NCBI RefSeq assembly: GCF_000001735.4
Contig: NC_003075.7
Coordinates: 4,217,001-4,281,000 of the forward strand
DNA length: 64,000 nucleotides
Origin: Arabidopsis thaliana
Taxonomy: Eukaryota > Streptophyta > Magnoliopsida > Brassicales > Brassicaceae
Direction: 5' to 3'
Position numbers and translations under genes: made by a program. Of the stretch, positions 1 to 64,000 are shown piece by piece; within the stretch, counting starts at the first letter, position 1; each line of letters begins with the position of its first letter. A model generated the notes under the pieces. The model was given only the letters and a program-made list of their open reading frames with translations, had not been told where the DNA came from and searched no databases.

Positions 1-447
1 AGAGAGGCGGTTTGGTCGAGCAGGTGCAAATCTTTATGATTCAGTTTTTCTTCACTTGCTCGACATGCAGGTCGAGTATAAAGGCCGAGCACAACACAAA
101 TCTTCAAAATGGCTCCTACTGCACATTTTGTTATAATTGTTGCACAGCTGAAACTTCTGTGCGTAGATCTCGAGCATAGCTTCATTTCTTTGTTTGGCAT
201 CTCTTTGGCTTGACCACTCGACCACATCCCGAGCATTGACCCCGAGCTCAACTTCTTAGTTCCAAAAACTCCCAAAATAGGTCCAAAACCACATGTTTTA
301 CCTGTAAATCACTCCATATGCAAACTTGCTAATGCATTGCAAAACATGAAAAGGAAGGAAAATGGACTATGAATGCATTAAAAGAGACATGAAACTACGC
401 TAAATGCATGAAAAAGGGTTTAAAATGGTTAAAATCTAGTGTTATCA
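1..447 (-). mobile_element. Athila-like LTR end (partial)
   Basis: The stretch ends in GTGTTATCA, the same terminus as the Athila LTR that ends at 54199, and shares the phrase GAGGCGGTTTGG with that LTR at about 53568. Read on the minus strand the LTR starts TGATAACAC at 447 and runs off the left edge. It is rich in CTCGA/TCGAG words like the other Athila LTRs here. No polypurine tract follows the terminus; CACTA-derived coding sequence starts directly at 448. It is therefore the outer end of a 5' LTR or a solo LTR inserted into the CACTA gene. The target duplication cannot be checked because the other end is outside the window. Confidence 0.7.
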
Positions 448-1442
448 GCATCGAAACCACATGCTGATGTTTCTAATTCTGAGATTAGCGATCTGTGGAA
501 AGGAGGACCAAGGTGTCAGATTTTGGATTGGTGTTTAGCTGATGATGTTATCATTGGTGAAGGAGAGTTTTGCTCAGCTGAACAATCATACAAGATTGGA
601 CGCATTCCAATTGATCGTAATGCAGCTGCGATTTTGGTTAAGTCAGTTGTAGATGTAGAAGCACCTTTGTGGAGGCCTATGCCAACTGTTTCCACACTTG
701 GCCAATATGTTGGGACAAAAATTGCATGGCAATTTGATAAGCTCATTTTGGACACTGAATTGGACTCTCCAACATATAATAAGACTGTTGCTTCATCGGT
801 AAAATATTAAATATTGTACTGTAAGTTTTTTTTTTTCTTAGCTTAATATGTCGGTAACTGATCTATTGTTGTTTTTCTTGGGTTTTTATAAACACTCCAT
901 AGGCTGCAGATGCAGAAGATTATGAGAACAATATTCAAGTGGATGATATACAAGCATACAAGGATAAAACTTTCTCAAATAGTAGATCATTTGGGGTAAG
1001 ACTCTAAAGCTCCTCTCTTTTAAATTGATTAAATTGTCTGAATTGTTGTTGTTATGGACTTGTGATAAATTTACTGGAGATTTCTTATGTGTATGCTGTT
1101 TATTTTTCTTTGGAATGTACTTGTAATTTGCTGCCTAAAATTTTCTTTTGTAGAGTGCCAATAACAGCTATAACAACAACAACACCAACAACGAGAAAAA
1201 TAAGTGCATCCTCTAAGATTGCACTGGATCTGGAAAAAAAATTGCAGAGGGTTGAGTTTTCTCAACAAATCCAGAAGATAGAGTTCATTTTGTCCCTTTG
1301 GGTCTCAATGCAAGCAAGGTATGGGTGGATGTTCCTACCACTGAAAATGCACCAGCTTGGTGACCAAATGCAGACATTAAAATCATTGTTGATGCTTTGG
1401 GGAATACAATAGCTTGGCCAAATGACAAACTCATTTACATTT
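448..1442 (+). pseudogene. CACTA-associated gene fragment, two DUF8039-like repeats
   Basis: Exon-like blocks at about 448-810, 902-995 and 1150-1440 encode two copies of a module starting K/RC-x-(L)LDW and ending (IAW)xxDK(LI). The first has CQILDWCLADD, LWRPMP and TKIAWQFDKLILD. The second has DCTGSGKKIAEG, VWVDVP and NTIAWPNDKLIYI. This module is what I know as DUF8039, found beside Ptta/En/Spm transposases in plant CACTA elements. The second copy is broken by in-frame stops, for example TAA near 1216, TGA near 1253 and TGA near 1361. The 5' part of the gene was lost to the LTR insertion at 447. Family assignment is from memory; the internal duplication is directly visible. Confidence 0.65.
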
Positions 1443-1559
1443 GATTCTGGTCTTGTGTTTCTATTATGTATGCTTTGGGGTGTACTTCTTCTTCGACTGA
1501 ATTAAACATGTTATTTGGTTTTAACAACTTCAGCTTTATGAATATTTTTCTTCATCCAA

Positions 1560-1897
1560 AAAATAGGCCACGACAATTAACCAAACAAATTGCAACATAG
1601 CTGACCATGTACAAACAATAGCATATCCATTAATGGCAAAACTAAAAATGCTACGATAAGAACTAATTTATAATATAAAAACCAAATAATTCATAACTTA
1701 AAAAGACACTATTATTAAACATACAATTGCATATAATAAAACGCTATAGTAAAGACAACTACGGTAGCATATCGAAAAACCGCTACAATAGGTCGTCGGC
1801 CTATTGTCGTGGTTGATGATATAGCGTTTTTAAATACGCTATGGTATCAATTGACAGCGTTTTTTGGATGCTGTCATTGCGTGATTTTCCTGTAGTG
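1560..1897 (+). mobile_element. CACTA transposon 3' terminal region
   Basis: The block ends in ATTTTCCTGTAGTG at 1884-1897, whose reverse complement begins CACTACAGG, the hallmark terminus of CACTA (En/Spm) elements. The preceding ~150 bases contain related short words in both orientations (CGCTATAGT, ACGGTAGC, CGCTACAAT, ATAGCGTTTT, TACGCTATGG), as expected for subterminal transposase-binding repeats. It lies just 3' of the DUF8039-type fragment on the same strand, so both belong to one element. The 5' end is outside the window or destroyed. The bases after the end are AGG, the possible 3-bp target duplication. Confidence 0.8.
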
Positions 1898-2290
1898 AGG
1901 CAACAATAAGAAGGTTTAAAGTTTAGGGCTTGGGGTTTAGGGTTGATGGTATATGGTATATGGTTAAAGGCTTAGTGTCTATGGATTAAAGTTTAGGGTT
2001 TAGAGATTTAGGGTTTAGGGTTTAGGGTTTAGGGCTTAGGGTTTAGGGATTAGGGATTTATGCTAAATATTTGTAGGCAACAATAAGAAGGTTTAAAGTT
2101 TAGGGTTTAGGGTTTAGGGTTTATGATATATGGTAAAATCTATACTTTAGGATTTAGTGGTATAGGGTATATGTATATGGTTAAGGGCTCAGTGTCTATG
2201 AGTTAAAGTTTAGGGTTTAGGTTTGAATTTAGGAGTTAGGGTTTAATGTTTAGAGTTTAGTATCTATTGTTTAGGGTTTAGGATTTAGTA
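1898..2290 (+). repeat. Degenerate telomere-like (TTTAGGG) repeats
   Basis: The sequence is dominated by TTTAGGG and one-base variants (TTTAGGA, CTTAGGG, TTTAGAG, ATTAGGG), with perfect runs around 2010-2050 and 2099-2121. TTTAGGG is the plant telomere unit. A larger unit of about 177 bp is duplicated: AGGCAACAATAAGAAGG followed by TTTAAAGTTTAGGG occurs at 1898 and again at 2075. The array begins exactly at the CACTA end. It is an interstitial telomere-like tract, not a chromosome end. Confidence 0.85.
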
Positions 2291-4543
2291 TTAAGGAACT
2301 ATGATTGTTTACAATGACTTTAGAGTTTATGATTACATGGTTCTCATTAAAATTATATATTTCATTGTTGTCCATATGGATTAGATCATCTAGGCCACAA
2401 TTGTTTTGTTGATTTAGGTGGGTTTTTGGATTTTGGATTTTGGATTTTGGCTTTTGGCTTTTGTTTTTGATTTTATGAGTTTTTGATTTTGGTGGAGATT
2501 TTAGATTTTGCAAAATCTTAAATGGTAACTTTTCTAGTTTTTGATTTTTATATAATTATTATTTAGAAACGTTTTAAAATTATGTATTGTAAACTTTATT
2601 TTTATTTTTTAAAAACAAAAAAAGAGTTTACGATAGAATTTGTTGAAAATCCCAAAAAAGTGGGTTTTGGATTTTAAGAACAAATGACTAGAATCTATAA
2701 AAATCTAGATTCCCTATAATTTAGGGAATTAATTTTTTATAAAATCATAAATGGGTGAAAAAGTGGATTTTGCAAAATCAAAAGCCAAAATAACCTTTAA
2801 AAACCAGTACCAGTCAAGGCCCTAGATTTTTTGTTTTCTGAATCTGTTTATGTTTACGTGATACAATTAATAATAATACAAATAAATATAGTAATATGGA
2901 TTTCAAAATGAAGGAAAAATGTTATTATTATATATTTTACAAAAAAATGATTAAAGATTTTTAATAAAATAGAAAATGTGACAAATTAAAGAGAAATTAA
3001 ATTAAAAAAAAAGGGAGAGAGAGAAGAAAGTGACAAGAGAGATAAGAAAGTGACAAGAGAGTGAAAATAATCATCATATCTGTTTTATTAATTTTAATTT
3101 GACTGTCAAGATTTAAAGAGACAATCTGACGGACCAGATCATTCCGTCAAAAATATTTCTTAACCATGCTACTTGACTTGAGGTGAAGAGAATAAGGGTA
3201 TAATGGTATTGATTTTTTTGGAATAGTAAAAAAAAAACCTCAAAAAAGTGTCTACTCCCTCCATGTGCCTCATATGCTCATAGAAACTTAAAAAGTGTCC
3301 TAAGATACATTTGGATGTAAATATCCTAACAAAATTTGTAAATATCCTAACAAAATTTGGATGTTTAATTAAATAGATTGAGAAATTTTGTGAGAATGAC
3401 ACATAAACATGACATTTTCGTTAATCACCCATAAGGATAAAGTTATTTTAAGAAATGTTTCTCAATTAATATATAAGGGATATTGGCAAAAAGACTATAA
3501 TTATAATTACAAAATCTAACGACGTAAATAAAAATAATAATCTCAAGAACAAATCTATGGGCCTAGGCCCAACCAAAATAAATGATTAAGGGCCTGCCTG
3601 ATTTAAACACAACGTTTGCGGTTATGAATGCGGGAGTTTGCTGAAGCGGGCGGTTGCGGTTTCAAGCGTTATGAAACATTTTGAACCACTGGTTTAATGG
3701 TTAAAATTGAAGCGTTTGGAAGAGTTTTATGACTGGCTAACCAGCAGGTGCTACTACGGTTAAATTAAAAATAACCAAAAAATATAATATATAATTATAC
3801 AAAGTATAAAAATACCAAAAATTATATTATTATGATAAACTGTAAAATTGAAATATAACTAATAATAAAATAAAATTCTTCTTAATTATTCAAACTAATT
3901 AAATTTTGTACTCAAATATGCATTTGGTTCATTAAAAAACATCATCAAGTTATATGCAAATTACAAAAAAAAAGAATATGACAAACTAAAAAAAATATTT
4001 CAATTTTTAGATATTCCCCGGATTAATAATATTATTACAATACTTAGTTAGTATCTTATCATTTTTCAGTTTGGTTTGATGCTATGATTTTGGTAGAAAA
4101 AAACTAGCGTTTTAAGAATTAAAAATCACCAACATATATGGAAGTTTTCGAGAGAAGTTTACGCTGAAAAATGTTACAGATGACATTGTTGATGTAATCT
4201 GCAAAGAAGCAAAAAATTGTTACAACTAAGATGTCAATTTTTTATTTAAAGTCTAATTAAATTTATCTCTAAGGTATGTTTACTCTCAAATCTCTAATGA
4301 TCAATTCGATTCTTGTCACTATTTTTTTGTTGTTCAACGTGTATCTATGATCCATTTTTGGTTTAAGAGCTTATTTCCGAACTAAATGAAGTCTTAGCAG
4401 AAAGAAACATCGAGGAAGAAGGTCAATGGAAGAAGAATCTTAAAGAAGATACATTAAAGATTTTTGAGTTTTTTCCTCAAAATATTCAAGGATCTTATCT
4501 AATTTACTAAGCGTCATTGTCGATCTTAATCAATAACTACTAA
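2291..4543. other. AT-rich region without recognisable gene
   Basis: 2419-2510 is a GATTTTGG/GGCTTTT low-complexity tract. 3585-3790 is a GC-richer island with GGGCCTGCC and repeated GCGGTTGCGG / AAGCGTT words, possibly the end of a hAT-like non-autonomous element; I could not find its partner end. At 4366-4510 an AG-preceded frame of about 48 codons (starts LISELNEVLAER, ends QGSYLIY, then TAA) looks exon-like but I cannot assign it. Otherwise I see only AT-rich sequence up to the Helitron end at 4544. Confidence 0.4.
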
Positions 4544-4570
4544 CTAGGTCAGTATCCGTGCTACGCACGG
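4544..4570 (-). other. Helitron 3' terminus with hairpin
   Basis: Reading the minus strand: a perfect 6-bp stem CCGTGC/GCACGG with 3-base loop, then ATACTGAC, then terminal CTAG, then host T. This matches the rolling-circle termination signal of Helitrons in position and composition. Confidence 0.88.
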
Positions 4571-5367
4571 TATCTTTGATTTAATCAATCATCAAATATA
4601 AGTTCTGTGTATTCCACATAAACTCTACTTTATTTTCATTATATGTAAACATATAGTTGTATATCATGTATCATTGGAATCAAATAAATATATTTAGTCT
4701 CGTCAAACAATATTTTCTTAAGTATATTTAGTTTTCTCGGGTTGTAGCATGGAAACAATGTCTAAGTTGGTATGTACGTTTGGGAACGTAATTGTATATT
4801 TTGTATATGTAGGTTTACACATAGTAGCTTTGTACGTTTTCGTGTATGTAAGTGTTATAGAAGTTTAACAGAATCTCATAATCAGAAAATTTCTAATTAT
4901 ATATATGTTTATATTTACAGAATGTGAAACTAACATTTGATGATAAAATAATTATATTATATGAGACATAAGCCATTTGTGTAATAAATAGATTTTACTA
5001 AATTTTGCAATTCTGATAGAGACCGACAAATAAATAAATATTAGAATTAGAGATATAAAACAATAATAAGATGTTAAAAAAGAAGCAATAATACGTAATA
5101 TTTAGTAACATTATTATTTATTTTAGGATGAATCATATTAAATTTTGTCAATAATAGCGATGCGATATTGTAAGATATCAAGTTTTAGAAGGTATTCTAA
5201 ATTCGAAATATGTAAGAGTCATAACCAAAATCATACACAATAAATAACAAGACGACCATTAGGCCGGTACCAAAAAATAAAAATAGAAACTTGTTCATAC
5301 AGAAATAAAAATAATATAAGACCGAGTTCAAAAAGATAAACACAAAAACATTATTTTAAGTAGATGT

Positions 5368-6527
5368 TCAACCGCCATTCCTTGCACCTTCATCACGTAG
5401 CCTACAAAACAAACAAATGTGGCATGCAATTATAAATAATAGTATAGATATTTCGTTTATATAATTACTAATAACGAAATGTAAGAATATATGAATAGAT
5501 CAAAACTTACATCTCATGGATCTCGTTAGACTCGGGAATATCAGGATCCGGAAAGACGGTTGATATCGGGCCTGCGCTGCAAACACGTACGTTCTTTGGA
5601 CCATCAAAATAACGGTCAATCTTCCACCACCCAAGAACAGCGACAATAACTCCACCACCATATCGATGATAATTATGATCAAAGTCAAGAGCTTCCTTCT
5701 TAGTAGCTAGACATTCAAAAACACGGTTTCTAAACATAAAATCAAAAATAGTATTAGAATAGTATAATTTAGGTAATTCGAATTAAACTATCAAAGAAGG
5801 AAACTTACTCATTGTCACTTATTTTGAATGTTAGCGTCAAATCATCGACGTTGTTTTGCTTAGGTCTTGTGTTAATCAATTCTCCAACATCATAGATCGC
5901 TCCCACCAAGTCTCCAACAAATTACATAAATTAATTAAAATAAATCAGAGTCAAATATATACAGTTGATATTGAAAATGACAAAACTAATGAACACTAAG
6001 ATGCATGATATAAAATAATGACCACAACAAATTCATAAAAATCTCACCGACTAAAACAGATTTATCGATTTCATCATCAATAATCGAAGAGAAGGATGCT
6101 AGACGATTGTGAAGAATAGCGGGTACCAGACTTGTTAATCTAACGACAGTGTCAACAGAAAATCCAATTTTGAAGGTATGAGTTGTTGCCCTGACAGAAC
6201 ACGAGTTCTCAACAACTCCAAAACTTGTTATCGTTACCCATTCTCCTTCATTAATAAAATGTTTATAGTGATCCGACATCTTATATCCAACAGTAGTTTC
6301 AATAGTCATACCCTACGGATCAAACATACTAATCAAAATTCTAAAACATGCAAACCTAAAATTATCATTACAAAACAGTCAATACTTACATGTTCGTCGG
6401 CAAGAATCAAACCCATAACCTTTGAAGATGGAACCAGCGAAACTAAGAATGTCCTCACAACTCTCCCACGAATACACCATCCTGTAATAGACGGTTTCAA
6501 CAGTGAAAGAGGATGAAACGATTCCAT
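5368..6527 (-). CDS. RPA1-like protein, two OB folds (gene D)
   Basis: Five exons can be joined with GT-AG borders: 6527-6390, about 6310-6049, 5912-5808, 5729-5511 and about 5401-5368. The protein starts MESFHPLSLLKPS and ends RDEGARNGG. The first OB fold has the family phrases LILADEH, NEGEWVTITSFGV and HTFKIGF; the second begins DLVGAIYDVGEL and has AVLGWWKIDRYFDGP. Family proteins are single-strand DNA-binding subunits of replication protein A; Helitron copies may serve the element's own replication. No internal stop is visible, so this copy may be intact. It lacks the C-terminal zinc-ribbon OB fold of full RPA70. The last intron contains a Helitron-5'-end-like motif at about 5448-5460. 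Confidence 0.72.
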
Positions 6528-7488
6528 CTTTTGGCAGAAATTTCTTAGTTACTTTTTTGTATTCGTTTTATGAGATGCCAATGATAGCGATATATATATA
6601 TATATATATAAGAGAGACAAATACACCGTAGAGGCATGTTTTAGACGCAATTTTTTAAAAAAGTAATAATAGTCATGACGTTTCAAGTCACTTCGTAATC
6701 TTGAAGATTCTGTAATATATTTTGAATAACTCAATTATTAATAAAATTATAAATTTGGCGAGTCTTATATTTTAGGAAATAATATAAATATTGTATCGTT
6801 ATTATTAATTGGATTTGTTATATAAATACCAATTGTTTTAACTGCGTGGATAAATTACTAATAATCACATGATCCTATAATGTTTGAGACATATAATAAC
6901 AAAATTTCCATAAAAGTTAATAATTATGCAGAGAAATAAGTAACAAAATTTTAAAATATTTTTAATAATAGAAGTGATTACTAATTAGGAAACAATATAT
7001 ATATGCAAATATATTGTTAACAACAGAATCTATAATTTAATTATATTATGGCACTTATATATAAGAGTTGAAATAATAAATGTTTTCAACTTAGAAGATT
7101 ATCTAACGATGTTGATTTTAACGACATATTTCTTTGGACAAATCTTCTAATAAACTCTAAGGTTTGGTTTTTATTTTTCTTTGTTTAATAGTATAGATAT
7201 CTAACTCATATTTTAGATTACATTGTAATCAAAATTTGCAATCCAAATACGTATTATTAAAATCAATAAAATATCAACATTATTTAAACCAAAATAAACT
7301 AATAATTGGCTAATCTAAAAGCAGTTATAATTTGATCTAAGTTTACAGTTATATAGTTATTTAATAAGCATTAAATAAAAAGAAGCATAATAAAGTTAAA
7401 GTTTAACAAAGTCTTTAAAAGTACAACTTTAAAACATAATAGATAAGTTTTTAAACAAAACGATAGATAGGGGTCTGGTGTTGCATTT
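6528..7488. other. Spacer between RPA1-like genes, AT-rich
   Basis: No gene seen. It holds a (TA)n microsatellite at about 6589-6610, probably in the promoter of gene D. At 7197, on the minus strand, it has ATATCTATACTATTAAACAA, a second Helitron 5'-end-like sequence preceded by A. Confidence 0.5.
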
Positions 7489-8834
7489 TCAGTTCTCGTC
7501 CACAACTTCACCTAGCTCAGGTGTTTGCATCCGTTGAAGGAATTGAGTTCTGAAACAGTAGGAAAATAGAAAAATTAAAAATAACCAAGACCAAAATTTT
7601 AAAAAATACAATAAACAGTTAAGGGATAATAAAAATATAAACGTTCTTACCTGACGCGATCCATGTTAATTTCTGGGTAACTTTGATTGAATGTAATTCT
7701 TGAAGCACCATTATGTGAGATTAGACATTGACGACCTAAAATATTAATGTTTTTATTATATGAAGTAGCTATATAAATTATAGATAAGATAAAATGAGTC
7801 TTAAATATACCTTCATGATCATCAACATTCCAAAATCGTAGCACACAGATTGTAGGATTCATACCAAAGTTCCAATGATAACCAAGTTCTATACCAAATT
7901 CCCTCCATAATTGCACAAACAACTCACAAGTATATCCGCTTGCAACACATATCAGAGATTTACCCCTAATAACAATATCAAATTATTCCACCAAACATCT
8001 AAGTTCTATGAATTAAACCAACTATAAAGATAACAATATTTACTATGTTTGTGCATTCAAATATATAACCAAATAGATGACGAACTATATAGTGGAAAAT
8101 ACTAACCAAGAATTTTTAATCTCAAATTCGAGAAATTGAGAAAGTATAGGATTTTCTGAAGCTTGAGGGACAAAGTCCAGTCTTGTTATATTCCCAACTC
8201 TGACGACAATACCATAAGCATCTACAAACAAAAAAAACGATAATATGAAAGATTAATATTTTCAAAAAAATAGACTTTATATTAGTGAAAAATCTAAATA
8301 AGAAAGTTACCATGGACAGTTGAAGAATCAATAGTCTTGTTTTCGATCATAGAGAAGGCAACAAATCGGAAAAAGTTACTTGATTCTCTATTAGGCACAG
8401 GAGACATTTTGGTAGTCTGAATGAACTTGATTCTCAACTTATTATCGGTTAAGGGAGGTTTTCTACCGCCGCCTGATTTGATCAAAGGTATGTTTTCCAA
8501 GAAACCAACCTCCTTCATTGAGAACTGTAGGGACGTCATATCCAATGTAGAAATAAGCACAAATGGCATCAATCATTGTGCCCTAAAAAAAAAATTGACT
8601 TATGAATTATTAATAGATTAGATCCAAAAAACAAATTACCATCTCGTCGCACAAGATCATTTGGTAACACTTCCCACCCTCATGAGGAAGTGTTATCCAC
8701 CAACATAGTAGCTTCACAAAAACCTTTCAATTTTTTTTTTTTGAGAAAGTTGAAATAGATATGAGATACCTTTAAAATAACCACCTCTATCATCTCTCAA
8801 CATCTTTTTCTTTTTGAAACTAATAGGGTAGAAG
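7489..8834 (-). pseudogene. RPA1-like gene, broken (gene C)
   Basis: Recognisable exons on the minus strand are about 8720-8642 (WWITLPHEGG, YQMILCDEM), 8572-8311 (FLENIPLIKS, LRIKFIQTT, SSNFFRF), 8222-8107 (DAYGIVVRVGNI), 7968-7811, 7738-7653 and about 7549-7489, ending VVDEN then TGA. These follow the RPA1-like plan: OB fold one, then OB fold two starting at DAYGIV. The second exon needs a frame change between the reading GGWFLGKHT and the reading FLENIPLIKS, and the beginning of exon one is disturbed by an A-run near 8740. No clean start codon is visible. It is most likely a decayed copy, though an alternative start inside exon two cannot be excluded. Confidence 0.6.
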
Positions 8835-9982
8835 AAAGATGTCGAAGGTAAATAATGGATGAAAATAAGAGAGGAGGTTACCTTTTTTTCAGGTTGTGTC
8901 CTTTGACAGTTTAGAATATTACTTGTATATTAAATAGAAAAAGTTAAATGTCATGCAAATCTTGTCAATCGAATTTGGAATCTCGATGGTAAATTATAGT
9001 GCTTTTTATGGTTACTTACGAAATTTAATAAATTTTGAAAGAACCAAAATGTGACATAAGTTGTCATATCTCTTGGATGAGTTGACTAATCTTGTTATCA
9101 ATCTTGGAAAAGATGGAAAGAAAAGATGTGAACAATAGATTTAATTGAGAAAGCAAGTCTCATAAATAGATTGAAGAGAATATAGATGTTAATATTTGTA
9201 TCTACTCAATAAAATCTACTTTATTACTCCAGAAAATATGTATGAGAGCAAAATATATTTAGAATAAACTGATCTATATATATATATATATATTACATTC
9301 CTTAGAAATTAAATTCTAACTGTTATATATGTATCGATTATTTTTAAGTCACAAAAGTAATGATGTGACTTTCATCTATATCCAAAAAGAAACTTTAAAA
9401 GGAGTACCTAGGTTTTCAAAATCAATATTATTTTAATACGAGAGACAAGATACTGAAAGATAATGCTTTTGTAGGGTTATAAATATAAAGAGTCCAAATA
9501 TTTAAGATTACTTTTTGTATAGGACAATGACATTGAGTTGAAAAGAAATGAACTTAATAATAAATGATCCTTATGTTTCCAAGAATGATTTATCTCAAAG
9601 TTTTTAATGTTTTATTCTTGATACCCAATAATTTTAATTTCCTTTTAAAAAGAATCATAAATAATGATATGTCAAATAAAATAAATTAAAAGGATAGTAT
9701 TTTAAGAGAAATAAAAAAATACTACAACTATATTTATATGTAATCGTTGCAAATTTATATATGAGTTTGTTTGTAGATTTTTATGTCATACTTATAAACT
9801 TTGTTAGGAGTTTAACAAAACATAAAATATATAAAAATAAAAAGGGAATACAATACTTAAATAGGTTCAAAACATAAGCAAATTTTTTTAAAAAAAATAA
9901 CTTACAATGATAAAGTTTGCAGGAAATTTAAATAAGTTCGAAACATAATTTAAATAAGAATAGGAGCTGGGAGGTCAAACTC
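8835..9982. other. AT-rich spacer inside Helitron
   Basis: I see no coding exon. The stretch has a (TA)n run at about 9273-9294 and AT-rich sequence only. It would hold the promoter of gene C and the 3' flank of gene B. Confidence 0.5.
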
Positions 9983-11287
9983 CTAATTATCTTCAATCAC
10001 TTTCATCCTTGGGTTCTCTGGAAGTTCATCATAATCTTCGAAACCGCGGCTGTAAAAGAGAAAAAAAAAAAATTGTATTGATTAATTGATGTTATGGTTA
10101 ACCAATACAATAAAAAAATGATAAAATTCTTACATGTAGCTTTGAATATCTATCTCAGGGAAATTGGTTGGATTGAGGTAAATTCTTGAACATCCAAATT
10201 CTCTCTTCAAAACATTCTCACCTGTTCCATTAGTTTCATTTAAAATTATATAATACAAATAACAATCATAAGTAAATAGAATTACAATAGAAACAAAAAT
10301 AACTAACCCTCAATCTCAGCTATTCTCCAAAATCTCACAATGGCAACAATGGGCTGATAGTTATAAGCCGCTGAACTAATACATTTTGAGAAATTTGTAA
10401 CAAAAAGTTCACAGTATCTTCCAACAGCATAGCATTTCATTTTCTCTCCCCTAACCAATATGATAAAATATTAGACTAAGCAATGCATTATTAAGCTAAT
10501 TTTTCAGACAGATGACACATTACTAAACATACTTAAAAACACTACAACTTACATATTGTCCAAAAGTTCGAATGAGACATATCTTGATTCATAGTCGGTT
10601 TCACCTTGGCGACAAACAAATAGAAATTTCTTAATAGCCGAGATATTTGTCACCACACCCATTGCATCTAAGTATAGAATACTATATTAATACCATATTC
10701 AAAAAATAATAACATAAACTACTATCAAAAATTAATTCTTAAAATGAGAAGAACATAGATTGACTAAAAACTTACCCGTGACATAATCCCAATCCTCAAG
10801 ACATGGATACTTAAGGTCAATGGGAAAAATGAAGTCAAAGAAGTCTCTTTTCACAAGTTCCGGAAGAGGGTAAACACTTGTTTCCCAAATGAATTTGATG
10901 TGGAATCGAAAGGAAGAATACCTAACCCTTGATTGAGGAACAACGACCCGAAAGCCAGAGATGTGAATCCATGTGCCAGGCTTGAGAAACGGACGGAAGG
11001 GATTGTGATAGTTTCCTTGAGGAATTGTTGCATCAACACGGTTATTCTGAAAAAAGTCCAAATAACTCAAAGATTAAATAGTTTGTGATGATCTGTTTCA
11101 ATAATAACAAAGTAAACTGGGATTAAAAGAAAAAAAAAGTGAAAATACAAACCTTGTCATCATGAAGAATCATGGTCGTAATTTCACCATGACTATTTGG
11201 AGGATGATTCCAAATTGATAGGATCTTCACGTTAATCTTCCAGTTAGTTGAGGTATCCCTCAAATCGGTGAGTTTGTGAACAGACAT
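9983..11287 (-). CDS. RPA1-like protein, two OB folds (gene B)
   Basis: Six exons join with GT-AG borders: 11287-11153, 11047-10778, about 10670-10555, about 10451-10310, about 10221-10134 and about 10049-9983. The protein starts MSVHKLTDLRDTSTNWKINV and ends VIEDN. OB fold one shows FLKPGTWIHISGFRVV and FHIKFIW; OB fold two starts DAMGVVTNISA and has IVAIVRFWRIAEIEG. Length is about 270 residues, as for the short RPA1/DUF223-type proteins of Brassicaceae transposons. No stop or frameshift is visible. It is expected to bind single-stranded DNA. It is unlike genes C and D in detail, so the four copies are not recent duplicates. Confidence 0.72.
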
Positions 11288-12154
11288 TATGTGTATCCAA
11301 GGAAGTTTTTTTTTTGTTTAGAAAGATAAAGAGTTAAACCTAATTTTTTTAGACTTGAGGTTTTTGATTTTATATAATTGGGGAAAGATACAATGATGAA
11401 AAGTTGAAGTGTAAAAAGGAAACGAATCGTCTAGAACCAATAGGATTTCTTATAGGTTAGAACAATAATGATGACATTTATTTCTTAGCGTGTTACTAAA
11501 TATTATAATTAATAAAATGAGAATCTATGAAAAAATAGGAATAGGTTATTTTGTTTGAGTTATCATGATTAATCATATTTAATAAGACGGATTATTTAGT
11601 GTACAAAATCTTTGCTAATTCTGATTTTGTAGAATATTTAACACAAAATTAGCAAAATTGTTTATTGTTCTTAGTATGATTAACATTATAAAAACCAAAT
11701 CATGTGTTTCTTAATAATAAACAATTTTCTTTTCTGAAAATTTGATGTTTTGAGTTTTTTTCTTCTTTCATCAAGATTGATGTTCTACATCAACATCATT
11801 ACTATTTTTATTGTTAACCAATAAAAGAAGAGAGAAATATAACTAATATTATAGTTAAACTAACAAAATAATAATATTTCATGAAAAGTTGTTATTCTTA
11901 CTTTGTGTAAAAATTCTACAACATAAAATTTGGTGAAAATAAGAGAGTAATCAAATCTCAGCTCTGTGTATTCAAAAAATTTAGATTTAACAAAACAAAA
12001 CGACATATAATTGAAATAACTTTATTAATTCCCAAAAAAATTCCACAAATAAAATAAAGATATTTTAGATCTTAAAAAGTAAAATAACTCTGATAACTTT
12101 AAGCAAATAAATAAGAAAGAAGAAAACGATCAAAGCTGGAGTAGTCATTGAGCA
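11288..12154. other. AT-rich spacer inside Helitron
   Basis: Nothing coding is visible. It lies between the start of gene B and the stop of gene A, and would contain the promoter of gene B. Confidence 0.5.
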
Positions 12155-14484
12155 TCATTCGCCGGAGCCTTCCTCAGACATGGTCATCCTAGAACACTTC
12201 TTCCTACTTGTGGAAGCCTGATCATTTCCATCAACATCATCTGAATCTTTTCGTTTTGATGATGGAGTAGAGGTTGACGACAAATCGACATCAAAAAGGT
12301 CAACACCATTAGTGAGCATAAGGGAACTCTATATGAAAATACAAAAACATTTTAATAAGACAACCCTAAAAAATAAATATAAATAATTGGAATAGTTTAA
12401 TGTTATTTGACAAACCTGTTCGATCGAAATTAAGGATGATGGATCAACGTATGCATCAGAGTCTTCTTGAACGATTTCATCAACAATGTTACCGGTGTAG
12501 ACTCGGGCAACAGTGAATGAATCATATCCACCAAATATGTTTTCCCTTTGAATGCAAAATAGAAACTGAAAAGTCTTCCCTTTCAAACCATTGATCACAT
12601 CAGGCAAAACAGTTGGGTCTTCGATCTACAGAAAATATAGATTATTATAACATGAACGTGGTCATTTTAATGAAAGAGTTTATTTTTAAAAAGGCATTAT
12701 ACCTCATCAAATGACCCATCAAGCAATTCAGGGGCAATAGTGCCAAAAATTTCCTTTGCATGACTGTCGAATAACATGCATCTAGCTTCACCGGTTTGGC
12801 CCATAATATGGAGATGTAACCAAAACCTAAAAGTTAAATAGGATTATTAGCTTCTAAACACCAAATTATAATTAATAATACATTCAATATAAAGATTTCA
12901 TAAAGATTAACTTGGCAACAACATATTTTGCAAAACCATTGCATATTTCACACCAAAATCTTGGCTTTTGAGGTAGCTTGACATCTTCAAGTTTGATAGC
13001 TTCCTCTTCGACAACCTTCTTGTTGTGAGCACGACAACAAAAATAGTACCACGGCCAATCTGTATCAATTGCCGAAACAGTGCAAACTGTTTTGCACTTA
13101 CCCACCTTCAAATTAATATAAAGAGGAATTAACAAACTAAGTTAAAAATATAAAAAGGTAATAAAAAGGTTTGTAGGAAAAATAAATTAATGAATAGTAC
13201 ATCAGAAGATGTGAGGACGTCCTTGATTGTTTGCCTTGGATAATCACCATCGTCATCCCCAGTTCTTGGTGCATAGAGCCTCTTGTGAAAAGATCCAGAA
13301 CTTCCCAAAGTTAACCCATCAGTTGGTATGCTATATATCAAGAAAATATACATTGCTTAATATTATGTAGAAACAAATATATTTAGTGACAAATAAATAC
13401 AATTACCTTTGCTTAAAAAGACCCAACTCAGCCAACGTGGGATCCACGAAGACTTGTGAAACATCAAAAGAATTGGAAACACTCTTAGTATCTGTTTTAA
13501 AAATATAAGGTCGTGTTTTTAAATAGTATAGATATGTAGTAACACATAACAATATAATTACCGTTGTAGAGATTGATCTTCGCAAATCGGATTAAGCAAA
13601 CAACAGTACCATCGGCTGACTCCTGGCAAGCTTGGTCAACAATCTCAGCATACTTTCCCCAAAGTGTACATGCCAAGCGAGTGTCACTAAAAATGGAAAG
13701 AATAAATTTATTAATAAAAAGTAAAAAAACAACAAACTTTAAATAAGAATGAATATGAATATAGATTGTTTGTACTGCTGATCTCTCAAATGGAAATCGA
13801 TTTTTTTGGTGGGCTTGTTGTTAGCGTTAAGATCTTGGATTTTAGACCGATCGACAACCTGACCCATAACATCTGTATAGACAAATAGAATAAATCTATG
13901 AATATAATGACTATATAAGAGATAATGCATGTATGTTCGAAAATAAAATGAAAACTTGAATCTAACTGTGCAAGATATTTGAGTTAGCGGATCCAGAGAG
14001 GATCACATCAAACTTAGCAAGTGAGAGGAACAAAGCATCAGAAACGGTATCACATGGAGAGACCGTGGTTTTGAAAACAAAACCAATCTTGTTTCAAGTC
14101 AAAAATACGATACTGGCCACTTGTAAGATTTAGAGTGATTGTCGTAATAATCTTCCAAACACCCTCGATTAAGCACCTTTCAAACTTCTTGATATGCTCT
14201 CTTCTCACAGCAGCATACATCTTATCACCATATATGACAAAATAATTTAAATAATAATTAGTAAATGAAAATGATGCTTGAACACACTATTAAGGATTAC
14301 GAAAATATAAAGTAGAAACTATAATACGTACACCTTAATCAACCAAAACTATTTCGATGGATTCACCAGCCTTTACAGAATATTGCCTCCAAACATGAAG
14401 CAATTTAACCTGAATACGCCAAGCGTTCTTGTAAGGTTTTAGCGATTTCAAGGGAGTGAATGGAAGAGGATTGGCGAGCATCAT
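12155..14484 (-). pseudogene. Full-length RPA1-like gene with zinc-ribbon OB fold (gene A)
   Basis: About ten exons on the minus strand give the whole RPA70-like plan. OB fold A: start MMLANPLPFTPLKSLKPYKN, then VWRQYSVKAGESIEIVLVD. OB fold B: DVMGQVVDRSKIQDL, then LACTLWGKYAEIVD and VCLIRFAKINLYN. C-terminal fold: CKTVCTVSAID, the zinc-ribbon half FWCEICNGFAKYVVAK, then FWLHLHIMGQTGEARCMLF and LPDVINGLKGKTFQF. It ends in a basic tail (SSKRKDS, SRKKCSRM) and TGA at 12155. Exon one has an in-frame TAA right after IVLVD. Exon two (about 14232-13970) has a frameshift between YRIFDLK and KIGFVFKTT. So the copy is probably dead, although the 3' exons are clean. Homologues bind single-stranded DNA as the large RPA subunit. 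Confidence 0.75.
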
Positions 14485-14689
14485 TTTAAAAAATGAATTT
14501 GGAAATGAAACTGTGTGAGTGTAAGCTGAGTGAGTAGATTGAAATGAGGCGTCCGATATTTATAAGAATGAGCAGTTTGGTCAAAAAAACATGCGCAAAA
14601 GATATTATCCTTGGAATTCAAGTTTATTCGATATAAAAAATCCGATGATTATAGGAAAATATTTATCATTTCCATAAAAGTAGGTATGA

Positions 14690-14945
14690 ATATAGGGAAT
14701 ACTTGAAAAAAATGTAAGATAAGTGCAAAAGAGAATTGAAACGAAATATTAGATATGTTAGAATTATGGAGAAATGTAAAATAATTCCAAAAGAAGATCG
14801 CAAAGAAATATTAGATGTGCTATAATTATGGAGAAAATGTAAGATAATTCAAAAAGAAGATCCAAACGAAATATTATATGTGCTATAATTATGGAGAAAA
14901 TGTAAGATAATTCTCAAAGAAGATCCATACGAAATACTGTTTCAT
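14690..14945. repeat. ~62-bp tandem repeats upstream of RPA1-like gene A
   Basis: The phrase GGAGAAAATGTAAGATAATTC with small variations recurs at about 14769, 14831 and 14893, giving a 62-bp period; a weaker copy precedes. Each unit also holds GAAATATTAGATGTGCTATAATTAT. The array lies just 5' of the start of gene A on the minus strand, in its promoter. Confidence 0.8.
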
Positions 14946-15069
14946 CGTCATCCACGAAGATACGCCAAATATTTAATGAAATTAATACGATTAGTTTCCT
15001 GAAATAGAGTCGGATGAATTTATGCATGAAACTACAAAATCGGACGACTTGAAATAAATCTATTCAACG

Positions 15070-15410
15070 GCCAGGATTAAAAGGAGAATTCCATTTTTTG
15101 TTTTATTAATAAAAAATGCACGTGTATTTTTTTGGAAAATACGAAATCGAACGGATAAAAACAATTCAATTGAATGACCAAGATTATAACGCATAACCCA
15201 AAAGTTGTAAACCAGGGTCAAAAAGATCCGCGTGTTTTTTAAGTGAAGGCGAGAGATCGAACGGACACAAACACTTCAATCGAATGGCCAAGATTATAAC
15301 GTATGACCCAAAAATTGTAAATCCGGGTCAAAAGGATCCGCGTGTTTTTTAAGTGAAGGCGAGAGATCGAACAGACACAAATAATTCAATCGAATGGCCA
15401 AGATTATAAC
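15070..15410. repeat. 110-bp tandem repeat near Helitron 5' end
   Basis: AGATTATAACG recurs at 15181, 15291 and 15401, so the period is 110 bp. Two units are nearly identical (each with GGGTCAAAA-GATCCGCGTG and GCGAGAGATCGAACGG); a third, to the left, is degenerate. Confidence 0.85.
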
Positions 15411-15413
15411 GTA

Positions 15414-15539
15414 AGTTAAGTGATTCTCAGTTAAAGGTAAATTTTTCCATGACATTAACATTTTAAACATATGATTTTAAGGTAATTTTTTTGTTTTAAC
15501 TGAGAATCACTTAACGTACGTCTCAAATAATAGTGTAGA
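15414..15539 (-). other. Helitron 5' terminus with subterminal inverted repeat
   Basis: On the minus strand the element starts TCTACACTATTATTTGAGAC, then ACGTACGTTAAGTG. A perfect inverted repeat of about 21 bases, GTTAAGTGATTCTCAGTTAAA, lies at about 15416-15436 and 15496-15516, so the terminus can form a long hairpin with a ~59-base loop. Confidence 0.8.
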
Positions 15540-16624
15540 TCATTTGAGTACGTTCTATACTTCTATGAAAAAGATTGATTATCCATGTCATCAATCCACG
15601 TCATTACACATAATCCACGTCATCTGAAACCGCATAAACCTTTCGGTTTCCTCCCGAACAGTACTGTTCATCAGCGGAAAAAAAAAACTGTCGCTCTCTC
15701 TCTCGACGGGAAAACGATATCTAACCCTAATTTCGCCGCCGTTTTCTCTATCTCTCGTCTGTTTCGTCTGAAACTCTAACAGCGGTGTCGCATTGCAAGT
15801 TGAGTAAAGTCACATCCCTATCAATTCGCATATGAACTCAATTTGTCTAAGTTCCGGTAAGTCTATAACCTAACTTTACTTCAAATTTTCCGACAAGAAT
15901 CTGACATCTAAGTTCAATAGCAAGTGATTCCCGTCACTGAAACCGTTTTTCGAAAACTATCGCGATGTTATTGATGGTTTTTAACGATGCTTATTCCGGC
16001 TGGTTTTTGCCGTCGTTGATTGACATATGGTGTCTGATTTGTTATATCTATTTGATTTGATGGCTGAGTTACTATTTGTTTGCCGACTGATTTATAATTT
16101 ATCAATGCATCTGTGTCTGAGTTTGTTATATGATGTGGTTGAGTTATGATTTTATCAATGCATATGTGGCTGAGTTTGTTATATGATGTGGTTGAGTTAT
16201 GGTTTATCAATGCATTCGTGGCTGAGTTTGTTTTACGTTTTGTCTGAGTTATGGTTTAACCTTACATCCGTGGCCGAGTTTCTGTTATGATGTGGTTGAG
16301 TTTGTTTTATGTTTGGGCTGAGTTTCTGTTATGTTATGGCTGAGTTTGGTTTATGGTTTGGCTGAGTTATGTTATCTGTGGCTGAGTTGTTTTATGTTGT
16401 GGCTGAGTTTGTTTTACGTTTTATCTAAGTTATGGTTTAACCTTACATCCGTGGCCGAGTATCTGTTATGATGTGGCTGAGTTTGTTTTATGTTTTGGCT
16501 GAGTTTTTGTTATCCTATGGCTGAGTTTGGTTTATGGTTTGGCTGAGTTATGTTATCTGTGGCTGAGTTGTTTTATGTTGTTGCTGAGTTAATTTATGCT
16601 TACGGCTGATTTATGGTTTATCAG
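15540..16624 (+). other. 5' leader and first intron of the DUF1985-Ulp1 gene
   Basis: 15640-15856 is GC-richer and leader-like, and ends CCG|GTAAGT, a good splice donor. The intron runs to TTTATCAG|ATG at 16624, so the gene has a large 5' UTR intron. From about 16020 the intron is filled with GGCTGAGTTATG repeats. No separate gene is seen. Confidence 0.55.
16020..16620 (+). repeat. GGCTGAGTTATG motif array 1 (5' UTR intron)
   Basis: The words GGCTGAGTTATG, GGCTGAGTTTG, GGCCGAGTTTC and GTTGAGTTATG recur every 20-45 bases, about 20 times, with longer sub-duplications (TTTAACCTTACATCCGTGGC at about 16254 and 16436). All copies have the same orientation. Confidence 0.9.
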
Positions 16625-17440
16625 ATGTCTGAAGACCAAGCAAGGGATTACCGTCCAAGACTTTACCTAGCGGGGGATTCTAATCTAGAGGCTAAAGCCA
16701 TTAATCAGAACATCAAGATGGGAGATTTCCCTCTGATTAGAGAATCAATAGGACAAGATACATGAGATCAAATGAAAGAGACACCTCTTGGATTAATTGC
16801 TAAGCTAGTTAATAGCCATTTTCTTTGGTCTGGTAAGATTATACATTATCTACTCTACAGACAGTTAAGAATACTGAAAAAGGAGATTTGTTGTCTCGTG
16901 GCTGGTCAACCTATCAGGTTTGGCTTGAATGAATTTGGTCATATCACGCAGTTTAACACAGATCCACTACCGAGAGAACAGTTTAAGCATGCAGTGGACT
17001 ACAAAACGTTCTTCAGGGAATTGGGTGTGCCAACCGGTGAAGGTCTTAAGTTAGATGAACATAGGCGAGGCTTAGTAGTGTGCAGAGCATGGCCTCTTGA
17101 AAAGCGTATATGGTTTGGCTTGCATCCTAACTCTAGGATACCATTTGAGAGTGCCAAAAGAGTTTTTGATGACGAAACCATGAAGACTTATCCATGGGGT
17201 CGGTCAGCATTTGAAACCCTTGTTGTTTCTATAAAGTTGCCGAGGCCTATTGGCAAGTCGTACACCATCAGTGGTATGGCTTTCGTGTTACAAGCTTGGG
17301 TGTATGATTCAATCAACACCATTGGAGAGCGATTTGGGAACGTAGTCAAAGAGGATGAGATTTCGTTGCTTAGATGGGGTTGCAATCGTACCCGTACAAT
17401 AATAGAATCGGCCATTGCTGAAGATATCACAAACATAACG
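16625..17440 (+). pseudogene. DUF1985-Ulp1 transposon gene, N-terminal part
   Basis: The frame starts MSEDQARDYRPRLYLAGD after a splice acceptor. It has an in-frame TGA at 16763-16765 (in GQDT-DQMKETP), then runs open to about 17440. The region from HFLWSGKIIHYLLYRQL through GQPIRFGLNEFGHIT, SRIPFESAKRVFDDE and YPWGRSAFETLVVSIK is a clear DUF1985 domain. That domain is usually joined to Ulp1-like cysteine protease domains in plant Mutator-like elements (KI-MULE/VANDAL type). An LTR insertion starting at 17446 cuts the gene; the next exon resumes at about 35274. The TGA and later lesions make the gene non-functional as it stands. Confidence 0.8.
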
Positions 17441-18386
17441 ACTACTGCAAGTGCACAATATATATGAGTAGTACTTTAGGATCGAATCCACAAGGAGAGA
17501 AGTAGTTCAAAGAAATCCTTCAGAAGAGAGTGAAGCTAGGACCAAACAAAAAGAGAGGGGGTTGTTGTATGCAGTGAATAAGCAAAATAAAAGACAAGTA
17601 ACTAAAATAGACGATAAGCAATAAGAGAGAAGTGTTAGGTCTTTGGGGGTTTCTCCGGATATCATGGTTCAAAATAAAGGTATAGATCCCAATTTAGGTG
17701 ATAATATGGTTAGTTTTTTTACTTCCCAATTCTCGTTAGGTGAAAGCCGGCTATTCTCACTATACCTCGCCACTCAGTTGCCCACACGGCTAGGAGGTGC
17801 TAACATAGTTTCGAGATACAGATGAAAGCATTAAGTTCAAGTTTGATTCTAGTCCATAAGTCCCTATCACTTGGCGGGTGAGCAACGATTATAGTTCTTT
17901 ATTCAGTTGAGATAGTTCAAGCAATTATACAAGATTTTGCCAAGTATAAAATACCTAAGATCAAGTACAAGTTGGCGTTTCAGACATACCTGCATTAAGA
18001 TTAAATTCAACTAGAAAGAATAGTGTAAACGATCAAGCAAAACCATAGAAACCACCAACCTAAATCAGATCTAAAGTCCCCATGAATTCCCCTTTGAAAC
18101 CCCCTCAAACCCAACTAGAGATCTACTCGCTCATGGCAAAGGAGCTAATCAAAAGTTGGGTTGAGTAAGTCATAATAAAAAGACAAATAAAACTTAAAAG
18201 GGGTTCAGAGATTACTTCTTTGAATGTAGAACACAAGAGGCAAAGCTCCACCTTAAAGAATCTTATACAAAACGAAAGAGAAGAAGAGGGAGATGGTGAT
18301 CTTCGAGCTCAAGAGGTACGGTGGCGAGTTGGCAGCTCTCGGCGACGGCTAGGTTTTGCTTGTGATGAAGGCACACCTAGGGTTAG

Positions 18387-18735
18387 TAATGTAGGGAAAT
18401 ATACGATTGAAAGCTCTTGTATCAATGGATCAAGAGTATTCGTTCGTAGCTCGGATCTTTAGCTTTCTTAAGTATCTATGGATCAAAAGAAAGAAGAACT
18501 CAAAGACTTCAGATGAGAAAAGCTTCTCTTTTATAAAACGAAAACAACCAAGTTATAAGCTTACAAGAATAAGAGTATTTATACTCTCCTAAAAACGAAA
18601 ACCCTAAATGATGAAAGCTTGTCGACTAAGCAACACTAAACCGTCATTCAAAATAAAGAAAGCCCAACAAGAGTATTATGAAAACTTAAAAGGAAAAACC
18701 CAATAAAGAGATAGATGGATGATGACGCTACATCA
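18387..18735 (-). repeat. gypsy 3' LTR
   Basis: On the minus strand it begins TGATGTAGCGTCATC and ends CCCTACATTA; the terminal C-to-T change is shared by both copies. The pol stop codon TAG lies inside its first bases. Confidence 0.9.
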
Positions 18736-19296
18736 GGTCACCCGGGGTAGAAAGAAAATTTGTTCTCGAATATTCAGCTTCCTCACTAGCGACATAAGGA
18801 ACCAGATGTTTCACATTGAAGACGTCTGCGGTCTGCATATGTGGCGGCAATTGAAGGCGATACGCATTGTTGTTAATCTTCTCAAGAACTTGAAGTGGAC
18901 CAATCTTTCTTGACTTCAGCTTATTGTACGTTCCCGGTTTAAAACGATCTTTGGTCAGCACCGCCCAAACTAAGTCTCCCACATTAAACGTAACATCCCG
19001 ACGATGAGCATCATCAGCTTTCTTGTACTTCTCCGTTGCAATTTCAAGATTGGAATGGACCTTTTCATGAACAGCTGCAAAATCATCAACAAAATCACAG
19101 GCTCTACCATGAAAGCGAGTACGATCTGGAGAGATACCAAGATCTGCAGGGCAGCGAGGTAACAAACCATAGACCACTTGAAATGGACTAAACCCGGTAC
19201 TCCGATTAGAGCTCTATTGTGAGCAAACTCTGCCTGGCAAATAACCGTATCCCAAGATTTGATATTATCACCAACCAAACATCTCAACCAAATCAC
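18728..19296 (-). pseudogene. gypsy integrase C-terminal part
   Basis: Frames at 18970-19296 and 18728-19177 hold the end of the integrase. CQAEFAHNRA belongs to the end of the catalytic core; HRRDVTFNVGDLVWA and KLKSRKIGPLQVLEKI form the C-terminal SH3-like region; DVFNVKHLVPY follows. I see no clear chromodomain after it. The frame changes at about 19280 and again near 19170, so the protein is broken. The last codons run into the 3' LTR. Confidence 0.8.
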
Positions 19297-19873
19297 CCAA
19301 AGCTCGATTTGTCACTTCGGTTTGGCCATCGGTTTGAGGATGATAAGCCGAACTCATGTCCAATTTCGTACGTAGCAGCCGCCACAAAGATCTCCAAAAA
19401 TGACTTAGAAAACGAGAGTCACAATCCGATACAATAGACATAGGTAAACCATGAAGTTTATATACTTCCCGAAAGAACAAAATCGCAACTTGTACCGCAT
19501 CGGTGGTCTTCTTACACGGAATAAAATGCACCATCTTGGAAAAATGATCGACAACAACAAAGATGGAATCATTACCTCGTTGTGTTTGTGGTAGTCCAAG
19601 TACAAAATCCATGCTAATGTCAGTCCATGGCTGTGTTGGAATCGGAAGAGGCAAGTATAGGCCAGCATTAGAAGCTTTACCTTTAGCAGTTTGACAAACA
19701 CCACAACGAACAATGAATCTTTCAACATCACGTCTTAAGGTTGGCCAAAAATACGATGAGCTTATCAATTGAAGTGTGCCATCTCTTCCAACATGACCTT
19801 CTCCATGAAGCTCGCTAATTAACTTCAACCTCAAGCTACAATCAGGAATACATAGCCGAGAACCCCAAAACAA
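19268..19873 (-). pseudogene. gypsy integrase, zinc-binding and catalytic core
   Basis: The N-terminal HHCC finger shows HGEGHVGRDGT and CGVCQTAKG. The catalytic core follows with DFVLGLP (first Asp), SDCDSRFLSHFW (second Asp; the usual Arg after SD is Cys here) and HPQTDGQTEVTNR (Glu). Integrase joins the cDNA copy to host DNA. The frame is lost after ALGDLVEMF near 19275. Confidence 0.85.
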
Positions 19874-21362
19874 AAATCCATCATAAATGAGATACTCATC
19901 ACCAATCCCATTGGTCGCGTCATTCCAAATCTTAGCGAAAAAACATCAGTAGGATAAAATGTAGGAAGGACTTCAAAACCCGTAATTGACATATGAAATG
20001 TCGTCAAGAGAGAATGTCTTCGGCTTGAAGCATCGGCTACCTTGTTCAAAGTACCAGCTTTATGTTTAATCACAAAGGAGAATTGTTGCAAATATGCAAA
20101 CCAGGAAGCATGTCTCGCCGAAACCTTGTCTTGAGAACCCATATGTTTAAGAGCATCATGATCTGTATAAAGAACAAACTCACGATGAAAAAGATAATGC
20201 CGCCAATGTTTTATGGATTGAACCACGACATATAATTCAACATCATAAGTGCTGTAACGACCCCTTGCTCCAGCTATCTTCTCACTAAAAAATGCAACAG
20301 GTCGACCCAATTGACTCAATACGCCACCAATACCTGATTTTGAAGCGTCGCAATGGAGTTCAAATGCAACGTCAAAACAAGGAAGAACGAGAACCGGAGC
20401 TGTTGTTAACTTTTTCTTAATCATGTGAAATGCAGAATCAACTTCTTGTGTCCATGAAAACTTTGTAGCTTTCATACAATTTGTAATAGGCGCCATGATG
20501 CTACTAAAATGCGAGACAAAACGCCGGTAAAAATTTGTACCTGATTGTGGAGTTGGCCAAGACTCGATGGTACTTACCTTTGCCGAGTCCACTTTCAATC
20601 CATGTCTCGACACTATATTCGCCAAAAACAGAACTTCCTCCACACCAAACGAACACTTCTGCACAGCCCCAAATAATTTCTCTCGTCGCAGCACCAAGAG
20701 TACCTCACGTAAGTGACTAAGGTGGTCTTCAAGGGACAAACTGAAATTCAATATATCATCAAAGACAACTACAAAACGACCAATGAACGGGCGTAAGCTT
20801 GATTCATAACACGCATAAATGTGCTTGGCGCATTAGAGAGACCAAACGACATCACAAGCCATTCAAACAAACCTTCTCTTGTTTTAAACGCCGTTTTCCA
20901 CTCATCACTAGGACGTATACGGATTTGATGATATCCACTCTTAAGATCCAGCTTGGAAAATATCGTAGCAGAGCCAATTTGATCCAAAAGGTCATCCAAA
21001 CGCGGAATTGGAAATCAATAGCGAATTGTAATTTTATTGATCGCTCTACTATCGACACACATACACCAAGAACCATCCTTCTTAGGAATTAGCAATGCGG
21101 GAACAGCGCAAGGACTTAAGCTTTCACGGACATGCCCTTTAGAAAGAAGTTCTTCTACTTGCCTTCGTAATTCATCTTGTTCCATAGGACTCATGCGATA
21201 GTGTGGTCGATTAGGCAAAATTGCACTCGAAGCCAAGTCTATACAATGTTGAATATCACGTAATGGAGGCAATTCATTAAGTAACTCTTCAGGAAAAACA
21301 TCTTGAAATTCTGCTAACAATTCACGAAATGCGTCTCGTACCGCAGCGACAGGTGAAGACAT
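19831..21362 (-). pseudogene. gypsy reverse transcriptase and RNase H
   Basis: RT motifs: [16 protein letters not shown] and [14 protein letters not shown] (about 21190-21050), [22 protein letters not shown] (about 20950-20885), and the catalytic VVVFDDIL in place of the usual Y-x-DD box (about 20770). RNase H follows with HCDASKSGIGGVL, YSTYDVELYVVVQ and YTDHDALKH. An in-frame stop follows NKITIRY near 21015, and a frameshift lies between YARSLVVL and the FDD box near 20770. So the enzyme is inactive as encoded. Its N-terminal border with the protease region is split by the MITE at 21363-21912. Confidence 0.88.
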
Positions 21363-21912
21363 GTAAAAACTCTATAAATTAATAATGTCGGGACCGGAAA
21401 AATTTGTTAATTTAAAGAGGTATTAATTTATCGATAAATTAATAATTATTAATTGATAGAGATATTTTACAAATTTTTGTAATTTCTTACAAAATTTGAT
21501 TTAAAAAATAGGTTTTTCTATATAATCAATAATCTTTTTAAAATCAATTACAAGTATAAAACCATTATTAGGTTTAAAACAAAATAAACTTTTTGTACTT
21601 GGTAAAAATATTAGATCGGAACTCTACAAAAAATTAATTTAAATTGTATAAAAGAAATACTAGAGTCATATTTTACTAAATTTTTACATAATATATATTC
21701 ATAAATATAAATATATATATTCATAAATTTATACAATTATTAATTTATAATATTGATGGGACCATATATTTACATAAGATTTTCAAAAAAAGTTACTATC
21801 TTATTAATTTATCAATTTGTATCAATTTTTACACTGGTCCCAACTCGGAATCGGAAGAATTTATTAATTTATAGAAATTATTAATTTATCTAGTATTAAT
21901 TTATAGAGACTG
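21363..21912. mobile_element. Emigrant-like (pogo/Tc1-mariner) MITE
   Basis: About 550 bp of AT-rich DNA, with left end GTAAAAACTCTATAAATTAATA and right end TATTAATTTATAGAGACTG followed by TA. The inverted ends match the Arabidopsis Emigrant terminus (CAGTAAAACCTCTATAAATT...) as I remember it, with TA as target. The left TA-CA has lost about three bases. GTCGGGACC near the left end and GGTCCCAAC near the right end are a second inverted pair. It interrupts gypsy coding sequence between the protease-RT linker and RT, and has no reading frame of its own. Confidence 0.75.
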
Positions 21913-22117
21913 TACTTGTTTCCATCATTAGCACAAATGCTACTTCCTCCTCTTGAAGTTCTTCGAACAGTTGAGACTTATTTATTAAGAGTACAGGTTT
22001 CGTCTCTTCCAAAGACACAGATTTCTTCTCAATATCTTGACTTGTAACCAATGGCTCAGAACACTTTTGAGATTGCAATAACGTAAGGCGTTTTCCTTCG
22101 TATGAAAAACTATGTGT
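21913..22117 (-). pseudogene. gypsy protease-RT linker fragment
   Basis: The minus frame THSFSYEGKRLTLLQSQK ... LLINKSQLFEELQEE is the spacer normally found between protease and RT in this gypsy type. It is stranded between the MITE (right end 21912) and the Athila insertion (TSD at 22118). Its reading continues the frame that stops at 32774 on the other side of the Athila element. Confidence 0.75.
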
Positions 22118-22122
22118 GTTTG

Positions 22123-23749
22123 TGATATGTCTATAATTTGCATGATTTAGGCATTCATTCTTCACCACTTTGTCATTGTTTCATCCATAAATCATCTCAT
22201 TAGGAGTCGTTTTAGTGTGTTTTACATACTTAGGACGATTTTGCATTAGGATTGCATGTGCATGGCATATTTGGTTGTTTTCAGGTATTTTGGATGCTTT
22301 TGGAGTTCAAACAGAGGAAAAACAGAATATGAAGTCGGAATGCCCAATGACGCCTTCAGCAAAAGTACTCTATCGCAGCCTCGGAGCCCTGCCAGGGCAA
22401 ATCACTCTATCGCAACCCCGGAGAAGCAAGCAGCTCAGTTTCACTCAATCGCGAAGCCGGAGGAATCACCCCATCAGAACCACTCGATCACCACTCGACC
22501 ACCAAGAAGCCTATCTGCTCTTTCTGCACTCAACCAGACAAGCTGAGAACAAAGAATAGAAGAGAAGCCGAAGAAGCCACTCGATCACCACCTCATGACA
22601 TCCACTCGATCGCACTCGATCACAGGATCGCTGGACCATTCAATCTCGACTTCACTGCATCTTAGTCGATTGCAAGACGGAGCCCCTAAAGCCCAGTTTG
22701 ATCAATGACATACTCGATCACTAGGAAGCTCATTTCAGCCCGTCAGATGCCAATGACATATTCGGTCGCAGGATCATGACGTGAAGATTCGCTATATATT
22801 TAGTTTCCTTATTTGTTTCATTTCTCGCTTATATAAACTGCCTCTTAGGGTTTTCCCTAGGGCATCCGTTATTATCTCGCTTTTACATTTTCGCAACTTT
22901 CATAGCCGCAATGTTTCTCCTGCGACTTTGTATTTTCACTTTCAAGTATTTGATATTAAGTTTTCGTTTAAGTCTTTCGTCATTTCTGTTATCATGTTTT
23001 CAATCGTTGCTTTGCTATTGTCTTTGATTATGTCTGAGTAGTGAACTGTATTTCTGAGGATGGGATAGAATAGTTGTGGTTTACTTGGTCGTTTTAGGTT
23101 GTTGAGTTTAGAATACTAGAATCCCTTCTGGATTAGTTGCGCTTATTGCTTGTTTCACTGGCTAATGTGGAGTATGAGTCCAGACGTCCAGCGCTCATAA
23201 GGCGTTTAAGCGTTGAATCCTATTAATTCCAGAGATATCTGACTCTACCCCAAGGGATTGGCTGTAGAGAGGGTATTGACTTTAACATGTTGATTCGATA
23301 ATGCCTGCTTAGTTAGAGATCGCTAAAGGGATTTAGGTCAGTGTCTAGCTTTGCTTGAGGATTTCTATCACGGGAGTGAATTAATCTGTTGTTGAACTTG
23401 TTGTCTAGGGATAGCTTCTGTGAAGTTTTCTCAACCGCCTGAATAGATTAAGTAGACCACACTATTCGATTATCCCATCCTTAGGAATCGTTTATCCATT
23501 TGATTGCCTGTTATCATTTCTGCTTTGTCATTCACTTGCCTGCTATTGCCATTTCTGCTTTTAGTTTCATTTCATTTCTGTTATTGCATACTAGGAATGT
23601 TAGAACCAACCAACTTTCTTCTTGGCTTGACTTAGAGTTTTCTGATCATATCTCATCTGTTTGCATCACACCGGATTGGATTGACATCCTAAAATAGTAC
23701 AACGACAAGATAGTGTTTTAGGGATTAATTGAGTAAAATCCTACTATCA
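22123..23749 (+). repeat. Athila 1 5' LTR
   Basis: Contains several ACTCGATC(G/A) words (about 22480-22770) and a TATATAAACTGCC box at about 22832, a likely TATA region. Ends CTACTATCA directly before the PBS. Confidence 0.92.
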
Positions 23750-23752
23750 ATT

Positions 23753-23765
23753 TGGCGCCGTAGCC
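23753..23765 (+). other. Athila 1 primer binding site
   Basis: TGGCGCCGTAGCC lies three bases after the 5' LTR and matches the tRNA-Asp-type site TGGCGCCGTTGCC used by Athila, with one change. Confidence 0.8.
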
Positions 23766-23941
23766 AATTTAGGGTTTGTTTGCTATATTTGAGATCATTA
23801 GAAACGTTAAGATCAAGTTCGTTTTTGTTACACAAGTTACTAACATTGTGCCTTTTCTGTCTTTGTGTTTCAGGTACCTTGCAACCTGCTTTACAGAAGT
23901 ATCTCTGATTCGTCTATTATATCCCGGCTGCTATCTGTTGC

Positions 23942-26745
23942 ATGCATACACGGTCACAAGGAAATCTGAACCTCCTATTCAACGATAACATCGACAGTAT
24001 TGCTCGCCAACAAAGAGAACACACAGAAACCGACACAATGGCTGACGTTGTAGATGAGCAAGAGCAACCTACCAACATTGGTGCTGGTGACTTCCCTCAC
24101 AACCACAACCAGCGTCATGGAATTGTTCCACCTCCAGTACAGAATAATAACTTTGAGATCAAAAGCGGTCTCATTGCCATGGTTCAGGGGAACAAGTTTC
24201 ATGGCCTACCAATGGAGGATCCGCTAGATCATCTTGACAAGTTTGAAAGGCTCTGTGGCCATACTAAAATCAATGGAGTTAGTGAAGATGGTTTCAAGCT
24301 TCGCTTGTTTCCATTTTCACTTGGAGATAAAGCCTATATGTGGGAAAAGACGCTACCCCAGGGATCAATCACGACCTGGGATGACTGCAAAAAGGCCTTC
24401 TTGGCAAAATTATTCTCGAACTCCAGGACTGCAAGACTCCAGAACGAGATATCCGGATTCACTCAGAAGCAAAACGAAAGCTTCTGTGAAGCTTGGGAGC
24501 GCTTTAAGGGTTATCAAACCAAATGCCCTCATCACGGATTTAAGGAAACTTCTCTTCTCAGACACTTTACAGAGGCGTCCTACCTAAGATACGTATGCTC
24601 CTTGACACCGCCTCCAACGGGAATTTCTTGAACAAGGATATCGAAGACGGATGGGAGCTAGTTGAAAACTAGGCTCAGTCAGATGGCAATTACAACGAGG
24701 ATTATGACAAAAGCATCCACACCAGTACTGAATCTGATGACAAGCACCGCCGAGAGATTAAAGCTCTCCATGACAAAATCGACAAACTCCTCCAAGTGCA
24801 GCAGAAGCATGTTCACTTCGCCTCTGAAGACGAAGTATTCGAAATTCAAGAGGGGGAGAATGATCAGAGCGCTAAAATCAATTATGTTCAGAACCAAGGC
24901 GGCTACAACAAAGGGTACAACAATTACAGACCCAACCCAAATCTGTCATACAGAAGCACAAATGTCGCCAATCCTCAGGACCAAGTTTACCCTCAACAGT
25001 AGCAGCAAAACCAACCCAAACCGTTTGTTACTTACAACCACAGCCAAGGGTTCGTTCCTAAGAAGCAGTTCCAAGGAGGGTATCAACTACAACAGCCACC
25101 ACCTGGTTTCACACCACAACAACATCAGGCCTCTGCACCCCAGGAATCAGACATCAAGAATATGCTCCAACAGATCATGCAAGGCCAAGCCGCAGGGGTA
25201 ATGGAATCCGCAAAGAAGCTGGCTGACTTAAACAACAAATTTGACAGACAGTTCAATGAACTGAGTAGCAGGTTGGAATCATTGAACACAAGGGTACGAT
25301 ATCTGGACGGCATTACTACTTCCCCACCTGTTACAAACAACCCATGCCAGCTTCCAGGAAAAGCAATCCAGAACCCTAAGGAGTATGCCACTGCACACGC
25401 AATCACTATCAGACATGAGCGAGAGCTGCCAACTCGACATGTCTCTACATCAAACACTGAGGACAGTGTAATTCAAGAAGGGGACGCTTCCACTCAGATT
25501 GAAGTCTCTGTTGCTGAGATCGGCTATTCAGCTCAACCTTTCTATCAGGCTCAGTCTGACTTGGAGGAGAAGGCTGCTATAATCGAGAGGATGGTAAAAC
25601 GATTAAAGCCAGATCCATCACCCTCACTTGCTCTTCCATGGACGTTCAGGAAAGCTTGGAAAAGTAGATATGAATCTCTGGCAGAAAAACAACTTGATGA
25701 GATGGAAGCTGTGATGCCCTTAGTAGAAGTCCTCAAGTTGATTTCAGACCCTCACAAAGATGTGAGAAACCTGATACTGGAAAGGCTCAACATATATCAG
25801 GATTCAGATGACGAAGACGATGTCATTATGCATCAAGCCGCTGGTGAGAGGATTATTCAAGAGAAGCTGGAAGATCCTGGATCTTTCACTCTGCCATGTT
25901 CCATTAGGCAATTGACTTTCAGCAATTGGCTATGTGATCTAGGAGCCTCAGTCAGTTTAATGCCACTCTTTGTGGCAAGGAAGCTGGGATTCGTTCAGTA
26001 CAAGCCCTGTGACATCACCTTGATCCTTGCTAATAGAACTTCAAGGAGACCTTTCAGCATTCTAGAGAACGTGCCAGTAATGGTAGATGGAGTTGAGGTA
26101 CCCATTGATTTTGTCGTGCTTGAAATGGATGAAGAGTCTAAGGATCCTCTAATCTTAGGAAGACCTTTCTTAGCCTCAGTGGGAGCAGTAATAGATGTCA
26201 GATATGGTAAGATTGATCTCAACCTTGGGAGGCATGTCAAGTTACAGTTTGACATCAACAAATTTCCGACAAGGTCACCAACATAAGGAAAAACCTTAGA
26301 GATCCAGAGAGCGGTTCCAAGTGAAGGCTTTGAGATCAAAAGAGGGAAAGAGCAAATTTCGGTTCAAACTCCGCCATCGAACTCGACTACTCGATCGAGT
26401 ATACCCTCCTCACTTGATTGGCTGGAACTCAAAAGGAAGACTGATTTCCAGAACAGAACCATTAAGAAGCTGAGCTACACTGTTGAAAAGCTTAGAGACA
26501 AACTAAGTCGAATGCAAAAGGAGGTTCAACCCCAGCTCAAACATGACAAGATTTCAAGAAAGGAGATCACCTGGGATTGGTTAGAAGAGGAAGACTATCC
26601 TCCAGAGGAGGAAGCAGCCTACTATGAGGAAAGAAGAATTGAATACTCAGCTGTGCAACTGTCAAGGGAGGATGCTGAGTATGATGATGATATCAGTGAA
26701 GAGGAGGACTTCTCAAGCTCCCTCTGTCACATTTTCTCCACTTGA
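23942..26745 (+). pseudogene. Athila 1 gag-protease with coiled-coil/acidic tail
   Basis: The frame starts [15 protein letters not shown]. The gag core runs from [20 protein letters not shown] through [13 protein letters not shown] to [11 protein letters not shown] and is the Retrotrans_gag type. A glutamine/proline-rich linker follows, then the aspartic protease with [13 protein letters not shown] and [11 protein letters not shown]. After a TAA at 26284 the same frame continues with a heptad-like stretch ([20 protein letters not shown]) and an acidic end ([23 protein letters not shown]), stop at 26743. Lesions: a frameshift near 24560, TAG near 24670, TAG near 25000 and TAA at 26284. No pol domain is present. 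Element 2 has the same tail. Confidence 0.85.
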
Positions 26746-26787
26746 TTAGTGTGAGGAGTCAAGCTAGAGACTCTAAACAAGCTCACT

Positions 26788-26802
26788 TGGGAGGAAGTCC
26801 CA
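26788..26802 (+). other. Conserved hairpin after gag-PR (Athila 1)
   Basis: TGGGA-GGAAG-TCCCA, within CACTTGGGAGGAAGTCCCA, lies about 45 bases after the gag-PR stop. The same hairpin sits at the same place in Athila 2 (58489-58503) and in a variant form in Athila 3 (42170-42185). Confidence 0.6.
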
Positions 26803-27668
26803 CGACTATCCCTGTATATACTTTTTATTTATTTGTTACTTTTGATTCGTTTTGGTTGTGTCTTTGATTCTCAGGAAATGAATAACAGCTGGAGTGATCA
26901 ACAAGGATGTGATCGAGTGTTAAAATGAAAATTTTACAAAAAAAATTTCAAATACTCGATCACAACATAGGAGTGAAAGCTCAGGAGTACGATCTAGCAG
27001 TTTCGAGATAACAATTTTCTACTAGATCGCAAGGAGGAGTGAAAGTGTCCACAGAACGTCAATGACAAACCTCAGTCCCATTAAGTCTACTGGATTTCAA
27101 CCTCCACCAAAACTCCAAAAAGCCCATGCTGTGTCCACTTGTAGCCCATGACACGGAATTAAAGGATCAACAGCCCATACTCGATCACAAGGCGCGTGAC
27201 TTGAAGGACCCCATCCTGCCGACATAAAGCACCATGCTTTGTCACCTTATCACTTTGCTGACATCATAACGGGCATTTCATCCCATCCGTCTGTTTAAAA
27301 GCAACACACCTCTTCCACTCATTCAAATCGGAAAGGGAGATAAGTGTCACTACCCTTCACTTTTCTTCATCACTTGTGATTTCAAAACATCTCTCTTGTT
27401 TATCTCTCTACTTCACTACCAAAAACGCTCTCAACTCTTTCGTTGTTGCTAGCTGTTATTGATTAGAACAGAACCTCAGAAACTACTCTATCGCAACCCT
27501 GTCTCTCATTTGCTTGCTTCACTCGATCGCGACCTGAGCTCTCACTATCAAATTCTACTCGATCGCAACTCTATATCAATAGGAAGTCATTTCTTTCATT
27601 GTCTTTGTTTGTTTCTCACTAACCTACTGAGCTTTAGTTGTGAGTTTCAAATCGATTTCAGCTTCAAG

Positions 27669-29537
27669 ATGAGTTCACACAGCTACGAATCATCTATGGA
27701 TGCCGACTACTATGTTGATGATGCTGAATCTTGGTCAACTAGGCCCGAGAGAGAAGCAGAGGAGTATAGGCGATTTGTGGAGGAAACAGAGCGAGCAATC
27801 GCCAATGACAGGAGAAGAGAAGCGATAGCCAGAGGGAAGAGGTCAATGACGGAAAATTATGAGCTAATTGATGAAGAGATGGAAGATGATGCGGAGTACA
27901 TTCCGGAGCAAACCCGCAAGACCACCAAGTCCCTAATGAAAGAAGACAAGCTGACCCCGGGAGACTACTACAAGGCTCTCAAAAGAAATTCGTTTTGGGG
28001 AACAAGATATCCTCACCCGGAGACAATGATGGAGTTACGCATCCTGGAAGACGTTCAGCTCTTGTTCGAGAAATGCCACATGACAACACTCATGTCTCAT
28101 CCCTATCCTACCTATGAGGATGAGACACTTCAATTCCTTTCATCACTTCAAGTGGAATTATTTGAGGGGTTGTCAGCTAGTGAGTTAAGAGAAGAAGGGC
28201 TTGGTTACTTAAGCTTCACCAACGACGACCGCGACTATATCATGGTGATCAAGACGCTAGAATCCATGTTCGGGTTTCCCAATGGCACGGGAACGAAACC
28301 GAGGTTTGCCCGAGAAGAGTTAAAATCTTTGTGGAACACGATTGGAGATACCACCAGCTTCAACTCCGCTAGATCCAAGAGCAACTCCATCCGCAATCCC
28401 GCCATTCGCTATTTCCAGAGAGCCATGGCCAATGTCCCTTACGCTAGGGAAATATCCGCTACTGTGACGAACCAAGACATGGAGACGTTAGACGTGGCGC
28501 TGCTAAGTTTCCTCCGTTACACCAAGGACGGGAAAACGATGAAGGGAGATACCAATGACACACCTCCGTCAATGTATCTTCTCAATCACTTATGCAGCTA
28601 CAGAGGGTGGGCGATGGCCAATGACAAGAAGAACGCGAAAGGAGCCCTTTGCCTTGGAGGAGTGGTCACACCAATCCTCCTATCGTGCGACGTCCCGCTG
28701 CGACCGGATCCAATCCAACCACGTTGGATGGATATCGCCCATCTCAAGCTTGCCCATGTGATCGAGCATAAGGTCTATGACAGGAGGTACTCTTTCAAGT
28801 TTGATCACCCGTCAACAGGCGAAGCAACTATTCTTCTCCCATTCAGTGAAATGACAACCACCACGGTGAGAGACAACATCGACTTCTCGCCACCACAAGA
28901 AATCCTCCATGTTGTGATTGGAGGATCCGCGTCCCGGAATGTTGAAGAAGTAGAAGGTCAGAGTGACAATGAGGAGACCAATTGGGAGAACTATGACACG
29001 AGCCGCTACCACTTTGAAGAACATAAGCCCCCTTCACGAGAAAGCAAGAGTCTCGCTGAAGCACATCGGAAGCTCAGTCTAACCCAAAGGTGAGGCAAGT
29101 TTCAAGACAAGATCATCCATAAGTGTGTCAAGGCCATTGACAACATGCAGAAGGCAATCAGTTGCACCACATCCACTAGTGCGATCACCAGAGACAACCC
29201 GCTAGAAGACATGCCATCCAGGCGTCATGACATTGCCCCGCCAAGGCAATCTGCTTATCAACAGAGAGAACGCGCTGTCCCGCAAGAACCCGCACGACAC
29301 TCGTCTTACGAGGTCAGGGAGCACAAGAGGCGGAAGAGCGCTAGGATGGTCCGATCATCAAGCAAGAGTCGGATAATGTCGGATCAGAGAACACATGAGC
29401 GTCGTGCTCCACAACCTGTTGGGGTTGCGATCGAGCACAATGACGAGGAGATGGCGGAGCCACACCAAGAACCGGTCATGCCTGCTGAGTACGCTCAAGC
29501 AGATATGGATGACTACATCTCCAGGACATTCTACTGA
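27669..29537 (+). pseudogene. ATHILA ORF (ATHILA ORF-1 family), one internal stop
   Basis: I start it at ATG 27669 ([20 protein letters not shown]), although the frame is open upstream to 27459. The body has [69 protein letters not shown] and GGVVTPIL, the pattern of the plant-specific ATHILA domain, whose function is unknown to me. A TGA at 29091 interrupts a point where Athila 2 reads tryptophan; the frame then continues to a basic Arg/Lys-rich C-terminus ([16 protein letters not shown]) and stop at 29537. Total about 622 codons. The basic tail suggests nucleic-acid binding or nuclear targeting; that is inference. Confidence 0.85.
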
Positions 29538-31143
29538 GGTAACACACCAAAACCCTTTGTAAATACCGCTTTTGTTTTTGTTTCTGTGTTTATCTTGAAT
29601 TCTTTCACAAATTTTGATTACACAAGGGACTGTGTAATTTAAGTTTGGGGGAGGGTTCAAGACGTATTTGACTTGTTTTTTGTGAATATCATTTGAGTCT
29701 GCATATCATCTAAGTCATAGAAAAAAACAAAAAAAATTTTGAAATTTTTTGAAAATGAATTCCACAAAAACAGAGTGATCATTTAGTTGCATTACATTTA
29801 GAATCGAGTATAGAGTGTTTCATATAGGATTGTTGCATATGCATAGGGGATAATGAGGAAATAGCCTTGTAAGCATGATGATTCACTAAAATGAGTTATT
29901 AGTTCTTTGAGGCATTTGAATGACTTTGAAGTAAAACCGCACCATGTTCTATAGAAACCACTCGATGCATGTCATGACACCTTTCCCTGTCAATTTGAAC
30001 TTGAATCTGACTTATAATTATCATGTTTGCATCATTTTTGAACTCGTGGATAGAATACATAGTTGGATTTTCTTTCACTTATTCACCACTCTTATTAATC
30101 CAAGTAGCTGCTTCTATTATTGGAGTAGTTCCCCCACCCTTAACCAACCCTTCTTTCAAGCCATGTTATTTTATGAGAGCATGTGAGGCCTATTTTCAGG
30201 ATTGAGCTTGGTAGAACGTGTTAGGTTTGAGCCGACAAGAGTAGTATCTCATGTAGTTCCAATCCGCGTTTTCGGACTTGGTAGGAATAGGTGGGAACTT
30301 ATTTGGGGATTGGGATTGAGTGAGAAAAGAAAAAAAAATGAAAAAATGGGTTAGAGTCTTTAGGAGAAGGAAGCTGAAAATCATATTGTGGTCTAATGAA
30401 TGTTTGGGAAGCATAGAATTGTTAAGATATGCTCTAAAAAAAATAGATGGCAACAAAAACAGAAAAAGAAAAAAAATGATAAGAGCCATAAGAGTTTAAG
30501 AAAAACCCAATTCACTAGACTAGACTCATAGAGTTTAAGAAAAGCTTCTCCTTAAGAACAAGAGCCAAAGAAAAGAAAAGGAAATATTGATCCAAGAAAA
30601 AATCGAAATATGCCTTTAGTGCAAAAGGGTAGACTTAGGATCATCATTGGGTTTAGAGATAGGACCATCTACTTGTTATTCACGGTTTATGTCATTGGGT
30701 AGATGGGGTGCTATTCTTGTATGCATATGTTGGCACTTACCTTTAGCATTCTTCTAAAGCTCAGTCCTTTTTCATTGAGAGTCCCCAGCTATTAAAATCT
30801 GAACCACTAAAAAGGGACCATCTTTGTCTCATAACCTGTCATTAGCCAAATGAGTTCACTAGCGATGCATATCTTGATTCATGTTTTTGAACTTAATGAA
30901 TGTTAAAGGGATTGGTTGATCTTGACGCATTATGCATTTGAGTGTAGGTTTGGATCACAACAGAGCATGGCTAAAGTTTTTAAGTAGAAGTCGATCACCT
31001 CGCATCTTAGAACTGTTAGCTGAAACATTGATCTTAATTGTCATATCTCATGCTTTGGTTCTGAATCTCCAACTTCAAACCTCTCCTTCCGCTTATGTCT
31101 TCTTGTTTGCTTGAGGGCAAGTAAAGACTAAGTTTGGGGGAGT
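29538..31143 (+). other. Athila 1 3' non-coding region with two PPT-like tracts
   Basis: About 1.6 kb without a supported gene. It opens with AAGTTTGGGGGAG at 29641-29652 and closes with the same tract at 31130-31142 just before the 3' LTR. A stem-loop TTTGCTTG-AGGG-CAAGTAAA (31106-31125) precedes the terminal tract. Confidence 0.75.
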
Positions 31144-32773
31144 TGATATGTCTATAATATGCATGATTTAGGCATTCATTCTTCACCACTTTGTCATTGT
31201 TTCATCCACAAATCATCTCATTAGGAGTCGTTTTAGTGTGTTTTACATACTTAGGACGATTTTGCATTAGGATTGCATGTGCATGGCATATTTGGTTGTT
31301 TTCAGGTACTTTGGATGCTTTTGGAGTTCAAACAGAAGAAAAACAGAACATGAAGTCGGAATGCCCAATGACGCCTTCAGCAAAAGTACTCTATCGCAGC
31401 CTCGGAACCCTGCCAGGGCAAATCACTCTATCGCAACCCCGGAGAAGCAAGCAGCTCAGTTTTACTCAATCGCAAAGCCGGAGGAATCACCCCATCAGAA
31501 CCACTCGATCACCACTCGACCACCAAGAAGCCTATCTGCTCGTTCTGCACTCAACCAGACAAGTTGAGAACAAAGAAGAGAAGAGAAGCCGAAGAAACCA
31601 CTCGATCACAACCTCATGACAGCCACTCGATCGCACTCGATCACAGGGTCGCTGGACCATTCAATCTCGACTTCACTGCATCTCACTCGATCGCAAGACG
31701 GAGCCCCTAAAGCCCAGTTTGATCAATGACATACTCGATCACTAAGAAGCTCATTTCAGCCCGTCAGATGCCAATGACACATTCGGTCGCAGGATCATGA
31801 CGTGAAGATTCGCTATATATTTAGTTTCCTTATTTGTTTCATTTCTCGCTTATATAAACTGCCTCTTAGGGTTTTCTCTAGGGCATCCGTTATTATCTCG
31901 CTTTTACATTTCCGCAACTTTCATAGCCGCAGTGTTTCCTCTGCGACTTTGTATTTTCACTTTCAAGTATTTGATATTCAGTTTTCGTTTAAGTCTTTCG
32001 TCATTTCTGTTATCATGTTTTCAATCGTTGCTTTGCTATTGTCTTTGATTATGTCAGAGTTGTGAACAGTATTTCTGAGGATGGGATAGAATAGTTGTGG
32101 TTTACTTGGTCGTTTTAGGTTGTTGAGTTTAGAATACTAGAATCCCTTCTGGATTAGTTGCGCTTATTGCTTGTTTCACTAGCTAATGTGGAGTATGAGT
32201 CCAGACGTCCAACGCTCATAAGGCGTTTAATGGGCGTTGGATCCTATTAATTCCAGAGATATCTGACTTTACCCCAAGGGATTGGCTGTAGAGAGGGTAT
32301 TGACTTTAACATGTTGATTCGATAATGTCTGCTTAGTTAGAGATCGGTAAAGGGATTTAGGTCAGTGTCTAGCTTTGCTTGAGGATTTCTATCACGGAAG
32401 TGAATTAATCTGTTGTTGAACTTGTTGTCTAGGGATAGCTTCTGTGAAGTTTTGTCAACCGCCTGAATAGATTAAGTAGACCACACTATTCGATTACCCC
32501 ATCCTTAGGAATCGTTTATCCATTTGATTGCCTGTTATCATTTCTGCTTTGTCATTCACTTGCCTGCTATTGCCATTTCTGCTTTTAGTTTCATTTCAAT
32601 TCTGTTATTGCAGACTAGGACTGTTAGAACCAACCAACTTTCTACTTGGCTTGACTTAGAGTTTTCTGATCATATCTTATCTGTTTGCATCACACCGGAT
32701 TGGATTGACATCCTAAAATACTACAACGACAAGATAGTGTTTTAGGGATTAATTGAGTAAAATCCTACTATCA
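31144..32773 (+). repeat. Athila 1 3' LTR
   Basis: Starts TGATATGTCTATAATATGC right after the PPT and ends CCTACTATCA before the GTTTG duplication. Confidence 0.92.
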
Positions 32774-32781
32774 GTTTGCAA

Positions 32782-33586
32782 AGCCATCATGCATAATTCG
32801 TCGATCATACTGCCAAGGACGACCTAATAGCAGATGATAAGCATCCATTGGAAGAACATCACATCACACCAAATCTTTATAATTCAGACCAATAGAAAAC
32901 GGGACACGACAACGCTTCGAGAAATAAGAATTTGTTGATGAATTAAGCCAAGCTAAGCGATATGGTGTTGGATGAGACTCCGTGAACAAGGCCAATTTAG
33001 TAACTGCTTCTTGAGAAATCACATTTGTGCAACTCCCTGAATCTATGATCATGCGACAAACTTTACCTCTTATGGTGCAAGTGGATTGAAAGATATTCGT
33101 TCTCAGCCATGATTCTTCTACACCACGCGGTAAGAGATGATTCCAACGCAACATTAACATTGGACCTGAATCCCCATCAAGTTCCTCTGTAACTTCCTCT
33201 GTTTCATCTTCTTCTTGTTCATACACGTCGTATACCGGTTCATCTTTAGCCATAAGGCCACGACGAGCTGGATTAGGACAAGCTGATTGCCTATGTCCTT
33301 GGTCTCCACATTTAAAGCACTTGAAATTAGCTGATCTCTGCTGTCCCATTGTTGTGGTATTCTCTGGAATTTCAGAAATTCGCACTTGATCCAATGGTTG
33401 GCTAGTTCCTGTGTCCGTTGCTGACGAAAGACGATTGCGAGATGGATTCGAAGACGTGTTCTGATTTCTAGCACTTTGTTCAATTAACAATGCACGTTGA
33501 TGAGCTTCAGAGAGAGTTATGGGGTTGAACTGCAGCAAGGTGTTTTGAATCTGAGTTCGCAAACCACCAATGAATCTCGACACCAA
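32782..33586 (-). pseudogene. gypsy gag C-terminus and protease
   Basis: Contains the CCHC zinc knuckle CFKCGDQGHRQSAC (nucleocapsid part of gag) and the aspartic protease motif MIIDSGSCTNVIS. A TGA at about 32864 interrupts the reading just before CDVLPMDAYHLLLGRPW, a strongly conserved protease region that continues in the same frame to the Athila insertion point. It is in the same frame as the upstream gag frame (33599-34297), separated only by a stop codon. Confidence 0.85.
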
Positions 33587-33598
33587 TTGTTCTTCAGT

Positions 33599-34297
33599 TT
33601 ATGTCAAAGAATTCCTTGCCACTAAGGAAAAAAATTCAGACGCATACTCATCCACACTTTTAGTGCCCTGTCTCAAGTTTTGAAGACGAGTATACATTGT
33701 ACGCTCATAATTGTATGGAAGAAAAGCTCTACGCATGAACTTTTTCATATTTTCCCACGAGGTGATGCTATCTTTACCTGCCCGAAAACGTGTTGCTTTG
33801 GTCTGTTGCCACCAAGCTGAAGCTCTTCCACGTAAACGAGTAGCAACTAAGGGCACACACATCGCATCCGGTACTGATTTAAACGCCAATAGCTCCTCTG
33901 TCATACTTAACCAATCCAAAAAATCTTCAGGTCGTAATCCACTAGAAAATTCAGGTAACTCCAACTTAAATTCAGACTCCCATCGATTAGCATCATTATG
34001 CCCAGCTGGCACAATCTCTCGATGTTGATCATTAACACGTTGTTGCTGCCTCCCCAAACGTGCAAACGGGTTGAGATCATCGACATCTTCTTCCTCCTCT
34101 TCTTCTTCCTCGAAGATTTGTTCTTCCCGTCGCGGTACACCCTGAACTCCACGCTGAGCTTGGAGAACTGTCTGGACTGCGGCTGCAACAACGACACTTA
34201 AGTTTGCTTGAAAATTTTGTTGCATCTCAGCCATCATTCGTCGAAACTCCTCATTGTGTTCATCGAGCTGTGCTTGAAGACTCTTCTTCGGTGGCAT
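33599..34297 (-). pseudogene. gypsy gag, N-terminal part
   Basis: Starts MPPKKSLQAQLDEHNEEF just after the PBS. It has a coiled-coil-like N-terminus, an acidic run (EEEEEEEED), then the capsid-like core with PEDFLDWLSMTEELL, LRGRASAWWQQTK, NMKKFMRRAFLPYNYERTMY and YASEFFSLVARN. It ends at a TAA that appears to replace a sense codon, since reading continues in frame into the zinc-knuckle part. Gag would form the virus-like particle. Confidence 0.88.
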
Positions 34298-34312
34298 GAT
34301 GAAGGATCATTT

Positions 34313-34325
34313 GTCTCTGATACCA
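34313..34325 (-). other. gypsy primer binding site (initiator Met tRNA type)
   Basis: On the minus strand TGGTATCAGAGAC lies two bases after the 5' LTR. It matches the common plant iMet site TGGTATCAGAGC, differing in the last bases. Confidence 0.88.
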
Positions 34326-34327
34326 AC

Positions 34328-34676
34328 TAATGTAGGGAAATATACGATTGAAAGCTCTTGTATCAATGGATCAAGAGTATTCGTTCGTAGCTCGGATCTC
34401 TCGCTTTCTTAAGTATCTATGGATCAAAAGATAGAAGAACTCAAAGACTTCAGATGAAAAAAGCTTCTCTTTTATAAAACGAAAACAACCAAGTTATAAG
34501 CTTACAAGAATAAGAGTATTTATACTCTCCTAAAAACGAAAACCCTAGATGACGAAAGCTTGTCGACTAAGCAACACTAAACCGTCATTCAAAACAAAGA
34601 AAGCCCAACGAGAGTATTATGAAAACTTAAAAGGAAAAACCCAATAAAGAGATAGATGGATGATTACGCTACATCA
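34328..34676 (-). repeat. gypsy 5' LTR
   Basis: 349 bp, same length as the 3' LTR and about nine differences by eye. GTTAG follows at 34677-34681 as target duplication. Confidence 0.92.
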
Positions 34677-35273
34677 GTTAGGGCTTAAAACAAGTATTTA
34701 TACTTGAGGGCCAAGAAATAGGTTTAGGGGTAAGAACGACAATCCGCGAGGTGAATAAGTGATCGGGCCGAGTCGTGGGCTTAAGGGAAGGTGCCTAATG
34801 ACGGTGGCACAAAGAGGGAAGGACTTGGGCGTGACCTACTGGTCGTTGATAGGCTTCTCGGAGCTGCCCGGGTTCAAGTCTCCTTGGCCGGATGCTTTCT
34901 GGATTCATTATTTCCAAACGGCCGATTCTTGACATGTTTTCACTCTTCGGGTAATATCTTCTAAACGGCTTCATGGATAGCTTCGGTTCGACTTCAACGT
35001 TAATCTTGAATCTTCTAGCTTTCCATGCATACCGAAATATCTCGCTGCCGTGATGGGGAAAACCTCGAAAGGATGCTAAACTTCTAAAGTACTGGAATTG
35101 ATCGCCTTTTGATACTTTTAGCTTCACAACTCTTAAAAACCTTCTTGGCACCTAGAATACGTGTTTCTACTTTTCTTGGCTCTAGAATGGCACCAAATGC
35201 TCTCTGAAACATAAGAAAACAATAGCTAAAACGGGCTAAAAAGCCGTGTTATCAATATTCTCTTGTGTTGTAG

Positions 35274-35461
35274 CTGCATGTGCATAAAATGGTTATGAAG
35301 GATAATGTAAGCGAGCTGTTTCATACTTGGCCAGATGAAGTAAAAGACCCAACACTTGATCACTTGATCGAAGACATACATGAGGATTAGTTTGTTAGAG
35401 GTTATTGGGATGTGAAGAAGAATGAGAAGAAGAAGAAAAGCGTAAAAGATAAAGCAGCGGC
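35274..35461 (+). pseudogene. DUF1985-Ulp1 gene, middle exon, first half
   Basis: After a good acceptor (TCTTGTGTTGTAG|C) the frame reads VMKDNVSELFHTWPDEVKDP and, after a TAG near 35389, FVRGYWDVKKNEKKKK. A charged linker following DUF1985 is typical of these proteins. An LTR starts at 35462 inside the exon; the exon resumes at 37436. Confidence 0.6.
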
Positions 35462-37435
35462 TGTAACGCCCCCGAATCGCTCTATGGCCGAACAAGATAA
35501 GGGCAACCTAGAAACACTACATTGATAGCTCACACAGACAACCCAATTTAGGTTCCAAATAGATTTAGACCCTTAGCAGGATTACCCACATGAACCATCT
35601 CTCACGAACGCGGTTTAGGCTTTTCAACCCTTGCCATGATCGTGAGTTGTGTTAGCCCGGACAAGACTAATATCGAATGAAACACTCTTTATACAAAAAT
35701 AATCTTTTAAAACATATAAATTCTCGTACAACCAAGTATCCAAAACTTTTTTACAATGGCGCCTCGAGCCTATACGCTCAAATCCAACAAGAACCAAAAT
35801 CATTAAGTTTTGCAAAAGCAACAAACTCTATACGGCCTTTCCTACGTCATGAGCATCCCTCTAATGGTTCCCACGAGGGTTTTCTACAAAACAAAAATGG
35901 TGTGATAAGTTATCTAAGATTACTTAGTGAGCTCAGTCTACCTACAATAGATATTAGTTCCCCATCCCGAAACACGCAACAGAGAATAACAACAAAATGT
36001 AGATTGCCAAAGCACCTACCAAATACATGCACATGCAATTAAGACTCCAGTTTTATTAAGTTTTATAGGGTCTGATATGCTGCCTTCAAACACCCCCACA
36101 CCAAAAACACAAACTCCCGGGATCTCCCGCTTTACAACCACAAAGGCATGTAGACAACTCGGCCAGGGTAGCTAGCCCCGTCTCTCCGAGCCCTTCGCAC
36201 TACATGGCGATCAAGTAACATCATTACAAGACCCCACGATAGCACGGTTCATTAACGAAGTCAGACATACCATGATCTTGATACGCTTATGGTTTCTGTC
36301 TCCTACCACGAGCACCACACATCAAGACCCAATATTTCAAGATATTATGAGACATATGGTTACTCAAACACATAGAATCATCAATATCCTTACTTACCAC
36401 AACCTCCCAACCATAAGCCTTAAGCATAAGAAACTAAAAGATCTCATATGCGGCTTACTACCATCATTCACACCATTAAGCAATACTCATATAATTCATG
36501 AAATAAATCAATGAATACAAGAGTATATATGATCATGCAACAAACAAGTAATCAATCACCCAAATAAACACTCAAACCTATCATGTGCCATATCACACGC
36601 TTCGAGACTCATAGAGATTCGGCTGAAGGTTTAAGGTTAGCTTCAACGATTCTTGGTCGCGGACAGGGATTTCTCATTTACAAACAGGTTCTCTTGATCA
36701 CAAACATGAATTCCTTAGTTGGGGGCAAAGGATCTTCATCACGGGCAAAGTTTCTCAATCGCGGGAAGTTTTTTCTCGGTTATAGGTGATCACTTAACAA
36801 CTTGGCAGCCTTTTGTTTCCCTCTCTTTTTCCTCTCAAAATTATTTGGGTCGAGTTGTGTTTATATAGGGGCGACAAGGGTGAGTCAGCATATACACGTG
36901 TCATTCGCAAGGGCGAGTCAGCAGTCCACGTGTCATCCGCCTATGATGACACGCTCGCCGCCTTAACGGTTGGGCGACACGTGGCAGCAAAACTTTGGCT
37001 CCACGCAACTCAAATTCGGCTCCAAGCAACTTTGCTTGAGCCCCAAGTTAGCCGGTCCATGCGTCCATGGCGTGGTCAAAGGGCGGTTAACGCCCGGCAG
37101 GGCAACTTCGCCTACGACACGCCCGTGTTGCCGAATCTTGCCCATTCTTGCCCACCTTTGCCCATTCTTGCTCAAATAGTTATTTGTTTTGCCCTTTGAT
37201 TGTTTATCAGCTTTTGGGCACATATGGTCAATCAACCATGTATTCGAGGCAACTTTCTCCCGTTTTGGCTTTGCCCCGGATGATCCTATTTCGAACTAGA
37301 CTCGGCATGTTCATTTTTTCCTTGCCCATCTCTTTGGCTTTTGTCCCTTAACTATTCTTTTCTCTTCTGGTTCTTCCTCGATCATTCCTAGATGTTTCCC
37401 ACGTGGCCGCTTACCCCTCTACGAGGGTCACTACA
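35462..37435 (+). mobile_element. Probable solo LTR, ~2 kb
   Basis: Begins TGTAACGCCCCCGAATC and ends GGGTCACTACA; the imperfect inverted termini TGTAACGCCC / GGGTCACTACA are LTR-like. It splits an exon. The flanks are GCGGC (left) and ACGGA (right), so a target duplication is only partly recognisable. No retroelement domain is present. ACGTGTCAT words recur at about 36895 and 36925. The strand is arbitrary, since no PBS or PPT is available. Confidence 0.6.
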
Positions 37436-37978
37436 ACGGATGTGTTTGAATCTCCCTCTAAGAAGCAGAAAGTCTCTCACAGTGAGGTGTTCAATCTGGT
37501 GGAGGAAATGCACAAAAGAAGAAGAAGAAGAAGAAGAAGATAGTAGATGGTTAATCTGATGAGGACGAGGACGAGGAGGATGTTCGGGAAGACGTGTCGT
37601 TCGTGGATGTGGTGTCTAAATTAATCTCTCCCTTAAACTCAAGGTTTGACACTGTTGATACAAGCATCAAAGAAATTTCCTCCTGTCTGGAGGTGATTGG
37701 AGATCAAGTAGAACCGAGGATGGATGCAAAGTTTGAAAAGCAGGTTTGGATCTATTGAGAATGAGGTCAAACAGATGAAATAGCATCTTAAGGCCATTGG
37801 GGGAGGCCTTAGTGGCCAAACTGGCAAAGCGGACTTAGAATTATTCTCTAGAGTCAAAATTAGAGATATGTTTTTAACAGCTGAGGAGCAAGAAATGATT
37901 CGACCCAAAAAAAAAAAAAAAAAAAAAGGTCCACGGAAATCTCCAAATAACTACTCTGTTACTAATCCTCTTCCGGTA
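37436..37978 (+). pseudogene. DUF1985-Ulp1 gene, middle exon, second half
   Basis: Starts TDVFESPSKKQKVSH and has an expanded AGA/GAA microsatellite at about 37515-37540 (run of Arg codons, followed by two TAG). Then come an acidic run (DEDEDEEDVRED) and a helical stretch (SRFDTVDTSIKEISSCLEVI). Further stops and an A-run (37910-37927) disrupt it. It ends CTTCCG|GTAAGC, a donor into the motif-rich intron. Confidence 0.55.
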
Positions 37979-37980
37979 AG

Positions 37981-38269
37981 CTAACTGCTGAGTTATCAAT
38001 ACGCTATTTACTTACAATTGAGTTATAATCATGTTATGGTTGAGTTATCGTTATGTTATTAAGTTACGACTGAGTTACATTTATGTTTTTCGGTTGGGTT
38101 GTCTTTACCTACTTTACTTTTGGGTAAGTTATAACTTTTTATTTAGTTACGGCTGAGTTATCGTTATGTTATACGGCTGAGTTGTCTTTATCTTACTTAC
38201 TTTTGGCTGAGTTAACATTATCTTATTTAGTTACGACAGAGTTATCGTTATACATATGACTGAGTTATC
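37981..38269 (+). repeat. GGCTGAGTTATC motif array 2 (intron)
   Basis: About ten copies of (G)GCTGAGTTATC/G and GACTGAGTTA at 25-35 base spacing, all in the same orientation as array 1. An Athila element inserted within the last GAGTTATC copy. Confidence 0.88.
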
Positions 38270-38637
38270 TAATATATCCCTATTTTTACCGGTTTTAACT
38301 ATGTTTTAGGTATATGTTTTAGAGTCTATTTGTTATTTCTAGAGTCTTTTCTAGTCCTTTTCAGGTCTTTACACGTTTGTGATTCATTTGGAGATAATAG
38401 AGAATTCTGGAGGAAAACAGAGAACTTATGCTGTAGAAGAAATTCGGAGACTAAAAATCGAACGACTGCACCCCTGGTGTCTAGTGAACCAATACCTGAC
38501 GGCATTTCGAAGACGCAACTTATTGAAGTTTTGAAGATTTCCAATTTTGGCCCAGAACTTTCTCTTATTTTTATAGAAGGCACATCACGTTTTAGGTCAT
38601 ATATATATAGTTTTTAAGGTCATTGTTTAGACCTAAG

Positions 38638-39825
38638 TGATATAACCCTATTTTTACCGGTTTTAACTATGTTTTAGGTATATGTTTTAGAGTCTATTTG
38701 TTATTTCTAGAGTCTTTTCTAGTATTTTTCAGGTCTTTACATGTTTGAGATTCATTTGGAGATAATGGAGCATTCTGGAGGAAAACAGAGATTTTATGCT
38801 GCAGAAAAAATCCTAAGACTAAAAAGCGCGTAGGTGTCAAAACACCACCCTTGGTGTCGAGCGATACCCATACCTAACGGCAATTCGAAGACGCAACTTA
38901 TTGAAGTTTTGAAGATTTCCAAATTCGGCCCAAAACTTTTCCTTATTTCTAAAGAAGACCCATCACATTTTTAGGTCATATATATATATATATATATTAA
39001 AGGTCATTGTTTAGACCTAATTTATGTTTTGTTTTGAGATACACTTTTGGAAAGAAGAATCCAATCCCTATAGAGAGGATTCTGAACTCCTTTTACTCTT
39101 CTTCTTATTATTCAATGCAAACTATTCAGACTTTGATGTGTGTTACTTTAATCATGTATGAGTAATCACTTTGTTGGGTTTAGGGAGTCTCAATAGGGAT
39201 TTAGATGGATTAGTAGATCGAAAACCCCTTAGGATTATTCTTAGAGTTCTTCATCTTGATTGTTCTTACTGCTAGTTTTAGATTGATCACCTAGAACTTG
39301 ATATTAGATAATAGGTATACCCGCCATAGGTACTTGTTATCAGAACTATCATATATGAGCCTAAGTATTTAAGAAAGAACAAGTAGGCTCATAGAAAGGC
39401 TCTGGTTTAGATACTTAGGTGAACTAATCAAACTTGATAATAATGCATGCTTTAGCATAGGATTTCTCGGCTTCTCTGGTGATCTTAGCTCTAGGCATAG
39501 AGAGTTTCGCGGAACGCCACCGGTTATTCTTAAATCATAGTTTGAGTTCGAGAACGGTGCGATAAGAATCTTAATATTAGCTAGATCTACAATTTATCTT
39601 TTTCCCAAACAATTCCTTAGACCTGATCGATGCTTTAATCTCCTGAATCTACAACTCAATTTATTTGCTTTACTGTCTTTTACTTTATTCTATTTTGTCT
39701 AGCTTAATTTAAATCATCATAGGTCTATTGTGTGAACATAGAGAGCTCAGTGGAATTCGACCCTTAAGTGCTAACGACTATCTCTTATTTGAGGGAATAA
39801 GCTTCAGGCAATTTGAGATATATCA
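38638..39825 (+). mobile_element. Solo LTR nested in the Athila 3 5' LTR
   Basis: 1188 bp starting TGATATAACCCTATTTTTACC and ending GAGATATATCA. A perfect CTAAG duplication (38633-38637 and 39826-39830) flanks it. It is related to but diverged from the host LTR, so a sister element inserted and was later reduced to a single LTR. Confidence 0.92.
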
Positions 39826-40797
39826 CTAAGCTTTGAGAGGCTAATCTCCTTATCTCTTTTGTACTTGGGAGTAAACCCTCTAGAGACTCCCTTTAGAGAA
39901 GATCTTTCTTACTCTTTCTCTTGTTATTTTCATTATTGATTTCTTATTCAGACTATGATTTGTGTTCCTTTGATCATGTTTGTGTAGCTTTCTTGTTAGG
40001 TTCGGTGTTTCTCATTAGGGATTTAGATGATTTAGTAGATTGTCCCCTTGCTAGGTTATCTGTTAGGATTCTTCATCTTTAGTTCTTCTTAATGCTAGTT
40101 CTAGAGTAGCTAACTAGAATTTGATACCAGATAATAGATATACACGTCATAGGTATCTGTTATCAGATCTAGTATTTGATTAGCCTGGTCTATAGGTGTG
40201 TAATAAGAATTGGCCTATTTAGTAAGGTGAACTTTATTGAACTCGTTTATAATGCATGCTTAAGTATAAGATTTCTCGGCTTCTCTGGTTATTCTTAGCT
40301 GTAGGCATAGGGAGTTTCGCGGAACGCCACTGGTCATTCCACAATTATAGTTTGAGTTTAAGAACGGTTTGGTAATAACCTAGCTATCACTAGATCTACT
40401 AATCATCTATTTATGAGAATACCCTAAGTCTGACTCTTTTCCCATTTGATTTACATCTTGATATTTATTGCTTTTCTTTGTTTCTTATTTTATAATCTAT
40501 TACTTTAGCTTAATTCGATATCCATAGTCTATTGTGTGATCCGAGAGCTTAGTGAAATTCGACCCTTAAGTACTGCAATCGATCTCTTAATTGGAGAGTG
40601 GTCTTAAGGCAATTTGACCTACATCTAATTTGGCGTCGTTGCCGAAGTTCTCTACGATTCACCATTAGATTAGTATTAGAATTTTGTCTAAGCTTTTGTT
40701 TTTGTTTTTCTTTTTAGTTACTTACATTTTCTCTTTTCTTTTTCTTGTGTGTTCCAGGTGTTTGTCTAATCACAGAACCAGAATTAAGCGAGAAACA

Positions 40798-41720
40798 TGA
40801 ACGAGAGTAGGATTGCCGGGTTAATGGCTAAGATTGACGATGTCCACAATCTACTTGTTGAGGATGTCAATTATTTTGGTGGAAGATGTTTCTATGGGAA
40901 TGGTCCGACTACCACTCATAAGTCTCAGTTCCAGCAATCGTGTTAGAGTAGAAGTAGAATCAGCTTTACAAAGAACTACGATCTTGCTTCTTACCAAGCC
41001 CCCCCTCCACCCGCACAAAGAAGCAAGATAGAATCAATGCTGGAACAGATTCTGGAAGGTCAAAAGAGGATGTTAGAGAGACCAATCCCTAGATGGAATG
41101 AGAGTAGCCTCACTACTTCTTGGCATGCTGCTTCGATGGAAAGTGGATATGAGTTCGTGAAGGTTGAGGAGAGTGACAAATTTGACGTTGCAGAGGCAGT
41201 GTCGACCGACACCATCCCTTGGTGTTGATCGACACCATCACATATATACGAGACATCAGGCTGTGATGAAGCAAAATTGATTAGGCTCGACATTGATCTC
41301 CAGAATCGCTCGACACACATTGATAGTATTGACCGACACCAACCTGAGGAAGTGTCGACGTTTGACAGAGCATAATTGACCGAGATTGAGAGAGCATGAT
41401 CGATACCAGATAGTAGTGTCGACTGACACTCACCTAGTGTCGATCAACACTGGACGCAAACTGCACCAATCAGCCTTGACTTTCCACTTGTTGCTGAACT
41501 AGTCTACACACCTGAAATTCCTTGTCCATTGCCTCAACAGTATATGCAAGAGATTCAGGAGGAACACTGCAAGGTTCCACAGCATCGGGAGAACAACAGG
41601 AAGAAAAATATTGTTCAAAATAGATTGTAGCGCTGAATTGTCAACATGCTAAGGAAAGTTAAGTTGTAGCACGAGTGTCGATCAACAACACCACTCGCGT
41701 CGATCAACACACATTACTCG
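40798..41720 (+). pseudogene. Athila 3 gag-like remnant with TGTCGATCGACAC words
   Basis: A frame from ATG 40798 (MNESRIAGLMAKIDDVHNLL) meets TAG near 40945. It resumes with PPPPAQRSKIESMLEQILEGQ and stops again near 41226. The position after the PBS and the SMLEQILEGQ phrase resemble the post-gag part of Athila polyproteins (compare [10 protein letters not shown] in Athila 1). From about 41195 to 41710 the DNA is peppered with GTGTCGA(T/C)CGACACC-like words. No protease or pol is found. Confidence 0.55.
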
Positions 41721-42169
41721 TTGAAGCATAGTCATCACCAAGAGGTACTTTTAAGCTGGGATCACTGCTATAAGTCCAGGCACTGCTGTCACGTCACCCA
41801 CTGCACCTGTCATACTTCATCCACCTCCTAAACGGCCAAGGTACTCATCTCCTCCTCCTTAACCTCCAGATGTCATCAATAAGAGTTTAAAATTTCCAAA
41901 AACTGTTTTACGGTTAAGCAAGCCACGAGTTTCTCGTCAAGCGCTTGTTCGTTATTTTGATGATTGTGTATGAGAAAGGAGTATTCCAACCATACCTGAG
42001 TCCCACCCTGTTGATGCTCCTCTCTTCCTAGATAGACCTCATGTGCTAACTGCTTATACGCCAGCATGGATGATGAGAGGTCTTTCTCCGCAATATTTAC
42101 TGCCACCTTTTGATCCACCTGATCCCATACTCCATCAAAGTCAAGCTATTGACTATAAACAAGCGCTTA

Positions 42170-42185
42170 GTGGGAAGCAACCCAC
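42170..42185 (+). other. Conserved hairpin (Athila 3)
   Basis: GTGGG-AAGCAA-CCCAC follows AAGCGCTTA. It is the counterpart of the TGGGAGGAAGTCCCA hairpin in Athila 1 and 2. Confidence 0.6.
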
Positions 42186-43173
42186 TGATATTATTTTCTT
42201 TTTCTTTTCCTTTTTTTTTATTTTTTTATTTTTCTCGCTTACTCTTGATTTGAATGCCACTAGAGATAGTAACGTTTAAGTTTGGGGGAGGCAGTTACTA
42301 ACTACGTTTTTCGTTTTTGAGTCTTATTCTTACTCTTATTTTTCTTATTTTTGAGTCGTTTTATTGAGTCAAAATTTTGTTAGGAATTATGATCTCTATT
42401 CTTTAGATTATTGCTTGGTTGATTAATGCTGTAGGTTCGACTCAATCCAACTTTTGGAAAATCTAAATGGCAAACCAACAAACTTGAGAATCCATTAAGG
42501 CTGGAGCTAATCTCACTGCTCTGCCTTTTACCTCATCAAATTGGTTAGTGTTCATAGAACTTGACTCCTTGTTCATACATGATATTGAGACCTATGTGAA
42601 AAAGAAAAGTATTCCTCTCCCCTTATAAAAAAAAGAAAAAAAGAAAGCAAGAGATTGATATGATTTTCGGTAGTGTACAGGGGTAGGAATGTTTCCCATG
42701 ACCCATTATTATACATTATTAGGAATGATCAATTACAAAGGTTAGAAATATGCCGAGGGTGTCAATCCAGTATGCGAGCTCCCCTTTGTTTACTCTTTAA
42801 AAAGAATAAGTCTGGGGGAGAGAAAGAACACCAAAATAAAATAAAATATAAAGAGTGGTCAATTTATCATGGTATAGTACAAGAATGAGTCTAGAAGGTT
42901 CTTGAATATTAGCTTGCTTGATGAGACCCAGCGATGAAAGCCTGGTGGATATAGTTGTGGAACTTAGGTATGGAATCTAGAATGTTGTGTATGCTTGCAG
43001 AGAAGTACATGTTGGTAAGGATTTGATTAGAACTGCTACGCATATGGATTTGGTTAAAATGATCATGGCAATAGACTAGAGAATATTGGGAGTTCTTTTG
43101 TTTTCAAACCTCTTCCACGGGTTCGGCTTTTGTGTTTTGCTTTAGGGCAAGCAAAAGGTAAGTTTGGGGGAGT
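42186..43173 (+). other. Athila 3 3' non-coding region
   Basis: No gene. PPT-like tracts lie at 42278-42290, 42808-42820 (one change) and 43160-43172. The stem-loop TTTTGCTT...AAGCAAAA (43135-43156) lies just before the last. Confidence 0.7.
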
Positions 43174-44201
43174 TGATATATCCCTATTTTTACCGGTTTT
43201 AACTATGTTTTAGGTATAAGTTTTAAAGTCTATTTGTTATTTTTAAAGTCTTTTTTAGTCATTTTCAGGTCTTTACACGTTTGGGATTCAATTGCACATA
43301 ATGGAGCATTCTGGAGGAAAACAGAGAACTTATGCTATGCTGCAGAAGAAATCTGGAGACTAAAAATCGCGTAGGTGTCGAACGACACCACCCCTTGTGT
43401 CGAGCGACACCAATACCTGATGGCAATTCGAAGACGTAACTTATTGAAATTTTGAAGATTTCTAAATTCGGCCTAGAACTTTCCCTTATTTTTAAAGAAG
43501 GCCCATCACGTGTTAGGTCATATATATATATATATAGTTTTTAAGGTTATTGTTTAGACCTAAGCTTGGAGAGGATAATCTCCTTATGTCTTTTGTACTT
43601 GGGAGCAAAACCCTGTGGAGACTCCCTTTAGAGAAGATCTTTCTTACTCTTTCTCTTGTTATTTTCATTATTGATTTCTTATTCAGACTATAATTTGTGT
43701 TCCTTTGATCATGTTGTAGCTTTCTTGTTAGGTTTAGCGTTTCTCATTAGGGATTTAGATGATTTAGTAGATTGCCCCCTTGCTAGGTTATCTGTTAGGA
43801 TTCTTCATCTTTAGTTGTTCTTAATGCTAGTTCTAGGTATAAGATTTCTTGGCTTCTCTGGTTATTCTTAGCTCTGGGCATAGGGAGTTTTGCGGAATGC
43901 TACCGGTCATTCCACAATTAGAGTTTGAGTTTAAGAACGGTTCAATAACAACCTAGCTATCACTAGCTCTACTAATCATCTATTTTATGAGAATACCCTA
44001 AGCTTGACTCTTTTCCCATCTGATTTACATCTTGATATTTATTGCTTTTCTTTGTTTCTTATTTTATAATCTATTGCTTTAGCTTAATTTGATATCCATC
44101 GTCTATTGTGTGACCTGAGAGCTTTGTGGAATTCGACCCTTAAGTACTGGAATCAATCTCTTATTTGAGATAGTGGTCTTAAGGCAATTTGACCTACATC
44201 A
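43174..44201 (+). repeat. Athila 3 3' LTR
   Basis: Starts TGATATATCCCTATTTT after the PPT and ends GACCTACATCA before TTATC. A segment present in the 5' copy (about 40080-40260) is missing here, so it is shorter. Confidence 0.88.
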
Positions 44202-44206
44202 TTATC

Positions 44207-46125
44207 GTTATTTTACGCTTGAGTTATCTTTACGTTTATGCAAGCGAAGGAAGTTGTAGATTTGGTGGTAGAGAAAGATGCTGGTATTGTTGGGGTCAGT
44301 AGGAATCTTGATGGCAAATTTGTTCAGACCACTGATGTCAACCAAGCTAACATTGATTTCATTGAGACATCTCCTGGTGCCCGGACTTTACGCGCTTTGA
44401 CGAAGACGAGGAGAAATTCCAAAGCGAAGGCAGATTCAAAGAAGTAAGCTTTCGTTAAAGAGAAAACCGCAAATGAGCCTACCGTCAAAGAGCCAGCCGC
44501 CAAAAAGAAAAGAGGAAGAAAGGCAGCGGCGCTTCCTCCTGCTCCACTCACAAAGGTGCCTACGAAGATGAAGATAGAAGATGTTGCTTCTGTCCCCAAT
44601 AGAGTTGAGGAAGTCATTGAAAATGCTGACAAGATTGACGGTGAGAAGGTAGATGATGATGATTCTATATTTGATATCATAGACCAGTTACTAGCTGAAG
44701 ACAATCGCATGCTACATGAGTCTGATGAAGATGTGGAGGAAACCATGAGGCATGGGAGAGTAAAAGCTAAGAGGAGAGAAACAGTTAAGCTGGCCCCAAA
44801 TGGGAGTTCATTAATTTCCAGTCGATAATTTGACCACAAAGACTTTTCCATTTATCGGAGACAATGGACTGAGCTGCATGAGGAAGGGTTGTGTGCCTTC
44901 AGGAGGAATCTATGATCCTATGACACTGGTTGATCCGGCCAAATTGCAGAAACTTAAGGATTATTTGTTAAGCTCCAACAAGTATGTTCCTTTATACTTT
45001 ATTAAGTTGTTAAGTACGGCATGCTTACACTATTTGTGTATATTATAACTTTTTATTATTTGTTAGGGATATCCCGCTGGACAGTGGAGAAGACGATGTT
45101 GACTTCTACGGAGTTATCATGACCGAAAGAAAGGACTGGCCAGACCGAAAATATGGATTGTTGTCCGATAGTGTAAGTTATTGTTATATTCTGTTTGAGT
45201 TTTTTATACTTTATGGCTGAGTTATCGTGTTGTTTAGGCTGTGTGGTGGTATTGTTTTGTTTGAGTTAAAATAAATTATGGCTGGTTTATTCTGGTGTTT
45301 AGGCTTAGTTGTACTTGGTTATTGTTAAGTTATGGTATTGTACTATTTAAGTTAAAGTAAATTATGGCTTATTTATTCTGATGTTTAGGCTGAGTTGTAC
45401 TTGGTTATGGCTGAGTTATTGGTGTGTTTTGTCTAAGTAGTTTTTATTTTTTGTACAGCAAATGGCTGCGTATCTGAAAGTCCTCGCCATGAGGTACAAG
45501 CGAGATCCCTGCCCATACCACAACCAACGCGTCATGATTCTATACCCGTGGTTCACGACTTATTGGGTGACTGAGTACAGAGAGTTCAAGATCAAAACGA
45601 AGAAGTTTACTTTCAAAAACACCGCGTATGAATTATGGGTTAACGGTACGACAGCAGAAGTCCCGACATGGATGAAGTGGGTAACAGATGTGGATCACTT
45701 GTATTTGATCCACCAAATTGGGTGACGCTTCACGTGAACTTGCTTAGGTCGCACATCGATTGCTATGATTGCATCGTCGGAGAGCATACACCAGAAAGCG
45801 AGTTAAAAATACTGGAAGCTTGTAGGTCGTTAACGAGGATGATTCCACAGATGATGAACAAACTGGTTCCTTCCACAGTCCGTAAACCGAACTACGACCA
45901 ATTTTAATTTCGGCGGAAGAACAAGAAACTGGTCCCGCAAAACAGAGTAGCTAGGGATTGCGGCGTTTTCACGTGTTAGATTCTTGAATGTTTATTGCTT
46001 GGTGTAAATTTTGATGGCATTTGTGATGCAAATATCCAGGCTCTACAGGTTAAGATGGCAGCAGAGATCTACGATGAGGCACCGGAAAGGATGCTTCACA
46101 GTTTGAAGAGACGTGATTGGCCTTT
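44207..46125 (+). pseudogene. DUF1985-Ulp1 gene, C-terminal Ulp1 (C48) protease part
   Basis: Exons: about 44232-44981, 45067-45172 and 45459-46125, with clean GT-AG borders. The first has a nuclear-targeting-like basic patch (AAKKKRGRKAAA) and an acidic helix region, with stops near 44445 and 44826. The last two carry the Ulp1-like cysteine protease: KDWPDRKYGLLSDS, MAAYLKVLAMRY, then the NWVTLHVNL region where the family normally has the catalytic His before Trp, SHIDCYDCI (Asp region) and QNRVARDCGVFTC (Gln and catalytic Cys, with Arg for the usual Gly). Frameshift near 45700, TAA at 45905 and TAG near 45977. Active members cleave SUMO-type conjugates; this copy cannot. Confidence 0.78.
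45180..45455 (+). repeat. GGCTGAGTTAT motif array 3 (intron)
   Basis: Intron between protease exons with repeated TGGCTGAGTTAT, TAGGCTGAGTTG and GTTTGAGTTA words, same orientation as the other arrays. Confidence 0.8.
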
Positions 46126-46648
46126 TCGAACATATGTCTGTGTTTTTGGATTTTTGAGCATGTGATTGTACTAAATATTGACACTTTAGGATTGATAATG
46201 CTTTATGTTTGTATGAATCTATGATGTTGAATGTACGATGTTCAAATTATAAGTTAAATCGATGTTTGACTGAGTAATTAGAACGAGATGGCTGACTTCT
46301 CACCGCACAATTCGTGTTATGGCTGAGTTATTCTAACGGTTAAGGCATACTTATTGTAGATTAATTCAATGTTTGGATGAGTTATTAGAATGTGGTGGTT
46401 GACTTATCATCGCACAAATCGTGTTATGGCTGAGTTATTATAACGAGTTGGCGGGCGTATCGTAGATTAATTCAATGTATGGATGAGTTATTAGAACGTG
46501 GTGGCTGACTTATCATCCCGCAAATCATGTTATGGCTAAGTTATTATAATGAGATGGCTGACTTAATTAAAATAGGCAGTACAACGAAGTCCAATTCAAA
46601 AACAGACAGTACAAGGAAGTCCAATTGAAAAACCAAATTTAGCTAAGC
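46126..46648 (+). repeat. GGCTGAGTTATT motif array 4 (spacer)
   Basis: No gene. From about 46265 a ~115-base unit (ATGGCTGAGTTATT ... GATTAATTCAATGT-TGGATGAGTTATTAGAACG-G-TGG-TGACTTATC) repeats about three times. It separates the Ulp1 gene from the convergent GRF gene. Confidence 0.82.
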
Positions 46649-47244
46649 TCACGAATACTTGTTCATGCTCTCATACTTCTTCTCTAGCGTTTCAAATTTC
46701 TTTTCCATAAGAAAGATCTTTTCTGCCTGACCCTCGACGTGCTTCTTGGCTGCTACCAAATCCTGCTTCATCTCATTCTTCTCCTCTTTTATCTTGTCAA
46801 ACTCGTCACACAATGGAACAGCACACCACCTCTTGAAACCGCAGTCTCGACCGGGACCCTTATAAATCAGACATAAATCATAGGGATAGAAAAATAAAAA
46901 TAAAAAAAGAATCATAACTCAAAAGATGCTTACATCTGATATTTCATACGGACAACTAAAATAAAGTTTTCCGCTTGTAATAGGATCACGAGAAGTGGCA
47001 ACGACAACCGCTGCACTACAACCACACTCGATCGGAACACCCTTATCACGCCTCCTGTTTTCGCCGTACACCATTCTCATCCTTGTTTCCATACGATCCA
47101 GTTCCTACATTACCACCATACAATAGAAAGATGGCTAACGATTTGCACTATTCAGAAGGTCGAGATAAATACCTCATTTCCTTCTGAAACCGATTTCTCA
47201 TCAACACTAGAGTCGGCGAGGACAAGAGATCTCTGCACCATCAT
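46649..47244 (-). CDS. GRF-type zinc-finger protein (minus strand)
   Basis: Three exons with GT-AG borders: 47244-47174, about 47107-46934 and about 46862-46649. The start is MMVQRSLVLADSSVDEKSVS. The finger is CGCSAAVVVATS ... GKLYFSCPYE ... DCGFKRWCAV, i.e. C-x-C, C and C ligands as in plant GRF zinc fingers. It is followed by a charged coiled coil (KIKEEKNEMKQDLVAAKK to ETLEKKYESM). GRF proteins bind nucleic acid in other settings, and small GRF/coiled-coil proteins are common passengers of plant transposons. It lacks the C-terminal membrane segment of its plus-strand relative at 48825. No stop is seen, so it could be intact. Confidence 0.6.
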
Positions 47245-47344
47245 CTTGTCTTCAACTAGTAGGGCACTAAAGCACTAAATCTATATAGTCATTTATGCTA
47301 AAAAGCACTAATCAAACGACGGCGTCGTGTATTGGTGAATAAAT

Positions 47345-47395
47345 GTAGAAGTGGCTGAGTTATAAAAGCTTTGTGGCTGAGTTACAAACATATTA
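47345..47395 (+). repeat. GGCTGAGTTA motif copies
   Basis: Two copies, GTGGCTGAGTTATAAAAG and GTGGCTGAGTTACAAAC, 5' of the minus-strand GRF gene. Confidence 0.75.
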
Positions 47396-47590
47396 ATATT
47401 CTTTATTATATCATTATCGAGATTACAAAAAGTGTTTTTTATGGGGAACCCCCAACAATAATTGGGTCTATTTTCACACAAACACACCAACAATTAATAA
47501 TCGAAATAATTCAAATTAGTAAAAAATTAATTCGTATAACTAACCTTCAAATATTCAAATTTTTTTGTTTGGCGGTAGAATACTAATACG

Positions 47591-47797
47591 CAAGGCCGGT
47601 CCTGACTATTTAGGGGCCAAAGCAAAAAAAAATATATTTTTAAAGGTTATTATAAACTATTTTGAAATTTGGGGGCCTTTTTCTTAGAACTAAATGTTTT
47701 AGGGGGCCTATTTGCAAAACAATTTTGATATAAATTTAGGAAAAAAATGGGGGCCACATTTCAAAGTTTCACTTGGCTCTCCTCAGGGCCGGCCCTG
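47591..47797. mobile_element. hAT-type MITE, 207 bp
   Basis: Left end CAAGGCCGGTCCTGA, right end TCAGGGCCGGCCCTG (inverted), flanked by a perfect 8-bp duplication CTAATACG (47583-47590 and 47798-47805). An 8-bp duplication and these ends are hAT features. The interior is repeats of GGGGGCC/GGGGCC words with no reading frame. Confidence 0.9.
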
Positions 47798-47807
47798 CTA
47801 ATACGAT

Positions 47808-48615
47808 ACGGCCGAGTTATGACAGAAGATTTCGTGGTTTGACCGAGTTATGAGAAAACAAATGTTATTAATAGGCTCATTTGTGTACTAGCGTTATTGT
47901 TGGTTCTATTAATGTCAAGATCGATAATATCAAAACAGAATAAACTTTTTACACTAAGAGTCCATTGACAATCTATGTTGATCAAACTTGTAGGAATGGA
48001 AGTTAACTAGAGCTTAACAATGCATGGGAAAGGTGTTGGATAAATTATATAGAGTACAAACATTAGCTAGTTTCATGATCACTAGTTGGAAAATGATTAT
48101 AATAAGTGAATTACTAGATTATACCAACTAATGGCTTAAGAAAGCAACATTCATCATTTGGCCGAGTTATAACAGTCACATGGCTTAGATATGTCTACGT
48201 TACGGCTGATTTATACAGGAAGATTTTGTGGTTTGGCCGAGTTATGAAAAAAAACAAATGTTATTAATAGGCCCATTTGTATACTAGCATTATTATTGGT
48301 TCTATTAATGTCAAGATCTGTAATATCAAAACAGAATAAATTTTGTACACTAAGAGCCCATTGACAATCTCATTTGATTAAACTTCTAGGAATGGAAGTT
48401 AACTAGAGCTTAACAATGCATGGGTATGGTGTTGGATCAATTATAAAGAGTACAAACATTAACTAGTTTCATGATCACTAGTTGGAAAGTGATTATAATA
48501 AGTGTATTAATTGATAGTACCAACTAATGGCTTAAGAAAGAAACATTCGTGGTTTGGCCGATTTATAACAGTCACATGGCTTAGATATGTCTACGTGACG
48601 GCTGATTTATTACAA
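47808..48615. repeat. ~394-bp tandem duplication containing GGCCGAGTTAT copies
   Basis: GGTTTG(A/G)CCGAGTTATGA followed by ACAAATGTTATTAATAGGC begins at about 47837 and 48231. Both units end with CACATGGCTTAGATATGTCTACG at about 48180 and 48573. Several copies of the GGC(T/C)GAGTTAT motif lie inside. A 24-bp unit (TATTGACCAAATACGACGTC) is also doubled at about 48636-48680. No gene. Confidence 0.82.
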
Positions 48616-48824
48616 AATACAGAGAAAGAGTCTCCGTTATTGACCAAATACGACGTCTCCGTTATTGACCAAATACGACGTCGTTTTTGACATAAACGAA
48701 AGATCCAATCTAATAAATCCCTAAAATCAAACCCTAAGCTTGAAAATTCCAATTTCCTTTTCCCGATTTGAGCTCGATTTCTTCTTATTTTTCTTCTTCG
48801 AATTCCCCATCTCTAGCTAAAGAA

Positions 48825-49361
48825 ATGAGTAGTAATTCTGTGAATTCGATTTCAAGTACTCAATACGTAAGCCGTTGGGGATGTGCGTTTCCATCAAAGT
48901 GTCATTGCGGATTAGACGTGGTTATCTATACATCGACGTCAGTATAGAACCCTGGAAGACCATACTTCCGTTGTCCTACGGGTAAAGATGTAAGTATAAT
49001 TGATTTTGGGTTTTATTTGTTTTAGTTGATAATTGGTTTGTGATTGAAAATGCAGGACCATTTGTTTAAATGGGCCGAAGATGGTACATACGAAGAGGTT
49101 GTAGACAGTTTGCCGAAATTGTCCACCATTGACAATGAGAACAACGCAGCCAAATCCGAGGTTGCAGTCGAGATCGAAGCGTTACAAGTGATGGTGAAAG
49201 AACTGAAGGAAGAAGGAATAAGGAGCAAAAGGGAAAACTAGACATCTAAATTGATGATCAAACTTTGCTTTTTGTGTCTTGGCTTTGTTATCATTTTCAT
49301 TGTTCTTAGTATCCTAATGTTCCTTAAAAACAAAGAACAGAGGCTTCTTCTTGGCTTCTAG
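48825..49361 (+). pseudogene. GRF zinc-finger/membrane-anchor protein, two stops
   Basis: Exons 48825-48989 and 49056-49361. Starts MSSNSVNSISSTQYVSRWG. The finger has KCHCGLDVVIY, then NPGRPYFRCP and DHLFKWAEDG. A coiled coil follows (EVAVEIEALQVMVKELKEE), then in the same frame, after a TAG at 49239, a hydrophobic segment (CFLCLGFVIIFIVLSILMF), a likely membrane anchor. This GRF-coiled coil-TM plan is common in Arabidopsis transposon-associated proteins. A second in-frame stop, TAG at 48945, lies inside the finger. It is orientated towards the Ptta-like gene on the other strand. Confidence 0.7.
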
Positions 49362-49437
49362 AGTTGTGTCTTTTTGTGTTTATCTTGCTTCTAGAGTTGT
49401 GTCTTTTTTTCAGTATTAGCTTGTAATGAAATGGTAC

Positions 49438-49620
49438 TGTGGTTTGGGAGTAGTTAATCTAATGTTATGTCTGAGTTAGGCTAATATTATTGATGAGTTA
49501 ATCCAATGTTATGGCTGAGTTAAGCTAATGTTGTGGCTGAGTTAACCTATTGATATGGTAGAGTTAAGCTATTCATATGGTTGAGTTAAGTTTTAGTTAC
49601 GCCTGATTTATGATAAATTT
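49438..49620 (+). repeat. GGCTGAGTTA motif array (3' spacer)
   Basis: About eight copies (ATGTCTGAGTTAGGC, ATGGCTGAGTTAAGC, GTGGCTGAGTTAACC, ATGGTTGAGTTAAG) at ~20-25 base spacing between the convergent GRF and Ptta-like genes. Confidence 0.85.
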
Positions 49621-51310
49621 TAACAAGTGACAACAAGTGATTTTATAGAGAAGACGATTAAACCATTACATTTTAAGTTCATAGGAAAGACAAGTAAGAG
49701 ATACAAAAGCATTAAAGATATGAAACCGACATCATCTGGGCCAAATTCAATAAACATGTCAACCAAATCATTCCAAACTGTTGTAGTCATCCACTCCAGC
49801 TTGTCGCAATCACGCGCCCATCCCCGTTTCAACGCACACATATGTTAGGTTTTATGAGACAAAGCTCACAAGAGAGAGTAGACAATCACTTGGTGATTGA
49901 ATCTCCCTTTACCAATACAAAGGGAACTTGCTCTCAAGAGCAAGAGACCATCAATTTGTGATAGAATCCACGCAATTAACCACCAATATATCCGAATATA
50001 ATAGGGAGTAAATCATTTATATGAAGGAGGAAGCATCTAGTTTGAGTCTAATCCTTGTCTAGTACAACAACACTTGTAGTTTGTGTACTTAAGATAAAGA
50101 GGATTTAGAATCAGTAATCTAGATCTTAAGTACTAAATAAAGAAGAGTTTAGAGTGTATTTAAGAGTGTGTATGACAAGCAATAGGCTGCCTTAAGGCAG
50201 CCCTAATTCGTGTAACACTATCTCTCTACATTGTAACTCTTTTGTTAAACACAAGTAAAGAAGAGAGAGCTACACAAAATGATATAAAAGATGTCTATTG
50301 TTCTTGTTGTTTTTACAATGAGAAACACCGCCTTAACAAGCAAAGAGGAGAGTTCGAACTCTACACAAAGACCTAAGAGAGAAAGCTTGAAGAGAGAGAT
50401 GGTGAAACCCAAGAGTGAAAGTGACATGTCCTAACGTTTATACACAGATGTGACCTCTTGAATTCAAACTTGTTTCCCTCTTCTTGTCTAAAACGAATGG
50501 GCATCTTCCTTGGCCCTTCTTTCTTTCTTTTGGGTCTCAACACACATTCAAGCCCACCTCTTAAACTCTAGCCTTGGCATTATGCACATAAACATGTATG
50601 TACGGGTTTGAGTTGACTTTACCGTACAGACAGACAGTTTTCTTCTTGACCGAGGCTTGATCTTCTTGGTAGACATTGACTTGATCTTCACGGCTCTTCC
50701 CTTGGCTTATTTAGCTTTCCTTAGAGCCACAATTCTTGCCTTCATTAGCCTTTGATGAGGAAATATTTGGCCTTGTCCTTATGACTTCGGCCTTGAGGCC
50801 TTTCTACTTCTCTTCTTTATTGGAGGTGTCTCGGCCTCATCGGCCTCTCTCTCCATTTCCTCATACACACTAATAACATATTGTCTCGGTTCAACGTTCT
50901 ACCTACCAAATTAAACTGCGTCTACACCGTTAGAGTGTGCCTTGAATCCCACGTGTAATTACGCTATAAAGATAGAAAATAGTAAGAATTTGGTTTATGG
51001 TTTATTGACTGTGCTTTAAATCAAAGATCGATGCTTACCATGAGGGGAAAAAACCATCGTCCCTTGACCTCAACGGGAGTCAAGCGGTACGTCGGCCACG
51101 CATGGTGAAAGTTGCATTGAAGTATCTCTACAATCGCGACCGAGATTTGGTGATTGTATCTGAACCACGTAATAGTGGTTTTGTCAACTCATGTACCTAA
51201 ACCAGGGTTTAGAACTGGAAGATTCACCCGATCAGGAGCGGTGAGTATCGCTTCAACATCTTTGAGAAACTGTTAATGAAAGAAACAACGGCCATGTCGT
51301 TAGGAAGAGA
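49621..51310 (-). pseudogene. Ptta/En-Spm-like transposase-associated gene, interrupted
   Basis: Minus-strand pieces at about 51265-51035 read FLKDVEAILTAPDRVNLPVL ... TITWFRYNHQISVAIVEILQ ... HHAWPTYRLTPVEVKGRWF. This is the pattern of the plant En/Spm-associated domain (LPxLxP, TTWFxxxxxVxxxI, FxxAxPxWxxTPxxVKxxWF). An exon with NYTWDSRH (about 50960) follows, and after the 49844-50876 insertion CALKRGWARDCDKLEW ... WNDLVDMFIEFGPDD. TGA near 51198 and TAG near 50930 break it. I assign the family from motif spacing only. Confidence 0.45.
49844..50876. mobile_element. 1-kb insertion flanked by CATAT, probable solo LTR
   Basis: CATAT at 49839-49843 and 50877-50881 is a 5-bp duplication. The inserted DNA starts GTTAGGTTTTATGAG and ends ACACACTAATAA. 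With a neighbouring base from each flank it reads TGTTAG...AATAACA, which looks LTR-like but is then out of register with the duplication. It has no coding domain. Confidence 0.6.
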
Positions 51311-51924
51311 GGATGAGACATGTAATGATGTGATGAAGAAACATATATATAGAGAAAAAAGACAAGGAAAGGAATACGAAAAATGGGAAAATGGTCCTAG
51401 GTTACGGCTGAGTTTGGCGAGAAACTGTACTGTTACGGATTAGTTATGCGGGAAAGATAGGGAACGGAATATGAAAGGTTGCGTCTCTAACTGTTTGACG
51501 GGAAAATTTTATAGGTTACTGTTGAGTTTGGGGGAAAATGTACTATTACAGATGAGTTATGCGGGAAATGTAACAATGTTACGGCTTAGTTGTCAAAAAT
51601 TATAAAAAGGATAAGAAACGGAATACGAAAGGTTGCGTCTCTAACTGTTTGGCGGGAAAATGTACTTTTATGGCTGAGTTACCCGCATTACGGCTGAGTT
51701 ATCAATAGTTATAATGCTGACGGTTACATTCGATTTACTAACTAACCGATGTTAATTCGGTTTTTATTCAATGGTTACATCCAGCCAAATTAAAAAAGTT
51801 TCCCTTCCTATAAAAAATTGGCTGCTCCCGTAGACTCCCCAAACCTAAACTCTCACAAACAGAAGATCTAAGGTTGCCCTAATCAAATCTATTTTTTTAT
51901 TTTTCTTCGACCCTGAATTTCACC
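51311..51924 (+). repeat. GGCTGAGTTATC array and right part of the motif element
   Basis: Between about 51400 and 51710 there are TTACGGCTGAGTTTGGCG, GATGAGTTATGCGGG, TATGGCTGAGTTACC and TTACGGCTGAGTTATC copies with a duplicated ~170-base block (GGAATACGAAAGGTTGCGTC, 51466 and 51616). Motif copies stop here. 51750-51924 is the promoter-like region of the next RPA1-like gene. The right border of the motif element must lie near 51720-51800 but I cannot fix it. Confidence 0.65.
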
Positions 51925-52406
51925 ATGGTGTATTTCCACAGTCTTCACGAGTTGTCTCCTTTCTCAACTAGATGGATGATTTGTGATATGGTTCTTAGAG
52001 TGTACATAAAGTTTTTCAGTGGAAACACATTCGAACTACGGGTCGTCTTTGTCAATGAATCGGTAAAACAATATTCACTCTTCTTACAAGTTATATTTAA
52101 CCTTATTCTTATTCCCTATATAACTCACCCTCCGATGTTGTTTTCATAGAGAACACAAATTGAGGCTACATTTTACTTCTCCCTTTTACTTCTATATGCT
52201 CCAAGAGAATCAAAGGAAATCAATCTCCACTTTTCGTGTAAGTCCAAACTTTGAACCAATCAAAGCAACACCCCACCATTATGAGATTGAGTTCATGGAA
52301 GAAACATTGGTCACATGTTCATACCCAAGGAAAGCTGTATTACTTAACAGGTTCACACCTTTTGACTACATTGTTGAAGACACTGTTCTTACAGATACTT
52401 TGGTCG
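51925..52406 (+). pseudogene. RPA1-like gene, 5' part, cut by Athila 2
   Basis: Exon 51925-52062 starts MVYFHSLHELSPFSTRWMIC and ends VFVNES, the usual first RPA1-like exon. Exon 52150-52406 has STFRVSPNFEPIKATPHHYE, IEFMEETLVTCS and FTPFDYIVEDTVL, the second half of OB fold A. A +1 shift is needed between the exon start (RTQIEATFYF) and that frame. The next intron holds the Athila 2 insertion at 52500, and the rest of the gene is not seen on the other side within the window. It is plus strand, unlike the four Helitron genes, so it belongs to a different element. Confidence 0.7.
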
Positions 52407-52499
52407 GTAAGTAATACGTCGCTATTCTTTGTTTGGCCTTTTACTTTTGACATGCATGTTTTAAACTTTTATTTCATACTCCCAAATTTTCTTGGTGCA

Positions 52500-54199
52500 T
52501 GATAAGCAGGTTTTTCAGGTCTGCTTATATGCTGAATGCTGTGTTCAGTTCAATTCCTCTAAAACACAAACATGTCGATGCAGTTATACAGGGTGTCAAT
52601 CTAGTCCACTGTATTGCTAGCAATCAAGATGTGTACAAAAACTACTAAGTCAAGCCAGATTATAAAGATGGTGGGTTTCTAGTAACAATCCTAGGTCAGG
52701 ATTCAAACAAGTAAAAATGAGAACTTAACAGCCCTACTCGATCATTGGGACGAGTAGAACCAAAATTAAGAACTAAAATGCAATCAACATGGGATGCAAA
52801 TAGAGGATACAAATAACAGGTAAATAAAAATGCAATCAACAGGGGATGAAAATCAATCTAATAGAAGTTCTACGGATGGATTCATTGATAAGGGTAACTT
52901 TAGGGTTCATCAAATGGCTAATAGGCGAAAGGTAGATACCCATGACGATAGATTCAAAAACTGGGTCAATCCACTCTCGTGACAGAGACCCCCATAACTC
53001 TACCACTTCCTAATCTCAACTCTCGTTGATGAAACATAGAAGAGCAGGGTTTAAGAAACAATCTACCAAAGCCAATAGGCAAACAAGCCAATCCCTTGAT
53101 CGAGTCTACATATCTCTGGAATTCGTAGGTCAGACATCCATTTGAACGTCTTTTGGACGTTGGACGTCTTTGATCAAATCTCCACATTAGCCAGCGAAAA
53201 CCGCATAGGGGCCAAGCGAATCCAGAAGGGTATAAACCTAAACATTAACCACCTAACTAACCTAGAGATTACCCTAATCTAATCCATCCTCAAGAACCCT
53301 AATCACTACTCAAGCAACATTCTCAAGAACACAAACTTAGAAATTACTAAAATCATACCAAAATGTAGATCTAAACAAGCTAAACAACTTTACTTAAACA
53401 ATCAAATGCAAAAACGAAATAGATTAAGAGTAATTAAAGTTTCAAGATTCATAAACACAAAGAAAAACTGAAAGATAAAGCATAGATCCTTTGGACAAAC
53501 CCCAAATGATCTATTTATACTAAAATGTTGGAAACCCAAGATTCACTAGAAGACAAGAGACTTGAGGCGGTTTGGGCGAATACTCGACCTTGGGGATCGA
53601 GTAAAGAGGGTGCTGCAAAGTCTGCGCCTTTGTGTCTATGCTTCGAGTGATCAATTGGTCGAGTAGATGCTTCATCCTCTCTTATCCGTATGCTGAGATG
53701 TCTGGTTGAGTGGGGAAAGAGGAAGATCCGAAGACGTTTTGATAGCTCAACAAGTCTTGTAGAGATGGTCACCCTTGGTCGAGTAAATGGATCGAGTAGG
53801 AGGGGCGAGTAGTTGAATCTGCTGCTTCATCTGAGGTTGTCTTGATCGAGTAGGAGGGTCGAGTAAACTGCAGCCTCCTTTGAGGTATCCTGGATCGAGT
53901 AAAGAGGTCGGGTAGGATGATGCCTCTTCTGTAGCTGCCTGGATCGAGTAAAGAGGTTGAGTAGGATGATGCCTCTTCTGTAGCTGCCTGAATCGAGTGA
54001 ATGGATCGAGTAGAGTCCTTTTAAGCTCCTTTTGCACCTGAAAACACAACAAAACATGCAATGTGAATGCAAGATGATCCTAGATGCCTAAGTATGCAAA
54101 ACAAGCTAAAATGGTGCAAAATGATATGATACAATGAGGAAATGCAAAGCTAAATGATGATAAACATACACCTAAAATGAGTAAAATACAGTGTTATCA
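52500..54199 (-). repeat. Athila 2 3' LTR
   Basis: 1700 bp with many (G/A)TCGAGTA words (53580-54020), some in a short tandem array (about 53880-54000, GGATCGAGTAAAGAGGT...GCCTCTTCTGTAGCTGCC). Confidence 0.88.
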
Positions 54200-55964
54200 A
54201 CTCCCCCAAACTTATCTCTTGCTTGCCCTCAAGCAAACAAAAAATCTTAAGTTGAAGGAGAGGTTTGAAGGTGGGGATTCAAAAACCGAAGCATGCCTAT
54301 AAAATGGGTAAGCTCAATGTCCAGGTAGCTAATTTTAGGTTGCAAGATGATAGACCCTTACTCAAAAATGTTAGCCATACTCGTCACAATGCAACCTAAC
54401 AACTTGCCTTAATCTATTCAAGCATTCACATCAACCAATTCCCTTTAACATTCATTAAGCACGAACAATGGATCAAGCAATGCAATGGTTATGAACTCAC
54501 TTGGTTTCGGGCTTAGGCTAAGAGACAAAAATGGTCCCTCTAATGGTTTGGTCGAGTAACAGGGGACTCTAAGAGAAAAGATTGAGCTTCAGTAGAATGG
54601 TAAAGGTAAAAGCCAACGGACACATACAAGAACAGACTCCCATCTACCCAATGATATAGTATGATAGCTCAGAAGATGATCCCATTCCCATAGATGTCCT
54701 AACTCTACCCTTTTTCTTATTCTTTCTCTCTTTTTGGTTCAAGTTCTAAGGGGTTCTCTTTGAAACGATTTAATAGTCTAGCGGGTTTGGTTCTATACTT
54801 TGACAAACTTAAGGCTTTTCTTCTATTCTTAGCACATAGGGTGTTTTACCCTTTTCTTTGAATCACAATGCCTAACTTCTTTGAATTCCAAACCCTTTAC
54901 TAGACTTAACACTTTTGCATCCCCCTTAGAACTCTAAACTCTTACTCTTTTTTTTTTTTTCTTTTCTTTTCATTCTCACTCTCATTCCGTTCATTCCATA
55001 CACAATCCCAATCCCAAATACAAGTCTCCACCTAGTCCTACCTAACCCAAAAAGTGTAGGCTAGGTCTACATGAAAGACTGCTCTTGTCGGCTCATACCT
55101 AACACGTTATACCAAGCTCAATCGAAAAAGACCTCACAATCACACACAAATGATCTTTGGCTTGAAATAAGGCTAGGCTAAGGGTATGGGAAACTGCTCT
55201 AAAAATGAGAGACAACTACTTGGATTAACAGAGGGTGATGAAGTGAATAAGATGATCCAAGTATGTATATGGTAGCCATGAGTTCATAAACAATGCATAG
55301 ACATGATAATTTCAAATTCAGTTCAGGTTCTAATAGATAGGGAATGGCGTCAGATAAGCGAGTTTCGATCAAAGTAGTATAGTCCAATTAGAAATTCAAA
55401 GCAGGGTGCGGTCTTACTTCAGAGATACAATCGGTTATGCAACAGAGAACTAACAACCTGGACATTGAACTTACTTCATTGAATCAAAACATGCTTATCG
55501 GTTTGAAATCATTATTATCCCCTATGCAAATGAGCAATCCTAAATGCAAACACTCTATATACAATCCTAAAATGATATGCAATCTACATGACACTCTTTT
55601 TTTTTTTTTGAAATAATTTTCTGAAAAGTTTTCAAATTTTTATGGTTTTTCTATGCCTTAGATGATGCAAAATTTGAAATAAGAAAAGAGAACACAATGT
55701 TAAACATGTCTTGAACCCTCTCCCAAACTTAAATTACACAGTCCCTTGTGTAATAAAAATCTGAAAGAGAATTCAAGACCAAAGCACAAAACACACAAAG
55801 AAAAATAAAAAAAATGCTATGGTATATACAATGGAGAGGTGGTGTTACCTAAGTTTTCAGGTGAAGTAGGAGGAGACGAAATCGTCCATACTCTCCTTTC
55901 TGTAACTCCAAGGAACGGGTTGTGCTGAACTCGGATTAGCTAGATGCTCGACCCTTTGCTCGGG
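54200..55964 (-). other. Athila 2 3' non-coding region with two PPT-like tracts
   Basis: No gene. On the minus strand PPT-like AAGTTTGGGAGAG lies at 55718-55730, shortly after the ATHILA ORF, and AAGTTTGGGGGAG at 54201-54213 beside the LTR. Stem-loop TTGCTTG-AGGG-CAAGCAA lies at 54219-54236. Confidence 0.75.
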
Positions 55965-57879
55965 TTATTGATCGAGTGGCTCCTCAAGTGGTGCAGTAGA
56001 GTGGCTTGCTCCAGTGTCTGATTTCCTTGTTCTTCTTCGCTTTTTCAACTTGCTCCTCTTTTCTTTTTCTCTAGGTTCGAAGGATGATTGCCTTGGTGGT
56101 GCAGGTGCAGCATGGTGTTCCCTCGGCTCATATGAAGACTGTCTTGGTGGTGAGGGCGGATCAAAATGCATAGGTTCGTGACGAGTGGATCCGCTTCTCC
56201 CAAAAGGCATGTTATGTGGCATTGCTGTAGTTGAGGAAGAACAACTGATCTTAAGTTGGAGATTGTTAAACTTCTTGTTGAGTGCCGCGAGAGCCTTGTC
56301 CTGGAACTTACACCAGCTTTGGAGGAACCCAAGGCGCTTGTGAATCTCCTTTGAGTCTTTACTTTGCCTTGGTGCTGAGTACTCCTCACAGTAAAACTGT
56401 TGTGTATCGTAAGACTCGTCCATAGGTTCTGCCTCATTATCAGAATGATGGATTGGAGCCTCATCATCATTCATTCCTTCCATCGGCACAGCTTCATCTC
56501 CCGAAATATAGAGGTTCTCCATTGGTGGGCAAAACTCAATGTTGCCACCATCTCTAATCGAAGTGGAAGCGGGGTTTGGGAGGAGAAAAATGGATTGTCC
56601 TGCTGTGGGATGATCAAACCTATACTTATATAGGCCATTCTTTTGCTGCAACCAAAAACTCCTGGAATTGATAAGGTGTTCCATATCAATCCATATCGGA
56701 GGAATCAGCATTGAATGTAGAGGTACATTGCAAGCTCTCAGAATTGGTGTTACAACTTCTCTCACAACCATTTTTCCTGGTTTCTGAAGTCCCTTAGCCC
56801 ATCCTCTGTAACTCAGCAGGTGCTCGATTAGGTAGAATGAGACCGAAGTGTCTGTCTGATCTCCAGCTAGAACTGTACCATCCGATGCTAAACCAAGCAA
56901 CTCTTGTAGTGTTGTCTCCATCAACTCTAGTTCTCCATTGACATTGGTTTCATTCCGCTCTCTTGGAAATAGTGCACTTGCCAAGGACCTATGAAAGTAT
57001 CTAACCACCGCACTCCTTATCTCATTGCTCTTGGTCCTATACGATGAAAATCCATGCTTAGAACCAAGTGTGGCCCAGAATGACTGAAGCTCTCTCTTGT
57101 CAAAACAATGACTTGTGTCTTTTCCGCTTGGAAATCCATACATCAGCTCGAGATGCTCTATTGGAAGCCGATACTCTACGTCATACACACAAAACTCCAA
57201 GTATCCCAAACTTCCGTCTTTCATCGTCCTCTGACTCTCCATATAAGAGCAATTCCACGGATGAAAGAAACTGAATGGTCTCTTCCTCATACCCCTCCAT
57301 TGGCCGAAACATGTGAATATTCAGGCTGCACTGCTTAAACATGTAGTCTACATCATCATACATGTCGAGTCTCTCCATGGTCTCGGGATGACGGTACCGA
57401 GTTCCTAAAAACTCATTGCGCTACAGCAGCTTGTAGTACTCATTTCGAGTTGCACACTTCTCCGATTCCAAATCATCATCGCCTCCTTTCTCTGTTTGAT
57501 CATCTTCCTTTGGTGAAGCCATATCTTCCTCGGAGTCTTCATCTACCAGCTCCAACCTCCTCCCCACGGGCTTCTTCCCTTGTGTGATATCTGCCTTGTT
57601 CCTCGCGAATTCTCTTGCAGAAGACTTACTCGACTTTTGGGATCGAGTATTTCCAGCTGGAGAGCTGAAGGTCTCTTCTTCTTGCATCACTTCCTCCTCT
57701 TGGCTCGATTCACTATGATCGATCTCGAAACTTGTTTGATCTCTCCTACTCGACCCCAAGGGTGATGGTTCTGAAGGTCCTCGAGCTGCTGCATGCGAAG
57801 AAGGTGTTGGGTACCTCTTTAATGGGGAGAGAGCTTTGTTCCGAATCTTTGACAAAAGCGAGCGCCTGTTCATCGTCAC
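55965..57879 (-). pseudogene. ATHILA ORF of Athila 2, broken
   Basis: Starts MTMNRRSLLSKIRNKALSPL with a Ser/Glu-rich N-terminus. After a TAG near 57421 come FLGTRYRHPETMERL and EEETIQFLSSVELLLYG; then a frameshift near 57220, then SLGYLEFCVYD, LMYGFPSGKD, RSAVVRYFHRSLA, YLIEHLLSYRGWA and REVVTPILRACNVPL. The end is basic (EKEKRSKLKKRRRTRKS). These blocks line up one by one with the ATHILA ORF at 27669-29537, including the tail with repeated PPRQSS(Y/F)EPRE. Confidence 0.82.
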
Positions 57880-58488
57880 GAACTAAGGTGGGAGAAACTC
57901 AAAACCAAAATTCAGTAGATTAGGAGATTGAATGATGGAAGAAACAAATGAATTTGTGAAAAGTTTTTGATAAGAAAGGGAAGTGAAGGAGATAAAGAGA
58001 GGATTGTAGGGATTCAAGATGAGGATGCTTTGGTATGGGAGATGGAGAGATGAGGTTGTTGAGTTCGGGAATTGCAATGGGGGGACCAAAGTGATTATGG
58101 GGGGGACAAGAAGACAAAGGGACAACATCGTTTCAATGGAGGCGGGTCACGAGGCGTCGGTGTCTACGAAGAGAGTCTCTTTGGTTTCTTCACTCGATCG
58201 GACGGTGAGGAATGCTCCATCTTTATTTACTCAATCAAACGGACAAAAACGAATCGTAAGAAATCACTCGATCAAACGGTGGTGATGCTCCTCTCATTTG
58301 GTCATCCAAATCAATGGCTCAAAATACTCCTCCTCATTTTACTCGATCAACGGTTGAGATCTTTCTTGACTTGGTTTGAAATTACTCGACCGTTGACTCC
58401 CTTAGGGTCACTAAAACAAACATGAAACACTTAAACAAAAACATCAAAAATAACAAGAAAAATAGAAAGTCATTTACATGGATATACA

Positions 58489-58503
58489 TGGGACTTCCTC
58501 CCA
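58489..58503 (-). other. Conserved hairpin after gag-PR (Athila 2)
   Basis: TGGGA-GGAAG-TCCCA on the minus strand, about 45 bases after the gag-PR-tail stop, within the same CACTTGGGAGGAAGTCCCA context as in Athila 1. Confidence 0.6.
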
Positions 58504-58545
58504 AGTGAGCTTGTTTTAAGTCACTAAGCTTGACTCTTACAGTGC

Positions 58546-59385
58546 TTAGTCAGAAACAAGGTTGAAGAGAGGAACAGGGAAGTCTTCATCTTCAGTGGTT
58601 AAATTTTCAGTGCTTGAGTCATACTCTACATCCTCTCTTGAGATATGGTAGGATGAGTACTCAATTGATTTTTCTTCAAAGTAAGCTTCTTTTTGATCAG
58701 CAGAGTAGTCTTCTTCTTCTGAACCAGGCTCCTTTGACCAATCCTCAAATTCAAAACTGGGGTAGCTTTTAATCATTTCTTGAAGTTCCAAGATTGCATG
58801 GTTGAGTCCTTTCATTTTGTAAGTTAGCTCCCCAATGGTATCCTCTTGAGCTTTGTATTCTATCCTGAGTTCCAGAAGTTCTTCAGTAACAGAATCAAGT
58901 GTCAAGTGTTCTTCTTCAGCATAGGGGTTGGTGGGCTGTTTAGGCGCTCCTGGAGAAGAAATTGGAATAGGAGTTTCCTCCTCACTAAACAACTTGCTCT
59001 CTAGGCTTCTTTCCTCTAAGTGAACTCCTTTCTGATCTTCTGGTGTAAACCATTCTGTTGTGAAATTTTTGTCCTCCTTGATAGCTAGTGCAGTTTCTAT
59101 CTTCTCTGGGTCAATACCATCTGAAAACTTTTTAACTCTTTTTTCAAACATCCAAAGTTGATCTTTCAGCCTCATCACCCTTGAAGATAATCCCTCTATG
59201 ACTCTACTTTGCCATTTAATTTTTTTTTTCATTTCATACCAGTCATCTTTTGTAGGACCTTCAGTCTGAGATAGCCTTTCTGTTGCTCTCTTCTTGTGGT
59301 CAAAAGTTCTCTTCAGCTTGCTAATTTGAGAAGTATAATTGACTTTTGGTGAGGTTTCAACTTTTGTTTCTTCATCAACATCCAT
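58546..59385 (-). CDS. Coiled-coil/acidic tail of Athila 2 gag-PR
   Basis: An open frame of 279 codons, from [20 protein letters not shown] to [11 protein letters not shown]. It overlaps the protease frame by about 70 bases in another frame, so it is probably the shifted C-terminus of the gag-PR polyprotein. The middle ([35 protein letters not shown]) and [12 protein letters not shown] are heptad-like. The end ([20 protein letters not shown]) matches the Athila 1 tail [10 protein letters not shown]...[10 protein letters not shown]. It occupies the place where Athila pol would be. I do not recognise a known domain. Confidence 0.6.
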
Positions 59386-59783
59386 ATCTTGAATTCCAAA
59401 ACTCTGACCTCCTGTTGTTGATTCTTTAGAGCTTCTCTGATGTCAAACTTCATCTTGATGCCTTTTTCAAGGTTCGGATTAATTTTTCCATTCCTGACAT
59501 CTATGACTGCTCCAGCTGAAGCTAAGAATGGTCTGCCTAGGATCAGGGGATCCTTGCCTTCTTCATCTACGTCCAATACCACAATGTCTGTACGTATCTC
59601 AACATTTCCAATCTTGACAGGCATATTTTCTATTAGACCATGAGGATGTGCAACAGAACCGTCAGCTAAGAGTAAGGCTAAGTTGCAGAACTTGAATTCC
59701 ATGATCCCTAGCCTTTTAGCTGTAGAGAGAGGCATAAGGCTAACAGATGCTCCCAGATCACAAAGGCACCTATTGAATGTCAA
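59313..59783 (-). pseudogene. Athila 2 aspartic protease domain
   Basis: [21 protein letters not shown] carries the retropepsin-like D-x-G-A/S motif, and [18 protein letters not shown] the second conserved region. The upstream junction with gag (59789) and the downstream junction with the tail are both out of frame by one base. Confidence 0.82.
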
Positions 59784-59788
59784 TGGTC

Positions 59789-61578
59789 CTAGAGAGCATG
59801 AAAGCTGGGATCATCAAGCTTTTCTTGGATGACTTTCTTCTTGTATGTTTCTTGAGTGGAGGCACTGCTAATCATCTCTTGATTCTGCTCTTTCTTGAGC
59901 TTTTTTCGAGAATGGTGAGTGTTCAGCAAAGGTGTGTGCTCTATAGTCCAGATGAATTGCTGGGTGGCAGGTGCAGCAATTTGAGTTGAATCCCCCCCTT
60001 CATGAATCATATTGTCCTCAGTATTGAGTGTTTGATGACTTGGTGGAGACTCATCTTCTTGGTGGATGGTGATAGCATTAGCAGTAGCATAGTCCTTAGG
60101 GTTCTGGACTGCTTTCCCTGGAAGTTGTTGAGGATTCTTCGGAGCAGAGGTTGAGGCAAATTGACTCTCCACATACTTGATATTTGAGTTCAGAGCTTCA
60201 AACTTGACATTCAGATCGTTGTATGAACAATCGATCTTGTTGTGTAATTCAGCTATCTTCTTTTCAAAAACCATAGCTCCAGTAGCTTGTCCTTGGATGA
60301 TCTGTTGAATGAGTTGCTTAATTTCAGGATCTTGAGCTACTGGGGCTTGTTGTGGTTGTTGAGTGAACCCTGGTGGTGGATTCTGCTGTTGGAAGCCTCC
60401 ATTAAATTGTTGTTTAGGGACATAACCTTGGTTGTACTGAACAAAAGGCTTAGACTGATTCTGTTGAGGTGGATACACTTGATCTTGGGGGTTAGCAACA
60501 TTAGTGCTTCTGTAGGAGAGGTTTGGGTTGGGCTTGTAGTTGTTTTAGCCCTTGTTAAACCCTCCTTGGTTCTGAATGTAGCACAGCTCTTCAGTTTGAT
60601 CATTCCCCCCTTCTTGCATTTCGAAGTGCTCCTCATCAGTGATGTAGTGTATCTGCTTCTGCTGAGCCATCAACAGCTTGTCTAACTTCTCATTCAAAGC
60701 CTTGATATCCTTGCCCTGTTTGTCCTCACTTCCTCCAGTTCCTCTCATTGAGCGATCATAGTCTTCATTATAGCACCCATCAGATTGTGCTAGATTTTCG
60801 ACCAACTCCCAGCCTTCTGCTACATCCTTGTTCAGGAAGTTTCCATTGAAGGCGGTGTCGAGCAGCATTCTGATCTTTGGTAAAGCTCCTCTGTAGAGTG
60901 TGCTCAATAATGAAGCCTTCTTGAAACCGTGATGGGGACATTGAGTGGTGTAGCTTTTAAACCTCTCCCAAGCTTCACAGAAAGTTTCATTATTTTTCTG
61001 GTTGAAACCGGAGATCTCGTTCCTCAATCTAGCGGTGCGAGCGTTAGAGAAGAACTTGGCAAGAAAAGCTTTCTTACAATCGTCCCATGAGGTGATGGAG
61101 TCTGGGGATAGAGTCTTTTCCAATGGTGTGCCTTGTCTCTTAAAGAGAAGGGAAATAGCCTGAGCTTAATCATATCTTCAGTGACAGCATTGATCTTGGT
61201 ACGGCCACAGAGCCTATCAAAGCTGTCAAGATGGTCCAGGGGGTTTTCCATGGGTAGGCCATGAAACTTGTTTCCTTGGATCATGGAGATGAGACCACTC
61301 TTGATCTCAAAGTTGTTGTTCTGAACTGGTGGTGGCACTATCCCTTGTCTTTGGTGATGATTCCTTGGGGCATCACCAACACCAATGTTTCTTGGTTGAT
61401 CAACATTAGGTGGGTCTTGAACATCAACTGGTCTGTTCTGTTGATCCATAGCAGCTGGTCTTTGCTGATCACAGGCTGCCTTTGCTTTGGTTTCTTGTAA
61501 CTCACGAGCTATTCTGTCTATTCTGTCTTCGAATGGTAGTAGGTGTGCAGAATCTTTGGATAGAGTTTGCATGCACAA
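59789..61578 (-). pseudogene. Athila 2 gag and linker
   Basis: Starts [19 protein letters not shown]. The gag core has [20 protein letters not shown], then (after a frameshift near 61120) [39 protein letters not shown] and [24 protein letters not shown] near 60540 precedes NNYKPNPN, and a Gln/Pro-rich linker with PEIKQLIQQIIQGQATGAM leads to the protease. It is the mirror image of the plus-strand copy at 63003-64000. Confidence 0.85.
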
Positions 61579-61716
61579 AGATTAGTACCTATACCACAAA
61601 AACAAGCAGACGAAATGATGAGTTAGTATTTTGATAAATGTAAAAGAACTTGATCTTAAAAGTTTCTGATATCTTGAATGTAACAATGCAACAATGAATT
61701 GGCAACAGCGCCAAAT

Positions 61717-62997
61717 TGATAAGCAGGTTTTTCAGGTCTGCTTATGTGCTGAATGCTGTGTTCAGTTCAATTCCTCTAAAACACAAACATGTCGATGCAG
61801 TTATAGAGGGTGTCAATCCAGTCCACTGTATTGCTAGCAATCATGATGTGTACAAAAACTACTAAGTCAAGCCAGATTATAAAGATTGTGGGTTTCTAGT
61901 AACAATCCTAGGTCAGGATTCAAACAAGTAAAAATGAGAACTTAACAGCCCTACTCGATCATTGGGTCGAGTAGAACTAACAGGTGACAAAATTAAGAAC
62001 TAAAATGCAATCAACAGGGGATGCAAATAGAGGATACAAATAATAGGTAAATAAAAATACAATCAACAGGGGATGAAAATCAATCTAATAGAAGTTCTAA
62101 GGATGGATTCATTGATAAGGGTAACTCTAGTGTTCATCAAATGGCTAATAGGCGAAAGGTAGATTTTCATGACGATAGATTCAAAAACTGGGTCAATCCA
62201 CTCTCGTGACAGAGACCCCCATAACTCTACCACTTCCTAATCTCAACTCTTGTTGATGAAACATAGCAGAGCAGGGTTTAAGAAAAAATCTACCAAAGCC
62301 AATAGGCAGACAAACCAATCCCTTGGCCGAGTCTACATATCTCTAGAATTCGTAAGTCAGACATCCACTTGAACGTCTTTTGGACGCTGGACGTCTTTGA
62401 TCGAATCTCCACATTAGCCAGCGAAAACCGCATAGGGGCCAAGCGAATCCAGAAGGGTATAAACCTAAACACTAACCACCTAACTAACCAAGAGATTACC
62501 CTAATCTAATCCGTCCTCAAGAACCCTAATCACTACTCAAGCAACATTCTCAAGAACACAAACCCAGAAATTACTAAAATCATACCAAAATGTAGATCTA
62601 AACAAGCTAAACAACTTTACTTAAACAATCAAATGCAAAAACGAAATAGATTAAGAGTAATTAAAGTTTCAAAATTCATAAACACAAAGAAAAACTGAAA
62701 GATAAAGCATAAATCCTTTGGACAAACCCCAAATGATCTATTTATACTAAAATGTTGGAAACCCTAGATTCACTAGAAGACAAGAGACTTGAGGCGGTTT
62801 GGGCGAATACTCGACCTTGGGGATCGAGTAAAGAGGGTGCTGCAAAGTCTGCGCCTTTGTGTCTATGCTCCGACTGATCAATTGGTCGAGTAGATGCTTC
62901 GTCCTCTCCTATTCGTATGCTCAGATGTCTGGTTGAGTGGGGAATGAGGAGGATCCGAAGACGCTTTGATAGCTCAACAAGTCTTGTAGAGATGCTT
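61717..62997 (-). repeat. Athila 2 5' LTR, truncated
   Basis: Matches 52500-53766 closely, then stops at TCTTGTAGAGATG. The remaining ~430 bases of the LTR (to GTGTTATCA) are missing and 5' UTR/gag sequence of another copy follows in inverted orientation. Confidence 0.85.
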
Positions 62998-64000
62998 CAT
63001 CATTTCGTCTGCTTGTTTTTGTGGTATAGGTACTAATCTTTGTGCATGCAAACTCGATCCAAAGGTTCTACACACCTACTACTTTTCAAAGACAGAATAG
63101 ACAGAATAGCTCATGAATTACAAGAAACCAAAGCAAAGGCACCCTGTGATCAGCAAAAACCAGCTCCTATGGATCAACAGAAACAGACCAGTTGATGTTC
63201 AAGACCCACCTAATGTTGATCAACCAAGAAACATTGGTGCTGGTGATGCCCCAAGGAATCATCACCAAAGACAAGTGATACTGCCTCCACCAGTTCAAAA
63301 CAACAACTTTGAGATCAAGAGTGGTCTCATCTCAATGATCCAAGGAAACAAGTTTCATGGTTTACCTATGGAAGACCCCCTGGACCATCTTGACAGATTT
63401 GATCGGTTCTGTGGCCTTACCAAGATCAATGGTGTCACTGAAGATATGTTTAAGCTCAGACTATTTCCCTTATCTTTGGGAGACAAGGCACACCACTGGG
63501 AAAAGACTCTACCCCCAGACTTCATCACCTCGTGGGATGATTGTAAAAAAGCTTTTCTTGCCAAGTTCTTCTCTAATGCTCGCACAACTAGATTGAGGAA
63601 CGAGATCCCAGGCTTCACACAAAAAAACAATAAAACTTTCTGTGAAGCTTGGGAGAGGGTTAAAAGCTACACCACTCAATGTCCCCATCACGGCTTCAAG
63701 AAGGCTTCATTATTGAGCACACTCTACAGAGGAGCTTTACTAAAGATCAGAATGCTACTCGACACTGCCTCAAATGAAAACTTCTTGAACAAGGAAGTAG
63801 CAGAAGGATGGGAGTTGGTCGAAAATCTAGCACAATCTGATGGGTGCTACAATGAAGACTATGATCGCTCGGTGAGAGAAACTGGAGGAACTGAGGATAA
63901 ACAGAGCAAGGATATCAAGGCTCTGAATGAAAAGCTAGACAAGTTGTTGCTGACTCGACAGAAGTAGGTACACTACATCACCGATGAAGAGCACTTCCAA
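62998..64000 (+). pseudogene. Inverted Athila gag copy, partial
   Basis: From CATCATTTCGTCTGCTTG the sequence copies, on the plus strand, the Athila 2 leader and gag that lie on the minus strand at about 61620 downwards. The gag frame (from 63113; core [59 protein letters not shown]) has a frame problem near the start (around 63110) and a TAG near 63965. It has no PBS or LTR of its own upstream. It runs off the window edge. Confidence 0.85.

Follow-up and report, generated by a model that had tools for sequence, protein, structure and literature searches.

A same-orientation DNA word in the non-coding parts of a VANDAL-type transposon family, a probable target of the family's own DUF1985 protein

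The stretch of Arabidopsis thaliana DNA analysed here (64 kb, G000:C4:4217001-4281000; hereafter the window) contains a transposon copy that combines a DUF1985 exon with a Ulp1-like Peptidase_C48 (C48) coding region. Blast comparison with ten relatives resolved this copy into a collinear series of pieces broken up by insertions (Table 1), and the insertions between the first two pieces stand outside the array system described below. The original prediction of one DUF1985-Ulp1 element was borne out, although the element reaches further than proposed, from 15568 to 52499 and past the end of the window. The copy is without about its first 170 bases, and it is truncated at 52500 by an ATHILA-type LTR element with an ORF-1 region (Pfam). 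A transposase-end remnant at C4:4288697-4292588 probably belongs to the same copy, as it is next in order and in the same orientation, and the copy therefore appears to extend across some 60 kb. Its DUF1985 exon is 74-78% identical to the genome's 11 other long exons and, in alignment, is without some residues present in relatives; translations of the C48 region showed a frame disrupted by stops and frame changes. The gene of this copy is broken, and only its arrays could still serve as a target. The insertion at 38272-44167 has internal direct repeats (D1, D10, D11, D13, D19 and D20) and resembles sequence near the relatives C4_3558k and C3_12107k. Elsewhere in the window, at 1913-2288 and distant from the chromosome end, are degenerate GGTTTAG repeats, which we take to be of the plant telomere type.

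Table 1. Pieces of the transposon copy, its motif arrays and the later insertions, in window positions (core matches with up to one mismatch)
Position	Strand	Feature	Basis
15568-17429	+	5' element piece: leader array and DUF1985 exon	collinear with relatives, 69-82% identity
16062-16613	+	array 1, 18 core matches (starts 16062-16604), upstream of DUF1985 exon	TRF, core scan
16766-17464	+	DUF1985 exon of VANC-type gene, open frame of 233 aa	PF09331, 51.6 bits
17430-37433	.	later insertions including LTR retroelements, ATHILA ORF-1 region	collinearity gap, LTR-like pairs, Pfam
37434-38268	+	element piece: second exon region, then intron array	collinearity
37986-38267	+	array 2, 7 core matches (starts 37986-38258)	core scan
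38269-44201	.	later insertion(s) with internal repeats	repeat pairs, collinearity gap
44202-46451	+	element piece with third exon region, Ulp1/C48 coding region and intron arrays	collinearity
45215-45418	+	array 3, 3 core matches (starts 45215-45409), intron before C48 exon	core scan
45441-46162	+	Peptidase_C48 (Ulp1) coding region	PF02902, pieces of 47.1 and 33 bits
46321-46565	+	array 4, 7 core matches (starts 46321-46556), 53/106-bp repeats	TRF, core scan
46601-47560	+	element piece downstream of VANC-type gene; 2 core matches at 47353-47384	collinearity, core scan
47803-49361	+	element spacer, 396-bp repeat pair, 5 core matches (47810-48600)	TRF, collinearity, core scan
49452-49843	+	element spacer, 22-bp period array, 4 core matches (49469-49579)	TRF, collinearity, core scan
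50877-52499	+	element piece; 3 forward core matches (51406-51701), 1 reverse (52121)	collinearity, core scan

The arrays are built from a recurrent word. Its exact 12-mer form, GGCYGAGTTATS, occurs seven times in the window, always on the + strand (0.02 expected), and allowing up to two mismatches gives 64 matches versus 9.3 expected. A de novo k-mer count across the ten relatives returned the 10-base core GGCTGAGTTA (250 copies, 0.69 expected; 11 on the opposite strand), preceded by a weaker GTTA(T/C) and followed by T. As controls, the published VANC21 word ranked second at the VANC21 locus and the published VANC6 word fell outside the 24 best at the presumed VANC6 locus, though four copies are there, so a real motif can escape the k-mer method. 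Within the element pieces (9,962 bases), 49 core matches with up to one mismatch lie on the + strand and one on the − strand, compared with a mean of 0.45 over 300 dinucleotide shuffles (largest 3). The remaining 54 kb of the window holds three core matches and four coding stretches none, in keeping with the proposed absence of the word from coding exons. The same-orientation clusters predicted for the word GGC(T/C)GAGTTAT(G/C) are real, and the core matches in them are all on the + strand. The word itself needed revision: it is recurrent, but its last G/C is not conserved, 94% of sites have T at position 4, and most sites are variants of the 12-mer with one or two mismatches. The cluster at 44207-44231 is a single two-mismatch match of GGCYGAGTTATS, at 44217. 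Because some non-coding stretches, such as part of 48655-49361, are without a match, the claim that arrays fill every non-coding part was slightly overstated.

Across the genome (119.66 Mb, 7 contigs), the exact motif occurs at 288 places, listed in full via four sub-patterns (98 + 33 + 73 + 84), versus 15 for the reversed word. We assigned DUF1985 pieces to the clade of the window element at an identity of at least 63%. Within 5 kb of these pieces are 93 exact matches versus 0.54 expected, of which 92 share the strand of the gene, and within 20 kb there are 182 versus 2.0 expected. An exact match lies within 5 kb of 12 of 12 near-full clade exons (the window's included), versus 2 of 139 other DUF1985 matches among those listed (C3:15052828 and C2:4522620; 150 of 297 candidates scored), which bears out the proposed co-occurrence of arrays with DUF1985 genes. 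Three of 21 clade loci, all fragments, had no exact match within 15 kb. Of the eleven other long exons, ten were covered with 20-kb stretches, which contain the 12-mer 102 times on the gene strand and twice on the opposite strand. The 288 exact matches form 67 clusters, 30 of which are single matches, and 106 of the 288 have no clade DUF1985 piece within 20 kb. The largest cluster (45 matches), at C2:5198272-5205999, is one family copy with an expanded array, and one exact match, at C6:301540, is on a contig outside C1-C5. A sister family (L023 and L024) has a DUF1985 about 40% identical, in L023 with C48 and SWIM too, and in 10 kb at each of these two loci we found no motif copies.

Two relatives with both ends visible, of 14.56 and 16.94 kb, carry the arrays densely. 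Both have a 9-bp target-site duplication (tattatata and atttaattt), no terminal inverted repeat was seen in them by eye, and the relatives' ends, also compared by eye, are GAAATAATTCC or GAACTAATTCC, and CAGTTAATCTCCC. In the relative C5_13286k, DUF1985 (81.7 bits) is followed on its strand by C48 (208.5 bits), and the transposase matches MULE PF10551 (78.7 bits) and SWIM PF04434 (39.3 bits). A MULE transposase with SWIM, a 9-bp target-site duplication and the lack of long terminal inverted repeats place the family among the VANDALs, which are non-TIR Mutator-like elements. DUF1985 and C48 also occur together in single predicted homologues, e.g. P0045, and a C48 domain in the DUF1985 gene points to the KIU (Ulp1-carrying) VANDALs. 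The DUF1985 proteins of homologue P0002 and the C2_10607k exon gave a weak plant mobile domain match (PF10536, E ~0.001, below cut-off) that overlaps DUF1985 and follows it.

Within relatives, with exon limits taken from open frames and trimmed by hand, coding sequence holds 3 of 93 core matches in C5_13286k versus 33.7 expected, and 4 of 124 in C2_10607k versus 37.5 expected. Flanks of 15.5 and 13.1 kb outside the relatives contain no core matches. Three VANC introns of C5_13286k hold 23 of its 93 matches and spacers 29 more. Its VANC half has 53 matches on the + strand versus one on the − strand; its transposase half, transcribed oppositely, is mixed (10 + versus 26 −). Dense same-orientation arrays in the non-coding DNA of its own family, a trait of VANC systems, are thus a property of this family. 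Three derivatives (L028, L029 and L030), whose far end reaches the limit of the stretch analysed, are made up of the 3' end (about 1.1 kb), an array and 5' end sequence; they have no match to VANC exons and contain 25, 30 and 30 core matches in about 2.2 kb. Sequences at C2:4213k and C5:17867k resemble them, as judged from exact-match spacing alone.

Neighbouring cores tend to lie at helical spacing. Of the 496 distances between neighbours in the 11-80 bp range, 20-22 bp accounts for 209, and the distribution peaks again at 31, 42 and 53 bp; two other frequent spacings, 24 bp (40 times) and 28 bp (17 times), do not fit the helical phase. Among the periods tried for the full set (9.5 to 13), 10.5 gave the highest resultant. 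At this period it was 0.61 for all spacings, 0.40 after collapse per element (192 values) and 0.81 in the window (36 spacings), and for each of the latter two 0 of 5000 jittered sets were as high; all of these values are inflated by shared descent. In 17 indel-free tandem arrays, several of them homologous between copies, agreement is 93.8% across core columns and 86.7% across spacer columns, the core being more constant in 15, equal in 1 and less constant in 1. TRF placed the core in repeats of periods 22, 44, 53, 86, 106, 181 and 396. As the copies share ancestry, where the arrays lie, how they are spaced and how well the core is conserved are not independent observations.

According to the available text of Hosaka 2017 (PMC5735166), VANC proteins carry DUF1985 and DUF287, as expected from the original prediction that DUF1985 proteins are VANDAL-encoded. 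The same text gives YAGTATTAY as the VANC21 motif and AGTTGTCC/AGTTGTAC as the VANC6 motifs, describes same-orientation arrays and tandem repeats of known motifs in non-coding DNA, and reports binding of VANC21 to its arrays, in vivo as well as in vitro, and in vitro binding of VANC6 to a motif-rich region. VANC21/VANDAL21 (Hiun), as described there, resembles the present family in its element-encoded DUF1985 protein and its short same-orientation motif arrays, mainly in non-coding DNA; its DUF1985, however, is very distant from the clade's, and the clade gene also has a C48 domain. YAGTATTAY is absent from the window and occurs 0-2 times per 20-kb relative, and we rejected the arrays as a VANC21 target because neither holds arrays of this word. 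A modelled DUF1985 homologue from the clade has a predicted fold matching VANC21 crystallised on its target DNA, which suggests that the clade's DUF1985 shares the VANC21 DNA-binding fold, as a VANC protein should; a shared fold does not show a shared DNA word.

The VANC6 system (VANDAL6, 7, 8 and 17) is alike in array layout, and its two words share AGTT with GGCTGAGTTA (available text of PMC5735166 and PMC10398659). Four VANC6 words occur in the window, two of them the window's forward copies of AGTTGTAC, both in the 86-bp repeat of array 3; in 200 kb of ten relatives, AGTTGTCC and AGTTGTAC number 7 and 5 on both strands, and the presumed VANC6 locus has no core matches. A VANC6 target was rejected, as these words are too few and form no arrays. 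The locus that we take by its coordinates to be that of VANC1 (L022, C1:17044000-17053999) also has DUF1985 and C48 frames; unlike the clade loci, it has one core match in 10 kb, and its DUF1985 is on a long separate branch. The palindrome GTACGTAC, present eight times at this locus, is a candidate motif of the VANC1 system. VANC1 with VANDAL1, 2 and 22 is described as a further system (available text of PMC10398659). The Kaonashi/KIU Ulp1-carrying non-TIR MULEs are alike in having DUF1985 and C48 inside an element with a transposase (available text of a 2026 review, PMC13317346). That text names no motif; citing Sasaki 2022, it states that KIU VANDALs recognise motifs exclusive to them.

We conclude that the arrays are very probably cis targets of the family's own VANC-type protein, with DUF1985 and Ulp1-like C48. 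Upon expression of an intact copy, the DUF1985 domain would bind GGCTGAGTTA units of uniform orientation, spaced by helical turns, in the introns, spacers and ends of family members, copies without the gene included, and binding would exclude or reverse silencing there, making the transposase gene expressible. The analysis itself showed the arrays and their limits, their co-occurrence with the clade, their strand and spacing tendencies, their retention in deletion derivatives and the VANC21-like predicted fold. By analogy with published VANC21, VANC6 and VANC1 work, the clade protein would bind GGCTGAGTTA and cause loss of methylation. The main inference of the original prediction, that the word is the site of a DUF1985-type anti-silencing factor, is well supported by anatomy (clade co-occurrence and dense arrays in relatives) and by the predicted fold, with binding and demethylation as its inferred part.

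Subterminal repeats of a comparable kind are found in En/Spm and Ac, and the word might be bound by the MULE transposase or an accessory transposition protein, serving transposition and not anti-silencing. Its density near both ends, and its persistence in short derivatives with end sequence and no VANC exon, would fit such a role. Most sites are internal, however, as in the VANC introns and spacers of C5_13286k, and binding to arrays of like layout is reported for VANC21, both in vivo and in vitro, as is in vitro binding of VANC6 to a motif-rich region (available text of PMC5735166); we consider a transposition site unlikely. Neutral growth, in which slippage multiplied an arbitrary seed carried along as the element spread and no protein binds, would account for the many arrays that are tandem repeats by TRF and for expansions as large as the ~746-bp units at C2:5198272-5205999. 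It is a very improbable explanation for one 10-base core that appears in repeats of many periods, avoids coding DNA, favours helical spacing and, in 15 of 17 arrays, varies less than the spacer. The core also contains TGAGT, part of a site of the TGAGTCA type bound by bZIP proteins, and an element could exploit such a host DNA-binding factor as the reader of its word. That the word is associated with one transposon clade, and that a related system has its own element-encoded reader, make this the most remote of the alternatives.

For arrays read as targets of a VANC-type protein, surprise is limited because the general mechanism is already published, and the motif/clade pair is the added part. 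At least ten VANC systems are reportedly covered in a 2022 EMBO J study by Sasaki, which is said to stress motif density and helical periodicity, and there is a fair chance that a GGCTGAGTTA-type motif is already in it. A bolder reading, less likely than not, is that the pairing of GGCTGAGTTA with the DUF1985-C48 clade is undescribed and follows two further rules, a helical phase tendency of the units and a motif direction that mostly agrees with the transcription of the nearest element gene. If the pairing is true, one clearly delimited pair of protein and DNA word would be added to the VANC family. Because the sister family has the same domains without the word, the two would form a natural specificity-switch pair, and the sister (~40% identity, no copy of the word at either locus read) together with the solved VANC21-DNA structure would offer a test of how word recognition changes. 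The arrays would further suggest that a transposon can go on serving as a target once broken, and GGCTGAGTTA would become a further candidate address word for sequence-specific epigenome editing.
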